Shown: positions 1-48,360 of the stretch, piece after piece
Position numbering within the stretch: the first letter of the stretch is position 1
Layout: every line of letters starts with the position of its first letter
IMG/VR virus record: IMGVR_UViG_3300017917_004546
Span: 1 to 48,360 of that record
Length of the DNA: 48,360 bases
From: a virus
Strand: one strand, 5' to 3'
The notes under the pieces: model-generated
The model's input: the letters and a program-made list of their open reading frames with translations, nothing else
Told to the model about the DNA's origin: nothing
The model's database searches: none
Program-made: the position numbers and the translations under genes

Positions 1-520
1 GTGGTGGTGGTGGCGGTGGTGGTGGTGGTGGTGGTGGTGGTGGTGAACAACCTTCGCTACTACAAGAAGGACACTGAGGACAAGCAGATGCGCCGCCGCC
101 TTCTTCTATACATTGGCCACATGTTGGGCTAGAAGGATTGGTATCACAAAATAGAAATTTACTACAGCACGGATCTTGTTCTGGACAAGGATCATTTTGA
201 GTACATACTTTTTCTAATTCAGCTGGACAACAACCATCAATTTGATTAAAAATTATATTACAATCATTTTCATCTTTACCCATATAACAACTGCCAACTG
301 GCAATGGAGCAGAAAATTGTCCTGGGCAATCAGTATTAGGATCAGATACAAAAGGACCAATACTACCACAATAACAGTCATCAGGAGGATTTGCAATATA
401 TGGCATTGCACATTGATCATATTCCGCACAATCAACTTTTGAAATAATTATACAATAGCCGCATACTCCACCTTCATATCCTAAACTATTGATTGTGTCT
501 TGTAGTTGTAATTTTTTCAT
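1..520 (-). CDS. Cys-rich protein with polyproline tract (3' end outside window)
   Basis: An open frame starts at ATG 518-520 and runs off the left edge without a stop, giving 173 visible codons. The protein is cysteine-rich, with many short-spaced Cys pairs (CGYC, CYCG, CC, CPQCPSC). From position 43 leftward it becomes a run of 14 proline codons, nearly all CCA, which on the plus strand appears as a GTG/GGT microsatellite. Many disulphides followed by a polyproline linker would suit an extracellular or virion appendage protein, but I recognise no family. A terminator lies just upstream, so it probably has its own promoter; the sequence before the ATG is very AT-rich with no clear Shine-Dalgarno. 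Confidence 0.7.
   Translation of the reverse strand, partial: MKKLQLQDTINSLGYEGGVCGYCIIISKVDCAEYDQCAMPYIANPPDDCYCGSIGPFVSDPNTDCPGQFSAPLPVGSCYMGKDENDCNIIFNQIDGCCPAELEKVCTQNDPCPEQDPCCSKFLFCDTNPSSPTCGQCIEEGGGASACPQCPSCSSEGCSPPPPPPPPPPPPPP
2..43. repeat. Trinucleotide (CCA)n proline-codon microsatellite
   Basis: Fourteen consecutive trinucleotides read as proline codons on the minus strand, all CCA except one CCG at 14-16. The tract lies in frame inside the Cys-rich gene and reaches the window edge, so its full length is unknown. Such tracts are prone to slippage. Confidence 0.9.
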
Positions 521-537
521 TATTAAATTTTATATAT

Positions 538-574
538 AAAAAAAATAAGCCAAGGTTATTAGCCCTGGCTTATT
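538..574 (-). terminator. Rho-independent terminator after the 601-1128 gene
   Basis: On the minus strand a 9-bp stem (566-574 pairing with 544-552), extended by a few further GC pairs, is followed directly by a run of eight T (538-545). This is the classical intrinsic terminator layout. It separates the 175-residue protein gene from the Cys-rich gene downstream. Confidence 0.85.
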
Positions 575-600
575 ATAAAAATTAAATTGATAAATTATAA

Positions 601-1128
601 TCAGCCGGTTTTAGCCTTATAATTATCTTGAACTGGAACCTTAGCTCCTGTTTTGTATACCAATTCGCCAGGAACACTACGAGTTGGTGTTGCTGCTTCG
701 TCTGTGCCTGGACTTTCTGTCGTGGCTGTTGGAGGAGTAGTCCAAGTACCAGTATAGATATTCCAGTAACCAGCTCTTATAGCAGTGGCAATTTTATTAA
801 CTTTATAACTTTCTCTTTTATGGAGTAGTCTTAAATTACCAGGAACAAGAGCGCCACTTTGTAAAAATGGCTTACTAACTGTAGCAAGTGTTGTTGTTAC
901 TCTTTTTGCTACTGGTCTTTGGTTATCATATTTGAATGTACCAGCGCTTAAAGCTTTGTCTGTGTCTGCTCCATCTACCACAGTAGAGCCAGAAACACTA
1001 ACATTTTGATCGCCTAAAGCCACATTATCAACAAGTGTTGATGAGCCAGCATTTTTCACAGCACCACCAATATTTTTGGTGCTAGTTGCTGTTACAGCAG
1101 ATGTACCATCGCTTTGAACTGTTGCCAT
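601..1128 (-). CDS. Hypothetical Gly/Ala/Ser/Thr-rich protein, possibly structural
   Basis: A 175-residue protein rich in Gly, Ala, Ser, Thr and Val and without cysteine. The first 60 residues are low-complexity and look beta-rich. A more basic middle follows, then a Pro/Thr-rich stretch. A good GGAG Shine-Dalgarno lies 8 nt before the ATG, and an intrinsic terminator follows. With a TATAAT-like box upstream it looks like a single, possibly highly expressed transcription unit inside the late-type block. That would fit a head-decoration or other virion protein, but I recognise no family and the role is inference. Confidence 0.6.
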   Translation of the reverse strand: MATVQSDGTSAVTATSTKNIGGAVKNAGSSTLVDNVALGDQNVSVSGSTVVDGADTDKALSAGTFKYDNQRPVAKRVTTTLATVSKPFLQSGALVPGNLRLLHKRESYKVNKIATAIRAGYWNIYTGTWTTPPTATTESPGTDEAATPTRSVPGELVYKTGAKVPVQDNYKAKTG

Positions 1129-1160
1129 AATAAAATCTCCATTATGTTAGGAATGCAACA

Positions 1161-1171
1161 GATTATACACC
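1161..1171 (-). promoter_or_regulatory. Candidate -10 box with recurrent GGTGTAT motif
   Basis: The minus strand reads GGTGTATAATC, containing a perfect TATAAT (1162-1167), about 35 nt before the ATG of the 175-residue protein. The hexamer 17 nt upstream (TTCATC) is a poor -35. GGTGTAT recurs before other genes in this window, so it may be a phage-specific promoter element. Confidence 0.35.
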
Positions 1172-1177
1172 AAAAAA

Positions 1178-1828
1178 TTATATTGATGAAATATTTTGAT
1201 TAAATAATTTTAATCCATTAATATTATTAACTCTGATACCGGCCATACCAGACTTGATAATATTATCTATATGCTCTTTTGTCCAAATATTTCCAGTAAG
1301 AATAATATTTATATTTACGTTTTTTTTACTAATCATACTAGCAGCAATAATATTATCATTAATATCATCTAAAAAGTATCCTGTTGATAAAAGAATAGTA
1401 GAAATACCAAAATCTAACAAAATTTGTGTTAACTTATATAATAATTCGTAAGAATATTTTCTGTATTCTAATATATATCGTATATCAATATTATGTTCTA
1501 TTCCTAGATTATTAAAATTTTTAATATCCTCTCTAAATTTATCATATTTTCTATTTCCGATCAATTGAGCAGGAAATGTTATGTCTAGGATTCTTGCTCC
1601 GTTTTTTATAGCGAACTCTCCCATGGTTAATCTTGTTTTACTATCATTAATACCAATAGGAAAATCTATAGGACAAATAATTGGAATATTAGTTAATTGA
1701 GCAACATTTTTTGCATAATAAGAAAAAACTGAAATATAATCTGGTTTATATTTAATAGCTTCTAGAATAAGTTCTTTGTTCTCATGTTCATTGAGGGTAT
1801 AATCATGTTGACAAAACTCTAGAAGCAT
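1178..1828 (-). CDS. DeoC-like TIM-barrel protein lacking the Schiff-base lysine
   Basis: A 216-residue protein with the layout of deoxyribose-phosphate aldolase. Residues around 50-80 match the segment of DeoC that carries strand 3 and the conserved Asp (GARILDI). An STG motif near residue 150 matches the KTSTG active-site strand, and TGNIWTKEHID near 180 matches the GGVRT phosphate loop. The position of the Schiff-base lysine before STG is leucine here, so classical aldolase activity is unlikely. It starts 26 nt inside the end of the ClpP-like gene, with an AAGGA Shine-Dalgarno 8 nt before the ATG. It may be a binding protein or a divergent enzyme of the fold. Confidence 0.6.
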   Translation of the reverse strand: MLLEFCQHDYTLNEHENKELILEAIKYKPDYISVFSYYAKNVAQLTNIPIICPIDFPIGINDSKTRLTMGEFAIKNGARILDITFPAQLIGNRKYDKFREDIKNFNNLGIEHNIDIRYILEYRKYSYELLYKLTQILLDFGISTILLSTGYFLDDINDNIIAASMISKKNVNINIILTGNIWTKEHIDNIIKSGMAGIRVNNINGLKLFNQNISSI

Positions 1829-2504
1829 TATTTTTATTCCTTTTTAAGGATTTTATACTGTCTATTGTTGTATAAGGTTTATGACCCAAAATACCGTCTG
1901 CAAAGTTATACTGTACCGCTTCTGTTGCTGTTAATATCCAATCACATTGATTTGCTAATTGCGACTGAATATGTTTTTTTGCCATTAACTTTTTCCAATT
2001 TTTACTTTTTGCCATCTCACCTTGAATACACCGTTCAGTAAATATATCTATCATCTTATCGCATTCTCTCTCATTCCATTTTAGACTACTTGCTGCTGCT
2101 TTACTATGTTCGCTGTCAAGACTTATACTACCATAATGAATCATCATTGTAACATTAGGCATAAGTATTCTAACATTAGGAGCTTGTAATATAACACTAC
2201 TAGCAGACTGTACTTTTCCATAAGCTAAAATAATAGTTTTAGATTTACTATGCTTAATTGTATCATAAATCCCTAAACAGTCTTCCCAATCACCGCCCGG
2301 CATGTGCATATGAATAAGAATAGGATCACTAGACATAAGATTTAAGTATCTCATATTTTTTTCAAACATTATAGCGCTTCTATAATCAACCCCAGATTCT
2401 TCATCGCCATCGCTAATGTAAGAATGTAAAAAAATTTCTCTATTTTTAGCATCTAAATTATATGTATGTATTGATAAAAGATCAGAATCATTATTGATGG
2501 GCAT
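1803..2504 (-). CDS. ClpP-like serine protease, probable head-maturation protease
   Basis: A 233-residue protein of the ClpP/crotonase fold. The MHMPGGDWED segment matches the ClpP oxyanion-loop region. QSASSV carries the nucleophile Ser, MMIHYGS the catalytic His, and CDWILTATEAVQYNFAD the acidic residue and the conserved end of the fold. ClpP-type proteases serve as prohead proteases in many tailed phages, and this gene lies in a late-type block. A soluble, Clp-like role cannot be excluded, because no capsid gene is visible in the window. It overlaps its upstream neighbour by 14 nt and its downstream neighbour by 26 nt, implying coupled translation. Confidence 0.75.
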   Translation of the reverse strand: MPINNDSDLLSIHTYNLDAKNREIFLHSYISDGDEESGVDYRSAIMFEKNMRYLNLMSSDPILIHMHMPGGDWEDCLGIYDTIKHSKSKTIILAYGKVQSASSVILQAPNVRILMPNVTMMIHYGSISLDSEHSKAAASSLKWNERECDKMIDIFTERCIQGEMAKSKNWKKLMAKKHIQSQLANQCDWILTATEAVQYNFADGILGHKPYTTIDSIKSLKRNKNNASRVLST

Positions 2505-2937
2505 TAGTTAATTCCTTATAAACATTTTTATTAATAGTTCTCATAACAGTAGAGTCTTCAAAGGCTTTGCCAACACTAATTCTAAATCTATATCTTGTAT
2601 AAACGTCTAAGGTTTCTACACCCTCTGTAATCTCGATAGTTTCGGCCACTTTTCTAGTTATATCAAAATTAGTATGTCCCATCCAAAAATTAAAAATTTT
2701 ACTACTAGATGTATGATCATTAACTGGAATTATTCCCATCGGTGTTGTGATAACTTTAACACCGTAACGAATTCTTTTATCTGCTAAAAATTCTTCAATT
2801 TTACTTTTATCTTGGGTATCGTCTTCGGAATCCTCATTCTCTTCTATTGTGTAATTATCGAATTCTTCTTTAGTTTCATCGTCTCTACCAAAAGGATCTA
2901 TCCATTTTTGCCATACAATTATATTATCATTTTGCAT
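2491..2937 (-). CDS. Hypothetical phage protein with acidic linker
   Basis: A 148-residue protein. Residues 18-48 are dominated by Asp and Glu. The rest looks globular and beta-rich, with a TPMGIIPVNDHT segment and a conserved-looking FWMGHTNFDIT segment. It opens the ClpP-like operon behind a candidate TTGAGC/TAGTAT promoter, with AAGGAAC as ribosome site. No family is recognised. Position suggests a virion or assembly role. Confidence 0.65.
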   Translation of the reverse strand: MQNDNIIVWQKWIDPFGRDDETKEEFDNYTIEENEDSEDDTQDKSKIEEFLADKRIRYGVKVITTPMGIIPVNDHTSSSKIFNFWMGHTNFDITRKVAETIEITEGVETLDVYTRYRFRISVGKAFEDSTVMRTINKNVYKELTNAHQ

Positions 2938-2967
2938 AGTATGTTCCTTATTTGGTATATTAGCTCC

Positions 2968-2996
2968 ATACTAATACACCCTTATAATAGGCTCAA
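2968..2996 (-). promoter_or_regulatory. Candidate sigma70-like promoter for the ClpP-like operon
   Basis: On the minus strand TTGAGC (2991-2996) is separated by 17 nt from TAGTAT (2968-2973), about 30 nt before the first gene of the operon. The spacer contains the recurrent GGGTGTATTAG motif (2971-2981). The 10-mer GGTGTATTAG also occurs at 41106-41115. Confidence 0.4.
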
Positions 2997-3018
2997 AAAA
3001 TGCAGAAAAAAGCCTATT
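2986..3018. other. Intergenic inverted repeat
   Basis: An 8-bp perfect inverted repeat, AATAGGCT (2986-2993) and AGCCTATT (3011-3018), encloses a 17-nt loop between two genes of the same strand. There is no clear T-run on the minus side, so it may be a weak terminator or a processing hairpin. It overlaps the -35 region of the candidate promoter. Confidence 0.4.
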
Positions 3019-3024
3019 TTATTG

Positions 3025-3456
3025 TTAAATGGATTTAAAGACGGAAGATGGTTTAATTAAAGGACCATTATCTTTTTTAGATGATTTAAATTCTTCTTGT
3101 AGCAGATTATGAAAAAATAAAATATTATCTAATAATAAAGTTTTTTTATCATTATTCATATTGATTTTTTTAAGATCTTTAATTACTCGTAATAATTCTT
3201 TTTTCATTAAACCATTATTTATTAATACTATTAGATTGGCTGCGTTTTCAGCTAATTGAGCAATATCTTCAACTATATCCTCTTTAACTTCTTTAGTAAA
3301 AAATACTATATCAATATTATTCTCATTAGTTAATTTAAAACTAATCTCACAAACATAAGACTCTGTTTCTGTGATATTTTTAATGTCTTCTGGTCCTGGA
3401 ATAATAATTTTATTTTTATAGAATATCTTCTTAAGTAAAGTATATAGAAATTTCAT
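3025..3456 (-). CDS. Hypothetical protein following the sigma factor
   Basis: A 143-residue protein, mostly helical in the second half, with a basic, hydrophobic N-terminus and no recognised domain. Its ATG overlaps the sigma-factor stop in a TAATG junction, so the two are translationally coupled. Such coupling raises the possibility of a sigma-associated partner such as a co-activator or anti-sigma factor, but nothing in its sequence shows this. Confidence 0.6.
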   Translation of the reverse strand: MKFLYTLLKKIFYKNKIIIPGPEDIKNITETESYVCEISFKLTNENNIDIVFFTKEVKEDIVEDIAQLAENAANLIVLINNGLMKKELLRVIKDLKKINMNNDKKTLLLDNILFFHNLLQEEFKSSKKDNGPLIKPSSVFKSI

Positions 3457-4028
3457 TATGCTAATGCTCTTATTGATCCTATTGCTCTTTTAATACTTTG
3501 TCTTATGGCCTCTCTGGTTACTCCATAGTGTTTACCAATTTCCGCCAAACTCATGTTTTCAAAATAGTATTTATGTATCTGATCTTTTTGTTTATCGCTT
3601 AATATAGAGGAATTAAGAATAAAAGATATATCATTATGGGTATTAGATTCTTGCTCATTCTCTATAATAATATCTAATGGATCTCTACTATTTTTATCAG
3701 AAATAGTTGAGTACATGGTATTGCTATTATCATCTAAGACAAAATCCAAACTACTCAACTTTTTACTTTTGTATTGTTTGGTTACATATGTTTTAATTGC
3801 CCAAAGACCACACTGATTTCTGTAAGAATACAATGTTTTCTTTCCGTGTCCAGAGCCTTCTCTATTGGGATCAAAATTTTTATCGGCATTCATTAATGCT
3901 ACAGCCACATCGCTTATGGCATCTTCGTCATTAAGCATATGCTTAACAATAAACTTTGGTGCAAACTTATTGATAATCTTTTTAGATAACATTAAGTATG
4001 TAGATAGACTCTCGTATTTTTTTTCCAT
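3456..4028 (-). CDS. RNA polymerase sigma-70-family factor (phage late-type)
   Basis: A 190-residue small sigma factor. The N-terminal half carries a region-2-like helical segment including DAISDVAVALMNADKNFDPNR and a WAIKTYV stretch. The C-terminus has a clear region-4 helix-turn-helix (MSLAEIGKHYGVTREAIRQSIKRAI). The start is placed at the ATG behind GAGG with a 9-nt gap; a TTG five codons upstream has no such site. Stand-alone sigma factors of this size direct host RNA polymerase to late promoters in several large phages. It sits at the centre of the virion-type block, consistent with that role. Confidence 0.85.
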   Translation of the reverse strand: MEKKYESLSTYLMLSKKIINKFAPKFIVKHMLNDEDAISDVAVALMNADKNFDPNREGSGHGKKTLYSYRNQCGLWAIKTYVTKQYKSKKLSSLDFVLDDNSNTMYSTISDKNSRDPLDIIIENEQESNTHNDISFILNSSILSDKQKDQIHKYYFENMSLAEIGKHYGVTREAIRQSIKRAIGSIRALA

Positions 4029-4073
4029 AATCAAAATCCTCAAAAGGTTAATAAAAATTTATAATAATATCAA

Positions 4074-4811
4074 CTATTTACTAAGTTTTTTCCACTGTTC
4101 AGAATCTGGTCTGTCTTTGTCTCCTGGTTTTGCTGGCTTATAATTTTTCCCTTCTCTTTCTTTTTTCTTTCGAATATTTTCCCATAGACCAGGAAGATTC
4201 TTTGCTGCGTCTGCTGCTTCTGTATCGGTTTCACTCTCTCCGAACATTAGAAAATTGTGTATCGTTAGCATATAATCTTCTGTAACAGCAATTTTACCCT
4301 GTAGCCAGCTTTCTGTCAAGCCGTCTTTTATGGTTCCATTCTCAACAGCATCAACAATAGCCTGTGCGTGTTTTGCGATAGATTTTATTGAACCAAGACT
4401 CATTTGATAAAAATCATATTTATATTCCATAAGTTCCATTTCTGGACTTTCAACTTCCATTTCTTCTACCTGTGTAAAATCAGTATCTTCTGCTTTACTT
4501 TTTTTTATACCTAGTTTATCTTTTGTAGCTTCTGGTAAGGCAGCAATAAACTCTGGTCCTTTACGTTTTGCCATCTTGTATAGCTTATTTAAGAAAGCAT
4601 CATAACTCATATTACCTTTCATTCGTCCAAAATTACTTATTGCATCGGGTATATCTTGAGGGGTTACTATCGGGAAAGATCTAGTTTCTGGAAATAAAAA
4701 GTCACTATCTTTAAGATCGCTACGTTTTTGTCCTTTATAAGTTTTTTGTGTTGTTTGTGCAGATTTTATAGACTCTTGAATACCATTTAATATATTATTA
4801 TATCTTGACAT
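4074..4811 (-). CDS. Conserved phage protein, possible scaffold or head-associated
   Basis: A 245-residue, highly charged protein. Residues 36-95 hold the best-conserved-looking part (DFLFPETRSFPIVTPQDIPD and a Tyr/Lys-rich helix ending in GPEFIAALP). A Glu/Met-rich linker and a helical segment follow. The C-terminus is a Lys-, Pro- and Asp-rich tail. I associate similar sequences with head-assembly regions of environmental phages, but a specific function is not established. An AAGGAATTATT sequence precedes the ATG, and the gene directly follows the PAP2 gene. Confidence 0.6.
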   Translation of the reverse strand: MSRYNNILNGIQESIKSAQTTQKTYKGQKRSDLKDSDFLFPETRSFPIVTPQDIPDAISNFGRMKGNMSYDAFLNKLYKMAKRKGPEFIAALPEATKDKLGIKKSKAEDTDFTQVEEMEVESPEMELMEYKYDFYQMSLGSIKSIAKHAQAIVDAVENGTIKDGLTESWLQGKIAVTEDYMLTIHNFLMFGESETDTEAADAAKNLPGLWENIRKKKEREGKNYKPAKPGDKDRPDSEQWKKLSK

Positions 4812-4812
4812 T

Positions 4813-5466
4813 TTAATAATTCCTTAATTTTGGATTTAATATTTTAAATAAATAGTCAGCAAAAATAATTGATGCTTCATTGTCAGAAGGAAAATGAACC
4901 CCTTGTATAACTCTAGCAAAACCAGTTATTTTAACTATATTATCTAGTTCAACAAAACTTATTTGTGGAAACATATCATGCAATATATTTGCTACCAATT
5001 TACTATACACCGTATGTCCAGAAGGATACGATGGAGTATCTATGGTATCGGTTATTATCATATTAATTGGTATATTATAGTATTTTGCCAATTGATACGG
5101 CCTTGGTCTATTCCAAAAAGATTTAATATTTTTTAAAACTGGTAATATTATGTTATAAAATTCATTAATATGTTTTTGTGGATACTGTAGATTATATTTA
5201 GCTAATAATGATATAAAAAAAGAATCAGTATCTGTATCTATGCTATAAATTAATTTTATGTCTTTTTCTGTTCTATTACTAGTAAGTTTACCTATATTTT
5301 CTAACTCTCTAATAGTGACTTTACTACTATTTAAAGGAGGTTTAATTAAAATATTTTTCCAATTTATAGATCTAATAATATCTGGTATGGGTAACTCTAT
5401 ATATGCTGTTGCATATGTCAGATTATCAATATTTTGTGATAATAACAATCTAGAGATATGATTCAT
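4813..5466 (-). CDS. PAP2-superfamily phosphatase (class A acid phosphatase-like)
   Basis: A 217-residue protein with all three PAP2 motifs. K115 to R122-P123 fits KX6RP, P148-S-G-H151 fits PSGH, and R185 to H191 to D195 fits the (S)RX5HX3D motif with Ala in place of the first Ser. These residues make the phospho-histidine active site of vanadate-type phosphatases that act on phospholipid phosphates or soluble phosphomonoesters. I see no convincing signal peptide or row of membrane helices, so it resembles soluble class A or haloperoxidase-type members. Why a virion-type block carries it is unclear; it could process lipid-linked phosphate or undecaprenyl pyrophosphate at the envelope. Confidence 0.85.
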   Translation of the reverse strand: MNHISRLLLSQNIDNLTYATAYIELPIPDIIRSINWKNILIKPPLNSSKVTIRELENIGKLTSNRTEKDIKLIYSIDTDTDSFFISLLAKYNLQYPQKHINEFYNIILPVLKNIKSFWNRPRPYQLAKYYNIPINMIITDTIDTPSYPSGHTVYSKLVANILHDMFPQISFVELDNIVKITGFARVIQGVHFPSDNEASIIFADYLFKILNPKLRNY

Positions 5467-5469
5467 GGT

Positions 5470-5898
5470 CTAACTATCGCCTAGTGGCCCACCAGTGATC
5501 CAGGCATCGCATGTCCTGTCTCCAGCGCATTTAAAATCAAATAATTCACAATATCCAAGATTAGCTTCATCTATTATATCTTTTGCAATATCTTCTTCGT
5601 TGATTGATGTGGACGCTATACCTTTTTCAATACATCTTCTCATTTTTTCTTTTATTACAAAAGCAGCACAGTTTTTACATCTCATAGTTTGTGCTTCTTC
5701 AACTGATGTTTTAAATAATTCTGCTTTTTTTTGCCAAAAATTATTATTATCTAATTCTGGATTGGCTGGTCCATAATTAGCTTTTTCAACACAAATTTTT
5801 CTATTATATAAATTTAAACTAATATCTTGAGTAGCTGGTGGACACTCTATATTTGTTTGTATTGAATCCAATAGTTCTTCGGATCTAGACTTAAACAT
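5470..5898 (-). CDS. Cys-cluster conserved phage protein
   Basis: A 142-residue protein whose C-terminal half has an ordered cysteine set: CKNC near residue 75, a single Cys near 88, then GYCELFDFKCAGDRTCDAW near 116-133, ending in a Gly-rich tail. The layout suits a bound zinc or iron-sulfur cluster. I have seen the closing Cys-Asp-Trp pattern in phage structural regions without an assigned function. It lies 3 nt upstream of the PAP2 gene in the same operon. Confidence 0.65.
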   Translation of the reverse strand: MFKSRSEELLDSIQTNIECPPATQDISLNLYNRKICVEKANYGPANPELDNNNFWQKKAELFKTSVEEAQTMRCKNCAAFVIKEKMRRCIEKGIASTSINEEDIAKDIIDEANLGYCELFDFKCAGDRTCDAWITGGPLGDS

Positions 5899-5900
5899 AA

Positions 5901-6401
5901 TTATACCTGTAGTGTTAAGAAGTTATCTAAGCCCATCTGCTCTATAAGTTTTAAATAACTTTCATATAATTCAATACCGTCCTCACTACCTTGCAATAAA
6001 GGAATCATCATATTAGCTGTTAGTTCGTCACCGACTGCTCTTGCTGCGGTAATTGTTGCTCTTTCGGCCGCTGCTGCTTCTCTCACAGACTCAAGATTAT
6101 ATTTGATCATAGCAACCATATCGTGCCTAGTCCATGTTTTGGGACTAACTGTAAGCGGTTGATAATCTATATCAAAAAATTCAAGTCTTTTGATATTGGC
6201 CGCAGCGTGTTCATGTTCTTGATCTGCGTCAGCTTTGATTACTGCTGCTAGTTTTTTATAACCCCATCTGTCTAAATGTACTGCTTGTGCAGTTAATACT
6301 GTGGTTTGTTGCCAATGTATATTTAGGGATTTTTTAAGTAATTCTATGACATTGTCGCTGGAATATCCTGATACTTCTTGAGAAATAGATTTATAATTCA
6401 T
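5901..6401 (-). CDS. Bacterioferritin-like diiron protein, altered metal site
   Basis: A 166-residue four-helix ferritin-like protein. The match to bacterioferritin runs from LKKSLNIHW through QEHEHAAANIKRLEFFD and a helix-3 segment to a last helix closing with LIEQMGLDNFL. By alignment from memory the ligands Glu51, His54, Glu94 and Glu127 are kept, but the positions of Glu18 and His130 look substituted (His and Gly), so ferroxidase activity is uncertain. The start is taken at the ATG with GGAG 9 nt upstream; an ATG 20 codons further upstream has a weaker site. Possible roles are iron storage, oxidative protection or a virion shell component. Confidence 0.75.
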   Translation of the reverse strand: MNYKSISQEVSGYSSDNVIELLKKSLNIHWQQTTVLTAQAVHLDRWGYKKLAAVIKADADQEHEHAAANIKRLEFFDIDYQPLTVSPKTWTRHDMVAMIKYNLESVREAAAAERATITAARAVGDELTANMMIPLLQGSEDGIELYESYLKLIEQMGLDNFLTLQV

Positions 6402-6465
6402 TTTATCGTCTCCATATTTATTTAATAGAATTGGTATGCTATTATCTTTAATATTTGTCATAAAA

Positions 6466-7152
6466 TTACCACGCTTTACAAGACCAATATCTTGCTTTCC
6501 ATTTGGGTCCGGGATTGTCGCAGTTATGTCTTGCTCTAAAGCTTTTACGGCGTTCTGGAATATTTTTTTTGATTTTCATATTTGGATCGCCAAAATTAAC
6601 CTTCACCACATTTCCTTTTTCATTCTTAACATAAACACTAAATTTTTTAGGACCATCAGATGTTCTAAACGGTTTATTAAGAGTAACTTTTCTACCTTGA
6701 TATTCTGATGCTTTACCCATATATACTAGAGGACGACCATTCTTTTTATAGGTATTCATTCTATCAAAATAGAATATTTCATTAGTAGTTGGGTCTGTAT
6801 ATTTATATTTAGCTAGTGCGGATAGATCAAATTCTTCTATTGTTTCTCCAAAGTCTACATAGTCATTATCGTTTGGAATTATTAAATTAGCTAAAGTTAA
6901 TTCTTGATTATTTTCTTCTTCAATATTCTCATCATCTTCTAATTGATCATCTTCCATATATGGATCTTCGCAATCGTTGTCACAACGAAGATATCCGCAT
7001 ACTTGTTGTAGTAAATATCCTTTGGTTTGTCCTATACAAATAGCATATCTTTGTGATGGATTTTCATAATCTTTTACCATAGAATCATTGCCCATACATC
7101 TTGCAATGAAATCTTTTTTAGGTTCGTCTTTATTTGGTTTTGGTATAGGCAT
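6466..7152 (-). CDS. Conserved phage protein with basic CDNPGPKWKARYW C-terminal domain
   Basis: A 228-residue protein. An N-terminal segment (residues 1-55) starts MPIPKPNKDEPKKDF and includes NPSQRYAICIGQ. An Asp/Glu-rich linker covers about 65-100. The C-terminal domain (about 140-228) is basic and ends in a Cys-His-Trp cluster. That domain recurs in marine and T4-like phages near head genes, where its function is unknown. A GGAG site precedes the ATG. It is the promoter-distal end of the sugar block or the first gene of the virion-type block. Confidence 0.65.
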   Translation of the reverse strand: MPIPKPNKDEPKKDFIARCMGNDSMVKDYENPSQRYAICIGQTKGYLLQQVCGYLRCDNDCEDPYMEDDQLEDDENIEEENNQELTLANLIIPNDNDYVDFGETIEEFDLSALAKYKYTDPTTNEIFYFDRMNTYKKNGRPLVYMGKASEYQGRKVTLNKPFRTSDGPKKFSVYVKNEKGNVVKVNFGDPNMKIKKNIPERRKSFRARHNCDNPGPKWKARYWSCKAW

Positions 7153-7162
7153 ATATTATCTC

Positions 7163-8230
7163 CTATGTATTTATACACCCAAAAAGAGTTTTTGCTGAAT
7201 TCAACCAACTAAATTTTTTAGCTGTTTCTATACCATTAATATTAGTAATAATTTTATTTTTATATACATATCTCATATAATCAATTATTTCATCTTTTTG
7301 TTTATTATCAATTTTTGCCCAATTACCTTGTCCTATAAACGCTTTACCGTCATAAGCTTTTTCTGTTTCATTTATATTTACCAGATAAGAATTATCTTCG
7401 TTACAAAATTCTGTATGAGCAGAATAGTTGGTTGCTATGACTGGTTTATTCATACTCATCATTTCTAGTAGTTCCAAATTCCAGCCCTCGGCTCTGGAAG
7501 GAAACAAGCCACAATCGGCATAATTAATAACTTCCGCTATCTCTGTATGAAATTTTGTTCCATTTAGTAGCTTCACTCTTTTATCGCTAGAATACATATT
7601 TTTCCATTGTTGTAATTCTTGTTCAGATGAGTAGTTATTGGTGTTTTCTGATGCTAATAAACAAAGTTCGACATCGGTTTCGTCGGGAAAGGCTTTCTGA
7701 AATAATTCTAATAATATATCGTGTCCTTTTCTAATTTCCCATTTACCTATATTTATAAAGGTATATTTTTGTTTATTTGGCTTCGTATACTTTGTATTAT
7801 CGAATATATCTCTATTAACACCGAGAGGAACAACTTTAATAGGAGTATTAATGCCATTATTTTGCACAATATTTTTAGCCCAATTGCACGTTACTAATAT
7901 TGTATCGGGTACTTTTAGGTGCGATAGCTCTAAACTATTAAAGGTATCTAATTCAAAAAAAGATAGGGCATAGTAATGTCCTTTACCTGTATGATTTGCT
8001 AAATCGAATTGGTGCCAAATTTTTACAAACGGAGCAAACGGATCAAAATTTATATGACTATTCCTATATAATTTTACTATTAGGTCATGATCATTTTTAT
8101 CGTCTGCGTTTGGTTGTCCTATTGGAAAATATGATATATTTTCGTTGATAGAATACAAATTCTTAAGGATATTCCACGAAGCTATACCATATCCAGTAGA
8201 GTTTATAGCACAAGAAAAGTTTATATTCAT
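7163..8230 (-). CDS. GT4-type glycosyltransferase (GT-B fold)
   Basis: A 355-residue protein with a GT-B arrangement. The N-terminal Rossmann half has a Gly-rich start (NSTGYGIASWN). The C-terminal half begins at FINIGKWEIRKGHDILLELF, the family's G-rich strand and helix. It also holds CGLFPSRAEGWNLELLEMM, which gives the EX7E-type donor-binding motif. Members transfer nucleotide-activated sugars with retention of configuration. The gene overlaps the GMP reductase stop in an ATGA junction. Acceptor and sugar cannot be read from sequence. Confidence 0.85.
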   Translation of the reverse strand: MNINFSCAINSTGYGIASWNILKNLYSINENISYFPIGQPNADDKNDHDLIVKLYRNSHINFDPFAPFVKIWHQFDLANHTGKGHYYALSFFELDTFNSLELSHLKVPDTILVTCNWAKNIVQNNGINTPIKVVPLGVNRDIFDNTKYTKPNKQKYTFINIGKWEIRKGHDILLELFQKAFPDETDVELCLLASENTNNYSSEQELQQWKNMYSSDKRVKLLNGTKFHTEIAEVINYADCGLFPSRAEGWNLELLEMMSMNKPVIATNYSAHTEFCNEDNSYLVNINETEKAYDGKAFIGQGNWAKIDNKQKDEIIDYMRYVYKNKIITNINGIETAKKFSWLNSAKTLFGCINT

Positions 8231-9342
8231 TTGCGATTTATCCTTACAAATTTAGCGCATTTATTAAAATCTTTTAGATATTTAGCTCCAATATATGTTC
8301 CACAACTTCTCAAACCACCAAGTATTTCTTGCACAATATCTTCGACTGGGCCTTTATACGGAACTTTTTCTACTTTTCCTTCACTCGCTCTGTATGTTTT
8401 TTTACCCTCTCCGTGTTTTTGTTGAGCATAATGACTGCTCATGCCATAGAACTTTAAAGATTTTTTTCTTTTTTCTGGTGGATCATAACCAGGATCATTT
8501 GGTTGCCACCATTCATTAACTACTTCTCTGTCATTATTGACTATGGCGCATCTATATTCATACTCCCATTCTCCTTCACAAGGATCTGTTCCAGAAAATA
8601 ATGTTCCGAGCATTAGAAAATCAGCACCTCCACAAATGGCTTTGCATACATCTCCGCTGGTTCTACAACCACCGTCGCTCATGATTAAACCTAGCCTACC
8701 GGTCTCTGTTTTAAGTCCATGTGCAGCATGACCACATTCATTAACACAACTGAATGTGCCGTAGCCAACGCCGGTAACCATTCTAGTTTGACAAAACTGG
8801 CCGGGGCCGATCTGTATTTTACAAATATCTACTCCACCATGAATAATTAGTTCTTCACAAATTTCTGGAGTTGTTACATTGCCAGCACAAATAATACTAT
8901 CATTGAAAGTGTGTCTAACATCTTTACAAAATTTAACAAAACTTTCCATATATCCATTAGGAACATCTATTACTATATTTGGATTTTTGCCTAGTTTTTC
9001 TGATACAATTTTTAATTTTTCTATATCATCATAGGATTTTCCTATACTAATCCAAGCATAGTCTACACCAGCCTCATTAAGAATATTAACTAGCTCGTTA
9101 GCATCATAATATTTATGTAAGGCTGTGATCATTTTAAATTTTGATAATCTTAAAGCCATCTCTTTGGTGGTAAGCGGAACCATATTGGAGCATACTATAG
9201 GGATCCCCGTCCATATTCTTGGGCTGTGATAAAATTTAAAATTCCTTTCAAGCACAACTTCTTTTCTGCTCTCAAGCGTTGTTCGTTGTGGCACAATAAG
9301 AACATCATCAAAATCTAACTTAATATCTTGACTAATTAGCAT
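8227..9342 (-). CDS. guaC: GMP reductase (IMPDH/GMPR family)
   Basis: A 371-residue TIM-barrel enzyme that converts GMP to IMP with NADPH. It has the family start (LDFDDVLIVP), the active-site loop IGPGQFCQTR with catalytic Cys184, and the GMP-binding segments MSDGGCRTSGDVCKA and FYGMSS. The closing ILGGLRSCGTYIGA is typical of GMP reductases. The CBS pair found in most IMP dehydrogenases is absent, and length and loop favour GMP reductase. In an AT-rich phage it could recycle guanine nucleotides toward AMP and dAMP. It overlaps the 71-residue upstream gene by 11 nt. Confidence 0.88.
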   Translation of the reverse strand: MLISQDIKLDFDDVLIVPQRTTLESRKEVVLERNFKFYHSPRIWTGIPIVCSNMVPLTTKEMALRLSKFKMITALHKYYDANELVNILNEAGVDYAWISIGKSYDDIEKLKIVSEKLGKNPNIVIDVPNGYMESFVKFCKDVRHTFNDSIICAGNVTTPEICEELIIHGGVDICKIQIGPGQFCQTRMVTGVGYGTFSCVNECGHAAHGLKTETGRLGLIMSDGGCRTSGDVCKAICGGADFLMLGTLFSGTDPCEGEWEYEYRCAIVNNDREVVNEWWQPNDPGYDPPEKRKKSLKFYGMSSHYAQQKHGEGKKTYRASEGKVEKVPYKGPVEDIVQEILGGLRSCGTYIGAKYLKDFNKCAKFVRINRK

Positions 9343-9547
9343 CTTTTATATACTCCATGAAATCACTAATGTCGTAACAAAACCATTCTTTAAAAGAATC
9401 AAAGCCCTTTTCTGTTACACAAATTTTTGAACCAACTAATAAACCTCTGTGTTTGTAATATTTTAATGTCGCAACTATCGCGTCTTTGTAGTTATCTCTA
9501 TCTATAATATATCTAATATGACCAGATTTAATATAGTATTTAGGCAT
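9332..9547 (-). CDS. Small conserved phage protein (MPKYYIKSG type)
   Basis: A 71-residue protein starting MPKYYIKSGHIRYIID, a pattern I associate with small hypothetical proteins of T4-like and other large phages. It is compact, mixed alpha/beta and has no catalytic motif. The chosen ATG lies 8 nt inside the end of the upstream gene, matching the coupled overlaps of this operon; a start 17 codons further upstream would overlap more deeply. Confidence 0.65.
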   Translation of the reverse strand: MPKYYIKSGHIRYIIDRDNYKDAIVATLKYYKHRGLLVGSKICVTEKGFDSFKEWFCYDISDFMEYIKDAN

Positions 9548-10073
9548 TATTAAAAAATTGCCATCTATTATGGGTTTGTATTTTTTCTGAAGAGTCAATA
9601 TGATTCAAGTAATTTTTAACTTCATCCCATGAAGATAATATCATCTCATGTGGTATCGTTCCAAACAACCAATCTGGAGCATTGTTTTTTCCTTGTTCCA
9701 TATGAATAATTACGGGTTTTTTACTTCTATTGGCTAAAAAAATCTCCTCATAAGTACCACAAGGATGCACATCTATATCAAGATTAACTATTAAAAAATC
9801 ACTAATATCAACAAGTCTTAAGTCAACGCAACGAATATTCTTCATTATTTTTTTAAGCTCATCATACTTTTCTTGTTGTTTTAATTTTGTTTTGTATACA
9901 TGAACAGCATGATCTTCGTTACCGTCTAAACATGGCTTCTTTATTGGATTAAATACCGTAATGCCTAGATTCATAAGAAAAGGAGTTATATTATCTCTCC
10001 ATGTCGAGCCCCTATCCGGAACCCTATCCATAGCTCCTGCCAAATAAACTCTTTGATGATTTAATCTATTCAT
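9540..10073 (-). CDS. Nucleoside 2-deoxyribosyltransferase-like protein
   Basis: A 177-residue protein with the pattern of the nucleoside 2-deoxyribosyltransferase superfamily: an N-terminal VYLAGAMD strand-loop, a Trp-Arg helix, VDISDFLIVNLDID in the middle, then GTYEEIFLANRSKKPVIIHM, carrying the conserved Glu. True members move deoxyribose between bases; many phage homologues are unassigned. ATG 10073 is preferred over an upstream TTG because it lies just after the stop of the 48-residue gene. With GMP reductase it suggests nucleotide salvage or modification. Confidence 0.65.
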   Translation of the reverse strand: MNRLNHQRVYLAGAMDRVPDRGSTWRDNITPFLMNLGITVFNPIKKPCLDGNEDHAVHVYKTKLKQQEKYDELKKIMKNIRCVDLRLVDISDFLIVNLDIDVHPCGTYEEIFLANRSKKPVIIHMEQGKNNAPDWLFGTIPHEMILSSWDEVKNYLNHIDSSEKIQTHNRWQFFNNA

Positions 10074-10074
10074 A

Positions 10075-10221
10075 TCAATCAATAAATAAATATGTAAAAA
10101 TATTTTTAGACTGTTTAATACCTAAAGATGGATTTTGTCTAACTTCTTGTATCTGATTCAGTCCGCTAAGAATACCACCGATAATAGATATGATGATAAA
10201 AAATAATAAAATATAGTTCAT
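10075..10221 (-). CDS. Small single-pass membrane protein (48 aa)
   Basis: A 48-residue protein. Residues 2-20 form a strongly hydrophobic helix (NYILLFFIIISIIGGILSG), followed by a polar tail. Its ATG overlaps the upstream glycosyltransferase stop in an ATGA junction, and its TGA lies 1 nt before the ATG of the next gene. This two-sided coupling supports it being real. Function unknown; it could be an inner-membrane accessory or a small lysis-type protein. Confidence 0.65.
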   Translation of the reverse strand: MNYILLFFIIISIIGGILSGLNQIQEVRQNPSLGIKQSKNIFTYLFID

Positions 10222-10949
10222 GGTATTTTACCTATATATCCAAAATATTTACTTCTCATAGAATTAACCTCGCTGATCATCTCTTTTAATGTTTCCGGAT
10301 TGGTTGAGCGACCAGTTGGATTTTCATAATATAAGCCAACCGGATGGTTGACCATCTTTATTGTAGCACCACCCACGGCACAGCGCAACCAAAAATCTCC
10401 GTCGGCTGCTGTTTTGTAGTTTTCATCAAAGTATCCAAATCTATCGTGAAGACTTTTTTTCCATAGTGGCATACAATGAGGGCTGTTATTTCTTAGAAGG
10501 TTCTCGAAACTATGTGGAAGATAAGGATAAATTTGACTATAATTATTACTTATATATTTTTCGTTAGCTTTGTGTGAAACATATGTAAATCCATATACTA
10601 AATCTAATTCTGGATCTTTATCAAATTGGTATAATAAAATTTCTAGTCCTTCTTTATTTTTTCTATCGTCAATATTCCAGTTTCCTACTATAGAAGCGGA
10701 ACACTTTTTTATAGCTTCGTTCCATCCACAATACAGTCCAGGATCATGATTTAGCTTATAGTATTTAATATTAGAATATTGTTGTTTTAATGGTAATATA
10801 TATTTTTCTTCATTTTCTGGAGAGTCACAATTTAAAAAAATAAACTCTACATCTTTAAAAGATGTTTGTTCTATCAGATTCTCTAAATAAGATTCTATAA
10901 ATTTTTCTCCTTTATAGAAAGAGCAAAATAATGAGCATTTATAATTCAT
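10218..10949 (-). CDS. GT2-type glycosyltransferase (GT-A fold)
   Basis: A 243-residue protein with a typical family 2 start (CSLFCSFYKGEKFIESYLENLIEQ), then DVEFIFLNCDSPENEE and a WNEAIKKCSASIVGNWNIDDR segment that supplies the DD metal-binding pair. YKTAADGDFWLRCA follows, resembling the ED acceptor motif region. Inverting GT2 enzymes use nucleotide sugars and a divalent metal. It overlaps the upstream galactosyltransferase-like gene by 11 nt. Confidence 0.85.
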   Translation of the reverse strand: MNYKCSLFCSFYKGEKFIESYLENLIEQTSFKDVEFIFLNCDSPENEEKYILPLKQQYSNIKYYKLNHDPGLYCGWNEAIKKCSASIVGNWNIDDRKNKEGLEILLYQFDKDPELDLVYGFTYVSHKANEKYISNNYSQIYPYLPHSFENLLRNNSPHCMPLWKKSLHDRFGYFDENYKTAADGDFWLRCAVGGATIKMVNHPVGLYYENPTGRSTNPETLKEMISEVNSMRSKYFGYIGKIP

Positions 10950-11634
10950 TGTTTGAATTTATTGTTAAATTATGGCATTTATAGATTAAATCAGGATTTA
11001 TAGTATGACAAAAATAATAATGATAACACCTATTATTAAATTTTGATACAAGATCTGTTTCAGATACGCAGTCTTCTCTTAGTGCATTTTGCTGTAATTC
11101 TATTTTTTGTTCGATTAAAAATTTTCCTATAGAAACATCATCCATATATACGGCTCCATCATATTCTAATAGATTTTGTTTCTCTACAAGCAATTCTGCC
11201 ACATCTCTGCTCATTAGAATACAAGCACCAGATGAGTATTTAATACCATCATACATACCATTTATTCCATCATAATATTTATCTTTTGGTTTATCTAATA
11301 AAAAATTATATAATAAATTGGTATTGATATAGCTTCCACAATTTGGACGAAAAAGAAAATCAAATTCCATATTATGAAGACAAAATTCAATAGCTTTTAT
11401 TGTTTTATGTAATAAATTTCTTCTTGATTCTATTGTATTTATAATTATATCATAATTATTAGTTTTACAAGAGCCATACGTTGATCGTATCGGATTATCT
11501 GTTCCATAGATAGAATAAATATCTATATTTGTAGAATTTTTTGCCCATGTATTTCTACATGCTTCTACCATTTTTGAATAACATTTGCCTCCCTCGCATG
11601 TGTTAGACGCCAACATCAAACCTAGTATTTTCAT
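10939..11634 (-). CDS. GT31-like glycosyltransferase
   Basis: A 231-residue protein that resembles beta-1,3-galactosyltransferase-type (GT31) sequences. The ACRNTWAK motif matches the family's RxTW. FDFLFRPNCGSYIN takes the place of the DxD strand, and YMDDVSIGKFL matches the conserved EDVxxG motif. It has no membrane anchor, unlike eukaryotic Golgi enzymes. The acceptor is unknown. It follows the epimerase gene by 4 nt in the same operon. Confidence 0.65.
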   Translation of the reverse strand: MKILGLMLASNTCEGGKCYSKMVEACRNTWAKNSTNIDIYSIYGTDNPIRSTYGSCKTNNYDIIINTIESRRNLLHKTIKAIEFCLHNMEFDFLFRPNCGSYINTNLLYNFLLDKPKDKYYDGINGMYDGIKYSSGACILMSRDVAELLVEKQNLLEYDGAVYMDDVSIGKFLIEQKIELQQNALREDCVSETDLVSKFNNRCYHYYFCHTINPDLIYKCHNLTINSNNEL

Positions 11635-11638
11635 ATAT

Positions 11639-12643
11639 TTATTTCCAATAATTATATATGTTTTTATTTATTTCGTATTTCATTTTTTTTGTTTCTCGAT
11701 TTGGCTGATCCTTGGCCCATATAAACATATCATGAATTAAATTTTCTAAATTAGTATTATCAGTAAATTTTAATAATGATTTAGCTTTTGTGTGATCGCA
11801 GTACGCATGTTGAACCTCGTGTCTCGGTTCAAGATGAATTATTTCGGTATTAAATTTATGATGTTCTGCTATAGACTTTATTGTTTTTGCTAGTTCATTT
11901 ATAGTAAAAATTTTATCAGCACCAATATTAAATATTTGCTGATCAAAAGAATCTATTAACATACTAAAAGGAATTAAAAAATATTTTATATCGGAAAATG
12001 CTCTGGTCTGTGTACCATCACCATATATAGTTAATGGTTTATTATTTAAAGCTTGACGTATAAATATCCCTACAACATTTCTATATTTATCCCAAATATT
12101 TTGGTATATGCCTATTACATTATGAGGTCTAAGTATTGTATAACGTAAATTGTGTTGGTCATTCGCTACTTTTATATCTAATTCTGTTGCAAACTTTGCA
12201 ATACCGTATGGATCTGTTGGAGACGGGATCATATTTTCATCGAATGGTGGTTTTTGTGCTCCGTAAACCGCCATAGATGATGTAAAAATTAATTTACAAT
12301 CATATTGAATACATTGATTAATAATATTAACACTAGATAAAATATTATTAGTGTAATTAAAATGTCTTATAAAAGGAGAAAGACCTTCCGCCGCATAAGC
12401 AGCAAAATGATAACATGCTATTGGTTTATGTGTTTTAAAAAGTTTATTTAAATATTTTGTTATATTTTTTTTAGATAAATCATATTCGTAGAATACAAAA
12501 TTTTTATTATTAGGCAAAAATTCTTTATATCCTCCACTTAAATCATCAATGCCTACTACGGTATAATTTTCCTGTAAAAAATATCTAGATACATGACTAC
12601 CCAAAAGACCAGCACAGCCTGTGACTATTATTGTTTTATTCAT
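11639..12643 (-). CDS. NAD-dependent nucleotide-sugar epimerase (GalE-like SDR)
   Basis: A 334-residue extended SDR enzyme. TGCAGLLGSH gives the NAD-binding GxxGxxG loop at residues 7-16. Catalytic residues appear as SSMAVYG and the YGIAK (YxxxK) pair. RPHNVIG and GDGTQTRAFSDI are the conserved substrate-side segments of UDP-glucose 4-epimerases. ATG 12643 starts directly on the Rossmann strand and overlaps the aminotransferase gene by 8 nt; an earlier start would add nine unlike residues. It probably supplies an epimerised UDP- or dTDP-sugar to neighbouring transferases. Confidence 0.85.
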   Translation of the reverse strand: MNKTIIVTGCAGLLGSHVSRYFLQENYTVVGIDDLSGGYKEFLPNNKNFVFYEYDLSKKNITKYLNKLFKTHKPIACYHFAAYAAEGLSPFIRHFNYTNNILSSVNIINQCIQYDCKLIFTSSMAVYGAQKPPFDENMIPSPTDPYGIAKFATELDIKVANDQHNLRYTILRPHNVIGIYQNIWDKYRNVVGIFIRQALNNKPLTIYGDGTQTRAFSDIKYFLIPFSMLIDSFDQQIFNIGADKIFTINELAKTIKSIAEHHKFNTEIIHLEPRHEVQHAYCDHTKAKSLLKFTDNTNLENLIHDMFIWAKDQPNRETKKMKYEINKNIYNYWK

Positions 12644-13445
12644 ATGTATTATTTTTGATTTGTAAAGCAATATTTTCTGCTATAGGACAATATCCTTTGA
12701 TACCCATTTTTTTGTATATTGGTTGATCATAAACAACCGATGGATAATGTCCTTGTTTTGGTCCTCTTAAACCTAATTCTGCTTTTATACCAACCATATG
12801 CAGTTTCATTTGTTCTAAAGCCATAAGACATAGTGGTTCTGCTAGTCTAAAATTAAAGCCTAAATATTCATGATTATATTTTCCAACTTGTCCTTGGTCG
12901 CATATTGATCTGATTTTTTTATGGTCGAGTTTAGATTCGTGAGGAATAGCTATCATTCCTCCTTCGAAGGTTGATATATTTTTTGTTTTGTAAAAACTAA
13001 ATGTACCAGCGTCTCCTATCATGCCAGCAAATTCTCCTTTTGCTGTCTGAGAACCAAAAGCTTGAGAAGTATCTTCTATTACTACTAAGTTATATTTTTG
13101 AGCAATTTTTTTTATTTTTTCCATATTACATATTCTACCATATAAATGGACAGGTAATATAGCTTTTGTATTGGGCGTTATTGCTTCTTCTATAAGATCT
13201 GTGTTTATTAGCAAAGAATCTTTGTCTATATCAACAAATACAGGCTTGGCTTTGCTTATTAGGATAGCGTTTGATGTTGCGATAAATGTAAATGGAGTTG
13301 TTATAATCTCATCTACTGGCTTCAAATCCATAGACCATAGAGTGGCTATTAATGCGCTAGTACCATTATTAACAGATATACAGTCTGTTAGATTGAATGT
13401 GTCTTTAACATAAGACTCAAAAATTTCTCTAATAATTTGTGGCAT
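12636..13445 (-). CDS. Shortened DegT/DnrJ/EryC1 sugar aminotransferase (WlbC-like)
   Basis: A 269-residue PLP-dependent aminotransferase that makes amino sugars from keto-sugars. It keeps NNGTSALIATL (PLP phosphate site), IEDTSQAFGS with Asp125 and SFYKTKNISTFEGG with Lys155, the Schiff-base lysine. Usual length is about 360-400 residues. This one begins near the FEE helix, so 20 or more N-terminal residues are missing. It also jumps from LEQMKLHMVGIKA to a GHYPSVVYDQP-like end, losing most of the C-terminal domain. It may be trimmed but active, or decaying. Neighbouring dehydrogenase and acetyltransferase suggest a Wlb-type pathway. Confidence 0.8.
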   Translation of the reverse strand: MPQIIREIFESYVKDTFNLTDCISVNNGTSALIATLWSMDLKPVDEIITTPFTFIATSNAILISKAKPVFVDIDKDSLLINTDLIEEAITPNTKAILPVHLYGRICNMEKIKKIAQKYNLVVIEDTSQAFGSQTAKGEFAGMIGDAGTFSFYKTKNISTFEGGMIAIPHESKLDHKKIRSICDQGQVGKYNHEYLGFNFRLAEPLCLMALEQMKLHMVGIKAELGLRGPKQGHYPSVVYDQPIYKKMGIKGYCPIAENIALQIKNNTYE

Positions 13446-13447
13446 GA

Positions 13448-14140
13448 TTAAAATTTAACAGCAACAGTGTCCCATGTATTATTAATAATAGTATAGTTAT
13501 TTTTTTTAAGCGTATTTTCCATATTAATTAGACAAGTATTTTCTAGGGTATGGGTTTCCATGCATATAATTTTTGGTTGAATTTTATTCCAGTTAATTTG
13601 ATTAAATATTATATAGTCGTATCCCTCTGTGTCCGAAACATAAATATCTACGGTATTAATTTTGTTATTGGTTAAAAAAAAGTTAAGGCTTTGTGTCTCT
13701 ATTTGGAGATTTTTAATTCTTGTTTGTATAGTTTTATAAAGATGGGTATCGGATAAATTTTGACTTAATTTATAGCCTCCGTAACCAGAACCTAAAAAGT
13801 TTTTACTTTTATCCAAAGTTCCAAGACCCTTGCACCAAGTCGGCAAGTCGTCGTATGGATAGACATAACTTATATCTTCGAATCCTTCTTTATCTGATAT
13901 TGCTAAATTATAACAATCAACCCAGTCATAGCCTGTATAATTTTGTTGTAATTCTCTAAACAAATCTGGTATCGGCTCTAAAATATGACTACGAATTTTA
14001 TGTTTAATAATACTATTTCTACATACATCGTCTTGAACACCGTCGTTACCTCCTATTTGGAGAAGTATCGGTGAAAAATTTTCAATTTTGTTATTTTTAT
14101 CAATGTATTGATCTATAATTTTTGTTAAATCATATGTCAT
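13448..14140 (-). CDS. FkbM-family methyltransferase
   Basis: A 230-residue SAM-dependent methyltransferase of the FkbM type. The N-terminal PILLQIGGNDGVQDD replaces the usual DVGANxG SAM loop. HILEPIPDLFRELQQNY is the acidic motif after strand 2. VDIYVSDTEGYDYIIF matches the family's KIDxEGxE signature. Members methylate hydroxyls of sugars or polyketides. Flanked by sugar-biosynthesis genes, its likely product is an O-methylated glycan. Confidence 0.82.
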   Translation of the reverse strand: MTYDLTKIIDQYIDKNNKIENFSPILLQIGGNDGVQDDVCRNSIIKHKIRSHILEPIPDLFRELQQNYTGYDWVDCYNLAISDKEGFEDISYVYPYDDLPTWCKGLGTLDKSKNFLGSGYGGYKLSQNLSDTHLYKTIQTRIKNLQIETQSLNFFLTNNKINTVDIYVSDTEGYDYIIFNQINWNKIQPKIICMETHTLENTCLINMENTLKKNNYTIINNTWDTVAVKF

Positions 14141-14143
14141 TAT

Positions 14144-14614
14144 TTAGTACACTTTAGCTGGAGAGCCGTAAGCTTTTGAATAGGGTTTGATATTTTTTGT
14201 TACAATAGAGCCTGCTCCGATTATCGCGTGATGGCCTATTATAACACCAGGCATTATTATACTACCGGCACCAATACTTGCAAAGTCTTCTATGATAACA
14301 CCTTCGCATATCCAGTCTTGTTCTGTTAATTTGGTCCCATCATCTTTTGTTGCTTTGGGATACTTATCGTTAATAATTAAACATCTAGGGCCTATAAAAA
14401 CACAATTTCCTATTTTTGCCGGATGATATATAAGGCATCCGCTTTGTATTTTACAATTATTTCCTATAATAACATCTTTATCTATATAGCAATGAGATCC
14501 TATTGTGCAATTATTTCCTATTATTGCTGAGTCTCTTATATGACTAAAATGCCATATATCTGTATTTGCGCCGATGTTGTTAATATTTTCAATAATAGAA
14601 TTAGTACTAATCAT
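14144..14614 (-). CDS. Hexapeptide-repeat sugar N-acetyltransferase (WlbB/WbpD-like)
   Basis: A 156-residue left-handed beta-helix protein. Imperfect hexapeptide repeats ([IV]GxxxxI type) run from residue 30 to 145, interrupted by a loop holding NDKYPKATKDDGT. The arrangement matches WlbB/WbpD, which acetylates the 3-amino group of UDP-2-acetamido-3-amino-glucuronate with acetyl-CoA. It overlaps the dehydrogenase gene by 8 nt, and an aminotransferase lies two genes downstream, the partners expected for that pathway. Confidence 0.85.
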   Translation of the reverse strand: MISTNSIIENINNIGANTDIWHFSHIRDSAIIGNNCTIGSHCYIDKDVIIGNNCKIQSGCLIYHPAKIGNCVFIGPRCLIINDKYPKATKDDGTKLTEQDWICEGVIIEDFASIGAGSIIMPGVIIGHHAIIGAGSIVTKNIKPYSKAYGSPAKVY

Positions 14615-15455
14615 AATTAAGTAAGCTCAGAAGAAATCTGTGAGATCTGTTGCCAACCACATATTCAGGATTTTGTGATAAAAAATTTATTTGTTCATTA
14701 TTTATAGGAGATCCTTTTTCTACGTATAATGATTCTGATATGGTCTGATTGAATGAATTGTAAAAATATCTAGTTACTTTTTGCTCCTGTAGATCTGCAA
14801 CATATGTACAATTAGTTTGTCTAATAATTAGTTTTCTTTCTTTAAAAAACGTGTCTTTACTCCATATAAATCTGCTAATAATATTTTTATTACTTAATTG
14901 TAAAGCTACAGTATTTTTTGAAAAATTCATAGAAATATTTTTTTGATCTTCAAGACGAGATTGTGTCAGATAAAAAAATAAGTCTATATCGTGAATACTA
15001 ATATCTTTTAGAACAGAAATAGGACTTGCGGCATTAGCGACACAACACCTACTAAAATCCAAATTAATAATTTTATCTATTTCTATATTATCTTTTAATG
15101 TTTCTATTGTAGGATTAAATCTTTCAACTAAACCAATAAATACTTTTGGATCTTCTAGTAGATCTATTTCTTGATGTTTGACTATTGCTGGTTTTTCGAT
15201 AAAAATATCTTTATTGAATTTGGCTCTAACTTGTTTATATATAGAATAATGAGAATCTTCAGGTGTTAAGATAAAAATTTTATCAAATAGGTTTAACTTA
15301 TCTAGAGTAGATACTCTGTTATGATCTGTGGATGAGTTTTTAATATATGGATCATACCAATACCATTCAAGATTGGGCTTTATCTCTAAATATTTAGCAT
15401 GTATTTTTGCTATATTTCCATATCCGATTAGTAAACATTTTAGTTTATTAAGCAT
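14607..15455 (-). CDS. Gfo/Idh/MocA-family sugar dehydrogenase (WlbA-like)
   Basis: A 282-residue NAD-dependent oxidoreductase. The N-terminal Rossmann fold has LLIGYGNIAKIHAKYL, and the conserved EKP motif appears as DIFIEKPA near residue 96. DISIHDIDLFFYL in the middle gives the family's H(D/Q)xD-like active-site segment. WlbA-type enzymes oxidise the C3 hydroxyl of UDP-GlcNAcA, producing the substrate for a DegT aminotransferase and a WlbB acetyltransferase, both encoded just downstream. Confidence 0.8.
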   Translation of the reverse strand: MLNKLKCLLIGYGNIAKIHAKYLEIKPNLEWYWYDPYIKNSSTDHNRVSTLDKLNLFDKIFILTPEDSHYSIYKQVRAKFNKDIFIEKPAIVKHQEIDLLEDPKVFIGLVERFNPTIETLKDNIEIDKIINLDFSRCCVANAASPISVLKDISIHDIDLFFYLTQSRLEDQKNISMNFSKNTVALQLSNKNIISRFIWSKDTFFKERKLIIRQTNCTYVADLQEQKVTRYFYNSFNQTISESLYVEKGSPINNEQINFLSQNPEYVVGNRSHRFLLSLLNYD

Positions 15456-16255
15456 TGTATTATAGTATCTATAATAGATTTGTGTTTGTCATATGGTCTA
15501 AAGGAATGTAATTCAGAATAGTATCCTAGTTTTACTAGATCGCAATTAAAATTTAAATTCTGACCACCCCTATCTATTCTTCTTGGTTGCCAATATTTCC
15601 AAAAAAAATTAAAATACTCTATTTTTTTCTGATCATATCTAGAGATTAATTCTGAAGAATAACATTCGTCTAGCCCCCATGATGAATTTGGATAGTATCT
15701 ATTTTTTAGAAGATATCTATTTTTAGAATTATATACTTTTATAAGTTCTATTTTCCATTCCTTATCAATATTATATATTTCTTGAAATAGAGATCCTCTT
15801 CCTACCAGATGAGAACTAGGATACATAACATTGGTTTGTAAATTATAATATCCTAAAACGTCAGGACCATATGCCGAATAGGCGTCTCCAAAACCAACAA
15901 TAAATTTATCATTATCCACTAAAGATACTTGATCAAAAAAATATCTAGATAAAGGAAGTTGATCAATACCATGTGTAATACATACTTCATTAGGAAATAA
16001 AGATGCCCCATATATAATAGACCATGTAACAGACCAGTCCGGATATTGTTCGCTTGCTTCTGGTATATTATCTAGTCTTATTATATCTCCTATAGATCTA
16101 TCAAAACTATTTGATTCTAATTCTTGTTGCGATCCAACAAATATCATGGTTGGTGTAATATTAAAAAAATTTTTCCAAACAATACCAAAAATATTCCAGT
16201 ATTCGGTATAGTTTTTATTATTATTTAATGGAAAAATAACTCGGTCTATTTTCAT
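15440..16255 (-). CDS. Glycosyltransferase-like hypothetical protein
   Basis: A 271-residue protein without a classical signature. The N-terminal half reads like a GT-A Rossmann domain, with a strand ending TMIFVGSQQELE. THGIDQLPLSRYF could be the nucleotide-binding strand. The C-terminal half is rich in Tyr, Trp and Arg. It overlaps both neighbours by 4-16 nt inside a sugar operon. An outright assignment is not safe; a sugar transferase is the best guess from context. Confidence 0.6.
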   Translation of the reverse strand: MKIDRVIFPLNNNKNYTEYWNIFGIVWKNFFNITPTMIFVGSQQELESNSFDRSIGDIIRLDNIPEASEQYPDWSVTWSIIYGASLFPNEVCITHGIDQLPLSRYFFDQVSLVDNDKFIVGFGDAYSAYGPDVLGYYNLQTNVMYPSSHLVGRGSLFQEIYNIDKEWKIELIKVYNSKNRYLLKNRYYPNSSWGLDECYSSELISRYDQKKIEYFNFFWKYWQPRRIDRGGQNLNFNCDLVKLGYYSELHSFRPYDKHKSIIDTIIQCLIN

Positions 16256-16899
16256 GGTATATATTTTTTATATTCTGGATGTCTATTATTGTTTTCATCA
16301 AATACATCTCCTACAAATTCTGTATTTTCTCTTTGAGATGGAAATGGCTGCTTATCAAAAAATTCATCATGTACTAATTTATCGTTACCTATTAACGGAT
16401 ACAATTCTTCTGCAAAGAATTTATAGTCTGTCCCATAATTATTTGTTTTATTAAAAGATTCTAATAATATTTGCATAGGATATTTATTATTATTTTTATA
16501 ACCCCACATTCCACCGAGTATAGGAAAATTATGATAAGGATGATCTCTCATTATATGAAAAGTTTTATCAGAATTTAACCATTCATCTACAGCATCTTTT
16601 TCTCGTAAAGATAATCTACTATCACAATCTCTAAAAATAGCAACGTCAACATCCTGATCATACGATGCTTCAAATCTCCAAAACATACTTCTCCAATCAC
16701 CTTTAATATTTTTTTTATATATTTTAGTATTAGAGAAAGAAGATAATTTATCTAGTATATCTTTAGACACCTCAGAATCAATATAGTATCTACATATCCA
16801 TCCAGGATATATTTCTTGCGCTAGTTCAGCATTTTTTATACTACCAAAAGTGTATTTTGGATTATTTCCCCAAAGACTAAAACTAATAACTTTATTCAT
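16252..16899 (-). CDS. GT-A-type glycosyltransferase with RDCDSR motif
   Basis: A 215-residue protein opening with ISFSLWGNNPKYT and YYIDSEVSKD. The metal-binding motif is VAIFRDCDSRLS, a DxD with flanking Arg. FHIMRDHPYHNFPILGGMWG follows, a stretch I recognise from a widespread family of small capsule and phage transferases. It ends with HDEFFDKQPFPSQREN. It overlaps the macro-domain gene by 4 nt (ATGA). Confidence 0.75.
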   Translation of the reverse strand: MNKVISFSLWGNNPKYTFGSIKNAELAQEIYPGWICRYYIDSEVSKDILDKLSSFSNTKIYKKNIKGDWRSMFWRFEASYDQDVDVAIFRDCDSRLSLREKDAVDEWLNSDKTFHIMRDHPYHNFPILGGMWGYKNNNKYPMQILLESFNKTNNYGTDYKFFAEELYPLIGNDKLVHDEFFDKQPFPSQRENTEFVGDVFDENNNRHPEYKKYIP

Positions 16900-17453
16900 T
16901 TTACTGGATTATATACAGTAACAAAAAATTTGCCCCATATATCGTTAATTAGTTCGCTTATAAAGTTCCAATTCCCGCCAGCTAATCCACTACCGAATTT
17001 AGGACAATGAATTTCTATTTTTTCATTTTTATTTACGAAACCGGTATTCATATGAATATATTGAGAAACCTTATACATACTTTGTCCGAGTGCGAAGTAG
17101 TTTAGTGGTCTATTATTGTTGAAGTTCTTAACACCATTTTGGGCAATCATATTGACAAAAATTAATTTATGTCTATATTGAGGTTCCTCATAAACTTTTA
17201 TAATTTGAGAATAACCTAGATTAGCAGACAAAAAGTTTCTACCAAGAAGATGGTAGTCGGCCTTGACTACTGGATACTTTTGACCAACTTGGTATGCGAA
17301 TCCAGCATCAAATAGATCGATATTATTGCACACATGAGGAACAAAAACTGTTGCTCCATTTTCTTTTGAGCGAACTCTTTGTTCGATTATATCGAATATG
17401 TTTTTGTTTGAAAGAACATACGGCTCTTTTTTTAGAACTTTTTGATTAGACAT
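16896..17453 (-). CDS. Macro-domain (ADP-ribose-binding) protein
   Basis: A 185-residue macro domain. VFVPHVCNNIDLFDAGFAYQV matches the early ADP-ribose-binding loop (normally N-x-x-x-x-x-G-G-V), and CPKFGSGLAGGNW matches the second diphosphate loop near residue 150. Macro proteins hydrolyse ADP-ribose derivatives or remove ADP-ribose from targets. A phage could use one to recycle ADP-ribose 1''-phosphate or to reverse host ADP-ribosylation defence. It sits at the promoter-proximal end of the minus-strand operon. Confidence 0.8.
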   Translation of the reverse strand: MSNQKVLKKEPYVLSNKNIFDIIEQRVRSKENGATVFVPHVCNNIDLFDAGFAYQVGQKYPVVKADYHLLGRNFLSANLGYSQIIKVYEEPQYRHKLIFVNMIAQNGVKNFNNNRPLNYFALGQSMYKVSQYIHMNTGFVNKNEKIEIHCPKFGSGLAGGNWNFISELINDIWGKFFVTVYNPVK

Positions 17454-17682
17454 TTTCGTTATCCTTTTTTCTTTCTTTTATCGCTAATATATTACTATCT
17501 TTATCAAAAGTAAAAAGATCAATAGGATCTATCGTTTCGTCTGGATTCAACCATCTTCCATATCCAGTTTTGAGATTGATACAAAGTTTTTTACCGTCTT
17601 TTTTAAAGTCGCTAGTCGTTATAAAGTATTCATTACCTATAACAAAACATTCTCCTACTGATATTTCCTCTAAATATTTCAT
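17446..17682 (-). CDS. Small hypothetical protein
   Basis: A 78-residue protein reading as a small beta-barrel-like fold (EISVGECFVIGNEYFITTSDF, then a Gly-Tyr-Gly-Arg-Trp turn) with a charged tail. ATG 17682 is preferred over a TTG two codons earlier, since it follows the upstream stop within a few bases. It overlaps the macro gene by 8 nt, so the pair is likely co-translated. No family recognised. Confidence 0.6.
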   Translation of the reverse strand: MKYLEEISVGECFVIGNEYFITTSDFKKDGKKLCINLKTGYGRWLNPDETIDPIDLFTFDKDSNILAIKERKKDNENV

Positions 17683-17684
17683 AA

Positions 17685-17888
17685 TCAATGATTATAATAT
17701 CTATCCCAGTCTTCCCACTCTTCTTCTTGATAACTTTCTTTTATTTTTTTTAATTCTTTTTTTGATATATTTTTTCTTTTGTTTAAATCATCTTCCTCAA
17801 AATAATTACTACCATTTTGGTGTTTTTTCTTAAATTTTTCTCGTCTTTTTTCTTTTTCGTTTGAAAAATCGTTATCGAAGTTATTCAT
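17685..17888 (-). CDS. Small highly charged protein, first gene of minus operon
   Basis: A 67-residue, almost entirely charged protein. A Lys/Arg/Glu-rich first half (SNEKEKRREKFKKKHQN) is followed by an acidic, aromatic tail (EEEWEDWDRYYNH). An upstream in-frame start would run through the promoter, so ATG 17888 is chosen. As the first gene behind a sigma70-like promoter it may be an early, host-interacting protein; this is inference. Confidence 0.55.
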   Translation of the reverse strand: MNNFDNDFSNEKEKRREKFKKKHQNGSNYFEEDDLNKRKNISKKELKKIKESYQEEEWEDWDRYYNH

Positions 17889-17920
17889 AGTATTGTTTGT
17901 TTGATCACCTGAATAGATGT

Positions 17921-17948
17921 ATAATACACCTAATCTCTGGTTTGTCAA
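17921..17948 (-). promoter_or_regulatory. Divergent promoter, minus-strand side
   Basis: TTGACA (17943-17948) and TATTAT (17921-17926) are separated by 16 nt on the minus strand, about 33 nt before the first gene of the operon. The spacer ends in the recurrent AGGTGTATTA motif. It is divergent to a similar promoter at 17973-18000. Confidence 0.55.
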
Positions 17949-17972
17949 TATCCAAATTAGCGTTTTCTAGTC

Positions 17973-18000
17973 TTGACAAAGACGCATAGAGTAATATTAT
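17973..18000 (+). promoter_or_regulatory. Divergent promoter, plus-strand side
   Basis: TTGACA (17973-17978), a 16-nt spacer and TATTAT (17995-18000) face rightward, opening the plus-strand glycosyltransferase operon. The same two hexamers with the same spacing occur on the opposite strand 24 nt away. The TTG of the -35 box could also be read as a start codon, but the reading before residue 24 looks unlike protein. Confidence 0.5.
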
Positions 18001-18041
18001 TGGTGCAGCTGGGTGATATTATATTTCTTAGGTCGATAATA

Positions 18042-19700
18042 GTGATAAATTCTACTATAGTAACCGGTATATGGGATCTTAGTAGAGATTCTCTATCAGA
18101 AGGATGGGGAAGAAATTATCAGCATTATATTGATAATTTTTCTAAATTATTATCCTCTTTACCAGATGATACTCCATTAATTGTTTTTGGAGAAGATAAA
18201 CTAGAAACATTAGTATATCAATATAGAAATAGAGATAATACAAAATTCTACTTGCATAATAAAGAGGATTTTAAAGGTAATTTTTTTCCGTTTTTCGATA
18301 GAGTTCAGCAAATAAGAATAAAAGAAGAATGGTTAAATCAAGTAGGATGGCTTAGGGATAGTACTCAAGCAAAGCTGGATTTCTATAATCCAATGGTTAT
18401 GAGCAAAATGTTTCTTTTGCATAATGCCAAGGTATTTAATCCATTTAGCACAGAATATATGTTTTGGTTGGACGGAGGAATAACCAACACAGTTCATCCT
18501 GGATATTTTAGTCATGATAAAGTATTGAATAAACTAGAAAATATTGTGAAAAAATTTCTATTTGTATGTTTTCCTTATGAAACAACAACTGAAATTCATG
18601 GATTTAATATAAATGATATGAATAAAATTTGTGACGCCAATGTTAATAGGGTTGCGAGGGGCGGATTTTTTGGAGGTCATATAGACTATATATCTGAAGC
18701 AAATAATTTATATTATTCATTACTCAACGATACTTTATCTCAAAATCTTATGGGCACAGAAGAGAGTGTCTTTACGATAATGACATATAAAGATCCTGAT
18801 ATATATCATTATGAAACAATAGAGTCAAATGGATTAATAAATATATTTTTTGAAAAACTTAAAAATAGTCAAACATATAGTGAAATACATAATAAACAAA
18901 ATTTAAGAAAAAAACATGAAAATAATAATATATTGCTTTATATAAATGCTTTTAATTCTCCAGAACAATTACAAATGGTTTTGGATAGTTTCGAAAAATA
19001 TGATAGAAATTTTTTGGATAAAACCCAAAAAATATTACTAAATAATTCAACAAAAGATGTTTTATATTCTTCATACGACGATATCTGTAATAAATATAAT
19101 TTTAAAGATCATTTTAAATATGGAAATAAAGGAGTTTGTGGATCACGACAATTTGCAGCCGAACATTTTGCTGATTCTGGGTCTAGATATATGATATTTT
19201 TTGAAGACGATATGCTTTTAGATTTTAATGGATCATGTAATTTTGGTTTTAATAAAAATATTCATAATTTATTTAATCGTATTTTAAAAGTTATGAAAAA
19301 TGAAGAATATGATTTTCTTAAATTTAGTTTTAGTGAATTTTATGGTCACAATGGAGAACAGTGGAGTTGGCATAATGTTTCTACTGAGAATAGATTGAAA
19401 TATTTTGGTCGTATTCAAAAAAAACCAAATACAAAATTTTCTTGCATAAAGACCATAGATGGTCTTCCGTATGCAGAAGGAGAGGTTTACTACAGCAATT
19501 GGCCACATATTATAGATCAAGAAGGCAATCAAAAATGTTTTTTGGATACAAAATGGGCCCGTCCTTTTGAACAAACATGGATGAGTCATATATATACATT
19601 AACATTAGAGAATAAAATAAAACCAGCAATATTATTAGCTAGTCCGATTACTCATAACAGGGTTCATTTTTATGAAGCAAGTGAAAGAAAAGAAAGTTAA
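18042..19700 (+). CDS. HtrL/YibB-type protein fused to a GT-A transferase domain
   Basis: A 552-residue two-domain protein. Residues 1-270 match the HtrL/YibB family (opening TIVTGIWDLSRDSL, then MSKMFLLHNAKVFNPF and YMFWLDGGI), a presumed sugar-transferase family found in surface-polysaccharide loci. Residues 295-552 form a second, GT-A-like domain with ILLYINAFNSPEQL and a metal motif YMIFFEDDMLLD. GTG 18042 is chosen because the HtrL match begins there and the promoter lies upstream. The next gene starts within its last 29 nt. The fusion suggests two sequential sugar transfers. Confidence 0.75.
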   Translation: MINSTIVTGIWDLSRDSLSEGWGRNYQHYIDNFSKLLSSLPDDTPLIVFGEDKLETLVYQYRNRDNTKFYLHNKEDFKGNFFPFFDRVQQIRIKEEWLNQVGWLRDSTQAKLDFYNPMVMSKMFLLHNAKVFNPFSTEYMFWLDGGITNTVHPGYFSHDKVLNKLENIVKKFLFVCFPYETTTEIHGFNINDMNKICDANVNRVARGGFFGGHIDYISEANNLYYSLLNDTLSQNLMGTEESVFTIMTYKDPDIYHYETIESNGLINIFFEKLKNSQTYSEIHNKQNLRKKHENNNILLYINAFNSPEQLQMVLDSFEKYDRNFLDKTQKILLNNSTKDVLYSSYDDICNKYNFKDHFKYGNKGVCGSRQFAAEHFADSGSRYMIFFEDDMLLDFNGSCNFGFNKNIHNLFNRILKVMKNEEYDFLKFSFSEFYGHNGEQWSWHNVSTENRLKYFGRIQKKPNTKFSCIKTIDGLPYAEGEVYYSNWPHIIDQEGNQKCFLDTKWARPFEQTWMSHIYTLTLENKIKPAILLASPITHNRVHFYEASERKES

Positions 19701-20961
19701 AAATAATAAAGAAACTATATTTATACAAATAGCTTCGTATAGGGATCCTCAGCTTCTTCCGACACTAAAAGATATGTTGGATAAGGCAAAATATCCAGAT
19801 AATCTTAGAATCGGAATATGCTGGCAACACGCAGAACAAGATGAATGGGATAGATTAGATGATTATATCAATGATTCAAGATTTCGTATCATAGATGTTC
19901 CGTATACTGAAAGTCAAGGAGTATGTTGGGCAAGAAATCAAGTACAATCATTATACCAAAAAGAAAAATATACATTACAATTAGATAGTCATCATAGATT
20001 CACTAATAATTGGGATAGTGAATTGATAGATATGTTAAAAAATCTTCAAAAAGAAGGTCATAAAAAACCTTTAATTACATCATATATTCCCAGTTTTGAT
20101 CCAGATAATGATCCTGGTGCTAGAATTGAACAGCCATGGAAAATGAATTTTGATAGATTTATTCCAGAGGGTGCCGTATTCTTCCTTCCTGCTAATTTTG
20201 ATAGTTGGGACGATAACACTAAGCCTTTACCAGGGAGATTCTATAGTGCTCATTTTGCTTTTACAGTAGGCGAATTTTGTGAAGAAGTACCTCATGACCC
20301 AAATTATTATTTTCATGGTGAAGAAATAAGCATAGCGGTTAGAGCATTCACTCACGGTTATGATATTTTTCATCCGCACAAAGTTCTAATATGGCATGAA
20401 TATACAAGAAAAGGACGAACCAAACAATGGGATGATGATAAAATTTGGATCGAAAGAAATAACAAATGTCATCTCAGAAATAGAAAATTATTTGAAATGG
20501 ATGGCGAAAAAAGAGATATAGATTTTGGCCCATATGGTTTTGGTAAAATTAGAACCTTAAAAGATTACGAACTTTATTCTGGACTATGTTTTAGCAAAAG
20601 AGGCATAACCAAGAGAGTCCAAGAACATAAACCACCACCAGATCCAGATACTACCAATTTAGATTATAATACATTTCAATCTCATTTGATGAGCATATTT
20701 AAACATTGTATAGATATTCAGTATGGACAGGTTCCAGAAAATGATTATGATTTTTGGGCAGTTGCTTTCAAAGATAAAGAAGGTAATGATATTTATAGAA
20801 AAGATGCTGATAAAGAGGAAATACTAAGAATGAAAAACGATCCAGATGGGTACTGTAAGGTTTGGAGAGAATTTCAAACAGATCAAAATCCTCATAGCTG
20901 GATAGTTTGGCCCCACAGCACTAGTAAGGGGTGGGCAGAGCCCATCACTGGTAACTTATAA
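19672..20961 (+). CDS. GlcNAc-transferase-family protein (PF11397, Skp1-GlcNAcT-like)
   Basis: A 429-residue protein with the hallmark start of the glycosyltransferase GlcNAc family: IFIQIASYRDPQLLPTLKD, RIGICWQHAEQDEWD and SQGVCWARN, then the LQLDSHHRF metal motif near residue 103. Eukaryotic members add GlcNAc to hydroxyproline of Skp1; bacterial and viral homologues mostly act on unknown acceptors. The C-terminal 130 residues extend beyond the usual catalytic part and look like an additional domain. The start overlaps the preceding gene by 29 nt. Confidence 0.85.
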   Translation: MKQVKEKKVKNNKETIFIQIASYRDPQLLPTLKDMLDKAKYPDNLRIGICWQHAEQDEWDRLDDYINDSRFRIIDVPYTESQGVCWARNQVQSLYQKEKYTLQLDSHHRFTNNWDSELIDMLKNLQKEGHKKPLITSYIPSFDPDNDPGARIEQPWKMNFDRFIPEGAVFFLPANFDSWDDNTKPLPGRFYSAHFAFTVGEFCEEVPHDPNYYFHGEEISIAVRAFTHGYDIFHPHKVLIWHEYTRKGRTKQWDDDKIWIERNNKCHLRNRKLFEMDGEKRDIDFGPYGFGKIRTLKDYELYSGLCFSKRGITKRVQEHKPPPDPDTTNLDYNTFQSHLMSIFKHCIDIQYGQVPENDYDFWAVAFKDKEGNDIYRKDADKEEILRMKNDPDGYCKVWREFQTDQNPHSWIVWPHSTSKGWAEPITGNL

Positions 20962-21509
20962 TGCCAGGAAATTGGGGATATTTATCTAATGATATTAAAT
21001 ACTATGTAGAAAAAAATATACCTAAAGAATCTTCTGTTTTAGACATAGGGTGTGGACACGGACACTATGCTAAACTACTCAAAGATCATTTTATAAATAA
21101 AATGCATGGAGTAGAAATTTGGCAAAAATATATAGATAAATATTCATTAGAGAGTTTATATTCTAAAATATATAATGTTAATATATTAGATTTTAGGTTT
21201 GACTATTATAATTTTATTATTATTGGTGATGTACTAGAACATCTCTCTAGAGAAGACGGTACAAAACTAATATCTTATCTATGTGATAGGTGCGATGAAA
21301 TTCTTGTTGTTGTTCCATATAATCTTCCTCAAGACATAGTTAATGAAAATAAATATGAAATCCATCTTCAGCCTGACCTAAATGACGAAATTATGAAAAA
21401 TTTTTATCCTCAACTTGAACTCATAAAAATAGAAGACAAAGAACTTAAAATAAAAGTAGAAGTTGGAGAAAATACCTATTACTACTGTGCTTTTAGGAAG
21501 AAAAAATGA
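20961..21509 (+). CDS. Class I SAM-dependent methyltransferase
   Basis: A 182-residue compact Rossmann methyltransferase. SVLDIGCGHGHYAKLL is motif I, MHGVEIWQKYID the acidic strand-2 motif, and FIIIGDVLEHL motif IV with post-motif His. It begins in a TAATG junction with the GlcNAc-transferase stop and ends in an ATGA junction with the next gene. Likely target: a sugar in the glycan made by its neighbours. Confidence 0.85.
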   Translation: MPGNWGYLSNDIKYYVEKNIPKESSVLDIGCGHGHYAKLLKDHFINKMHGVEIWQKYIDKYSLESLYSKIYNVNILDFRFDYYNFIIIGDVLEHLSREDGTKLISYLCDRCDEILVVVPYNLPQDIVNENKYEIHLQPDLNDEIMKNFYPQLELIKIEDKELKIKVEVGENTYYYCAFRKKK

Positions 21510-22303
21510 AACCAATTTATTTTACAACCTTGAGTCTAGGCGAAAACTATACAAAAGATTATACTGTTAAATTAATTGATCAAGTATTAAATAAAACAAA
21601 CCACTTTTTTGCGCTGACTACTGATTGTCCTAGTATTGTTAGAGATCTTTATCCTAATAATGATAGAATATTAATAGATACAATATCTAAAAAAGATTTT
21701 AAAATTAGACTACCAATAGGTAGTCCAGAAGGACCAGCAACTGACTTTAACTTCAACATGAGATATAGATGTATAGAACAACTACTTCCTATAGAAGAAG
21801 ATTTTTATACTATCTGGACCGATTGCGACAATTCTTTGGAGTGGTGGGATGAATTAACTGTTCAGTCTTTTTTTAGTACTATATATGATTCTGGTTATGA
21901 TTTTCTAGCCCCAAGAAACTCGTATAAATTTATTGATTTTCTTATTGATTTCAAATCAAAAAATGATCCTAGACATGGTATTTTTTGGCATAAAATATTT
22001 AACTATGATCTAGATAGTAATCCTAGACCGGAATGGGATAATGCTACTCTTCCGGCAGAATATATGTTGGTTTTCTTAAATTCTAAAAAACTTACATCTT
22101 TCTATAATCAGTTTAAATGGTTTCACGATTATTTAGCAAACAAACCTTATACGCAAGGAACATGGGCTGAAGGATTTGAAATAGGAGTCTCTGCTCTTGT
22201 TGCAGAATATGTTCCTTACGAAATAGGATGGAATCATCACATATTGTCCAGAGCTATTAAGGCTAATGGACATAAAGTAGGACACCCAACAGAAAGTCAG
22301 TAA
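21506..22303 (+). CDS. Putative glycosyltransferase with TDCD motif
   Basis: A 265-residue protein. It opens with a PIYFTTLSLGENYTKDYTVKL strand-helix similar to GT-A enzymes. The FYTIWTDCDNSLEWWDE stretch near residue 105 gives a DxD pair, and AEYMLVFLNSKK follows in the acceptor half. Overlaps of 4 nt and 1 nt link it to its neighbours. No exact family is recognised, but I read it as a transferase with fair confidence. Confidence 0.6.
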   Translation: MKPIYFTTLSLGENYTKDYTVKLIDQVLNKTNHFFALTTDCPSIVRDLYPNNDRILIDTISKKDFKIRLPIGSPEGPATDFNFNMRYRCIEQLLPIEEDFYTIWTDCDNSLEWWDELTVQSFFSTIYDSGYDFLAPRNSYKFIDFLIDFKSKNDPRHGIFWHKIFNYDLDSNPRPEWDNATLPAEYMLVFLNSKKLTSFYNQFKWFHDYLANKPYTQGTWAEGFEIGVSALVAEYVPYEIGWNHHILSRAIKANGHKVGHPTESQ

Positions 22304-23181
22304 TGTCAAATACAAAACTTGTGTTCTATGCACAACCATCTTTTAGTGGATGGATGCCAACAACTATTTTTCAGTCTTTGTATGATCATTACAAATTTAT
22401 ATATGGTGATTACATACAACTTGATAACAATAGCATATCTTATAATAATAACTATGGCCATAATACAGGTCCACATCATCTTATAATAAAAAATATAGAA
22501 ACAGAAAAATATAAAGTAGTAACATATTGGGACAGAGCCTATGAGCTTCTTGACGACAAATGCGATTGGGATAATAGCAAATGTATAGGAGTATATTCTG
22601 CGGTAAATGCAAAAAGTCATAAAAATATTATTCCTTCATCTTATTCAACTTATAATACTGTTATTGAAACAGCAATAAATAATTGTAATAAATATTTTTT
22701 TGATAAAAAAAATAAAACATTATTATTTAGGGGATACTTACACGGATCAAGATATTTGATAGGTAATTTAAATGATTATAAAAATATCATTACTGTAGAA
22801 GATAAGAGAATAACATATGAAGAATATATAAATGAATTAAATAGCTACTTGATAGGCTTGAGTCTAAATGGTTCTGCTGAAATCTGCAATAGAGACATGG
22901 AAATACTAGGTGTTGGTTCTGTATTATTAAGACCAACATTAAAAACAACTGATTTTCACAATCCTCTTGTTGCTGGTGTACACTATGTTCCATTCGACAC
23001 AGACAATGATCCAAAGCAACAACTAGAAATTATACTAGAAACACATAGTAGGCTTTTAAAAGATGTTGACTATATGATGTATGTTGCCCAAAATGGACTT
23101 AACTGGTATAACAGTAATGGATCAAAAAACGGCAATGTTTTAGTTTTATCGAATATTCTTAATCTAGAAGAACTATTATGA
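22303..23181 (+). CDS. CAP10/GT90-like glycosyltransferase, tentative
   Basis: A 292-residue protein. FRGYLHGSRYLIG near residue 145 and the downstream LIGLSLNGSAEICNRDMEIL, then GVGSVLLRP and GVHYVPFD, resemble the C-terminal half of CAP10 (GT90) O-glucosyl/xylosyl transferases and related exostosin-like proteins. The N-terminal 120 residues are not recognisable. It is coupled to the preceding gene by TAATG and to the next by ATGA. Confidence 0.5.
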   Translation: MSNTKLVFYAQPSFSGWMPTTIFQSLYDHYKFIYGDYIQLDNNSISYNNNYGHNTGPHHLIIKNIETEKYKVVTYWDRAYELLDDKCDWDNSKCIGVYSAVNAKSHKNIIPSSYSTYNTVIETAINNCNKYFFDKKNKTLLFRGYLHGSRYLIGNLNDYKNIITVEDKRITYEEYINELNSYLIGLSLNGSAEICNRDMEILGVGSVLLRPTLKTTDFHNPLVAGVHYVPFDTDNDPKQQLEIILETHSRLLKDVDYMMYVAQNGLNWYNSNGSKNGNVLVLSNILNLEELL

Positions 23182-23870
23182 CAACTATAAATAAAATACA
23201 AAATGCTCTATTAAACTTTAAAATAGATAAAAAATATTGGACATATGATAGTTTAACTGGCGAAGATTATGATATTAGAAGATCTAAACCAGCACCCTTT
23301 ATAAAAAAAACAATAGAAATAGCAAAAATACTCAATCTTAAAACAGTTGTAGAGATAGGCTCTACCAGATTATCTTCTAGTCAAAAATGTATTAATTATT
23401 TTGACTCGCCCAATATAGATCCTTTTATCTCTCCTCCATGTTGCTGCGATGGTCATGCTACTTTTTTTTGGGCTAGGGCTGGTTTTGATGTTTATACAGT
23501 AGATATAGATGAAAACTGTATCAATGGAGTAAACTGGTGTTATTCTAATATCGGTATAGAAAAACCAAGTAATTTACACATAAACATTCCTTGTGATGGA
23601 ATAGATTTTTTAGCTAATTTCGATAAACAAATAGATATTTTATATCTAGATGGTTGGGATAAGGGGACTCCAAACTTTGCTGAAAATCATCTTGAAGCTT
23701 TTAAAGCGGCACAAAATAAACTATCAAATATTCATTTGGTTTTAGTTGATGATACCGACTTTAATACTCCAGATGGAGGCAAAGACAAATTATTATCTCC
23801 TTATCTAATAGATAATGGATATTCTTTACTTTTTAATGGTAGGCAAACACTATTTTTACACAGGATTTAA
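23178..23870 (+). CDS. SAM-dependent methyltransferase-like protein
   Basis: A 230-residue protein with a Rossmann arrangement. KTVVEIGSTRLSSSQ is motif I, GFDVYTVDIDENCING motif II, and IDILYLDGWDKGTPNFAENH a strand-4 motif resembling methyltransferase type 24 proteins. HLVLVDDTDF follows as strand 5. An unusual Cys cluster (PPCCCDGHATFF) lies between motifs I and II. It probably modifies a glycan or nucleotide sugar. Confidence 0.7.
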   Translation: MTTINKIQNALLNFKIDKKYWTYDSLTGEDYDIRRSKPAPFIKKTIEIAKILNLKTVVEIGSTRLSSSQKCINYFDSPNIDPFISPPCCCDGHATFFWARAGFDVYTVDIDENCINGVNWCYSNIGIEKPSNLHINIPCDGIDFLANFDKQIDILYLDGWDKGTPNFAENHLEAFKAAQNKLSNIHLVLVDDTDFNTPDGGKDKLLSPYLIDNGYSLLFNGRQTLFLHRI

Positions 23871-23872
23871 AA

Positions 23873-24652
23873 ATGTCACAGGTAGTAGTATCTTTAACAA
23901 CAGTACCTAATAGGCTTATGGAACCCAAAGACTATATGGGCACTAGACTAGGACTAAAAACGCTATTAGAACAATCATATAAAAATTATGAAATTCATTT
24001 TAATATCCCGCATTCTTATAAAAGAACTGGTGAACAATTACATATTCCCGATTGGCTATATGATTTCGAACAATCAAATCCTCATTTAAAGATTTTTAGG
24101 ACAAAAGATCTTGGTTCTATTACTAAAATAATACCAACTCTTGAAAGAATAAATGATCCAGATACTATAATTATAGTAGCAGACGATGATCTGTACTATA
24201 TGGACGGCATGATAGAAGCTCATCTAGAAGCTAGAGAAAGATACCCAAACGCTGCTATAGGCTTCGCTGGAATGAGCGCCCTCGACGGCTCATGCCACTT
24301 CTGCACAACACTAGCCAAAGATACAAGGGTTAAGATACTAGAAGGATACAAAACAGTATCATATAAAAGAAGTTTTTTTGACATAGAAGAATTTAAAACA
24401 AATTTTGTATCTAAATCATGGAATGACGACCATACGCTATCTGCTTATATGGGATATAAAAATATACCTAAAATAGTTATGTCTTATGAAAATGATACTG
24501 ATTTTTCTCCTAGAGTTGAATCATTTCCAGTTATTGGTCACACACCAATAGAAAGAGGTGGCTGTTATGAGTTTAGGAATAATTCTGATTTACAAAATGA
24601 ATCTGAAATTAATATAAATAATTTTTATAAACTAGGCTATCTTGAGCGTTAA
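23873..24652 (+). CDS. GT-A-type glycosyltransferase
   Basis: A 259-residue protein. VVVSLTTVPNRL is the first strand, LKTLLEQSYKNYEIHFNIP the second, and TIIIVADDDLYY near residue 103 the metal-binding DDD. KSWNDDHTLSAYM is a plausible acceptor/catalytic helix. It closes the plus-strand operon and overlaps the end of the convergent subtilisin gene by 4 nt, with no terminator between. Confidence 0.8.
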   Translation: MSQVVVSLTTVPNRLMEPKDYMGTRLGLKTLLEQSYKNYEIHFNIPHSYKRTGEQLHIPDWLYDFEQSNPHLKIFRTKDLGSITKIIPTLERINDPDTIIIVADDDLYYMDGMIEAHLEARERYPNAAIGFAGMSALDGSCHFCTTLAKDTRVKILEGYKTVSYKRSFFDIEEFKTNFVSKSWNDDHTLSAYMGYKNIPKIVMSYENDTDFSPRVESFPVIGHTPIERGGCYEFRNNSDLQNESEININNFYKLGYLER

Positions 24653-25584
24653 GATTTTACTGGATAAATAATACCATATCCTTGATATTTTTTAATAGCT
24701 GGATATTTTATATCATTTAGTGGTTTGCAATATTCTTTTAATATACTTACATAATCTTTATAAGAATTAAGTTGGTATTGATTATATTTTAAATTATAAC
24801 TCAATAATAATGATGCTATACCAACCGCAAATGGATTGCTCATACTTGTTCCGCTCATTTTAGCATATTTATTATTTGGTATACATCCCATAATATTGTG
24901 TCCTGGAGCCAAAAAATCTAAGCTTTCTCCACTACATGAAAAATTTGTTCTTTGTAATTTTTCGTCTATTGCGCCGATTGCTATAGTATTGGGATATTTA
25001 GCTGGATACATAACATCGTTTTCTGCTCCACTGTTACCAGCCGCACAAAAAATAATTTTATTTCTACTTTCAGCATAATTAACAGCTTTTTCTATATCAA
25101 TATTAGATCCACCGGATCCTAAACTCATAGTAATAAAATTAACATTTTTTTGATCTGCTGCCCAATATAATCCATCAACTATAGATCCAACAGATCCTGT
25201 TCCTTGATCTCCTAATACTTTAACTGGCATTATTTTAGTTTTTGGTGCTACGCCAACCATACCTCTTCCATTATTACATGCCGCTATTGTTGATGATACA
25301 TGAGTTCCGTGTCCATTTCTATCCATTGGGCTACTATTTTTTTCTACAAAATTTTTACCATCTACTATATTTGGCTCTATATCTGGGTGTGATAAATCAC
25401 ATCCAGTATCTAAAACTGCGCACACAACTCCTTCTCCGTCGCTAAATTTCCAAGAATTTGGAATATTAAATTGTGTAATTTCCCAACCCATCATTTGTGG
25501 ATCATTTGGAGATAATCCAAATAATAGTTCTGATGTATATGGTAATAAACCTATTTTATCTTTTGAAAACCATTTTTTAAACAT
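24649..25584 (-). CDS. Subtilisin-like serine protease (S8)
   Basis: A 311-residue subtilase with the full catalytic set: Asp59 (AVLDTG), His92 (NGHGTHV), oxyanion Asn184 (AAGNSG) and Ser247 (MSGTSMSNP). It lacks a clear signal peptide and long propeptide, as intracellular subtilisins do. About 40 residues precede the domain and about 40 follow. It starts directly behind the trypsin-like protease gene, so two serine proteases of different clans are co-expressed. Possible targets are host envelope or defence proteins. Confidence 0.92.
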   Translation of the reverse strand: MFKKWFSKDKIGLLPYTSELLFGLSPNDPQMMGWEITQFNIPNSWKFSDGEGVVCAVLDTGCDLSHPDIEPNIVDGKNFVEKNSSPMDRNGHGTHVSSTIAACNNGRGMVGVAPKTKIMPVKVLGDQGTGSVGSIVDGLYWAADQKNVNFITMSLGSGGSNIDIEKAVNYAESRNKIIFCAAGNSGAENDVMYPAKYPNTIAIGAIDEKLQRTNFSCSGESLDFLAPGHNIMGCIPNNKYAKMSGTSMSNPFAVGIASLLLSYNLKYNQYQLNSYKDYVSILKEYCKPLNDIKYPAIKKYQGYGIIYPVKS

Positions 25585-25585
25585 T

Positions 25586-26344
25586 TTATTCTTTCATTAA
25601 TTCTTGTGTAATACTCTCTATCCAATCTTTGTATACACTAACTCTTGTATGAGCGCTTACAGCTCCATATTTTGATTTTCCTTTATTAATTTTATCTTCT
25701 ATAACGCCAGAATGTATACCAGCAAGATCATTTCCTATAAATAATCCACCACCACTATCTCCTGGAGCAATTATAAACTCTAATTCTGTTTTATCTATTT
25801 TTACTGACGGTGAACAAAATAATAAATATTCATTTACTGCATCAATTATATTTGATCCTGCTCTTTTTTTACTTTCTTTACTAGGTAATATTCCAGTAAT
25901 AAATGTTCCAGTAGAACCATATCCAGCTAAAGAACATATTGATCCATTTTCTTTATTATCTTTATATATATCTGGATACCAATCTAGTCCTATATCTCCA
26001 GAAACTAAACAGACCGCTATATCATGTCTTCCAAATTTTTCGTAATCATAATCTTGATGAACTACTATTTTTTTAATTGGTAATAATTTTGTACTAAAAA
26101 TTACAACACAAGTTTTATTATTATGAAATATATGGGCGGCTGTAATAATTATATTGTTTTTATAAGCAACTACTGATCCAGAATATGGCGTGTCGTCCTG
26201 TTTTCTACCTATGATCTGACCAATATATGGAAATTTTGATCCATAATTTATATATTTTTCATCTGGAGTGCTAGGATCTATTGTTCCAGAAAAAGATAGT
26301 GTTCCATATACTATCGCTAATAATACCAAAAATATTTTTATCAT
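25586..26344 (-). CDS. Secreted trypsin-like serine protease (S1)
   Basis: A 252-residue chymotrypsin-fold protease. Residues 1-19 form a signal peptide (MIKIFLVLLAIVYGTLSFSG). The triad is His71 (TAAHIF), Asp108 (HDIAV) and Ser197 (GDSGGGL). AAAGGG-like sequence 8 nt before the ATG supports this start. The first 74 nt lie inside the HNH gene in another frame. Export through the host inner membrane implies action in the periplasm or outside the cell. Confidence 0.9.
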   Translation of the reverse strand: MIKIFLVLLAIVYGTLSFSGTIDPSTPDEKYINYGSKFPYIGQIIGRKQDDTPYSGSVVAYKNNIIITAAHIFHNNKTCVVIFSTKLLPIKKIVVHQDYDYEKFGRHDIAVCLVSGDIGLDWYPDIYKDNKENGSICSLAGYGSTGTFITGILPSKESKKRAGSNIIDAVNEYLLFCSPSVKIDKTELEFIIAPGDSGGGLFIGNDLAGIHSGVIEDKINKGKSKYGAVSAHTRVSVYKDWIESITQELMKE

Positions 26345-26654
26345 AAAACTGACCCTTTAAGTTATAGGGTTTATTAAGTACTTTTCTATAATACACCTCA
26401 CTATCCTCTATAACATTCTTATTCCAATTATTCCAGTCCATAAAATGTCCAAATACAAAGTGGCATGTTTTACAAAGAGTTATTAAATTATTATAGTCTA
26501 ATTCTTTTGTTTTATCTATACTTACCGGTATTATATGATGAACTTGTAAATTTTTATATGTTCCACATGCCTGACAATGAGTTTGTTTATTTAGATGATT
26601 ATTTCTAACTGTTTTCCATTTTGATGATCTCGTAGATAATAGACTATATATCAT
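26271..26654 (-). CDS. HNH endonuclease
   Basis: A 127-residue HNH nuclease. CQACG and CKTCH near residues 31 and 67 make the zinc pair, and LQVHHIIPV carries the His-His of the beta-beta-alpha-metal fold, with ELDYNNLITLC as the Asn strand. ATG 26654 is favoured over an upstream TTG. The last 25 residues overlap the trypsin-like gene in another frame. It resembles free-standing homing-type nucleases common in large phages. Confidence 0.85.
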   Translation of the reverse strand: MIYSLLSTRSSKWKTVRNNHLNKQTHCQACGTYKNLQVHHIIPVSIDKTKELDYNNLITLCKTCHFVFGHFMDWNNWNKNVIEDSEVYYRKVLNKPYNLKGQFYDKNIFGIISDSIWNTIFFWNNRS

Positions 26655-26664
26655 CTTTATCAAC

Positions 26665-27672
26665 TTATAATACTTGAGAAGCTATCAAACATCCTTTTGC
26701 AACAGCATGAAGAGGATCATCGGCATGGATCACTTCTTTTATTGGTAGTGGAAAATTATTTTCTTTTAATTTTTTATGAAAAGTTTCCACATATCCTTTT
26801 GCCAATGACGTTCCACCAGCTATAACTATTTTAAGTGGTTCTTTAAATTTTGGTAATGCTTTATGATTACTTAAAGCAACACTTAAATATTTTGTAGTAT
26901 AATCTATTAGTCTATCATAATAAGAACACACTGCTTCTAAAACCGGATTCTCATTAGTTTGACCAATCACATAATCGCCTTGTTCTTTTTCAGCTTGAAC
27001 AACACTATCTGGTTCTCCCATAGCAACAGATACCATACGATCTATCCAGTCTCCAGATTTTGTTGTGCTAAAAGTTACTGTTGGTTCTCCATTAAGCATA
27101 ACACAAACATTTGTCATGCCAGCACCACAACTCACACCTATTCCTGTATAATCTGTATCTTCTAAACCAGCATAACATAGCGCCTCTGCTTCATTAATTG
27201 CTCTAGCATCGTACCCCTGTTCTGCTAAAATACTCTTTACAACATCTTCGTGATAGCCAACATCAAAATCATCATCTTCTTGATCGACTGGTTGTGCTGG
27301 TTTACAAAATATTAATTTTTCACCAGGCTCTGATGCTATCCCGACTACTTCTTTTAGAATAAAAGCTAGTACTTTTTTTGCTTCTTTTTCTTTTGAAGAA
27401 ACGACACCTTTATGCATAGGTCTTTTTGCGCTATCATTTCTTTCAATAGCTTTTTCTATTGCATCTTTTCCTAATAATATAAATGAATTATCACTGTCTT
27501 TGATAAAAATTTTACCATTTAATCCTTTTTCGATCATTTTTGTTGCTACTGGTGTTGTTGGTTTAATAATATAGAAAGCGTCTCTAAATTCTTTATACTC
27601 TATATTATTACTATTATTTTTAGCTAAAACAATATAACTTGTGCCAACATCCAATCCCACACCATTACTCAT
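26665..27672 (-). CDS. Actin-like ATPase (ParM/Alp type)
   Basis: A 335-residue protein of the actin/Hsp70 fold. GVGLDVGTSYIVLA is phosphate-1, TGIGVSCGAGMTNVCVML near residue 180 phosphate-2, and KIVIAGGTSLAKGYVETF near residue 285 the adenosine motif. Length and order match ParM-like filament proteins. A strong GGAGG Shine-Dalgarno sits 8 nt before the ATG. No ParR-like partner is evident next to it. Likely roles are DNA segregation or positioning of phage material. Confidence 0.85.
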   Translation of the reverse strand: MSNGVGLDVGTSYIVLAKNNSNNIEYKEFRDAFYIIKPTTPVATKMIEKGLNGKIFIKDSDNSFILLGKDAIEKAIERNDSAKRPMHKGVVSSKEKEAKKVLAFILKEVVGIASEPGEKLIFCKPAQPVDQEDDDFDVGYHEDVVKSILAEQGYDARAINEAEALCYAGLEDTDYTGIGVSCGAGMTNVCVMLNGEPTVTFSTTKSGDWIDRMVSVAMGEPDSVVQAEKEQGDYVIGQTNENPVLEAVCSYYDRLIDYTTKYLSVALSNHKALPKFKEPLKIVIAGGTSLAKGYVETFHKKLKENNFPLPIKEVIHADDPLHAVAKGCLIASQVL

Positions 27673-27709
27673 AATAAAACCTCCATACTATCTTAAAATA
27701 ATTTTTTAA

Positions 27710-27725
27710 CCAATATATATACACC
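27710..27725 (-). promoter_or_regulatory. GGTGTATATATATTGG promoter-like motif before actin-like gene
   Basis: The recurrent GGTGTATA element occurs 38-53 nt before the actin-like ATPase ATG, in a position suited to a promoter, followed by an AT-only run. No good -35 is visible. Confidence 0.3.
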
Positions 27726-27750
27726 TATGATTAGTATTTATTGATTATTA

Positions 27751-28062
27751 TTACTCTTTTAATTTTTTGAGTTTATTTATAGAATCTGTAATATTTTCAT
27801 CAGATATGGTCGTATTTCCTAAATTGTCATATTTTTTTTCTAAACTGCTAGTATTAATTTTACTAACAACTTTTGTTTCATCTATATTAATTTTTTCTAT
27901 ACTATTTTTTTGTTTGTCTATTGGAATAAAACTAGTATCACTTACATTACTGTTCACTATATTAATTTTAGATATTTTTCCAATAAAATATCCTAATATA
28001 AATGTTATAATATTTAATATTAAAAATATAACTATAATAATTTGACTAACATCCATATTCAT
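27751..28062 (-). CDS. Small membrane-anchored hypothetical protein
   Basis: A 103-residue protein with one N-terminal membrane helix (residues 6-27, IIIVIFLILNIITFILGYFIG) and a polar, Ser/Asn/Lys-rich soluble tail ending in a short helix. Its start overlaps the oxygenase stop in an ATGA junction. It may anchor a partner at the membrane; no family is recognised. Confidence 0.6.
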   Translation of the reverse strand: MNMDVSQIIIVIFLILNIITFILGYFIGKISKINIVNSNVSDTSFIPIDKQKNSIEKINIDETKVVSKINTSSLEKKYDNLGNTTISDENITDSINKLKKLKE

Positions 28063-28910
28063 ATTAATTCTCTAATAGGTTTTGAAAAATATTTACTATA
28101 ATCAGGATCATTTTCAATATTCCAATATTCACTTACTGGTCTTTGTGTCCATCTTTCTAAATATCTAGGATTTTTACGAAAATATTTCCAATTTCTATTT
28201 ATAATATATGCTGGTGATGAATGAAACCAACTAACTATTGCTGATCTATCAAAATTTGCTCCTATAAAACCATGAAAACTATTGTGACTAATCTCAAACA
28301 TAAATAATCTATTATTTTTAGGTTCTATTGTTTTTATGAGATTACCACCATAACCCTCATAAATTCCCGTTCCTCCACCATTAGTACTAATATGGTCATT
28401 ATTATTTAAATAATATAATAAAGCTATACTTCTTATCATCTTAATGCTATTCGTATTAGCTATAGAGTCGTCCGTATATACAACCCCACCAGTTGTAATA
28501 AAAGAATCCTCTGTTGACTTATTAGAAAATGAGCATATATTCATATCTCTATGAATAAATCCATTTTTGGATGGTGCTTTATGAAAATGAGCCGAAGGCG
28601 ATATAAACTTTGATGTTTCAATATTAAATATTTTTTCAACAAAATTTTGTAATTCTTTAGAAGCAAAGAAATCATAACCATCTTTCAAATCTTGTAGACC
28701 TAATCCGGATATATAACCCTCATAGTCGCTTGTTGCCCCAGGCTGATCCTTATAGGGCTTTGTCCTTGCTATAAACTCTGGAAATTTTTTACATAAAGAT
28801 TCGTATATTTCTTTATTAAATAAATTATCTATTATAATATAATTGAATGGATCATTGAATTTAGATATAGAAATATATTTAGATTCATAGTGGTGTATAT
28901 TATATTGCAT
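28059..28910 (-). CDS. 2-oxoglutarate/Fe(II)-dependent oxygenase
   Basis: A 283-residue double-stranded beta-helix enzyme. The iron triad appears as GFIHRDM (His120, Asp122) and a distal His in ISHNSFHGF (His213), with Arg222 (DRSAIVSWF) positioned to bind 2-oxoglutarate. The pattern resembles prolyl-4-hydroxylase-like oxygenases that hydroxylate proteins or small molecules. Together with a hydroxyproline-type GlcNAc transferase homologue in the same window, protein hydroxylation followed by glycosylation is a testable idea. Confidence 0.78.
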   Translation of the reverse strand: MQYNIHHYESKYISISKFNDPFNYIIIDNLFNKEIYESLCKKFPEFIARTKPYKDQPGATSDYEGYISGLGLQDLKDGYDFFASKELQNFVEKIFNIETSKFISPSAHFHKAPSKNGFIHRDMNICSFSNKSTEDSFITTGGVVYTDDSIANTNSIKMIRSIALLYYLNNNDHISTNGGGTGIYEGYGGNLIKTIEPKNNRLFMFEISHNSFHGFIGANFDRSAIVSWFHSSPAYIINRNWKYFRKNPRYLERWTQRPVSEYWNIENDPDYSKYFSKPIRELI

Positions 28911-28929
28911 ATATTTATTAGGAGAGGAT

Positions 28930-29253
28930 ATGGATAAGTTAGGTAAAATTTGGGGTTTTATCTCAAAAATTTTTTCTAATGATAATCTATCTATAGATCG
29001 TATAGAAATAATTGCTAATCAAAAATGTTCCAAACATCTTCATGAATATAAATATAATATGTTTTTTGTTGAATCTGGCAAGATAGTTGTTCATAGATGG
29101 GAGAACAATAATCTTATTTCTACTGTACTAAATCAATACGATACAATCATAATATCTCCTAATATCTATCATCAATTTGAAGCTTTAGAAAATAGTATAG
29201 TCTATGAGATATATTATACTAAATTAAATAATAATGATATTCTAAGAAATTAA
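28930..29253 (+). CDS. Cupin-domain protein
   Basis: A 107-residue single-domain cupin. CSKHLHEYKYNMFFVESGKIVVH is motif 1 with the paired His metal ligands and Gly, and YDTIIISPNIYHQFEAL is motif 2 with its His. AGGAGAGGAT just before the ATG is a very strong ribosome site. It is divergent from the oxygenase with only 19 bp between starts. Small cupins often act as sugar epimerases/isomerases or sensors. Confidence 0.8.
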   Translation: MDKLGKIWGFISKIFSNDNLSIDRIEIIANQKCSKHLHEYKYNMFFVESGKIVVHRWENNNLISTVLNQYDTIIISPNIYHQFEALENSIVYEIYYTKLNNNDILRN

Positions 29254-29255
29254 TT

Positions 29256-30293
29256 ATGAATTTTAAAATAGTAAGTGGTTATACAAAAGATACTCCATAC
29301 GAACAAGAAGTTCAATTTTTGATAGAGTCTTTTAAAAAACATAATATTATTAATTATGAAATCATAGGATATACTAATCTTGGTAGTTGGAGCAAAAATT
29401 GTCAATATAAAGCATATATTATACAAGAACAGCTTAAAAAATACAATATTCCTATAGTATGGTTAGATGCAGATGCTGTGTTGTATGATTATCCTAATCT
29501 ATTTGACTCAATAGATAAAGATATTGCTTTTTGTGACTATTATGGTGGCGTTGCTTCTGGCACACTATATATGAAACCAACAGAAACAATAATGAATCTA
29601 TGTAAAGAATGGATATCTTTAAATAATAAGGATAGTAATGTATGGGATCAAAATAATTTAACAATTCTAATTAATAAATACAATATACCTTATTATAAAT
29701 TACCAGTCACATATTGTAAAATAGATTTTGCCAAATGTTCTGATAAGATTATTATTGGTCAAAATCAAGCTAGTAGAAGATTTAAAAAGTTAATCAACTC
29801 AACAAACAATTCTGTTAAACCAGATATTAATTATAAATCTATAGCATATGCTTCTCATTTAAAACTACTAACTAAATATTTGATGTTAATAGATAGCAAT
29901 TCTACTGTTATTGAGACTGGTTGTGGATTTTTTAGCTCTCCTGTTATATCAGCAATCGCTGAATATAAAAATTTAAAATATTATATATATTATAGCAATA
30001 ATGTTTATAAAAATGAAATTGAAAAATTTATTAAAAATGCTATATATATTTATGTAGAAGATTGGTCAAAATGGTATCCAAAAATTAATGCATCATTATA
30101 TTTTCATGATAATGAAGAACTAGTTATTAATAGATATAAACAAATTAATAAAATTTTACCAAAAACAAAATATTTGATATTACATGACTATAGCACTTAT
30201 TTTGAAAGACAATGCGATATGAGTCATTTTACTATAATTGACGAATTCAAAGATTTAAATCCAAGCACCTGTGTAATTAAAGGGTCGATATGA
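29256..30293 (+). CDS. Nucleotide-diphospho-sugar transferase fused to methyltransferase-like domain
   Basis: A 345-residue two-part protein. Residues 1-175 look like a GT-A transferase of the PF03407 type, with IVWLDADAVLYDYP as the metal-binding DxD and GGVASGTLYM following. Residues 200-345 resemble a Rossmann methyltransferase or radical-free SAM-type fold (VIETGCGFFSSPVISAI). Later methyltransferase motifs are weak, so that half may be non-catalytic. It directly follows the cupin gene and overlaps the next by 4 nt. Confidence 0.62.
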   Translation: MNFKIVSGYTKDTPYEQEVQFLIESFKKHNIINYEIIGYTNLGSWSKNCQYKAYIIQEQLKKYNIPIVWLDADAVLYDYPNLFDSIDKDIAFCDYYGGVASGTLYMKPTETIMNLCKEWISLNNKDSNVWDQNNLTILINKYNIPYYKLPVTYCKIDFAKCSDKIIIGQNQASRRFKKLINSTNNSVKPDINYKSIAYASHLKLLTKYLMLIDSNSTVIETGCGFFSSPVISAIAEYKNLKYYIYYSNNVYKNEIEKFIKNAIYIYVEDWSKWYPKINASLYFHDNEELVINRYKQINKILPKTKYLILHDYSTYFERQCDMSHFTIIDEFKDLNPSTCVIKGSI

Positions 30294-30913
30294 ATTATTT
30301 TCTATTGGCAAATAATAAAGATTTATCTGAAATTACTATAAATAAATTAAATTTAAATATAGATAAAGATTGCTTAGTATTATTTAATTTTCTTTTTCCA
30401 TTAAAATTTGATAGGATCAAAAACTATCCTAATAAAATATGTATCTCTAGAAGACGACCAGTAAAAGACAGATTAGATAGTAAAATCTTACCAGGTATAA
30501 AAGAATATTATTGTAATATGGGTTTTATGAGAGAAAATCAACATCTATTTAAAGAGATTTATTTTTTAGGATGTCCACATAACATGGGTAACAATTTTGA
30601 GGACTACAATAATCATATTAATCTTTTTAATTTTGATCAAGAAAAAATCAAATGCATAGACTATAATCCTGCTGAAATGGCAAAAAGATTAAATTATCAT
30701 AGAACAGGTATCAAGTATGAGGTTAGTACAGGAATTATAGTTAATGAATATCTACAAAACATAAAAAAGATAGAAGATAATGTTATACTTGTTGCGTTTA
30801 ATTCTGGACTAACTAATTTTCATGATAAAGAATGGGAAACAGAATATTTTCAACAACAGATAGTAAATAAAAAATGCTATTGTATAGATAGCTATGGTAT
30901 CTGTAATATTTGA
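30290..30913 (+). CDS. Putative sialyltransferase-like (GT29-type) protein
   Basis: A 207-residue protein. The N-terminus contains a CLVLFNF strand and an RRRP turn. In the C-terminal half YEVSTGIIVNEYL, then ILVAFNSGLTNFHDKEWETEYF, resembles the S/VS sialylmotif order of GT29-like bacterial and viral proteins. The match is recalled and partial, so the call is tentative. Its end overlaps the convergent dehydratase-like gene by 22 nt. Confidence 0.42.
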   Translation: MNYFLLANNKDLSEITINKLNLNIDKDCLVLFNFLFPLKFDRIKNYPNKICISRRRPVKDRLDSKILPGIKEYYCNMGFMRENQHLFKEIYFLGCPHNMGNNFEDYNNHINLFNFDQEKIKCIDYNPAEMAKRLNYHRTGIKYEVSTGIIVNEYLQNIKKIEDNVILVAFNSGLTNFHDKEWETEYFQQQIVNKKCYCIDSYGICNI

Positions 30914-31521
30914 TGCTTATAGCAATTATTAATATTTAATATTATGCCTAATAAGTATAAACTAAATTCTTTTACATATACACATCCATTACTTTGCGAT
31001 GGTATATTATTGGTATTTTTCCAGTAAAAATTATTATCTCTATATTCGAATCTATTTGTATAGTCGTTGTGTCCGTAGATTGCGCCTGGTCTAATTATGA
31101 TAGAATCAATACTTAGTGATAGTACATATTTTTCTAATTCTTTTTTATTGTAACAATACCAGTAGTACGGATCATTTACATTTTGTTTGTTTAAAACATT
31201 ATCATCTAGTACACTTTGAGTAGATATTAAAAGATATTTCTTACAGTTAATATACTGTATTGTGTTTTTATACTGTTCAACATTATAACATGAAAAATCT
31301 ACCACTATATCAAAAAATTTATTCATAAGATTTGAACAAGACAATCCGTTGTTCCTATCGATATAGATATGTTCTAAATCTTTAAATATTGTTTTATTGG
31401 TTACTCCTCTATTTGCTAGTGATATATTAATATTAGTATTTTGTATTGTTGTTTCCACAAAGTCCCTACCAACCATTTGTGTTCCGCCAAGAACTAGAAT
31501 TTTTAAATTGCTATTATCCAA
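30892..31521 (-). CDS. NAD(P)-dependent epimerase/dehydratase-like protein
   Basis: A 209-residue protein with an SDR Rossmann start (KILVLGGTQMVGRDFVE) and IVVDFSCYN for strand 4. IIIRPGAIYGHND is the conserved post-catalytic segment. Tyr and Lys appear as WYCYNKKELEKYV. Atypical SDRs of this length occur as sugar epimerases and as RNA- or chloroplast-type proteins. It overlaps the DUF1501 gene by 8 nt. Confidence 0.68.
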   Translation of the reverse strand: MDNSNLKILVLGGTQMVGRDFVETTIQNTNINISLANRGVTNKTIFKDLEHIYIDRNNGLSCSNLMNKFFDIVVDFSCYNVEQYKNTIQYINCKKYLLISTQSVLDDNVLNKQNVNDPYYWYCYNKKELEKYVLSLSIDSIIIRPGAIYGHNDYTNRFEYRDNNFYWKNTNNIPSQSNGCVYVKEFSLYLLGIILNINNCYKHQILQIP

Positions 31522-32788
31522 TTATATCTCCTAAAATTTTACCGTTATCAATAATTTTAACTGGCCTATTTCCTGGAGCTATTAGGTGTTTATTATGATC
31601 AATGCCTAATAGATTATATAGTGTGGCGCCCCAGTCCTCTACACTCACCGGATCGTCCTGTGGTTCGCTTGCTGTGTCGTTGCTGGAGCCGTATACCAGT
31701 CCTTTTTTAATTCCGCCCCCTGCCATGACTATAGAAAAAACACGCGGCCAATGATCTCGTCCAGCAGTTGGATTTATTTTTGGAGTACGACCAAATTCTG
31801 TAGCAACACAAACCAGTGTTGAATCTAATAGACCTTTTTCATCTAGGTCATTTATTAATGCAGAAAAAGCTTTGTCAAAAGATGGTAACTGACTACCTAT
31901 ATTTAGCGCTATATTATCGTGATGATCCCATCCGCCATAAGTTACATTCACGAATCTTACACCCGCCTCCACCAATCTTCTGCTTAGTAGTAATCTCATT
32001 CCAGCAGCAGTTTTACCATAAATTTCTTTGGTCTTATCATCTTCTTTGTTAATATCGAATGCTTGTATGGCCTGAGACGAATTCATAATATCATAAGCAT
32101 TTTGATAAAAAGAATTCATAGAGTCCAAAGAGTCTGACTTTTGCCTAACATTGAACTCTTTGTTGACTATTTCTAGCATCGCTTTTCTTTTATCAAATCT
32201 ATTTACAGATATTCCATCTGGTAATGTTAAATCTCTAACTTTAAAGTTTGGATCTTCTGGATTTCCACCAAGACTAAATGATGAATAACTGTGACTAAGA
32301 TATCCGGCACCAGCAAATTCATTAGGTACATTTGGTACTGTTATATACGGAGGTAAATTATTCCTGACTCCTAATTGTTGACTGACTACTGATCCTAAAC
32401 TTGGATACTGAATGGCTGGACTAGGACGATATCCAGTAAACATATTATTAGTTCCACGCTCATGTGCTGTTTCACTATGAGTCATAGATCTGATAATACT
32501 AATTTTATTCGCTATTTTTGCAGTTTCTGTTAAGTATTGACTAAAAAATATTCCAGGAATACTAGTTGATATACTATTTAAAGGACCCCTATAATCAACC
32601 GGACTATTGGGTTTTGGGTCAAATGTTTCTTGATGAGCATATCCACCCGGCAGATAAATATAAATCACTGACTGTGCTTTTGCTTCTTTCACAGAAGGTT
32701 CTTCTGCTCTTAATTTTAGGTAGTCTCCAAGATTTAATCCTAGATATCCTAAAACACCCGTATTTATAAAGCCTCTTCTGTTAAACAT
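31514..32788 (-). CDS. DUF1501 protein with twin-arginine leader
   Basis: A 424-residue protein of the DUF1501 (sulfatase/phosphatase-fold) family. It begins FNRRGFINTGVLGYLGLNL, a Tat-type leader. IYIYLPGGYAHQETFDPKP is the family's N-terminal motif, and GAVRF-like GVRFVNVTYGGWDHHDN and EFGRTPKINPTAGRDHWP match the conserved metal-site-like motifs. ATG 32788 has AAGGATA upstream and is preferred to one ten codons earlier. The usual PSCyt/DUF1553 partner is not adjacent; a second DUF1501 gene is 11 kb away. Confidence 0.9.
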   Translation of the reverse strand: MFNRRGFINTGVLGYLGLNLGDYLKLRAEEPSVKEAKAQSVIYIYLPGGYAHQETFDPKPNSPVDYRGPLNSISTSIPGIFFSQYLTETAKIANKISIIRSMTHSETAHERGTNNMFTGYRPSPAIQYPSLGSVVSQQLGVRNNLPPYITVPNVPNEFAGAGYLSHSYSSFSLGGNPEDPNFKVRDLTLPDGISVNRFDKRKAMLEIVNKEFNVRQKSDSLDSMNSFYQNAYDIMNSSQAIQAFDINKEDDKTKEIYGKTAAGMRLLLSRRLVEAGVRFVNVTYGGWDHHDNIALNIGSQLPSFDKAFSALINDLDEKGLLDSTLVCVATEFGRTPKINPTAGRDHWPRVFSIVMAGGGIKKGLVYGSSNDTASEPQDDPVSVEDWGATLYNLLGIDHNKHLIAPGNRPVKIIDNGKILGDIIG

Positions 32789-32800
32789 AAAATATCCTTT

Positions 32801-32820
32801 TCTGATTATATTATACACTA
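32801..32820 (-). promoter_or_regulatory. AT-rich promoter-like element before DUF1501 gene
   Basis: AGTGTATAATATAATCAGA lies 13 nt before the DUF1501 start and contains a TATAAT and a variant of the recurrent GTGTATAA motif. It follows a terminator, so it could restart transcription. There is no good -35. Confidence 0.35.
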
Positions 32821-32830
32821 TTATAGCAAA

Positions 32831-32853
32831 ATAGGTGGGACAAGCCCACCTAT
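32831..32853 (-). terminator. Hairpin terminator after ruvB
   Basis: A perfect 9-bp stem (32831-32839 with 32845-32853, ATAGGTGGG/CCCACCTAT) with a 5-nt loop lies 38 nt after the ruvB stop. It is followed by a short TTTT on the minus strand. The strong stem and location between operons support a terminator. Confidence 0.6.
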
Positions 32854-32890
32854 CTTGATTTAAATTGATTATCTAATCTAGATACTATTA

Positions 32891-33790
32891 TTAGTTAGCA
32901 TAGTTTCCTATCACTCTTCCTTTTTGGGTTCGTGATATAAACTTTTTTCTAACCAAATATGGCTCTATGCTATTTTCAATAGTTTCTACAGCAATACCAG
33001 TAAGAGAAGATATTGCTTTTAAGCCTAATGGATTACCTTTATTACTTAATAGTAGATTCAAATACATTCTATCATAAGCATCCAATCCGTCTTTATCAAT
33101 ACCTTGAATACTAAAAATCTCATCTATAGATTCTGTAGAATTTGGATGACAGGTCTTGTAGTTTTTATACCATTGTAATCTAGAGTTTAGAATTCTAGGA
33201 GTTCCTTTGCTTCTTTTAGCGATCTCAACAAGATCAGTCTCATCAATAGAAATAGAGAGTTTATCACAGTTCGATCTTGCTAGTTTAGCTAAATCAGTAT
33301 CGTTATAAAAACTAAGATGTTCTTTGATGCTGAATCTATCATAAAATGGTTGACTTAAACTACCACCACTAGTTGTTGCTCCTACCAAAGTAAAAGCTGG
33401 AAGATCAATAGTTTCTGGTTTTTTCTCTAGCGTGATTGTTAATATAAAATCTTCCATTACTGGATACAAAAATTCTTCGACCAGTTTAGGTAATCTATGA
33501 ATTTCATCAATAAATAGAACTGATCGTGGTGCAATTCCCATAAGATACGGAATAATATTTTTAACACTTCTGAGATTTGCCGCGTTGGTTGTGTACAGAT
33601 TCACGTTCAATTCGTTGGCGATAGCACTCGCTATGGTAGTTTTACCAAGGCCCGGTGGCCCATCTATTAAAGTGTGTGGCATCACGGTTGATGTTTTTAA
33701 ACAGCCCGTCACGCTGACTTTTAGCCTGTTAATCACATCGTCTTGCCCAAGAATTTCGCTAAATTTAGTTGGCCTTATACCTTTAGACAT
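32891..33790 (-). CDS. ruvB: RuvB Holliday-junction branch-migration helicase
   Basis: A 299-residue AAA+ motor. Walker A is GPPGLGKTT (44-52) and Walker B FIDEIHRL (93-100). TLVGATTSGG is sensor 1, and FYDRFSI carries the conserved Arg. KRSKGTPRILNSRLQW is sensor 2, and a winged-helix C-terminus ends RTQKGRVIGNYAN. It is about 35 residues shorter than bacterial RuvB but complete in motifs. It overlaps by 8 nt the upstream gene, whose tail looks like the RuvA C-terminal domain. No ruvC is visible. Confidence 0.93.
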   Translation of the reverse strand: MSKGIRPTKFSEILGQDDVINRLKVSVTGCLKTSTVMPHTLIDGPPGLGKTTIASAIANELNVNLYTTNAANLRSVKNIIPYLMGIAPRSVLFIDEIHRLPKLVEEFLYPVMEDFILTITLEKKPETIDLPAFTLVGATTSGGSLSQPFYDRFSIKEHLSFYNDTDLAKLARSNCDKLSISIDETDLVEIAKRSKGTPRILNSRLQWYKNYKTCHPNSTESIDEIFSIQGIDKDGLDAYDRMYLNLLLSNKGNPLGLKAISSLTGIAVETIENSIEPYLVRKKFISRTQKGRVIGNYAN

Positions 33791-34205
33791 TTTTTATCTC
33801 CAATGATTTTAATGATAACTCAATAAGTTGTACGGCATTATCGGTTTGATTAATTAGATACGTTTTAGTTAGTATGTCTTTAGCCTCTTGGTTTTCAAAG
33901 CCATACTGAACCAGTATTTTAACACATTTGTTTAACAAGTCAACCGGAATTCTTAATTCAGATTTATTGTGTTCTATTGCATCCTCGTTTGCGTTGGGTT
34001 TTTGCTTGACTTTAGATTGATTGCTATATTTGATTTTTATGTTGTCTATTGTTTTTGGCCTAAACACTGTTCCACAATCACAAACAATCTTGAAATTTTT
34101 GGTCTTGACTTCTCGTAAAAATAACCAATGATTAGCACCACAATTTTCAGATGGACATCTATATAGAAAAGAAGCATCAACCTCAATCGGTTTCAGGTGT
34201 TTCAT
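33783..34205 (-). CDS. Zinc-ribbon protein with RuvA-domain-III-like tail
   Basis: A 140-residue protein. Residues 15-50 hold a zinc ribbon (Cys17, Cys22, Cys42, Cys44). Residues 88-140 form a three-helix segment (LLNKCVKILVQYGFENQEAKDIL, then more helix) like RuvA domain III, which binds RuvB and activates it. A charged linker joins them. The gene is coupled to ruvB by an 8-nt overlap. A reduced RuvA that has swapped its DNA-binding domains for a zinc ribbon is my inference. Confidence 0.55.
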   Translation of the reverse strand: MKHLKPIEVDASFLYRCPSENCGANHWLFLREVKTKNFKIVCDCGTVFRPKTIDNIKIKYSNQSKVKQKPNANEDAIEHNKSELRIPVDLLNKCVKILVQYGFENQEAKDILTKTYLINQTDNAVQLIELSLKSLEIKNV

Positions 34206-34599
34206 CGTCTTTTATCCAGAAAACAAAATCATTGATTTGTTCATCATAAGCGGACTCTATCATGCCCTTACTTGCTAATGATGATAGCATATTACTAACT
34301 AGTCGTCCATTCATTTCTTCTATAATTTGTGAAAATATTTTTTCATCAATTAAGTATCTTGATTCATTTGTGATTTTATGTTTTTGTTCTTTAGCCAGAC
34401 TCTTAACTATAACCAGAGATTCTTGCTGAGTTAAAATTTGATCCATCTCTTCCAAATCATCTTGACTAATTTCTGTAATAAGTTTTGTAAACTCGTCTGG
34501 ATCATCTCCTATGCTTTTATCAAAACCATTGAATACAAGTTTTCTGGCCGACCTTGTAAACTCTTCTAAATCATCTATAATATAGTTTTGTTTACCCAT
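34183..34599 (-). CDS. Hypothetical protein upstream of ruvB cluster
   Basis: A 138-residue, acidic, mostly helical protein. The C-terminal 50 residues (IIEEMNGRLVSNMLSSLASKGMIESAYDEQ) read like a winged-helix, ending in an FVFWIKDDE strand and an acidic tail. It overlaps the zinc-ribbon gene by 23 nt. A DNA-binding role in recombination or replication is plausible by neighbourhood only. Confidence 0.6.
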   Translation of the reverse strand: MGKQNYIIDDLEEFTRSARKLVFNGFDKSIGDDPDEFTKLITEISQDDLEEMDQILTQQESLVIVKSLAKEQKHKITNESRYLIDEKIFSQIIEEMNGRLVSNMLSSLASKGMIESAYDEQINDFVFWIKDDETPETD

Positions 34600-34613
34600 A
34601 TCTTTCTCCGTAT

Positions 34614-34799
34614 TTATTTAAGTTCAAGCGTAACTGAAAAAATTGGCTTGTATATTTTTGTGGTAAAGTTTGATTCCTCTACAACTTTGATACAAATATC
34701 TTCTAGAAAATTCAGCCTAGTTTCTATCTCTTTAATAGCATCTGTTCTAGAAAATCTGACTACTCTATCTGAGGATTGAAAATATAAGATGTATTTCAT
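34614..34799 (-). CDS. Small hypothetical protein (61 aa)
   Basis: A 61-residue protein beginning MKYILYFQSSDRVVRFSRTD, with a central helix and a final strand. It is in line with the surrounding minus-strand genes and fills the gap between them by 14 nt and 1 nt. No family recognised. A different frame on the opposite strand is open here too, but has no supporting context. Confidence 0.5.
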   Translation of the reverse strand: MKYILYFQSSDRVVRFSRTDAIKEIETRLNFLEDICIKVVEESNFTTKIYKPIFSVTLELK

Positions 34800-34800
34800 A

Positions 34801-35193
34801 TTAATTTAGGATATCAAATAATCCTTTGTAGTAATGTGGTTGTAATACAAAATGAACAGCATGACTTTGAATATGATTCAAGTACTCTCTGGCTAATCCA
34901 GCGTTAACAAAGTACTCTTTTTTCCATATGGGTTGTTTCTGATAGTTAATCCCCAAATACTGGAAGTTTTTAGACTTCTCAGTATTGGAGAAATAACTAT
35001 TCACAGGAAACGACTTTTTGGGAAAATTAACATACCACACATTTGATGATCCTTCGACTATATCATTTAGAGCATTATATAGCATTTTACCCCAAGCGTC
35101 CCAGGCGGTGGGATCAAACTTAAAATAGTGCTTATATTTGTCTTGAGCATCATCATAATCATGCTCATCGTTATAGTCATCATCTTCGTGCAT
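34801..35193 (-). CDS. Hypothetical protein with acidic N-terminus
   Basis: A 130-residue protein. The first 20 residues are nearly all Asp, Glu, Tyr, Asn and His. The remainder contains FKFDPTAWDAWGKMLYNAL and ends with HFVLQPHYYKGLFDIL. The gene sits tightly between the primase-polymerase-like gene and the 61-residue gene. Function unknown. Confidence 0.55.
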   Translation of the reverse strand: MHEDDDYNDEHDYDDAQDKYKHYFKFDPTAWDAWGKMLYNALNDIVEGSSNVWYVNFPKKSFPVNSYFSNTEKSKNFQYLGINYQKQPIWKKEYFVNAGLAREYLNHIQSHAVHFVLQPHYYKGLFDILN

Positions 35194-35197
35194 GGTA

Positions 35198-36337
35198 TTA
35201 TCCTATACAAAACTTATCACTAAGTTGATTAGCCAAATCTTTTGCCGCACTACTAAGGAAACGATTATTACTAAAGTAGAGAGGCGTTGAGACTTGATTA
35301 AGGAACTCCACAACGGTCTTTAAAAGTTTGGTCTGCTGACCATCAAGGTTTATATCCTCGTCAGCAGCCTCGCCCATAGGACTTGTAAGAGCGTCTGTCT
35401 CTTCGTCAAGATCGCCATCAACATCGCCATCAAGATCGCCATAACTTGGAGTAATCGACACAGGATCTCCATATACACGTTCTGCTATAGCATATTTATC
35501 CAATCCTTTTGGACCTACGTTCTGTAACTCATTAAGAATTTTTGAAGCGACATCCACTGTCACCGGAATGCCGGTCATATCAGACTGCTTATATGCTTTG
35601 GCATAACCCTTATACCACTCGTCGCTACACTTCTCAGGAATAATCTGTAGAGTAGCCGGTTGACCAGTAAGGGCAGATTTTAAATCAGCAACATTAATCG
35701 GTTGACCAGTGCTGCCGGGAAGGATACTAGAGAAATATGGAGCCTTCTTTTCCCACTCCTTACGCCACCAAGTATAAGGTACACGATAAATCTGATTGGG
35801 CTTAATCGCTCTTGGATCGCCATCAAAATAGTTGACCAACTTCTTTTGAAGACCATTCCAGAAAGTTTTGTTACTTCCAACAATTTTACGACTAGCATCA
35901 TCAAAAATCCAGTAACACTGATAGCCATTACGAGTATCAACTACCCAACTAGGCTTAACAGGAAAATCATTGATCTTTTTGAGGAATTGCTTTTTCTTAG
36001 TCATAACAACACTGGGCTTAAAATACTTTCCATCGCTATCACGACCAGCATCCATATCGCAAAAACAACAAGTAAACTGCTTGATAGCATACATTTTACG
36101 TCCACCATTAACGTAAAAATAAACATCTGAATGATTATTCACATTGGCTTGCACGGCTTCGTTAACATCATGAGTATGATTCATGCTGCTAATCTTTTTG
36201 CGAGGATTACCATTATAAACAAAGATATTCGCTTGATCAAAAGAACTCAAAAAACGCTGTCTATCAGATGCATACCTATTAGCATAAACATTGTTGTTCT
36301 TGTCAAAAGGATTAAATCCAAGATTGTCGCTAAACAT
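35198..36337 (-). CDS. Primase-polymerase-like (AEP/RepB-type) protein
   Basis: A 379-residue protein. Residues 85-200 look like an archaeo-eukaryotic primase core: FTCCFCDMDAGRD gives the acidic motif 1, WVVDTRNGYQCYWIF the region of motif 2, and KPNQIYRVPYTWWRKEW the motif 3 neighbourhood. The C-terminal part holds an Asp-Gly repeat (DGDLDGD type) and a helical end. ATG 36337 follows GGGTGAAG and is preferred over GTG nine bases earlier. It is followed by small replication or recombination genes and lies after rIIB. Confidence 0.62.
   Translation of the reverse strand: MFSDNLGFNPFDKNNNVYANRYASDRQRFLSSFDQANIFVYNGNPRKKISSMNHTHDVNEAVQANVNNHSDVYFYVNGGRKMYAIKQFTCCFCDMDAGRDSDGKYFKPSVVMTKKKQFLKKINDFPVKPSWVVDTRNGYQCYWIFDDASRKIVGSNKTFWNGLQKKLVNYFDGDPRAIKPNQIYRVPYTWWRKEWEKKAPYFSSILPGSTGQPINVADLKSALTGQPATLQIIPEKCSDEWYKGYAKAYKQSDMTGIPVTVDVASKILNELQNVGPKGLDKYAIAERVYGDPVSITPSYGDLDGDVDGDLDEETDALTSPMGEAADEDINLDGQQTKLLKTVVEFLNQVSTPLYFSNNRFLSSAAKDLANQLSDKFCIG
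35408..35443. repeat. Three 12-bp tandem repeats encoding Asp-Gly-Asp motifs
   Basis: Three near-identical 12-bp units (35408-35419, 35420-35431, 35432-35443) differ by one or two bases. They encode alternating Gly-Asp-Leu/Val-Asp steps within an acidic loop of the primase-like protein. Repeat-number variation would change the length of this acidic, potentially calcium-binding-like, loop. Confidence 0.75.
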
Positions 36338-36375
36338 TTTCTTCACCCGTTACTACTACTTTTCCTACTGATTGG

Positions 36376-36394
36376 GATATGAAACACTCATATC
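36376..36394 (-). other. Perfect 7-bp hairpin before the primase-like gene
   Basis: GATATGA (36376-36382) and TCATATC (36388-36394) enclose a 5-nt loop in the leader between the tRNA-like RNA and the primase-like gene. There is no T-run after it, so it may be a processing or regulatory stem rather than a terminator. Confidence 0.45.
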
Positions 36395-36407
36395 ATTTGC
36401 AATCAAA

Positions 36408-36513
36408 AAGATGATTATGGAATCGAACCATAAGATTCAGTCGAGCAGTCACCTAGATTATTGTGGAATCGAACCACACCACCCTGTCGAATCTGTCACC
36501 ACAACATCATCTT
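36408..36513 (-). ncRNA. Candidate structured RNA with two tRNA T-arm-like hairpins
   Basis: Between rIIB and the primase-like gene, the minus strand has two T-arm-like hairpins: 5-bp stems flanking the T-loop TTCGATT at 36462-36478 and 36416-36432. They lie in two tandem, about 46-nt similar units, each beginning GGTGAC. The whole is closed by an 8-bp perfect helix (36506-36513 with 36408-36415) and followed by a TTTTT run. It lacks a normal D-arm and anticodon-arm layout, so it is not a standard tRNA; a degenerate tRNA pair or tRNA-mimic RNA is possible. Confidence 0.5.
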
Positions 36514-36526
36514 CATCAAGTTCTAT

Positions 36527-37381
36527 TCAAATATAATCTTGATCTGGATCGTATTCCTCATCATCTTCATCTTCATACTGATTCCAGTAATCATCATCAT
36601 ACTCGTCATACAACTGCTCTTCATCGTCATCATAAGAGTCTTCACTAAATTCAGCCTTGTAAAGAGGCTTTAGTAGTTCGCCTTGATATTCACCGACAAC
36701 TTCATATCTACAAGTACGAAGTTTCTCATGATTACAATCACTAGGGACGCTTACCACATCCTTTGGATTGATCTTAACAATCATAATATGATCACCATTA
36801 TCAGCACTGCCATAATTAGCAACATAGTTCAAAGCACCAGCATGAAGTCCCTGAGAGCAACCAACACTACGATTGTCGTCAACCTTAGCCCTATTCATTT
36901 GGCAAACTTTGCCAACATGGTTGTCAAATGTACCAGCATACTTATCCATATAATCGCTACGAACAGCCTTGTATGCTAGAAAATGACCATCCTCAGTAAT
37001 TGGTAAATGCTCATGTTCCAAGAAATCATAAAGTTCCTTTTGACTTTGCATACTAGGATTCTCCATAAGATTATTCAAGAAGTTTACAAGAGGCTGAAAC
37101 GGTAGTCCCTTGCTCATAAACTCCAGAATACGCTTACTAATACTACCATGAACTTCTTCACCATCAAAAAGCACCTTGCCATTCTTGACTTCAACCAGAC
37201 CATCGCTAAATGATGATACTGCCTTTTCAATATCTACCAGATCTAGCAACTCATCATTAGTTGCTGTTGGTAGAGCCTCAAGGATCAGCTTGTAATTAAT
37301 ATGATCTGGAATAACTTGATAAGCCTTATTATTCAAGATCAACGTCAAATTACCATCAACCCACATAAACGGAACGCTCAT
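36527..37381 (-). CDS. rIIB: rIIB-like protein
   Basis: A 284-residue homologue of phage T4 rIIB. NLTLILNNKAYQV opens the protein and SISKRILEFMSKGLPFQPLVNFL is the family centre. FLEHEHLPITEDGHFLAYKAVR and CSQGLHAGALNYV follow, the usual signature. The last 45 residues are an Asp/Glu/Tyr tail. rIIB with rIIA supports growth in lysogens and restrains premature lysis in T4. It lies 26 nt after rIIA. Confidence 0.85.
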   Translation of the reverse strand: MSVPFMWVDGNLTLILNNKAYQVIPDHINYKLILEALPTATNDELLDLVDIEKAVSSFSDGLVEVKNGKVLFDGEEVHGSISKRILEFMSKGLPFQPLVNFLNNLMENPSMQSQKELYDFLEHEHLPITEDGHFLAYKAVRSDYMDKYAGTFDNHVGKVCQMNRAKVDDNRSVGCSQGLHAGALNYVANYGSADNGDHIMIVKINPKDVVSVPSDCNHEKLRTCRYEVVGEYQGELLKPLYKAEFSEDSYDDDEEQLYDEYDDDYWNQYEDEDDEEYDPDQDYI

Positions 37382-37407
37382 TTTAATTCTCCTCTTTTCC
37401 TGTGAAA

Positions 37408-40062
37408 TTATTTGATCAAAACACTTAGACTATTTCTTAACTGTTCAATACCGTTTTCATCAATAGTTACAAACCATGCTGGCGGACTATAGTAACGATT
37501 ATGATTTACTCTAAGTGGATTAGAGGAACCTATTCCGTTCAATCCCGCATCAGCACCGTTTGATTCCAACGTACTGCTCACAATATACTTGAGCATCGGC
37601 ATCTTGTCAACCTCCGCTTTAAACTTTTTTCTAAGATCACTACTTTTCGTTATCGACTCACAAAAATCTTTGGATTCTTGAGAAATTGATACTATCTTAG
37701 ATGTATAATCTTCACTATACATAGTATTAATCTCGCTCTTTAAGATATTAAACTCTTGAGTTTGTTTACGAATCTTCTCAGGATCAATACCATTCATATT
37801 ATGCTTTGCTAATATTTTTGCCATAACAGCAAAGTATTCTGACTTCTTACAAAACTTCATATCAAAACTATTATGAATAACATGAGCAAAAAAGTAATGA
37901 ATCATCCATTGATCTACTAGATTGCAAAGTTCCGATCCACCAATATACTTATCATAATCAATACCAAAAATGCTTAGAATAGTAACCGCTATGTGCCTAT
38001 CTGCACGAATCCTATAATAACCATACGACTCATTCTTCTCGTCTGCGTTATACTGTTCAGTACAGTAGTCTACAATATTCTTATATGAACCAACTTCTCC
38101 GCAGAGTTTACTCATCATGCTCTTTAATTGAGGCTTGATCCAAGCATTGAAATCAACAAGATTCAAATCTTTAATCTTGCCAACAGCACTCTGCTTGATA
38201 GCAAGAATATTCTTGTCTTTCAATAGATTATGAAGAGTATGATTTTTATCTTTAATGATTTTATTAAGATAAGCGATAGATGGAAACCCTTCCACCGAAG
38301 CATACCTAATAATAGGAATATAAATTGTTTCGTCTTGATCTTCAATAGTTTCATAGGTATCTTCGTCTACTTCTCTTAGAAGATCAGAATCATTTATTCC
38401 ATTACCAGATAGCACTAGTTTATCATTAGCGTCTGGACAACCACCAATAATAAAAACCTCACCAGCACTAATCTGACCAAAAGAAACACTACTCTTGCGT
38501 GGCCCCTTACTAAGTAGACTACGATAATCGGAAACATTAACTATGTGGGTTTCTCCACCGATATCACTAATGATATCATCAAAACCTTCTGTGGAATCTT
38601 CTGGATGACTACTATCAACCATAAGATAAGCAAAGCAATCATTTTGATTACAATACTTTGTCACAATCTTTTTGGCAGTTTCTTCACCCTTAACATCACA
38701 GCGGAAAAAGATCATTTTACCACTCTTTTTGGTTCCGCTCCAATAGTATTGAGGAACTCCCTTGAGTGTTTCGTTATGGATTTTATCTGTTAGATAAACC
38801 ATACGACGAGAACGATAACCAGATGTTCTAAAATTAAAAACATACAACTGCTTATTTTTCTTGAACTTATATTCAAGATCTTTACCACTAGTTAATTCGT
38901 GGGTCTTGCCAGACTGGTCGGTCCATGACGCACCAGCGGTCCATCCACCAGCAAGATCGCTCAGATTATAATAAGTCTGATAAGCATCTACCAGATTAGT
39001 ACACTGAGTAATCTTTTGGGTCATATCTTCTTTGAGTTGAAGATAAATATCCTGAGTTCTTTCACGCAAAACTTTAAGAACATTCTTTGTGTACTGTAAA
39101 CCTTCACGACTCACATCCATTTCCAATTCACCAATATCAAAATTGATTTCAAGATACAAGCCCGACCCTAGAACCTCCTTGACTAGATTCTTCCAGTTAT
39201 CCACATCCACCTTTTTAAAGGTACGATTCCATTTCTGGATAGCGTCATTGGAAGTGTCTTTTTCTGCTTCTCCAATAATCTTTGAACTATCAACAGGATA
39301 AGCAATATTACCCATGATAGCAACAATACCACTATCAGCATTGTTATACGCTGAAGGATATTGATCATTATTATTCGATAGTCTACCAATCCTCCATCCC
39401 TTACCATCAATAACAAAATTGGTATAAGAGTACGAATGATCGGATAGATTCTCCCCAAAACCACCCTCAATAATTGGCTTCATCTTGAAATAATGGAAAA
39501 TTCTTTTTGCTTTGGTAGTAAACTCGCCAAAGTCACACTGTTTAACAGCAAAACTAATTTCAAGACCGTTAGGCTCTTTAGTTGGACTAATATCGAACAG
39601 ATTAAGACTAGGAACACCGTTCTCGTCCATAGCAGCAATATAAGAATACTTAGTTCCGTTGTAATAAGATACTGTGCTAAAACTCTTGGTATAAGCAAAC
39701 GGACTCTTACTACCTAATCCAAGACAACCAACAAAATCATTACTATCATTCTTGTTGCTTGCCCCATAAGTGGTATACAGTTCCTCCATATCCTGCTGAC
39801 TAAGACCCGTACCATAATCACGCACGGTAAAAGATGGAACCGCTTGTGTTGGCAGAATAACCTTAAAAGGATTCTTATTACCAGCAGCAACATGAGCATC
39901 ATAAGCATTTGTGCTTAGTTCACGAATAACAGCCTGAACTTTGTCTGAATACAAAGAATCAGACAACAGCTTAAACATTTTAGAACTTTGCTGAATTGTA
40001 AATTGATTCGATGAGGAGATTCCTCTAGAATGAATTTCTACAGTCTTATCTGCCAATTTCAT
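37408..40062 (-). CDS. rIIA: rIIA-like GHKL ATPase
   Basis: An 884-residue protein with the Bergerat ATP site at its N-terminus: IRELSTNAYDAH (Glu48, Asn52), VRDYGTGLS (Asp82) and GCLGLGSKSPFAYT (G-rich loop at 112-125). This matches T4 rIIA, which is shorter (about 725 residues); the extra length lies in the C-terminal half. A TTGACA-N17-TATACT promoter precedes it. Together with rIIB just downstream it is the clearest sign of a T4-like evolutionary link. Confidence 0.88.
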   Translation of the reverse strand: MKLADKTVEIHSRGISSSNQFTIQQSSKMFKLLSDSLYSDKVQAVIRELSTNAYDAHVAAGNKNPFKVILPTQAVPSFTVRDYGTGLSQQDMEELYTTYGASNKNDSNDFVGCLGLGSKSPFAYTKSFSTVSYYNGTKYSYIAAMDENGVPSLNLFDISPTKEPNGLEISFAVKQCDFGEFTTKAKRIFHYFKMKPIIEGGFGENLSDHSYSYTNFVIDGKGWRIGRLSNNNDQYPSAYNNADSGIVAIMGNIAYPVDSSKIIGEAEKDTSNDAIQKWNRTFKKVDVDNWKNLVKEVLGSGLYLEINFDIGELEMDVSREGLQYTKNVLKVLRERTQDIYLQLKEDMTQKITQCTNLVDAYQTYYNLSDLAGGWTAGASWTDQSGKTHELTSGKDLEYKFKKNKQLYVFNFRTSGYRSRRMVYLTDKIHNETLKGVPQYYWSGTKKSGKMIFFRCDVKGEETAKKIVTKYCNQNDCFAYLMVDSSHPEDSTEGFDDIISDIGGETHIVNVSDYRSLLSKGPRKSSVSFGQISAGEVFIIGGCPDANDKLVLSGNGINDSDLLREVDEDTYETIEDQDETIYIPIIRYASVEGFPSIAYLNKIIKDKNHTLHNLLKDKNILAIKQSAVGKIKDLNLVDFNAWIKPQLKSMMSKLCGEVGSYKNIVDYCTEQYNADEKNESYGYYRIRADRHIAVTILSIFGIDYDKYIGGSELCNLVDQWMIHYFFAHVIHNSFDMKFCKKSEYFAVMAKILAKHNMNGIDPEKIRKQTQEFNILKSEINTMYSEDYTSKIVSISQESKDFCESITKSSDLRKKFKAEVDKMPMLKYIVSSTLESNGADAGLNGIGSSNPLRVNHNRYYSPPAWFVTIDENGIEQLRNSLSVLIK

Positions 40063-40102
40063 TTGTGTTTACTCCAAAAATTAGTTTACCTGTGATGGTT
40101 CT

Positions 40103-40131
40103 AGTATATCATCGGCTTCCTGTATTGTCAA
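40103..40131 (-). promoter_or_regulatory. Strong sigma70-type promoter for rIIA-rIIB
   Basis: TTGACA (40126-40131), a 17-nt spacer and TATACT (40103-40108) face the rIIA start 41 nt away. Near-consensus hexamers with ideal spacing suggest host RNA polymerase uses it early. The -35 overlaps the HNH gene stop. Confidence 0.75.
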
Positions 40132-40796
40132 GCGTGACGAAAAATTTTTGCAGATTTCCTGAGATTATCGGACGCCCATAGTGGTTGACAATTAGTATAA
40201 TGGAATAGTTTTTCTAACTCAAGATCATTTGTAGCAGAACTTAGTGGGACTATATGATCAATGTGCCATTCTCCGTAATTTTCCCAGGTCATATTATTTT
40301 GAAACTTAGACTCGATATACTTTTTGAACTCGTCCCATTCTAGTCCGATTAGTTCTTTGGATCTTTTGCTTCTATTCGTTCCCTTATAATAATCATATAA
40401 CCTATTCCTATAATTAGTTTTTATTTTGAAAATGGGATCATTTTTTCTTCTTTGTTTTGATCTTATCCTTACTTTTTGATTTATTTTATTTTTATTTTTA
40501 GTTCGATATTCCTTATAATATTCTGGGTTGTATTCATCAAACCTCTTTTTATGTTCAATAATTTTTTCTTTATTGTTTTTATTCCATAACTTATTACGAT
40601 TAAGTATTTCCGATCTATTGTCCTTATATCTTGATGTATAATAAGATTGATTTTTACTATAAAATATTTTATTGTTTTGTTTTTGACATTCTCTACAAAT
40701 ATTTTGTAATCCGTCCTTAGCAGATTTTCTTTTATTGAATTCGGTTTTAGATTTTTGTTGGCAACACTTTGAACATTTTTTATCCAAGCTCTTCAT
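40128..40796 (-). CDS. HNH endonuclease with N-terminal Cys motif
   Basis: A 222-residue protein. Residues 6-40 hold CSKC and CREC pairs typical of phage HNH proteins. A long Lys/Arg/Asn-rich middle follows. The C-terminus has the HNH core EWHIDHIVPLSSATNDLELEKLF with CQPLW. ATG 40796 lies 17 nt inside the upstream gene, while the upstream extension does not resemble the family. Its location between rIIA and small genes is typical of a mobile, free-standing homing nuclease. Confidence 0.8.
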   Translation of the reverse strand: MKSLDKKCSKCCQQKSKTEFNKRKSAKDGLQNICRECQKQNNKIFYSKNQSYYTSRYKDNRSEILNRNKLWNKNNKEKIIEHKKRFDEYNPEYYKEYRTKNKNKINQKVRIRSKQRRKNDPIFKIKTNYRNRLYDYYKGTNRSKRSKELIGLEWDEFKKYIESKFQNNMTWENYGEWHIDHIVPLSSATNDLELEKLFHYTNCQPLWASDNLRKSAKIFRHA

Positions 40797-41076
40797 CGTT
40801 GTCACCGTATTGCTCATATTCTTCTGCTTTGTAATCTTCATCGTCATATGGCGTCCACTCATCAGTATTATCATATTCTATTTCTTCATCTTCTGGTTCA
40901 TCTAAAATAATTTCGAATTCTTTTATCTTTTCTGCTATCTCGGCCAATCTTCTATTAATAAATTTAATAACCTTTTTTAGTTCCGATAAGTCTCTGCTAT
41001 TAGATTCTTCTATTTTTAGAATTTGTTTATCTAGTTGTAGGATTTCTTTTAGCATTCTTTCTATATCTTTTGACAT
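40780..41076 (-). CDS. Coiled-coil protein with acidic tail
   Basis: A 98-residue protein. Residues 1-55 form a heptad-rich helix (MLKEILQLDKQILKIEE, then KKVIKFINRRLAEIAEKIKEF). Residues 58-98 are dominated by Asp, Glu and Tyr. It follows a promoter with the GGTGTATTAG motif. Similar acidic tails occur in rIIB and three other proteins here. No function can be assigned. Confidence 0.6.
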   Translation of the reverse strand: MSKDIERMLKEILQLDKQILKIEESNSRDLSELKKVIKFINRRLAEIAEKIKEFEIILDEPEDEEIEYDNTDEWTPYDDEDYKAEEYEQYGDNDEELG

Positions 41077-41100
41077 AATCTTTTCCTATTAGATAGTTAT

Positions 41101-41129
41101 AATATCTAATACACCATTCTGATTGTCAA
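41101..41129 (-). promoter_or_regulatory. Candidate promoter before the coiled-coil gene
   Basis: TTGACA (41124-41129) and GATATT (41101-41106) are 17 nt apart on the minus strand. GGTGTATTAG (41106-41115) overlaps the -10, the same 10-mer seen at 2971-2980. The -10 match is moderate. Confidence 0.45.
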
Positions 41130-41455
41130 AAATATCTTTTGTTAATGTTAGAATACTCTTTTATGTCGCCATATTCCCTAATTTTTGTATCCTCGTAAGG
41201 AGAGGCTATTCTTCTGTAGAATTCTTGCTTTATATTCTCTAGAACACCAGTGATCATTGCTATTTTTGCATATGATTCTCTGCCCATCAAAGATGCAATG
41301 ATTCTGGAAAATGAGTAATTAATATCTCCAAGTATAGATGAAAAATCTTCATTAGTCATATTTCCATTTGTAGATTTTGGAATACCCAAACAAGTAATCA
41401 TTTTATCTATACAAATATCTAACTCTTTTCTAATATCTTCTTTAATGTATGGCAT
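41126..41455 (-). CDS. Conserved phage protein (DUF6899-like)
   Basis: A 109-residue protein starting MPYIKEDIRKELD. GDINYSFSRII and GVLENIKQEFYRRIASPYED near residue 78 match the DUF6899 family of phage and bacterial proteins of unknown function. ATG 41455 lies directly behind GAGGAAC and is chosen over one four codons upstream. It overlaps the kinase-like gene end by 14 nt. Confidence 0.75.
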   Translation of the reverse strand: MPYIKEDIRKELDICIDKMITCLGIPKSTNGNMTNEDFSSILGDINYSFSRIIASLMGRESYAKIAMITGVLENIKQEFYRRIASPYEDTKIREYGDIKEYSNINKRYF

Positions 41456-41975
41456 CTTGTTCCTCACATTTACAAAAATACTCGTAACAATAATAACATT
41501 GTGGACCCGGTTTTCCTAATCCCCAAGCATCACTAGAGGGATCAAAACTTTCCAGTCCAGTATCAATACAAACTAATTTATCATTAATTAATCCGATATT
41601 ATATTGATGACAATCCCAAAAGTCTAAATTAGTATGATGCTTGATATCATCAACTAAGTCTTGTATTTTTTCTAGAAAATGAGTATATTTTTTACTCCAT
41701 CTTGTGATTGGTTCTGTGACAAAATACCCAGCCATCTCTGTTACAAAACCATATGAACTATATAAGGATATATCTTTGATTGGTAATTTAACCACATCAG
41801 TATATGCTATTGGAGATAATCCATGCTTACTAAGTAGTTGTTGAAAAAATAATGCGGCCTTAGCGTCTTTTTCGGATCTAAATTCTTTGAATCCTTTATT
41901 GGTTTCGTCAATCAAAGGATAAAAGTTGCAATATCCTCCCTCATCAAACCATTCGATATCAATAGTGTAATTCAT
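41442..41975 (-). CDS. Protein-kinase-like fold protein
   Basis: A 177-residue protein. FWDCHQYNIGLINDKLVCIDTG (residues 119-140) has the order of a kinase catalytic and metal loop: Asp121, Asn126, then Asp138 followed by Thr-Gly in place of Phe-Gly. A plausible C-helix lies at 32-50. The N-lobe is very short, and the C-terminus carries a Cys knot (CYYCYEYFCKC). It could be a miniature kinase or a pseudokinase. It is in the operon with the DUF6899-like gene. Confidence 0.55.
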   Translation of the reverse strand: MNYTIDIEWFDEGGYCNFYPLIDETNKGFKEFRSEKDAKAALFFQQLLSKHGLSPIAYTDVVKLPIKDISLYSSYGFVTEMAGYFVTEPITRWSKKYTHFLEKIQDLVDDIKHHTNLDFWDCHQYNIGLINDKLVCIDTGLESFDPSSDAWGLGKPGPQCYYCYEYFCKCEEQDAIH

Positions 41976-41976
41976 T

Positions 41977-42222
41977 TTAGTAAGAAATTACTATGGGATA
42001 TTCTCCAGTAATATTATACAAAAAATCTTTTGCTTTTTTAAGATCAAAAAACTCTGCAATAAATACTAGAGAAGGACTAGGATTATTTTCTCTTTTTTCG
42101 CCATATATTCTATAAAATGGATCATCAATAGCCTTATACGAATTATCCACAAAATCATTAATATTTTTTATTTCATCAATATATGTGCCACCATCATAAT
42201 CATTATATTCTCGCACTGTCAT
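41977..42222 (-). CDS. Small hypothetical protein after tRNA-Leu
   Basis: An 81-residue protein, MTVREYNDYDGGTYIDEI at its start and a FIAEFFDLKKAKDFLYNIT helix later, closing with a PIVIS strand. An earlier start would run backward into the tRNA, so ATG 42222 is used. It precedes the kinase-like gene by 1 nt. No family recognised. Confidence 0.55.
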   Translation of the reverse strand: MTVREYNDYDGGTYIDEIKNINDFVDNSYKAIDDPFYRIYGEKRENNPSPSLVFIAEFFDLKKAKDFLYNITGEYPIVISY

Positions 42223-42293
42223 TAAAATAAAATGACTAATTGGAGATTTTGGATTATGGTTAGGAACTCTTGCACTACATAATGTGTTCATAA

Positions 42294-42376
42294 TGGGACT
42301 GGTGGGAGTCGAACCCACACTCCTAGTCGGAAATGGATTTTGAGTCCATCGCGTATGCCAATTCCGCCACAGTCCC
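42294..42376 (-). tRNA. tRNA-Leu (CAA)
   Basis: An 83-nt type II tRNA. The 7-bp acceptor stem GGGACTG/CAGTCCC, discriminator A, D-arm, anticodon stem ATGGA/TCCAT with loop CTCAAAA (anticodon CAA, reads UUG), a stem-bearing long variable arm and T-arm GTGGG TTCGACT CCCAC are all visible. CCA is not encoded. Phage tRNAs often match codons that the phage uses more than its host. Confidence 0.95.
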
Positions 42377-42379
42377 GTT

Positions 42380-42407
42380 CCAACAAAATAGGCTTATATC
42401 TTGTTGG
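42380..42407 (-). other. Hairpin between the helix-turn-helix-like gene and tRNA-Leu
   Basis: CCAACAA (42380-42386) and TTGTTGG (42401-42407) form a 7-bp stem directly upstream of the tRNA 5' end on the minus strand. No T-run follows, so a tRNA-processing or mRNA-end role fits better than termination. Confidence 0.5.
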
Positions 42408-42416
42408 ATTTAAACA

Positions 42417-42698
42417 TCACGAATTATGAGCAGCCTTGAGTCTCTGAAATGTCTCGACCATAGCCTCAACATTATCAACCTTGCGAACAGGCTTAGACCT
42501 TTCCATCTCGGGAAGAATCTGTCCTCTTTCCGCAAGAGTTTTCTTGGTACGAGCATATCGACTCATAGTACTGTTCAACTTTTGACCAGTCTTAGCAGCA
42601 ATTTCGGCATATGTCTTGCTGGAAAAAACTGCTTCAAGAAACATCTCGTCACTGCAACGAACGCGAGTCTGCTTAACGGAAGTAGTAACCTCTGCCAT
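42417..42698 (-). CDS. Small protein with helix-turn-helix-like segment
   Basis: A 93-residue basic protein. TYAEIAAKTGQKLNSTMSRYARTK (residues 29-52) has the spacing of a helix-turn-helix. The C-terminus is a helix (NVEAMVETFQRLKAAH). It has a near-consensus promoter and GGAGG ribosome site, and heads a transcript running into tRNA-Leu. A transcription regulator or DNA-packaging helper is possible; the family is not recognised. Confidence 0.6.
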   Translation of the reverse strand: MAEVTTSVKQTRVRCSDEMFLEAVFSSKTYAEIAAKTGQKLNSTMSRYARTKKTLAERGQILPEMERSKPVRKVDNVEAMVETFQRLKAAHNS

Positions 42699-42781
42699 AA
42701 TTATCCTCCAAATATTCTTTAGTAACTCAAACGAACTTGGGCTTAGTCACCTGACCAATACAACCCTTGCTCGTTCCTATC
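42699..42781 (-). promoter_or_regulatory. Possible structured 5' leader
   Basis: The leader between the 42782 promoter and the gene contains AACGA (42730-42734) complementary to TCGTT (42771-42775), and inner GGG/CCC pairing. Higher GC than the neighbours suggests a folded leader, but the pairing is weak and no riboswitch class is recognised. Confidence 0.25.
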
Positions 42782-42810
42782 ATTGTACTCTCTAGTATCG
42801 GCTCTGTCAA
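42782..42810 (-). promoter_or_regulatory. Strong sigma70-type promoter for the 42698 gene and tRNA-Leu
   Basis: TTGACA (42805-42810), a 17-nt spacer and TACAAT (42782-42787) sit 84 nt before the ATG. This matches the rIIA promoter in quality and spacing, suggesting early, host-polymerase transcription. Confidence 0.7.
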
Positions 42811-42855
42811 TGGCTCGACTTGAAAAATTCTTTTTTACGAGACATCGCCGTAATC

Positions 42856-43734
42856 CTATTTATCGATAAAAATATTATCGAATTCTTCCTTCAAAAATGC
42901 TCTTATTTTTGCTGCGTTTGGGCTACTTTTTAGATTTTCATATAGTTTTTCTTGACTAGAATTTCTAAAATTTTCTATCTCCATTCCTTCACCGAAAGTC
43001 TTTTCCGCCTCTATCAAAAGAAATTTAATAGTATTTTTAAATTGAGGATATGTTTTCCAGTATTCATTATCATGTTCCTTAACGGCCATAGCAAAACAAA
43101 TAGCATAAATACTAAAATCCAAACACCCGCTAACAGCATCAACTCTTTCATTTAGAATACCATTATTATAATCTTCAACTGCACTTTTGCTTCCTAATAT
43201 ATAAGAATTCCATTCATCAATAATATATGATGGCATATCATTCCAATCCACAATATTTTTAACAAAGTAGAGATTATATCTGTATGATCTTAAATCTGGT
43301 GGAATATATTTAGTAACTAAATGCATACTAATATTAGATTCTTCCAATACTATACAGCGAGAATTTAAAACATAAAAAACATTTAATTTTTTACTCAATG
43401 CTTTACTATATAAATTTCTAAGATGAGATGTTATACCATGAGAAGTTTCATGCACATTGATTCTTCTACTATCTTGATCACCGTATGGTTTTTCAAAACT
43501 ATGTGTTAATACATCTCCGTATATTGTATTTTCTTCAATTTTACGATACTTATCAACCTCTGTAAATACTAATCCGCTTTTTTCTTTTGGTTTTGGTTTA
43601 TTTTCTGGAATAGTTTTAGGCTTATCATCCGGCATAATAACCACAATAGTATTGTCTGGTTGATTATTTTCATAGTAGTAATAACCCAGTGCCGAACTTA
43701 TAACTATTAGGGATAATATTTGTTTAGTTGTCAT
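42856..43734 (-). CDS. Membrane-anchored HExxH (putative metalloprotease) protein
   Basis: A 292-residue protein. Residues 5-21 form a signal-anchor helix (QILSLIVISSALGYYYY), followed by a Pro/Lys-rich linker to about residue 53. RINVHETSHGITSHL provides HExxH (His95, Glu96, His99), the zinc motif of many peptidases; the third ligand is not obvious. ATG 43734 overlaps the thioredoxin-like gene by 11 nt and starts right at the membrane helix. It is the last gene of the exported-protein operon. Confidence 0.65.
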   Translation of the reverse strand: MTTKQILSLIVISSALGYYYYENNQPDNTIVVIMPDDKPKTIPENKPKPKEKSGLVFTEVDKYRKIEENTIYGDVLTHSFEKPYGDQDSRRINVHETSHGITSHLRNLYSKALSKKLNVFYVLNSRCIVLEESNISMHLVTKYIPPDLRSYRYNLYFVKNIVDWNDMPSYIIDEWNSYILGSKSAVEDYNNGILNERVDAVSGCLDFSIYAICFAMAVKEHDNEYWKTYPQFKNTIKFLLIEAEKTFGEGMEIENFRNSSQEKLYENLKSSPNAAKIRAFLKEEFDNIFIDK

Positions 43735-44179
43735 GATTAATAGATTGTAGCCAATCCATGTAGTTATCATATATGTATCCTGCCTTTCTTGATTTCTCTA
43801 TGTTCCTAGTCCCTGAACAATCTATAACCACAGATGTTGGTATAACATTGTACTTAAATTCTTTTGCTAATTTTTTATTATCGTCTATATCTAGGAGACA
43901 AATAACAAACTTGTCTTTAATTTTTAGTTTATCAAAATCATTTTCTAAAATTGTACAATACTTGCACCATATACTTTTTAGTATAACTAATAATAATCTT
44001 TTTTCTTTTTTTGCAATCTCTAGCGCCGCCTTATAGTCTGTATAAACTATTGATTGCTTTGGAGTATTAACTACTGGTACTACTATAGATACTGGAATAT
44101 CTTTCCTAGTAGTATGTTTTGATGTATAAAAAAACACAAAACCTAAAATTAGAATTGCTATTAAATATTTATTAATCAT
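43724..44179 (-). CDS. Membrane-anchored thioredoxin-fold protein
   Basis: A 151-residue protein. Residues 5-19 form a hydrophobic anchor. The domain from about residue 45 shows KSIWCKYC as the CxxC redox site and NVIPTSVV as the cis-Pro strand, resembling DsbD-gamma/TlpA-like thioredoxins of the periplasm. It follows the PspC gene by 1 nt. It could reduce or form disulfides, or help haem attachment to the CxxCH cytochrome encoded upstream. Confidence 0.82.
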   Translation of the reverse strand: MINKYLIAILILGFVFFYTSKHTTRKDIPVSIVVPVVNTPKQSIVYTDYKAALEIAKKEKRLLLVILKSIWCKYCTILENDFDKLKIKDKFVICLLDIDDNKKLAKEFKYNVIPTSVVIDCSGTRNIEKSRKAGYIYDNYMDWLQSINHDN

Positions 44180-44180
44180 T

Positions 44181-44360
44181 TTATTCTTTCGGCATTATAA
44201 TAGCTAGTATTAAATAAATCCATAATAATAAAGTTCCTGTTGCAAAAGTTCCTAAAAAGAAAAGCAATCGTACTATTGATGTGTCCCAACCTAAATATTC
44301 CGCAATTCCAGCACAAACACCAAAAATAAATTTGTTGGATGATTTTTTAAGTTTTGACAT
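44181..44360 (-). CDS. PspC-domain membrane protein (59 aa)
   Basis: A 59-residue PspC protein. KFIFGVCAGIAEYLGWDTSIVRLLF is the family signature, and a transmembrane helix (TGTLLLWIYLILAIIMP) ends it. In bacteria PspC-domain proteins sense or respond to envelope stress. ATG overlaps the DUF1501 stop in a TAATG junction, and the stop sits 1 nt before the thioredoxin-like ATG, so it is fixed within the operon. Confidence 0.85.
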   Translation of the reverse strand: MSKLKKSSNKFIFGVCAGIAEYLGWDTSIVRLLFFLGTFATGTLLLWIYLILAIIMPKE

Positions 44361-45685
44361 TATGCTATAACTCCTTGATGAACATTACCATAAACGTCTG
44401 TTAATCTAAAATCTCTACCACTATATCTATAGGTTAGTCTAGTGTGATCTAGACCCATTAAATTTAATATCGTGGCATGTAAATCATGAATACCCATTTT
44501 ATTCTCTATTGCTTTGTGTCCAAAATCGTCTGTCTGCCCATATCTTATACCTCCTTTAATTCCACCCCCCGCCATAAAAATACTATAACCTTGATGATTA
44601 TGGTCGCGTCCTGTGGCACCCTTTTGTATGCCTGGAGTTCTACCAAATTCTCCACCGCACACAACTAAAGTTTCATTTAGCATACCGCTTTCCTTTAGGT
44701 CTGTTAAAAGTGCTGATATAGGTTTGTCTATTGCTAAGCATTTATCTGTCATATTTTTTTGAATCTCTTGATGAAAATCCCATGTACCAATACCTATTTC
44801 TATAAATCTTACCCCCGCTTCTGCAAATTTTCTAGCCATTAAACATTGTTTACCAAATGAGTCTGTTTCTTTTTCCCCTATGCCATATTTATTTAATATA
44901 TTAATAGGTTCATTGCTTATATCCATAACAGAAGGAACCGATGTTTGCATCTTAAATGCTAATTCATATGATTTAATTAGTGCCTCAAGATTAGAATTTA
45001 CTGTATCATTAAATAATTTTACATTATTGATACTCTGTAATAAATCAAGATTTCGTCTTTGCTGTTTTGAATCAATAAAATTATTATTCAGGTTAGGTAT
45101 TGCTTGTTTAATATTTCCGGCATTAATAGATGTTCCCTGAAACATTGCTGGTAGAAATGCGCTACCATAATCATTTGGACCTATTGTTGCGTTTATTGTT
45201 ATAAAACCAGGTAATTCCTCATTTTCTGTTCCAAGACCATAAACAAGCCAAGAACCCATGCTTGGTCTTACAAATTGAAAATTACCAGTATGTAAAAATG
45301 ATCTAGCCTGTTCATGATTACCAGAATCTGTATACATTCCATTTATTAAACACAAATCATCAGCATGGTTTTTTAACATAGGAAAAAATTCACTAATCAT
45401 TAAACCGCTTTGTCCAGATCGGGAAAATTTTGCTTGACTAGTTAATAGTGTCCTATTTTTATCTACTGGATCTTGTTCTGTGTTTCTAGATTCTAGTAAT
45501 GGCTTATGATCAAAAGTATCAACATGAGATGGTCCACCATTTAAATAAATAAATATAACTCTTTTTGCTTTTGCAGGAAAGTGGGTGGTGTTACCGATTG
45601 TTTCTTTGGCTAATAGAGAAGATAGACCAAGAAATCCAAAGCCACAGGATGTTTTTAATAACATATTTCTACGATTAATTATCAT
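44360..45685 (-). CDS. DUF1501 protein with twin-arginine leader
   Basis: A 441-residue DUF1501 protein. INRRNMLLKTSCGFGFLGLSS is a Tat-type leader. VIFIYLNGGPSHVDTFDHKP is the N-terminal motif, and AGVRFIEIGIGTWDFHQEI with GGEFGRTPGIQKGATGRDHN are the conserved sulfatase-fold-like motifs. It lies 9 nt after the three-domain cytochrome gene. DUF1501 and PSCyt1-DUF1549-DUF1553 neighbours are a standard pair in Planctomycetes; their substrate is unknown, with polysaccharide use suspected. Confidence 0.92.
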   Translation of the reverse strand: MIINRRNMLLKTSCGFGFLGLSSLLAKETIGNTTHFPAKAKRVIFIYLNGGPSHVDTFDHKPLLESRNTEQDPVDKNRTLLTSQAKFSRSGQSGLMISEFFPMLKNHADDLCLINGMYTDSGNHEQARSFLHTGNFQFVRPSMGSWLVYGLGTENEELPGFITINATIGPNDYGSAFLPAMFQGTSINAGNIKQAIPNLNNNFIDSKQQRRNLDLLQSINNVKLFNDTVNSNLEALIKSYELAFKMQTSVPSVMDISNEPINILNKYGIGEKETDSFGKQCLMARKFAEAGVRFIEIGIGTWDFHQEIQKNMTDKCLAIDKPISALLTDLKESGMLNETLVVCGGEFGRTPGIQKGATGRDHNHQGYSIFMAGGGIKGGIRYGQTDDFGHKAIENKMGIHDLHATILNLMGLDHTRLTYRYSGRDFRLTDVYGNVHQGVIA

Positions 45686-45694
45686 AATTCCACC

Positions 45695-48076
45695 TTATTT
45701 TATAGTTCGAAACTCTCCAGTAGATATCAGCATTTGAATTATTTGGGCATATAATTTTTGTTCATCTTTTGAATCAGAGGACGATATATATTCTTCTATA
45801 AAAGAATATTCTGAATCATTCACATTTCTAGATAAATATTGTAAATACAGATAGTTAATTTTTTCTTTAGTTGTTTTATTATTTAGATCATAAAGCATAT
45901 GTTTGGCACTATCCATACACAAATTAATAATATCTGTATTATTCATCAGATATAACGCTTGTGTCGGAACAGTTGTTACGGCCCTATTTGTTGATATTAA
46001 GTTATTATCTGGTCTATCAAAAAGATCCAACATTTCTATACTAAAATCTCTTGGGCTGGGTAAAAATATAGTTCTTGTTGGCTTATTATTTATAACTTTA
46101 TTAATGCTTCCGCCAACTCGTTGTTTATCTATTGTCTGTAAAAACACATTATTTTCATTATGATATAATAGTTTATTATGTATATCTAAAATAATATCGC
46201 GAATATTTTCTGCAATTATTCTTTTTTCATTCATTCTCCAAAAATATATATTATCAGGATCTATTTCATAGTTAGTATCATTATATGAAGCGCTTCTTTT
46301 ATATGTATTTGATGTAACTATTTTTTTTATTAGATATTTATTTGATTTTTTATGTTTAATAAAATCCTGTGCTAAAAAATCTAAAAGCTTAATATTGCTC
46401 GGTTCTCCAGACAAAGTACCAAAATTATCAAAACTATCAACTATGCCTTTTCCAATCAATATATTCCATACCCTGTTTACATGAAGTCTGTATGTAAAAG
46501 TGTTATCATCATCCGCTATCCAGTTTGCTAACTCTAATCTACCACTATTTTTACTAAAAAATGGATTATTTTTTTTATTTGTAGTTGTAAATATTTCTGG
46601 TAAACCCCTTAATACTTCTTCTCCAAGATTATTAATTTCTCCACGAATATGTAATTTAGTGCTGGGTTTAATTTCATTTTTTTCAGAAACACACATGACA
46701 GGATCACAAGATAACATATTTTTTATTATTATAGTGTGTGACGCTTCGTCTATAGCATTGTATTTTTCTTCTAGTTGTTTTACTAGTTTTTCAATCTCAT
46801 TTTGAACTGCTTTTTTATCATTCTCATTCAGGTTAGTATTATAATTATAAATAGAATTAATTTTAGAATATAGATTATTTATATCACATATTAGTTTCCA
46901 TTTAGCATAATCTTTTTGTTCGTATATTATTTTTCCAGTTTGATTAATCGTAAATCCAAAATTTCCCATATATCCAATATTGTTATTTCCATGATTAACT
47001 CCATCGAATGTATTTATATTATCTAATATGCTATATATCCTATAATAGTCTTGTTGTGTAAATGGATCAAATTTATGATCATGACATCTGGCACAACTTA
47101 ATGTAATACCAAGAAAACCTCTAGTAAGAGTATCGATTTGTTCATCTATTAAATCGGCACGATATTGTTTGTCTCCAGATGTTAAATTTTTTGTACCTAT
47201 TGTTAGGAATCCAGTTGCTATTAAATGTTTATTATATTGCGCATAATTTTTATTTTCTAATAAGTCTCCGGCCACTTGTTGTTTAATAAAAATATCGTAC
47301 GGCAAGTCTTCATTAAAAGAATCTATTACATAATCTCTATATCTCCAAGCATACGGATAAACTATATTTTGATCTTTCCCAGTAGAATCCGCGTATCTGG
47401 CTATATCTAACCAATGTCTTGCCCATTTTTGTCCAAATCTAAAATCACTTAATAATTTATCAACTAATTTAGTATACTTTTCACTATCTGTATTGTTTAC
47501 ATAAGAAATTACTTCTATTGGTTTTGGTAGCACTCCTATTAAATCTACATAAAGACGTCTTATATGGGTATAGTCATCAGCTATTTCTACAGGAATTAGT
47601 TTATTTTGTTTTAACTGTAGTTCTACCAATTTATCGATACTTGTAGATATGTTATTGTTTACTGGTCTAAATGACCAAAATTTCTTTGCTTCTCCAATAT
47701 CTCTTTTTTTTGTATCTTGAGGAACCCTGGGGTCTGGAGCGCCCAATTGTATCCATAAATAAAAGTCTTGAATGACATTATCTGGTAATTTTTTAGATGG
47801 AGGCATTTCGTATCCATCATGACGTATTGCTTGTATTAATAAACTATCATTAGGATTTCCTGGTATTATTGATGGTCCACTGTCTCCACCTTTTAGCAAG
47901 CCCTCTTTTGTATCAAGAACCAAGCCCCCTTTTTTATCCTTATTTTTAGAAGAATGACAGGAATAGCATTGCGAGGCTAATATCGGTCTAATCTTAGATT
48001 CAAAAAAATCTATTTGCGGATTAGCAAACACAGTGTTGCTGAATAGTACTAAGATTAATATTACCAATATTTTCAT
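45695..48076 (-). CDS. PSCyt1-DUF1549-DUF1553 c-type cytochrome (Planctomycete type)
   Basis: A 793-residue exported protein with a signal peptide (residues 1-19). The PSCyt1 domain has a haem site CYSCH (37-41) and MPPSKKLPD near 91. DUF1549 (about 145-350) includes RRLYVDLIGVLP, WARHWLDIARYADS and a second CARCH (328-332) in the CARCHDHKFDPF motif. DUF1553 (about 510-760) includes RLELANWI, HVNRVW and RDFSIEMLDLFDRPD. Usual members are 800-1100 residues, so this one lies at the short end but is intact. AAGGAC precedes its ATG. Confidence 0.93.
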   Translation of the reverse strand: MKILVILILVLFSNTVFANPQIDFFESKIRPILASQCYSCHSSKNKDKKGGLVLDTKEGLLKGGDSGPSIIPGNPNDSLLIQAIRHDGYEMPPSKKLPDNVIQDFYLWIQLGAPDPRVPQDTKKRDIGEAKKFWSFRPVNNNISTSIDKLVELQLKQNKLIPVEIADDYTHIRRLYVDLIGVLPKPIEVISYVNNTDSEKYTKLVDKLLSDFRFGQKWARHWLDIARYADSTGKDQNIVYPYAWRYRDYVIDSFNEDLPYDIFIKQQVAGDLLENKNYAQYNKHLIATGFLTIGTKNLTSGDKQYRADLIDEQIDTLTRGFLGITLSCARCHDHKFDPFTQQDYYRIYSILDNINTFDGVNHGNNNIGYMGNFGFTINQTGKIIYEQKDYAKWKLICDINNLYSKINSIYNYNTNLNENDKKAVQNEIEKLVKQLEEKYNAIDEASHTIIIKNMLSCDPVMCVSEKNEIKPSTKLHIRGEINNLGEEVLRGLPEIFTTTNKKNNPFFSKNSGRLELANWIADDDNTFTYRLHVNRVWNILIGKGIVDSFDNFGTLSGEPSNIKLLDFLAQDFIKHKKSNKYLIKKIVTSNTYKRSASYNDTNYEIDPDNIYFWRMNEKRIIAENIRDIILDIHNKLLYHNENNVFLQTIDKQRVGGSINKVINNKPTRTIFLPSPRDFSIEMLDLFDRPDNNLISTNRAVTTVPTQALYLMNNTDIINLCMDSAKHMLYDLNNKTTKEKINYLYLQYLSRNVNDSEYSFIEEYISSSDSKDEQKLYAQIIQMLISTGEFRTIK

Positions 48077-48114
48077 ATTTAGTCCTTAAAGATAAAAAGG
48101 TCTAAATAAACTAT

Positions 48115-48219
48115 TTACACCAAACTTGTAGTTATTAGATAATTAATAGACGAAGGATTAAACCCCATCACAATCATTGTTTGCTCTAGACCTATCAACA
48201 TTTGTAATTCTTGAAACAT
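48115..48219 (-). CDS. Small hypothetical protein (34 aa)
   Basis: A 34-residue ORF (MFQELQMLIGLEQTMIVMG at its start) with a clear GGAG ribosome site 7 nt before the ATG, overlapping the end of the upstream gene's leader by a 2-nt gap. Composition is moderately hydrophobic and it could be a small membrane peptide. Function unknown. Confidence 0.45.
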   Translation of the reverse strand: MFQELQMLIGLEQTMIVMGFNPSSINYLITTSLV

Positions 48220-48221
48220 TT

Positions 48222-48360
48222 TTACTCCAGTATTATTTTTAACATAATATAGTTTGGCTTGTCGTTGTCTATCAACTGTAGAGTTTTAACCTTTCCCTTG
48301 CCAAAAAAATCAAGACCAACGTGTATAAAAGGACCGCCTTCTAAATCTATATGATATGGA
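48222..48360 (-). CDS. Partial hypothetical protein, 5' end outside window
   Basis: An open frame enters from the right edge and ends at TAA 48222-48224, giving 45 visible C-terminal residues (HIDLEGGPFIHVGLDFFGKG, then a polar segment and a closing strand). It is the upstream neighbour of the 34-residue gene, 2 nt away. Too little is visible for assignment. Confidence 0.55.
   Translation of the reverse strand, partial: PYHIDLEGGPFIHVGLDFFGKGKVKTLQLIDNDKPNYIMLKIILE

Follow-up and report, generated by a model that had tools for sequence, protein, structure and literature searches.

Both founders of glycosyltransferase family GT60 act on proteins: the T. cruzi enzyme glycosylates threonine in mucins (PMC9472816, PMC3769586), and Skp1 GnT1 acts on hydroxyproline (PMC6939170). 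Virions of the Xanthomonas phage XacN1 contain at least two glycoproteins according to proteomic analysis, which are not named in the available passages of that report (PMC5852040). A literature search found no paper tying GT60 or PF11397 to phages, and a search for mucin-like phage proteins returned unrelated papers only.

The window analyzed here, a stretch of 48,360 nucleotides (IMG/VR record IMGVR_UViG_3300017917_004546), is part of the genome of a large freshwater bacterial virus. Positions 7163-24652 hold 23 ORFs, dense in glycan genes and arranged in two divergent strings (minus strand, 7163-17948; plus strand, 17973-24652). The features of the window are as follows.

2-520, minus: candidate acceptor, N-terminal piece with a Cys-rich head followed by a poly-proline run, which the contig end truncates
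7163-8230, minus: GT4-type (GT-B) transferase (PF13692, E 6e-15, above cut-off)
10218-10949, minus: GT2 transferase (PF00535, 47.5 bits, cut-off 23.3)
10939-11634, minus: plausible GT31-like transferase (PF01762, E 0.0014, below cut-off)
11639-12670, minus: GalE-like NAD-dependent epimerase (PF01370, E 3e-40, above the Pfam cut-off; TIGR01179, E 7e-40, below cut-off)
12636-13445, minus: DegT/DnrJ sugar aminotransferase, shortened to 269 aa (PF01041, E 4.5e-70, covering 29-235 of 360)
13448-14140, minus: FkbM methyltransferase (above Pfam cut-off)
14144-14614, minus: hexapeptide N-acyltransferase (PF00132, E 2.6e-25; NeuD/PglB/VioB family, E 1e-25, below cut-off)
14607-15455, minus: GFO/IDH/MocA dehydrogenase (PF01408, 24.0 bits, at the cut-off of 24)
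16252-16899, minus: GT-A transferase, PBCV-1 A064R/GT8-like (profile match to 2p6w, E 5e-4, and predicted structure)
17973-19700, plus: HtrL_YibB-type protein (PF09612, E 8e-11)
19672-20961, plus: GT60 candidate polypeptide HexNAc-transferase (PF11397, 240.4 bits, cut-off 21.0)
20961-21509, plus: methyltransferase (above Pfam cut-off)
21506-22303, plus: plausible candidate transferase with a conserved DxD (below cut-off)
22303-23181, plus: plausible GT-B-like transferase (PF13524, E 0.007, below cut-off)
23178-23870, plus: methyltransferase-like protein (sole match an unnamed PHROG)
23873-24652, plus: plausible GT2-like transferase (PF00535, E 0.019, below cut-off)
28059-28910, minus: 2OG-Fe(II) oxygenase, possible prolyl hydroxylase and optional accessory (PF13640, 31.0 bits, cut-off 27)
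29256-30293: Nucleotid_trans-like transferase (PF03407, 21.8 bits, cut-off 22)

An earlier note had described 7163-24652 as one glycan-building island with about ten transferases. The density of glycan genes and the two divergent strings are borne out, while the genes do not form a single block and three of the ORFs there are not glycan genes: 8227-9342 is a GMP reductase, 9540-10082 a nucleoside deoxyribosyltransferase-like protein, and 16896-17453 a macro/phosphatase-like protein (phrog_335). Ten transferases is an upper estimate. Four glycosyltransferase-type genes score above Pfam cut-offs (GT4, GT2, HtrL/YibB and PF11397/GT60), four others are plausible at scores below cut-off, among them 21506-22303, for which no Pfam or profile identity was found, and 16252-16899 is backed by profile and structure. 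The AF2 model of the latter (pLDDT 90) matches the Skp1 galactosyltransferase (6mw5), 2p6w and glycogenin in Foldseek, and homologues are present in 27 loci. The epimerase and the sugar-biosynthesis cassette that had been read from the sequence have Pfam matches, the predicted cassette comprising the aminotransferase, the acyltransferase, the dehydrogenase (at cut-off) and the epimerase; the nearest named family of the dehydrogenase is UDP-GlcNAc 3-dehydrogenase (NF040723, E 6e-12, below its cut-off). Two of the three proposed methyltransferases have Pfam support (13448-14140 and 20961-21509), and 23178-23870 matches only the unnamed PHROG. As for the two further transferase genes placed at 29.3-30.9 kb, 29256-30293 falls 0.2 bit short of its cut-off and 30290-30913 has no informative Pfam or profile match. 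Nor did 15440-16255 match any Pfam family or profile.

The enzyme encoded at 19672-20961 matches PF11397 with E=5e-71 and, among PHROG profiles, phrog_24687 with E 4e-177. The motifs DSHxRF and YFHGEE are invariant among 46 relatives, and we take them to be catalytic motifs of the GT-A core (metal/nucleotide-sugar and C-terminal acidic, respectively). Structure comparison was needed because single and profile searches against PDB sequences gave no match. The AF2 model (pLDDT 92) finds GalNAc-T1, T4 and T2 as its best PDB matches, and the first 27 fold matches are all polypeptide GalNAc-transferases, headed by GalNAc-T1 with a Muc5AC glycopeptide (E 8e-10; the whole-length TM of about 0.4-0.5 indicates that the core fold alone is shared). 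On its profile, its conserved motifs and a modeled GT-A fold related to polypeptide HexNAc-transferases, the protein is a member of CAZy family GT60. The gene recurs in 80 viral loci, in 68 of which a homologue of the HtrL protein accompanies it; the HtrL protein, which carries an additional C-terminal region of about 300 residues beyond its HtrL_YibB part, is the conserved partner of GT60 and probably a second, core transferase. GT60 is the conserved anchor of the island, and we propose it as the initiating enzyme.

Phages with GT60 encode proteins that could serve as acceptors. In the window itself, the protein at 2-520 shows poly-proline alone and no Thr repeat before the contig ends. A record of the same species (G006) encodes a full-length relative of 1049 residues, in which 58 PPS units and a TPT-rich block are accompanied by C-terminal BNR-like repeats, and has seven Thr/Ser-Pro tandem-repeat ORFs, so that a repeat acceptor in the same genome is seen through this record. 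Such proteins occur in all ten long GT60 records examined, which contain 44 of them in 1.92 Mb. Four large phages drawn at random as a control (0.79 Mb) have none, and random viral loci totaling 0.67 Mb have no mucin-like ORFs. Among 50 contigs chosen solely because they match a PTPTPTPTP-coding pattern, 8 have GT60, as against 0 of 50 random contigs (p=0.003), and a rotation test of the proximity of GT60 to repeat genes gave a combined p=6.5e-4, both values being optimistic since relatives are non-independent. The distance from a Thr/Pro-rich gene to the start of the GT60 gene that follows it is within 37-300 bp in several loci; in one of them (L077) the first gene encodes a 1754-residue protein with 37% Thr and 19% Pro. 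Proximity varies by record: it is strong in G004 and G007 and absent in G006 and G011. The latter two belong to the lineage of the window, and their repeat genes are 17 kb (G006) and 75 kb (G011) away from GT60, so that proximity there is not significant. No repeat ORF lies within the fetched flank in 18 of 46 dereplicated loci, many flanks ending at contig ends.

Most contigs picked by the PTPTPTPTP pattern are without GT60, and many of them are short fragments. Collagen was considered as an acceptor and is a minority one at most, because PF01391 occurs in 2 of 12 GT60 records, in both at contig ends, and a single GXY-rich ORF was found in another locus (L040).

The same association is found in isolates and in bacteria. 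Both GT60 isolates tested, XacN1 (whose GT60 is ORF334) and RAS14, encode repeat proteins, with 51 and 22 TPTxTPT-coding sites, as opposed to none in seven other large isolates; some of the XacN1 sites fall in genes adjoining tail sheath and head-completion genes. In 11 GT60 loci of Burkholderiales, a type VI spike protein VgrG with an S/T-P repeat tail is encoded about 4 kb away, and the tail is present in 8 of 8 GT60-linked VgrGs versus 0 of 16 complete paralogous VgrGs of the same genomes. A T/P-repeat ORF directly adjoins GT60 in ten other bacterial-genome loci. Some bacterial GT60 loci, in Luteibacter and cyanobacteria, have no convincing repeat neighbor.

A comparison with related phages reveals that the cluster is conserved in part. 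Three blocks, the slots listed below, are replaced in G006 between flanks that are 82-98% identical, with conserved genes between the exchanged stretches.

~10930-16254, slot A: GT31-like transferase, epimerase, DegT aminotransferase, FkbM methyltransferase, acyltransferase, GFO dehydrogenase and one ORF without match
~20936-24793, slot B: methyltransferase, DxD transferase, GT-B-like transferase, methyltransferase-like protein and GT2-like transferase
~29240-30894, slot C: Nucleotid_trans-like transferase (29256-30293) and 30290-30913, without match

Slot A, which is predicted from its genes to supply a UDP-2,3-diamino(acetamido)-sugar, is missing from G006 between flanks of 91% and 87% DNA identity, where other ORFs, including Mannosyl_trans3, take its position; it is retained in L003 at 93%. 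Slot B is missing from G006 and L006 with its flanks conserved, and G006 has GT10, GT7C, GT47/RXYLT1-like and GT2 genes there. Slot C is missing from G006; L006 has it, with proteins that are 99-100% identical. The GT4 gene at 7163-8230 forms a conserved flank of the island and is kept in related long genomes. A search for mobility repeats around the slots gave chance-like AT-rich matches only.

We consider it probable that the island is a phage-encoded mucin-type O-glycosylation system for fiber or spike proteins, initiated by GT60 and extended by the cassettes. From family, fold and genome context, we infer that GT60 would add a first HexNAc, probably GlcNAc, to Thr/Ser of the Thr/Ser-Pro repeats in large fiber- or spike-like virion proteins of the same phage. 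We further infer that HtrL and the transferases of slots A, B and C would extend and branch this sugar, that the dehydrogenase, aminotransferase, acyltransferase and epimerase would provide a UDP-2,3-diamino/diacetamido sugar, and that the methyltransferases would cap the glycan. The extending genes are swapped between conserved edges, an exchange seen at the sequence level. Because they are exchanged as blocks, we predict that the glycans displayed by close relatives differ while the point of initiation stays constant. Speculatively, the benefit might be stiff, protease-resistant, hydrated bottle-brush fibers whose outer face varies to escape binding or defense factors.

The earlier note had suggested a complex phage-specified glycan, beyond DNA glucosylation, on virions or on the infected cell. 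This is supported, and the evidence favors the virion, because the anchor enzyme belongs to a polypeptide-glycosylating family with a mucin-type initiating fold, because GT60 phages encode Thr/Pro repeat proteins, and because the published GT60 isolate XacN1 has virion glycoproteins (PMC5852040). Remodeling of host O-antigen or capsule during infection, with exclusion of other phages, is in our judgment unlikely. It was proposed for glycosyltransferase clusters of jumbo cyanophages from their sporadic, polymorphic gene content (PMC7824862), and block exchange occurs here too, but the scanned island ORFs include no flippase, polymerase, polyprenyl-phosphate sugar transferase or acceptor-modifying membrane protein. 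A Wzx/Wzy locus would have a flippase, a polymerase and an initiating polyprenyl-phosphate sugar transferase, none of which Pfam detects among the larger ORFs of 7163-32818. Moreover, the most conserved enzyme is a relative of polypeptide transferases and, in phages as in bacteria, is associated with T/P-repeat proteins.

A Skp1-like route, in which the oxygenase at 28059-28910 would hydroxylate (S)PP repeats for glycosylation by GT60 to yield extensin-like virion proteins, has the precedent of Skp1 GnT1, a GT60 enzyme acting on hydroxyproline (PMC6939170), and the window's species has both the oxygenase and PPS-repeat proteins. Of 12 long GT60 records, however, only 2 have PF13640, and acceptor-like proteins outside this species are mainly Thr-rich. 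As a general explanation the route is therefore rejected, and as a reading of the island it seems quite improbable; hydroxyproline may be an accessory route in the window's species. That the cluster makes a DNA base hypermodification is the least credible reading, with hardly any likelihood. Phage glycosyltransferases often modify DNA (PMC12619734), and the GMP reductase and deoxyribosyltransferase-like genes are linked to the cluster, but these lie in the conserved flank and not in exchanged cassettes, the proteins scanned in this part of the genome include no DNA glucosyltransferase family or base-modifying enzyme, and a surface glycan accounts more readily for extending enzymes that are replaced in blocks.

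Relative to the earlier note, the assignment to GT60, the candidate acceptors and the exchange of cassettes are new. If the mucin-type reading is true, large phages possess an initiating enzyme of their own for making glycoproteins that resemble mucins or extensins, an ability seen chiefly in eukaryotes, and the exchange of gene blocks lets them alter the glycan. The many jumbo-phage glycosyltransferases that lack an explanation would then have a definite protein substrate, the surface glycans of phages could be predicted from sequence, and type VI secretion spikes would be connected to this family of enzymes. The chances seem to us evenly balanced that GT60 is a general prokaryotic mucin-type device, one polypeptide HexNAc-transferase for the Thr/Ser-Pro repeats of machines that bear needles or fibers (tailed phages and type VI spikes, perhaps also further injection systems and exported proteins with repeats), with exchangeable phage cassettes switching the glycan between near-identical strains.

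Compared with known systems, the island resembles the transferase clusters of jumbo phages (cyanophage capsule clusters, moraphage core transferases) in that large aquatic phages carry several sporadic transferases, whereas those papers proposed capsule/O-antigen, DNA or virion modification and named no such acceptor. Mycobacteriophages and XacN1 combine phage transferases with virion glycoproteins, the latter being predicted for the present phage, and XacN1 carries GT60. According to work cited in PMC12619734, mycobacteriophages have their capsid and tail tube modified at the C-termini, and the passages available of the XacN1 report do not describe a T/P-repeat acceptor or a mucin-type logic (PMC5852040). 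Chlorovirus PBCV-1 likewise encodes protein glycosylation, predicted here, and its A064R resembles 16252-16899 in profile and fold; PBCV-1 infects algae and modifies its major capsid protein, whereas the acceptors of this tailed phage are likely repeat fiber- or spike-like proteins. The animal and apicomplexan GT27 polypeptide GalNAc-transferases offer the closest solved fold, a DxH-type motif and a mucin-type role (predicted for the phage), but identity in structure alignments is only about 10-15%, the phage enzyme gives no evidence of a ricin-type lectin domain, and its donor sugar is probably different. With respect to mucin O-glycosylation in T. cruzi, the phage system is virus-encoded, has no Golgi and is predicted to act on virion instead of cell-surface proteins; the C-terminal region of its enzyme (about 340-428) is beta-rich, and the extending enzymes differ. 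It shares with TcOGNT, a UDP-GlcNAc:polypeptide alpha-GlcNAc-transferase, the CAZy family GT60, candidate Thr/Pro-rich repeat acceptors, and a single initiator, predicted for the phage, followed by variable extension (PMC9472816, PMC3769586).

The island at 7163-24652 contains 23 ORFs arranged as two divergent strings, with Pfam assignments to GT4, GT2, HtrL_YibB, GT60, epimerase, aminotransferase, acyltransferase and GFO dehydrogenase families, and with methyltransferases of the FkbM type and one other. The family of 16252-16899 resembles PBCV-1 A064R (profile match E 5e-4), and its predicted structure agrees. The outline of a large glycan-building island drawn in the earlier note is thereby retained, but its count of about ten transferases was somewhat high: four further genes are likely transferases with sub-threshold scores, and three (GMP reductase, deoxyribosyltransferase-like and macro/phosphatase-like) were excluded as glycan genes. 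The island anchor and genes in and around the island are as follows.

16896-17453, minus strand: macro/phosphatase-like gene (phrog_335), adjoining the divergent start of the GT60 string; conserved across 31 GT60 loci, with most copies 60-99% identical
19672-20961, plus strand: GT60 gene
24649-26663, minus strand: row of subtilase, trypsin-like protease and HNH gene, an arrangement that many relatives keep alongside the GT60 cassette; a role in processing virions or fibres is possible
26665-27672, minus strand: actin-like gene of the volactin family (PF25216, E 1e-61), kept beside the island in relatives
45695-48076, 44360-45685 and 31514-32818, minus strand: one PSCyt1-DUF1549-DUF1553 protein and two DUF1501 proteins

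The product of 19672-20961 matches PF11397 with 240 bits. This family includes the T. cruzi enzyme that adds alpha-GlcNAc to mucin Thr (PMC9472816, PMC3769586) and, likewise, the Skp1 hydroxyproline GlcNAc-transferase (PMC6939170). A sequence scan found relatives in 80 viral loci at 51-88% identity, 68 of which also hold an HtrL relative, and the motifs DSHxRF and YFHGEE are invariant among 46 relatives. The first 27 PDB matches of the AF2 model (pLDDT 92) are polypeptide GalNAc-transferases, headed by GalNAc-T1 with a Muc5AC glycopeptide; a difference in the C-terminal part holds the whole-length TM scores down to a modest 0.4-0.5.

Large Thr/Pro-repeat ORFs lie near GT60 in many loci, as in L077, where a 1754-aa ORF (37% Thr, 19% Pro) ends 89 bp before the gene. 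All ten long GT60 records, which are sequences joined from separately fetched pieces, carry 2-7 such ORFs each (44 in 1.92 Mb), and none was found in four random large phages (0.79 Mb) or in random viral loci (0.67 Mb). In the reverse direction, GT60 occurs in 8 of 50 contigs picked by a PTPTPTPTP-coding pattern alone versus 0 of 50 random contigs. Some repeat proteins contain FGE-sulfatase-fold, DUF285 or BspA-type LRR domains, which we read as receptor-binding modules.

The 152-kb record G006 (IMGVR 3300035670_011224) is syntenic with the window at mostly 88-98% DNA identity, and by these measures the two can be assigned to one phage species; sequence past the left end of the window is visible there. 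Of the seven repeat ORFs in G006, six lie within 77-97 kb; the set includes a 1049-aa protein that combines 58 PPS units with a TPT-rich block and C-terminal BNR-like repeats. Because window ORF 2-520 matches the N-terminus of this protein and the contig terminates within a CCA/CCG (poly-proline) stretch at 1-48, a candidate acceptor sits at the window edge, where it was probably cut by assembly. Two GT60 relatives have collagen repeats at the contig end. Assembly breaks thus fall within acceptor genes, and counts of acceptors come out too low.

Among phage records in the annotated collection, only XacN1, RAS14 and CM1 bear GT60. TPTxTPT-coding sites number 51 in XacN1 and 22 in RAS14, the two of these three isolates searched, and 0 in seven further large isolates, phiKZ, T4 and phage G among them. 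In XacN1 some of these sites fall in ORF350, adjacent to one structural and one head-completion gene, and others in ORF369, ORF370 and ORF372, which adjoin tail sheath genes. Proteomic analysis of XacN1 revealed at least two glycoproteins, which the accessible portion of the article does not name, and its authors propose ORF334, the GT60 gene, and ORF328 as their makers (PMC5852040). These glycoproteins are the strongest outside support for the proposed mucin-type O-glycosylation of repeat proteins.

Aligned with G006, the window shows 82-98% identity flanking three gaps, 10930-16254, 20936-24793 and 29240-30894 (slots A, B and C). In G006, slot A includes a Mannosyl_trans3-like gene and slot B holds GT10, GT7C, GT47/RXYLT1-like and GT2 genes; locus L003 retains slot A at 93% with a different slot B, and L006 retains slot C. 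A search of the slot edges for mobility repeats gave none. The analysis shows this block exchange, together with the gene families, predicted fold and co-occurrence. The putative initiating pair, GT60 and the HtrL_YibB-type gene, is constant while the presumed extending enzymes vary between related phages, and glycan switching is therefore predicted. For sugar supply, the nearest named family of the GFO dehydrogenase is UDP-GlcNAc 3-dehydrogenase, accompanied by a DegT aminotransferase, a NeuD/PglB-type acyltransferase and a GalE-like epimerase. This set fits a UDP-2,3-diamino or diacetamido hexose as product, which is a guess since every named-family score is under cut-off. Being shortened, the aminotransferase may have changed in function.

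Acceptor, donor, linkage and function of the predicted glycosylation system are what we infer here, and on a rival, less likely reading some cassette enzymes may remodel the host surface (PMC7824862). Because the window encodes a 2OG oxygenase, the system in this species may be supplemented by a hydroxyproline route, but this route is not general across GT60 records.

The window, an IMG/VR virus record of 48,360 bases, otherwise carries phage genes (ClpP-type head protease, sigma factor, rIIA, RuvB-like ATPase, volactin, tRNA-Leu). The PSCyt1-DUF1549-DUF1553 protein, of planctomycete/verrucomicrobial type, and the DUF1501 proteins are unusual cargo for a phage. Among five genomes compared, the nearest to the 44360-45685 protein is from Verrucomicrobiota (53-55%), a likeness that may hint at the host. 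A 10.9-kb contig, L550, whose GT60 is 99% identical, sits in an Alphaproteobacteria MAG from Lake Lanier and is probably a mis-binned phage contig.

GT60 relatives also occur in many bacterial genome records; some of these contigs probably come from phages. Eleven Burkholderiales loci (L574, L564, L579, L595, L590, L576, L578, L580, L585, L587 and L570) have a type VI VgrG that lies about 4 kb from GT60, at ~15.1-18 kb, and ends in a long, simple S/T-P repeat that varies by species (TPTPTP, TPDETPDE, PPSEEP, TEPPP, STPEP). Such a tail is present on the GT60-linked VgrG in 8 of 8 genomes versus 0 of 16 complete paralogous VgrGs of those genomes (p 1.4e-6, with relatives that are not independent), which suggests glycosylated secretion spikes in Burkholderiales. 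In at least ten other bacterial loci, including that of cultured Jiulongibacter sediminis, a repeat protein directly adjoins GT60. The same pairing of GT60 with repeat proteins is thus found across distinct machines, the phage and the type VI spike.

Follow-up and report, generated by a model that had tools for sequence, protein, structure and literature searches.

What is a gene pair otherwise typical of planctomycetes and verrucomicrobia, namely a PSCyt-type cytochrome and a DUF1501 protein, doing in the genome of a virus? The window analysed here comprises the entire 48.4 kb IMG/VR record IMGVR_UViG_3300017917_004546, and the genes in question lie in a cassette at positions 42856–48076 on its minus strand. 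The initial annotation knew of no account of the pair as phage cargo with PspC and thioredoxin partners, and in keeping with this no description of the cytochrome–DUF1501 pair in phages was found in the literature searched.

The cassette and its predicted products

All five genes previously reported in the cassette are present, and Pfam families were confirmed for the cytochrome, DUF1501, PspC and thioredoxin products. The cytochrome gene (45695..48076, minus strand) encodes a protein of 793 aa with CxxCH motifs at C37 and C328, in which PF07635, PF07583 and PF07587 were all found above their curated cut-offs (PSCyt1, 60 bits; PSCyt2/DUF1549, 243; PSD1/DUF1553, 203). It is followed on the same strand by genes for the DUF1501 protein (44360..45685; 441 aa; PF07394, 451.9 bits against a cut-off of 27), a 59 aa PspC-domain protein (44181..44360; PF04024, 1.2e-20, 73.5 bits), a 151 aa thioredoxin-like protein with a WCKYC motif (43724..44179; Thioredoxin_7, 1.3e-8, 35 bits; both these scores also exceed the curated cut-offs) and a 304 aa HExxH protein (42856..43770; HETSH at residue 107). 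Thioredoxins are among the solved-structure matches of the fourth product, while the HExxH protein gave no Pfam family above cut-off and a single chance-level match in the solved-structure search. The junctions bear out the tight coupling described earlier: a 9 nt gap between the cytochrome and DUF1501 genes, a 1 nt overlap (TAATG) between DUF1501 and PspC, a 1 nt gap between PspC and thioredoxin, and a 47 nt overlap between thioredoxin and HExxH, which shrinks to 11 nt if the HExxH protein starts at its second Met. A second DUF1501 gene, which the initial annotation did not mention, lies elsewhere in the window (31514..32818, minus strand; 434 aa; PF07394, 3.3e-110), and its product belongs to a different viral clade in the DUF1501 tree. 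The PHROGs profiles yielded no family at E 0.01 for the cytochrome or for either DUF1501 protein.

Export features were sought with a simple hydropathy and motif script, as opposed to a trained signal-peptide predictor. It detected N-terminal hydrophobic stretches in the cytochrome, thioredoxin-like and HExxH proteins and a twin Arg at the N-terminus of the DUF1501 protein; the PspC protein is smaller than the script's size limit, and its hydrophobic stretch comes from a reading of the sequence. Candidate signal or membrane stretches can thus be recognized on all five proteins, as had been claimed, in the form of hydrophobic stretches on four and the twin Arg on DUF1501. The two arginines are kept in 73/75 and 74/75 aligned sequences, respectively, and both the cytochrome and the DUF1501 protein are probably exported.

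The two CxxCH sites are invariant in 10/10 phage sequences and in all 61 sequences of a mixed alignment, and the cytochrome is predicted to be of the diheme type. Its residues 20–116, that is, the PSCyt1 domain only, resemble the FoxE-type cytochrome c fold of the Rhodobacter iron oxidase (PDB 5mab; Z 10.3, 28% identity). The DUF1549 and DUF1553 domains are without a reliable counterpart, with no Foldseek match at E < 0.001 in PDB or BFVD, and the best fold matches outside the cytochrome domain reach Z <= 6.0, a result that gives no ground for claiming a novel fold. The predicted model of the DUF1501 protein (pLDDT 90.0) matches the ENPP/sulfatase-type fold with Z 19.8 over 245 aligned residues, a likeness to the ENPP phosphodiesterases and sulfatases of the alkaline phosphatase superfamily that concerns the predicted overall fold and comes with 11–15% identity. 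Residues H124, D303, H305, E346, R349 and H362 are conserved in 75/75 sequences. The model thus points to an alkaline-phosphatase/sulfatase-type, putatively hydrolase-like protein.

Phage linkage and the conserved unit

The phage markers RIIA (37408..40062, minus strand; phrog_612, 2.5e-114) and RIIB (36527..37381, minus strand; phrog_609, 1.3e-72) adjoin the cassette, 2.8 kb downstream of it, and an identical linkage beside RIIA/RIIB recurs on three other contigs from two metagenomes, at 72–97% DNA identity outside a swapped block. The flank upstream of the cassette (48159..48360), at 94–96% identity to loci L014 and L015 by blastn, marks the border of that block. The GC content of the cassette, 28–33%, is that of the whole record. 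On more distant contigs the pair stands beside a true terminase, with phrog_2 terminases on G004 and G020 and RIIB on G020. Since the same linkage is found on three contigs and a terminase accompanies the pair elsewhere, the window is not a chimeric contig, nor is it contaminating host DNA; for its clade, the uniform GC, the RIIA/RIIB genes and the three contigs rule these out. An assembly join near 42.8 kb or placement in a host chromosome, the two concerns raised at the outset, is contradicted by the same three contigs.

For the viral loci at large, an origin as chimeric contigs or as host DNA mistaken for virus deserves consideration, as every record is metagenomic and linear, and none of the three proteins tried on G022 matched a phage hallmark family. 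Further, G004 bears two diverged terminase copies, a hint that data of this type may include mixed contigs. Against this stand the recurrence of the same junctions on three other contigs, the uniform composition, the presence of terminase, RIIA or RIIB on the very contigs that carry the pair, the separate clades formed by the viral sequences, and the number of cytochrome genes, one per record in the 12 matching viral records compared with 13–96 in ten cellular genomes holding near relatives. We consider such an artefact exceedingly improbable and regard the cassette as almost certainly genuine phage cargo, as first proposed. The terminase match at 55590–57578 of G013 was set aside as it looks like an intein-type insert; this suspect gene was also the only hit of a phrog_15 search (1/25), and a PF07068 search gave 0/17, with no match anywhere.

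The cytochrome was found in 30 further IMG/VR records, and in 27 of the 31 viral loci it lies within 1 kb of a DUF1501 gene. The carriers are large phages of several types. Among cellular loci, DUF1501 is a neighbour of the cytochrome gene in 59 of 76, and 57 of these 59 adjacent pairs have the cytochrome first; the order is reversed in seven viral loci of group C. A close relative, L013, keeps the pair and the HExxH gene and is devoid of PspC and thioredoxin. The conserved unit is therefore the cytochrome–DUF1501 pair and not, as the initial annotation had it, a five-gene operon. The PspC, thioredoxin and HExxH genes fall outside the widely conserved unit, with PspC recurring near the cassette of L016. 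Other redox genes beside the pair are a thioredoxin in the window and in G005, and a ferredoxin in G001 and L053. The ferredoxin has no noticed export signal and may hence work independently of the exported pair. The idea that thioredoxin is a general partner is unsupported, a small WCxxC-type protein being found within 3 kb at 0/76 cellular loci.

As the pair is among the few genes common to seven records, it was suspected to be a core gene of the phage group, an idea rejected on its distribution. Of 23 larger contigs drawn from the best 80 of 392 and the best 80 of 402 loci in the RIIB and terminase searches, two contain the cytochrome, namely G013 and G004, which had already been identified, and five contain some DUF1501 according to a search covering 29 contigs. 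The cytochrome count is an underestimate because the pair-carrying L007 and L018 contigs (71.9 and 59.5 kb) were left out of the 23. For contigs above 90 kb in the RIIB and terminase lists, all within the 23, the figure is 2/14. One cytochrome-negative contig, G030, ends roughly where the locus would be expected to start. The pair is accessory in phages.

Origin, selection and host

In both the cytochrome and DUF1501 trees, phage sequences are nested among cellular homologues, and a single viral clade, as a single viral origin would have it, was rejected (AU test, p-AU 4e-5; 43/97 tree rows). Judged from these sequences, there were two or more captures of the pair from relatives among the Planctomycetota/Verrucomicrobiota. 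The viral record L017, which has a DUF1501 gene and no cytochrome, is placed elsewhere in the DUF1501 tree and may reflect either an additional capture or a contig wrongly filed as viral. Between phages otherwise about 95% identical, the pair is swapped as a block. In five close comparisons for each gene, dN/dS was 0.06–0.09 for the cytochrome and 0.04–0.10 for DUF1501, with weaker constraint (0.18–0.24) between the window and L015, where dS is high, and between L014 and L015. These estimates show purifying selection on both genes in close phage relatives.

Compared with chromosomal pairs of Planctomycetota/Verrucomicrobiota, such as the PSD1/PSC2 genes of Rhodopirellula baltica described in PMC2754498, the phage pair shares the domains, both CxxCH sites, the DUF1501 twin Arg and the cytochrome-then-DUF1501 order. 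The phage versions differ in being single-copy, of 28–33% GC in the window, placed in separate clades and, in seven group C loci, reversed in order. As to the host of these phages, which we infer, a DNA search with the final 20 kb of this record matched 253 of 392 Planctomycetota genomes; most of the matches listed fall on tRNA-Leu and the others on the cytochrome, RuvB and both DUF1501 genes, and no spacer-like or prophage match is evident among them.

Possible roles during infection

The initial annotation proposed that the genes may remodel the host envelope, feed on surface polysaccharide or maintain envelope integrity. In large tailed phages the pair is an accessory module that stems from hosts. 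As its role we tentatively favour, at slightly less than even confidence, that of an exported redox-plus-hydrolase pair in the envelope of the infected cell, with carbohydrate as the most likely substrate. Exported redox-plus-hydrolase action in the envelope is, taken singly, the better part of this proposal and reasonably probable; carbohydrate as the substrate is plausible at a somewhat lower level of confidence. During infection, the cytochrome would be exported by Sec and the DUF1501 protein by Tat, and the host cytochrome c maturation system would attach two hemes to the cytochrome; where present, the exported thioredoxin-like protein may hold the thiols of the CxxCH motifs in reduced form. 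Joint action of the cytochrome, including its DUF1549 and DUF1553 domains, and the putative DUF1501 hydrolase in the envelope would then be directed at a substrate that can be oxidised and bears phospho or sulfo groups, a surface or periplasmic carbohydrate being the best candidate. The phage might benefit through an altered surface, or through carbon or electrons supplied to the infected cell. According to PMC5615132, host genes of the PSCyt/DUF1501 type are found in the vicinity of sulfatase genes, and carbohydrate-binding modules occur in some of them; the same paper, which proposes carbohydrate, describes the function of these genes as wholly unexplained.

The predicted export of the pair, its variability and block exchange between close phages, and the many sugar-related genes seen in the translations of the window speak for surface remodelling or superinfection exclusion, whereby the pair would alter outer glycans or receptors and block the adsorption of competing phages, as opposed to feeding metabolism. 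However, a simple glycan-modifying enzyme needs no cytochrome, and the host cytochrome family is predicted to be periplasmic or cytoplasmic, not at the surface, in PMC5615132; we hold this to be unlikely, if worth retaining. A role in the particle itself, with the pair packaged in or on the virion and acting at entry, is brought to mind by G020, where the pair (120672–124812) has probable head genes on one side and the terminase (133724–135625) on the other. But in the window and in G004 it is not among the recognised structural genes, and the N-terminal export features of both proteins suggest export from the infected cell instead of cytoplasmic assembly, making virion association highly improbable.

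Little more probable is that the target of the pair is the system of internal membranes or the envelope architecture in PVC hosts and not a nutrient. An earlier study, as reported in PMC4452313 and PMC4960237, associated gene clusters containing DUF1501 with those PVC bacteria that have intracellular membranes, and PspC, a membrane-stress protein, occurs in the cassette of the window and near that of L016. That link is, however, a gene-presence correlation, DUF1501 also matches in Caulobacter and Deinobacterium, and PspC is no constant partner. It is likewise a long shot that phages of PVC bacteria adopted the DUF1501 module time and again as a means of reorganising, during infection, the unusual envelope or the internal membrane space of the host; if they did, the viral pair would be a pared-down, single-copy form of a system present in dozens of copies in hosts, and the phages would indicate the core function of the DUF1501 module.

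Among the closest precedents are phage auxiliary metabolic genes such as the viral norB/nirK of oxygen-depleted waters (PMC8115048), which are likewise host-derived and kept under selection by lytic-type phages. The present case differs in being a linked pair, probably exported, with a cytochrome as one member, from a host system. It would add to the range of phage cargo a heme protein, probably exported, together with a linked, hydrolase-like partner. The PSCyt/DUF1501 system, so strongly amplified in planctomycetes and verrucomicrobia, is assigned no function in the accessible parts of PMC5615132 and PMC2754498. Because the pair is kept under strong selection and was captured at least twice, a single pair appears to be useful within infection, and the phage pairs offer small natural versions for testing this system, as well as gene markers for the viruses of planctomycetes and verrucomicrobia.

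The cassette and its phage setting

The record is linear (48,360 bases, taken whole from IMG/VR), and on its minus strand the cassette is transcribed in the order cytochrome (PSCyt1-DUF1549-DUF1553, 793 aa, 45695-48076), DUF1501 (441 aa, 44360-45685) and PspC (59 aa, 44181-44360), all Pfam matches, followed by a thioredoxin-like protein with a WCKYC motif (151 aa, 43724-44179; Pfam and motif script) and a HETSH-bearing protein, the HExxH gene (304 aa, 42856-43770; motif script). A 9 nt gap separates the cytochrome from DUF1501, which overlaps PspC by 1 nt; after a further gap of 1 nt comes the thioredoxin gene, and its overlap with the HExxH gene is 47 nt, or 11 nt if the HExxH gene starts at its second Met. 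At 28-33%, GC over the cassette is inside the record's own range, and 2.8 kb separate it from the end of RIIA (37408-40062), which, like RIIB (36527-37381), is a strong PHROG match.

The initial annotation had read these genes as an exported Planctomycete-type operon carried as phage cargo. The phage linkage is borne out, with no chimeric join near 42.8 kb: DUF1501, HExxH, RIIA and RIIB recur in the window's order on three other viral contigs (L014; L015; L010/L013) from two metagenomes. The window is no chimera. Among these relatives, L013 is without PspC and thioredoxin, and L014 has an additional DUF1501 between the two.

Several other genes of the window deserve mention. At the cassette border is a tRNA-Leu (CAA) gene (42294-42376), with 80-95% identical stretches in many Planctomycetota genomes, the only group compared, among the matches listed. 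An actin-like protein (26665-27672) matches the Volactin family (PF25216, 1.4e-61), a name familiar from haloarchaea. From the translations, with few genes family-searched, 7163-31521 reads as a long run of glycosyltransferases, methyltransferases and sugar-nucleotide enzymes, a number that would seem far above the apparent need of a glycan-modifying phage. Protease genes comprise ClpP-like, subtilase and trypsin-family members (1803-2504, 24649-25584 and 25586-26344), the trypsin-like one with a hydrophobic stretch at its N-terminal start.

Distribution among viruses

Scans of IMG/VR gave 11 loci with the single cytochrome sequence and 27 with a cytochrome alignment, together 30 distinct records in addition to the window, some of them near-duplicates of one another; tblastn over 50,697 annotated phage records returned zero matches. 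We sorted the viral records into three groups: group A is window-like, group B comprises G001, G004, G005 and their relatives, with lengths reaching 195 kb, and group C comprises L059-L069, the longest at 190 kb. Counting the window, the cytochrome and DUF1501 genes lie at most 1 kb apart in 27 of 31 viral loci, the exceptions being two cut contig ends and two loci with an intervening gene. PF07394 matched all 17 first-searched records and PF07583 matched 12, and each of these 12, in which copy number was counted, has one cytochrome. Ten cellular genomes, chosen for holding near relatives, have 13 to 96 cytochrome copies, and R. baltica is reported to have 41 copies of each domain (PMC2754498).

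Phage genes accompany the pair elsewhere too: a phrog_2 terminase on the viral contigs G004 and G020, RIIB also on G020, and DNA polymerase and ribonucleotide reductase matches with RIIA/RIIB on G013 (group A). The group C record G022 yielded no phage hallmark among three proteins tried and has genes in common with other pair-bearing records. Among larger contigs drawn from the RIIB/terminase loci listed, the cytochrome occurs in 2 of 23, both previously known, a slightly low count because two shorter pair-bearing contigs in the lists were left out, and some DUF1501 occurs in 5; for contigs >90 kb among the loci listed, the cytochrome count is 2 of 14. The pair is accessory in these phages.

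Two irregularities were seen in individual records. G004 has two large-terminase genes, 72% identical (12119-14140 and 153732-155765), near opposite ends of its 160 kb contig, reflecting either duplication or a mixed contig. Split cytochrome or DUF1501 frames in L018 (7605-9791), L011 (913-2209) and L061 (9992-12777) represent either sequencing error or decay.

In published work, an earlier study is cited as linking a DUF1501 module to PVC bacteria (the group including Planctomycetota and Verrucomicrobiota) with internal membranes (PMC4452313, PMC4960237); for phages, some >100 kb, planctomycetes are among the hosts inferred from CRISPR and gene content (PMC9040852); and a 61 aa Pseudomonas phage protein has a weak DUF1501-like match (PMC5418858). 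Literature searches on DUF1501 and DUF1553 in phages, on the domain names and on planctomycete phages found no account of such cargo, in agreement with the initial annotation. The cargo is real and, as far as searched, undescribed in phages.

Capture and exchange of the pair

A cytochrome tree of 97 rows places groups A and B together in a single clade (SH-aLRT 100, 12 rows). Group C, with 9 rows, is placed elsewhere; its support is 68 alone and 100 once a locus from Opitutaceae, L136, is included. Cellular sequences make up 76 rows, drawn from the 80 best-scoring loci, and are mainly Planctomycetota and Verrucomicrobiota, with a few Acidobacteriota. The DUF1501 tree (99 rows) has the same pattern: one clade of 16 viral rows and another that unites L136 with 10 viral rows, each with support of 100. 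L136, which looks like bacterial chromosome judging by its neighbour genes, has DUF1501 first and then the cytochrome, an order shared by 7 group C loci; 57 of 59 adjacent cellular pairs are cytochrome-first. A single viral origin of the cytochrome was ruled out, forcing all viral cytochromes into one group being rejected (p-AU 4e-5) in a mixture-model analysis of 43 of the 97 rows, where group C as one clade had weak support (34). The separate viral clades and this rejection show that the pair was captured from hosts at least twice.

A divergent second DUF1501 gene in the window (31514-32818; Pfam), overlooked by the initial annotation, adjoins RuvB; its nearest relatives are group C phage genes (55-57% identity), and with copies in the group C loci L065, L067 and L068 it forms a viral-only clade (100), a part of the tree with a long-branch warning.

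DNA alignments of the window with L014 and L015 give 94-96% identity upstream of the cassette and 93-97% from the thioredoxin or HExxH gene through RIIB, but only 65-68% over the cytochrome-DUF1501 block; with L015, one 89% alignment runs from inside DUF1501 to past HExxH. A block this divergent within such flanks shows that the pair was replaced as a unit between phages that are otherwise closely alike. Both L014 and L015 have, at the upstream border, another DUF1501 and a protein of 624 aa with no Pfam family. The latter (L015 5156-7030; G013 143296-145170), between DUF1501 and cytochrome and with an N-terminal membrane stretch, reads as VWA-like.

In five close phage comparisons for each gene, dN/dS is 0.06-0.09 for the cytochrome and 0.04-0.10 for DUF1501. 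Values for DUF1501 are 0.07 between the window and L013 (dS 1.8) and 0.19 between L014 and L015; window-L015 values are 0.24 (cytochrome) and 0.18 (DUF1501) at high dS, and the thioredoxin value of 1.0, from almost no changes, is uninformative. Both genes are under purifying selection in phages.

Predicted activities and significance

Both CxxCH sites are invariant in 10/10 phage and 61/61 mixed aligned cytochromes; by motif count, 71 of 73 cellular cytochromes have two such motifs and 2 have one. In the cytochrome model (pLDDT 89.3), residues 20-116 match FoxE (Z 10.3, 94 aligned), and the DUF1549 and DUF1553 parts gave no reliable structure match. The DUF1501 model (pLDDT 90.0) has a predicted phosphatase/sulfatase-type fold of the alkaline-phosphatase superfamily (ENPP, sulfatases; Z 19.8, rmsd 3.3, 245 aligned), and the family is filed with alkaline phosphatases in Pfam. 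Its H124, D303, H305, E346, R349 and H362 are invariant (75/75), and the N-terminal twin Arg is near-invariant (73/75 and 74/75).

Redox and export genes stand beside the pair in some cases. The window and G005 have thioredoxins there, G001 (51276-51662; L037 11276-11662) and L053 (13769-14149, with a TAATG overlap) have a 4Fe-4S ferredoxin gene immediately 3' of DUF1501, and L067 has a signal-peptidase-like gene immediately upstream of its cytochrome (9511-9975; PF10502, 3e-12). Related phages also encode DUF1559 prepilin-like proteins with an N-terminal methylation motif, in L005 (57-1043; G004 39446-40432; PF07596, 1.9e-39) and L053 (17070-18056; PF07596, 1.8e-37). DUF1559 is a planctomycete hallmark, and this gene and the ancestry of the pair would indicate the type of host.

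The pair is phage-borne, host-derived at least twice, linked, under selection and exchangeable, with a cytochrome c domain. In the most likely reading, during infection both proteins would be exported, and host machinery would attach heme to the cytochrome, for which the thioredoxin may be the reductant, a guess consistent with its motif and place. The cytochrome and DUF1501 would then act jointly in the envelope, with carbohydrate as the likeliest substrate, to the presumed benefit of the phage. Host-derived auxiliary modules are already known as a kind; what is new is a linked cytochrome and hydrolase-like protein, from a system without known function, and its repeated capture.
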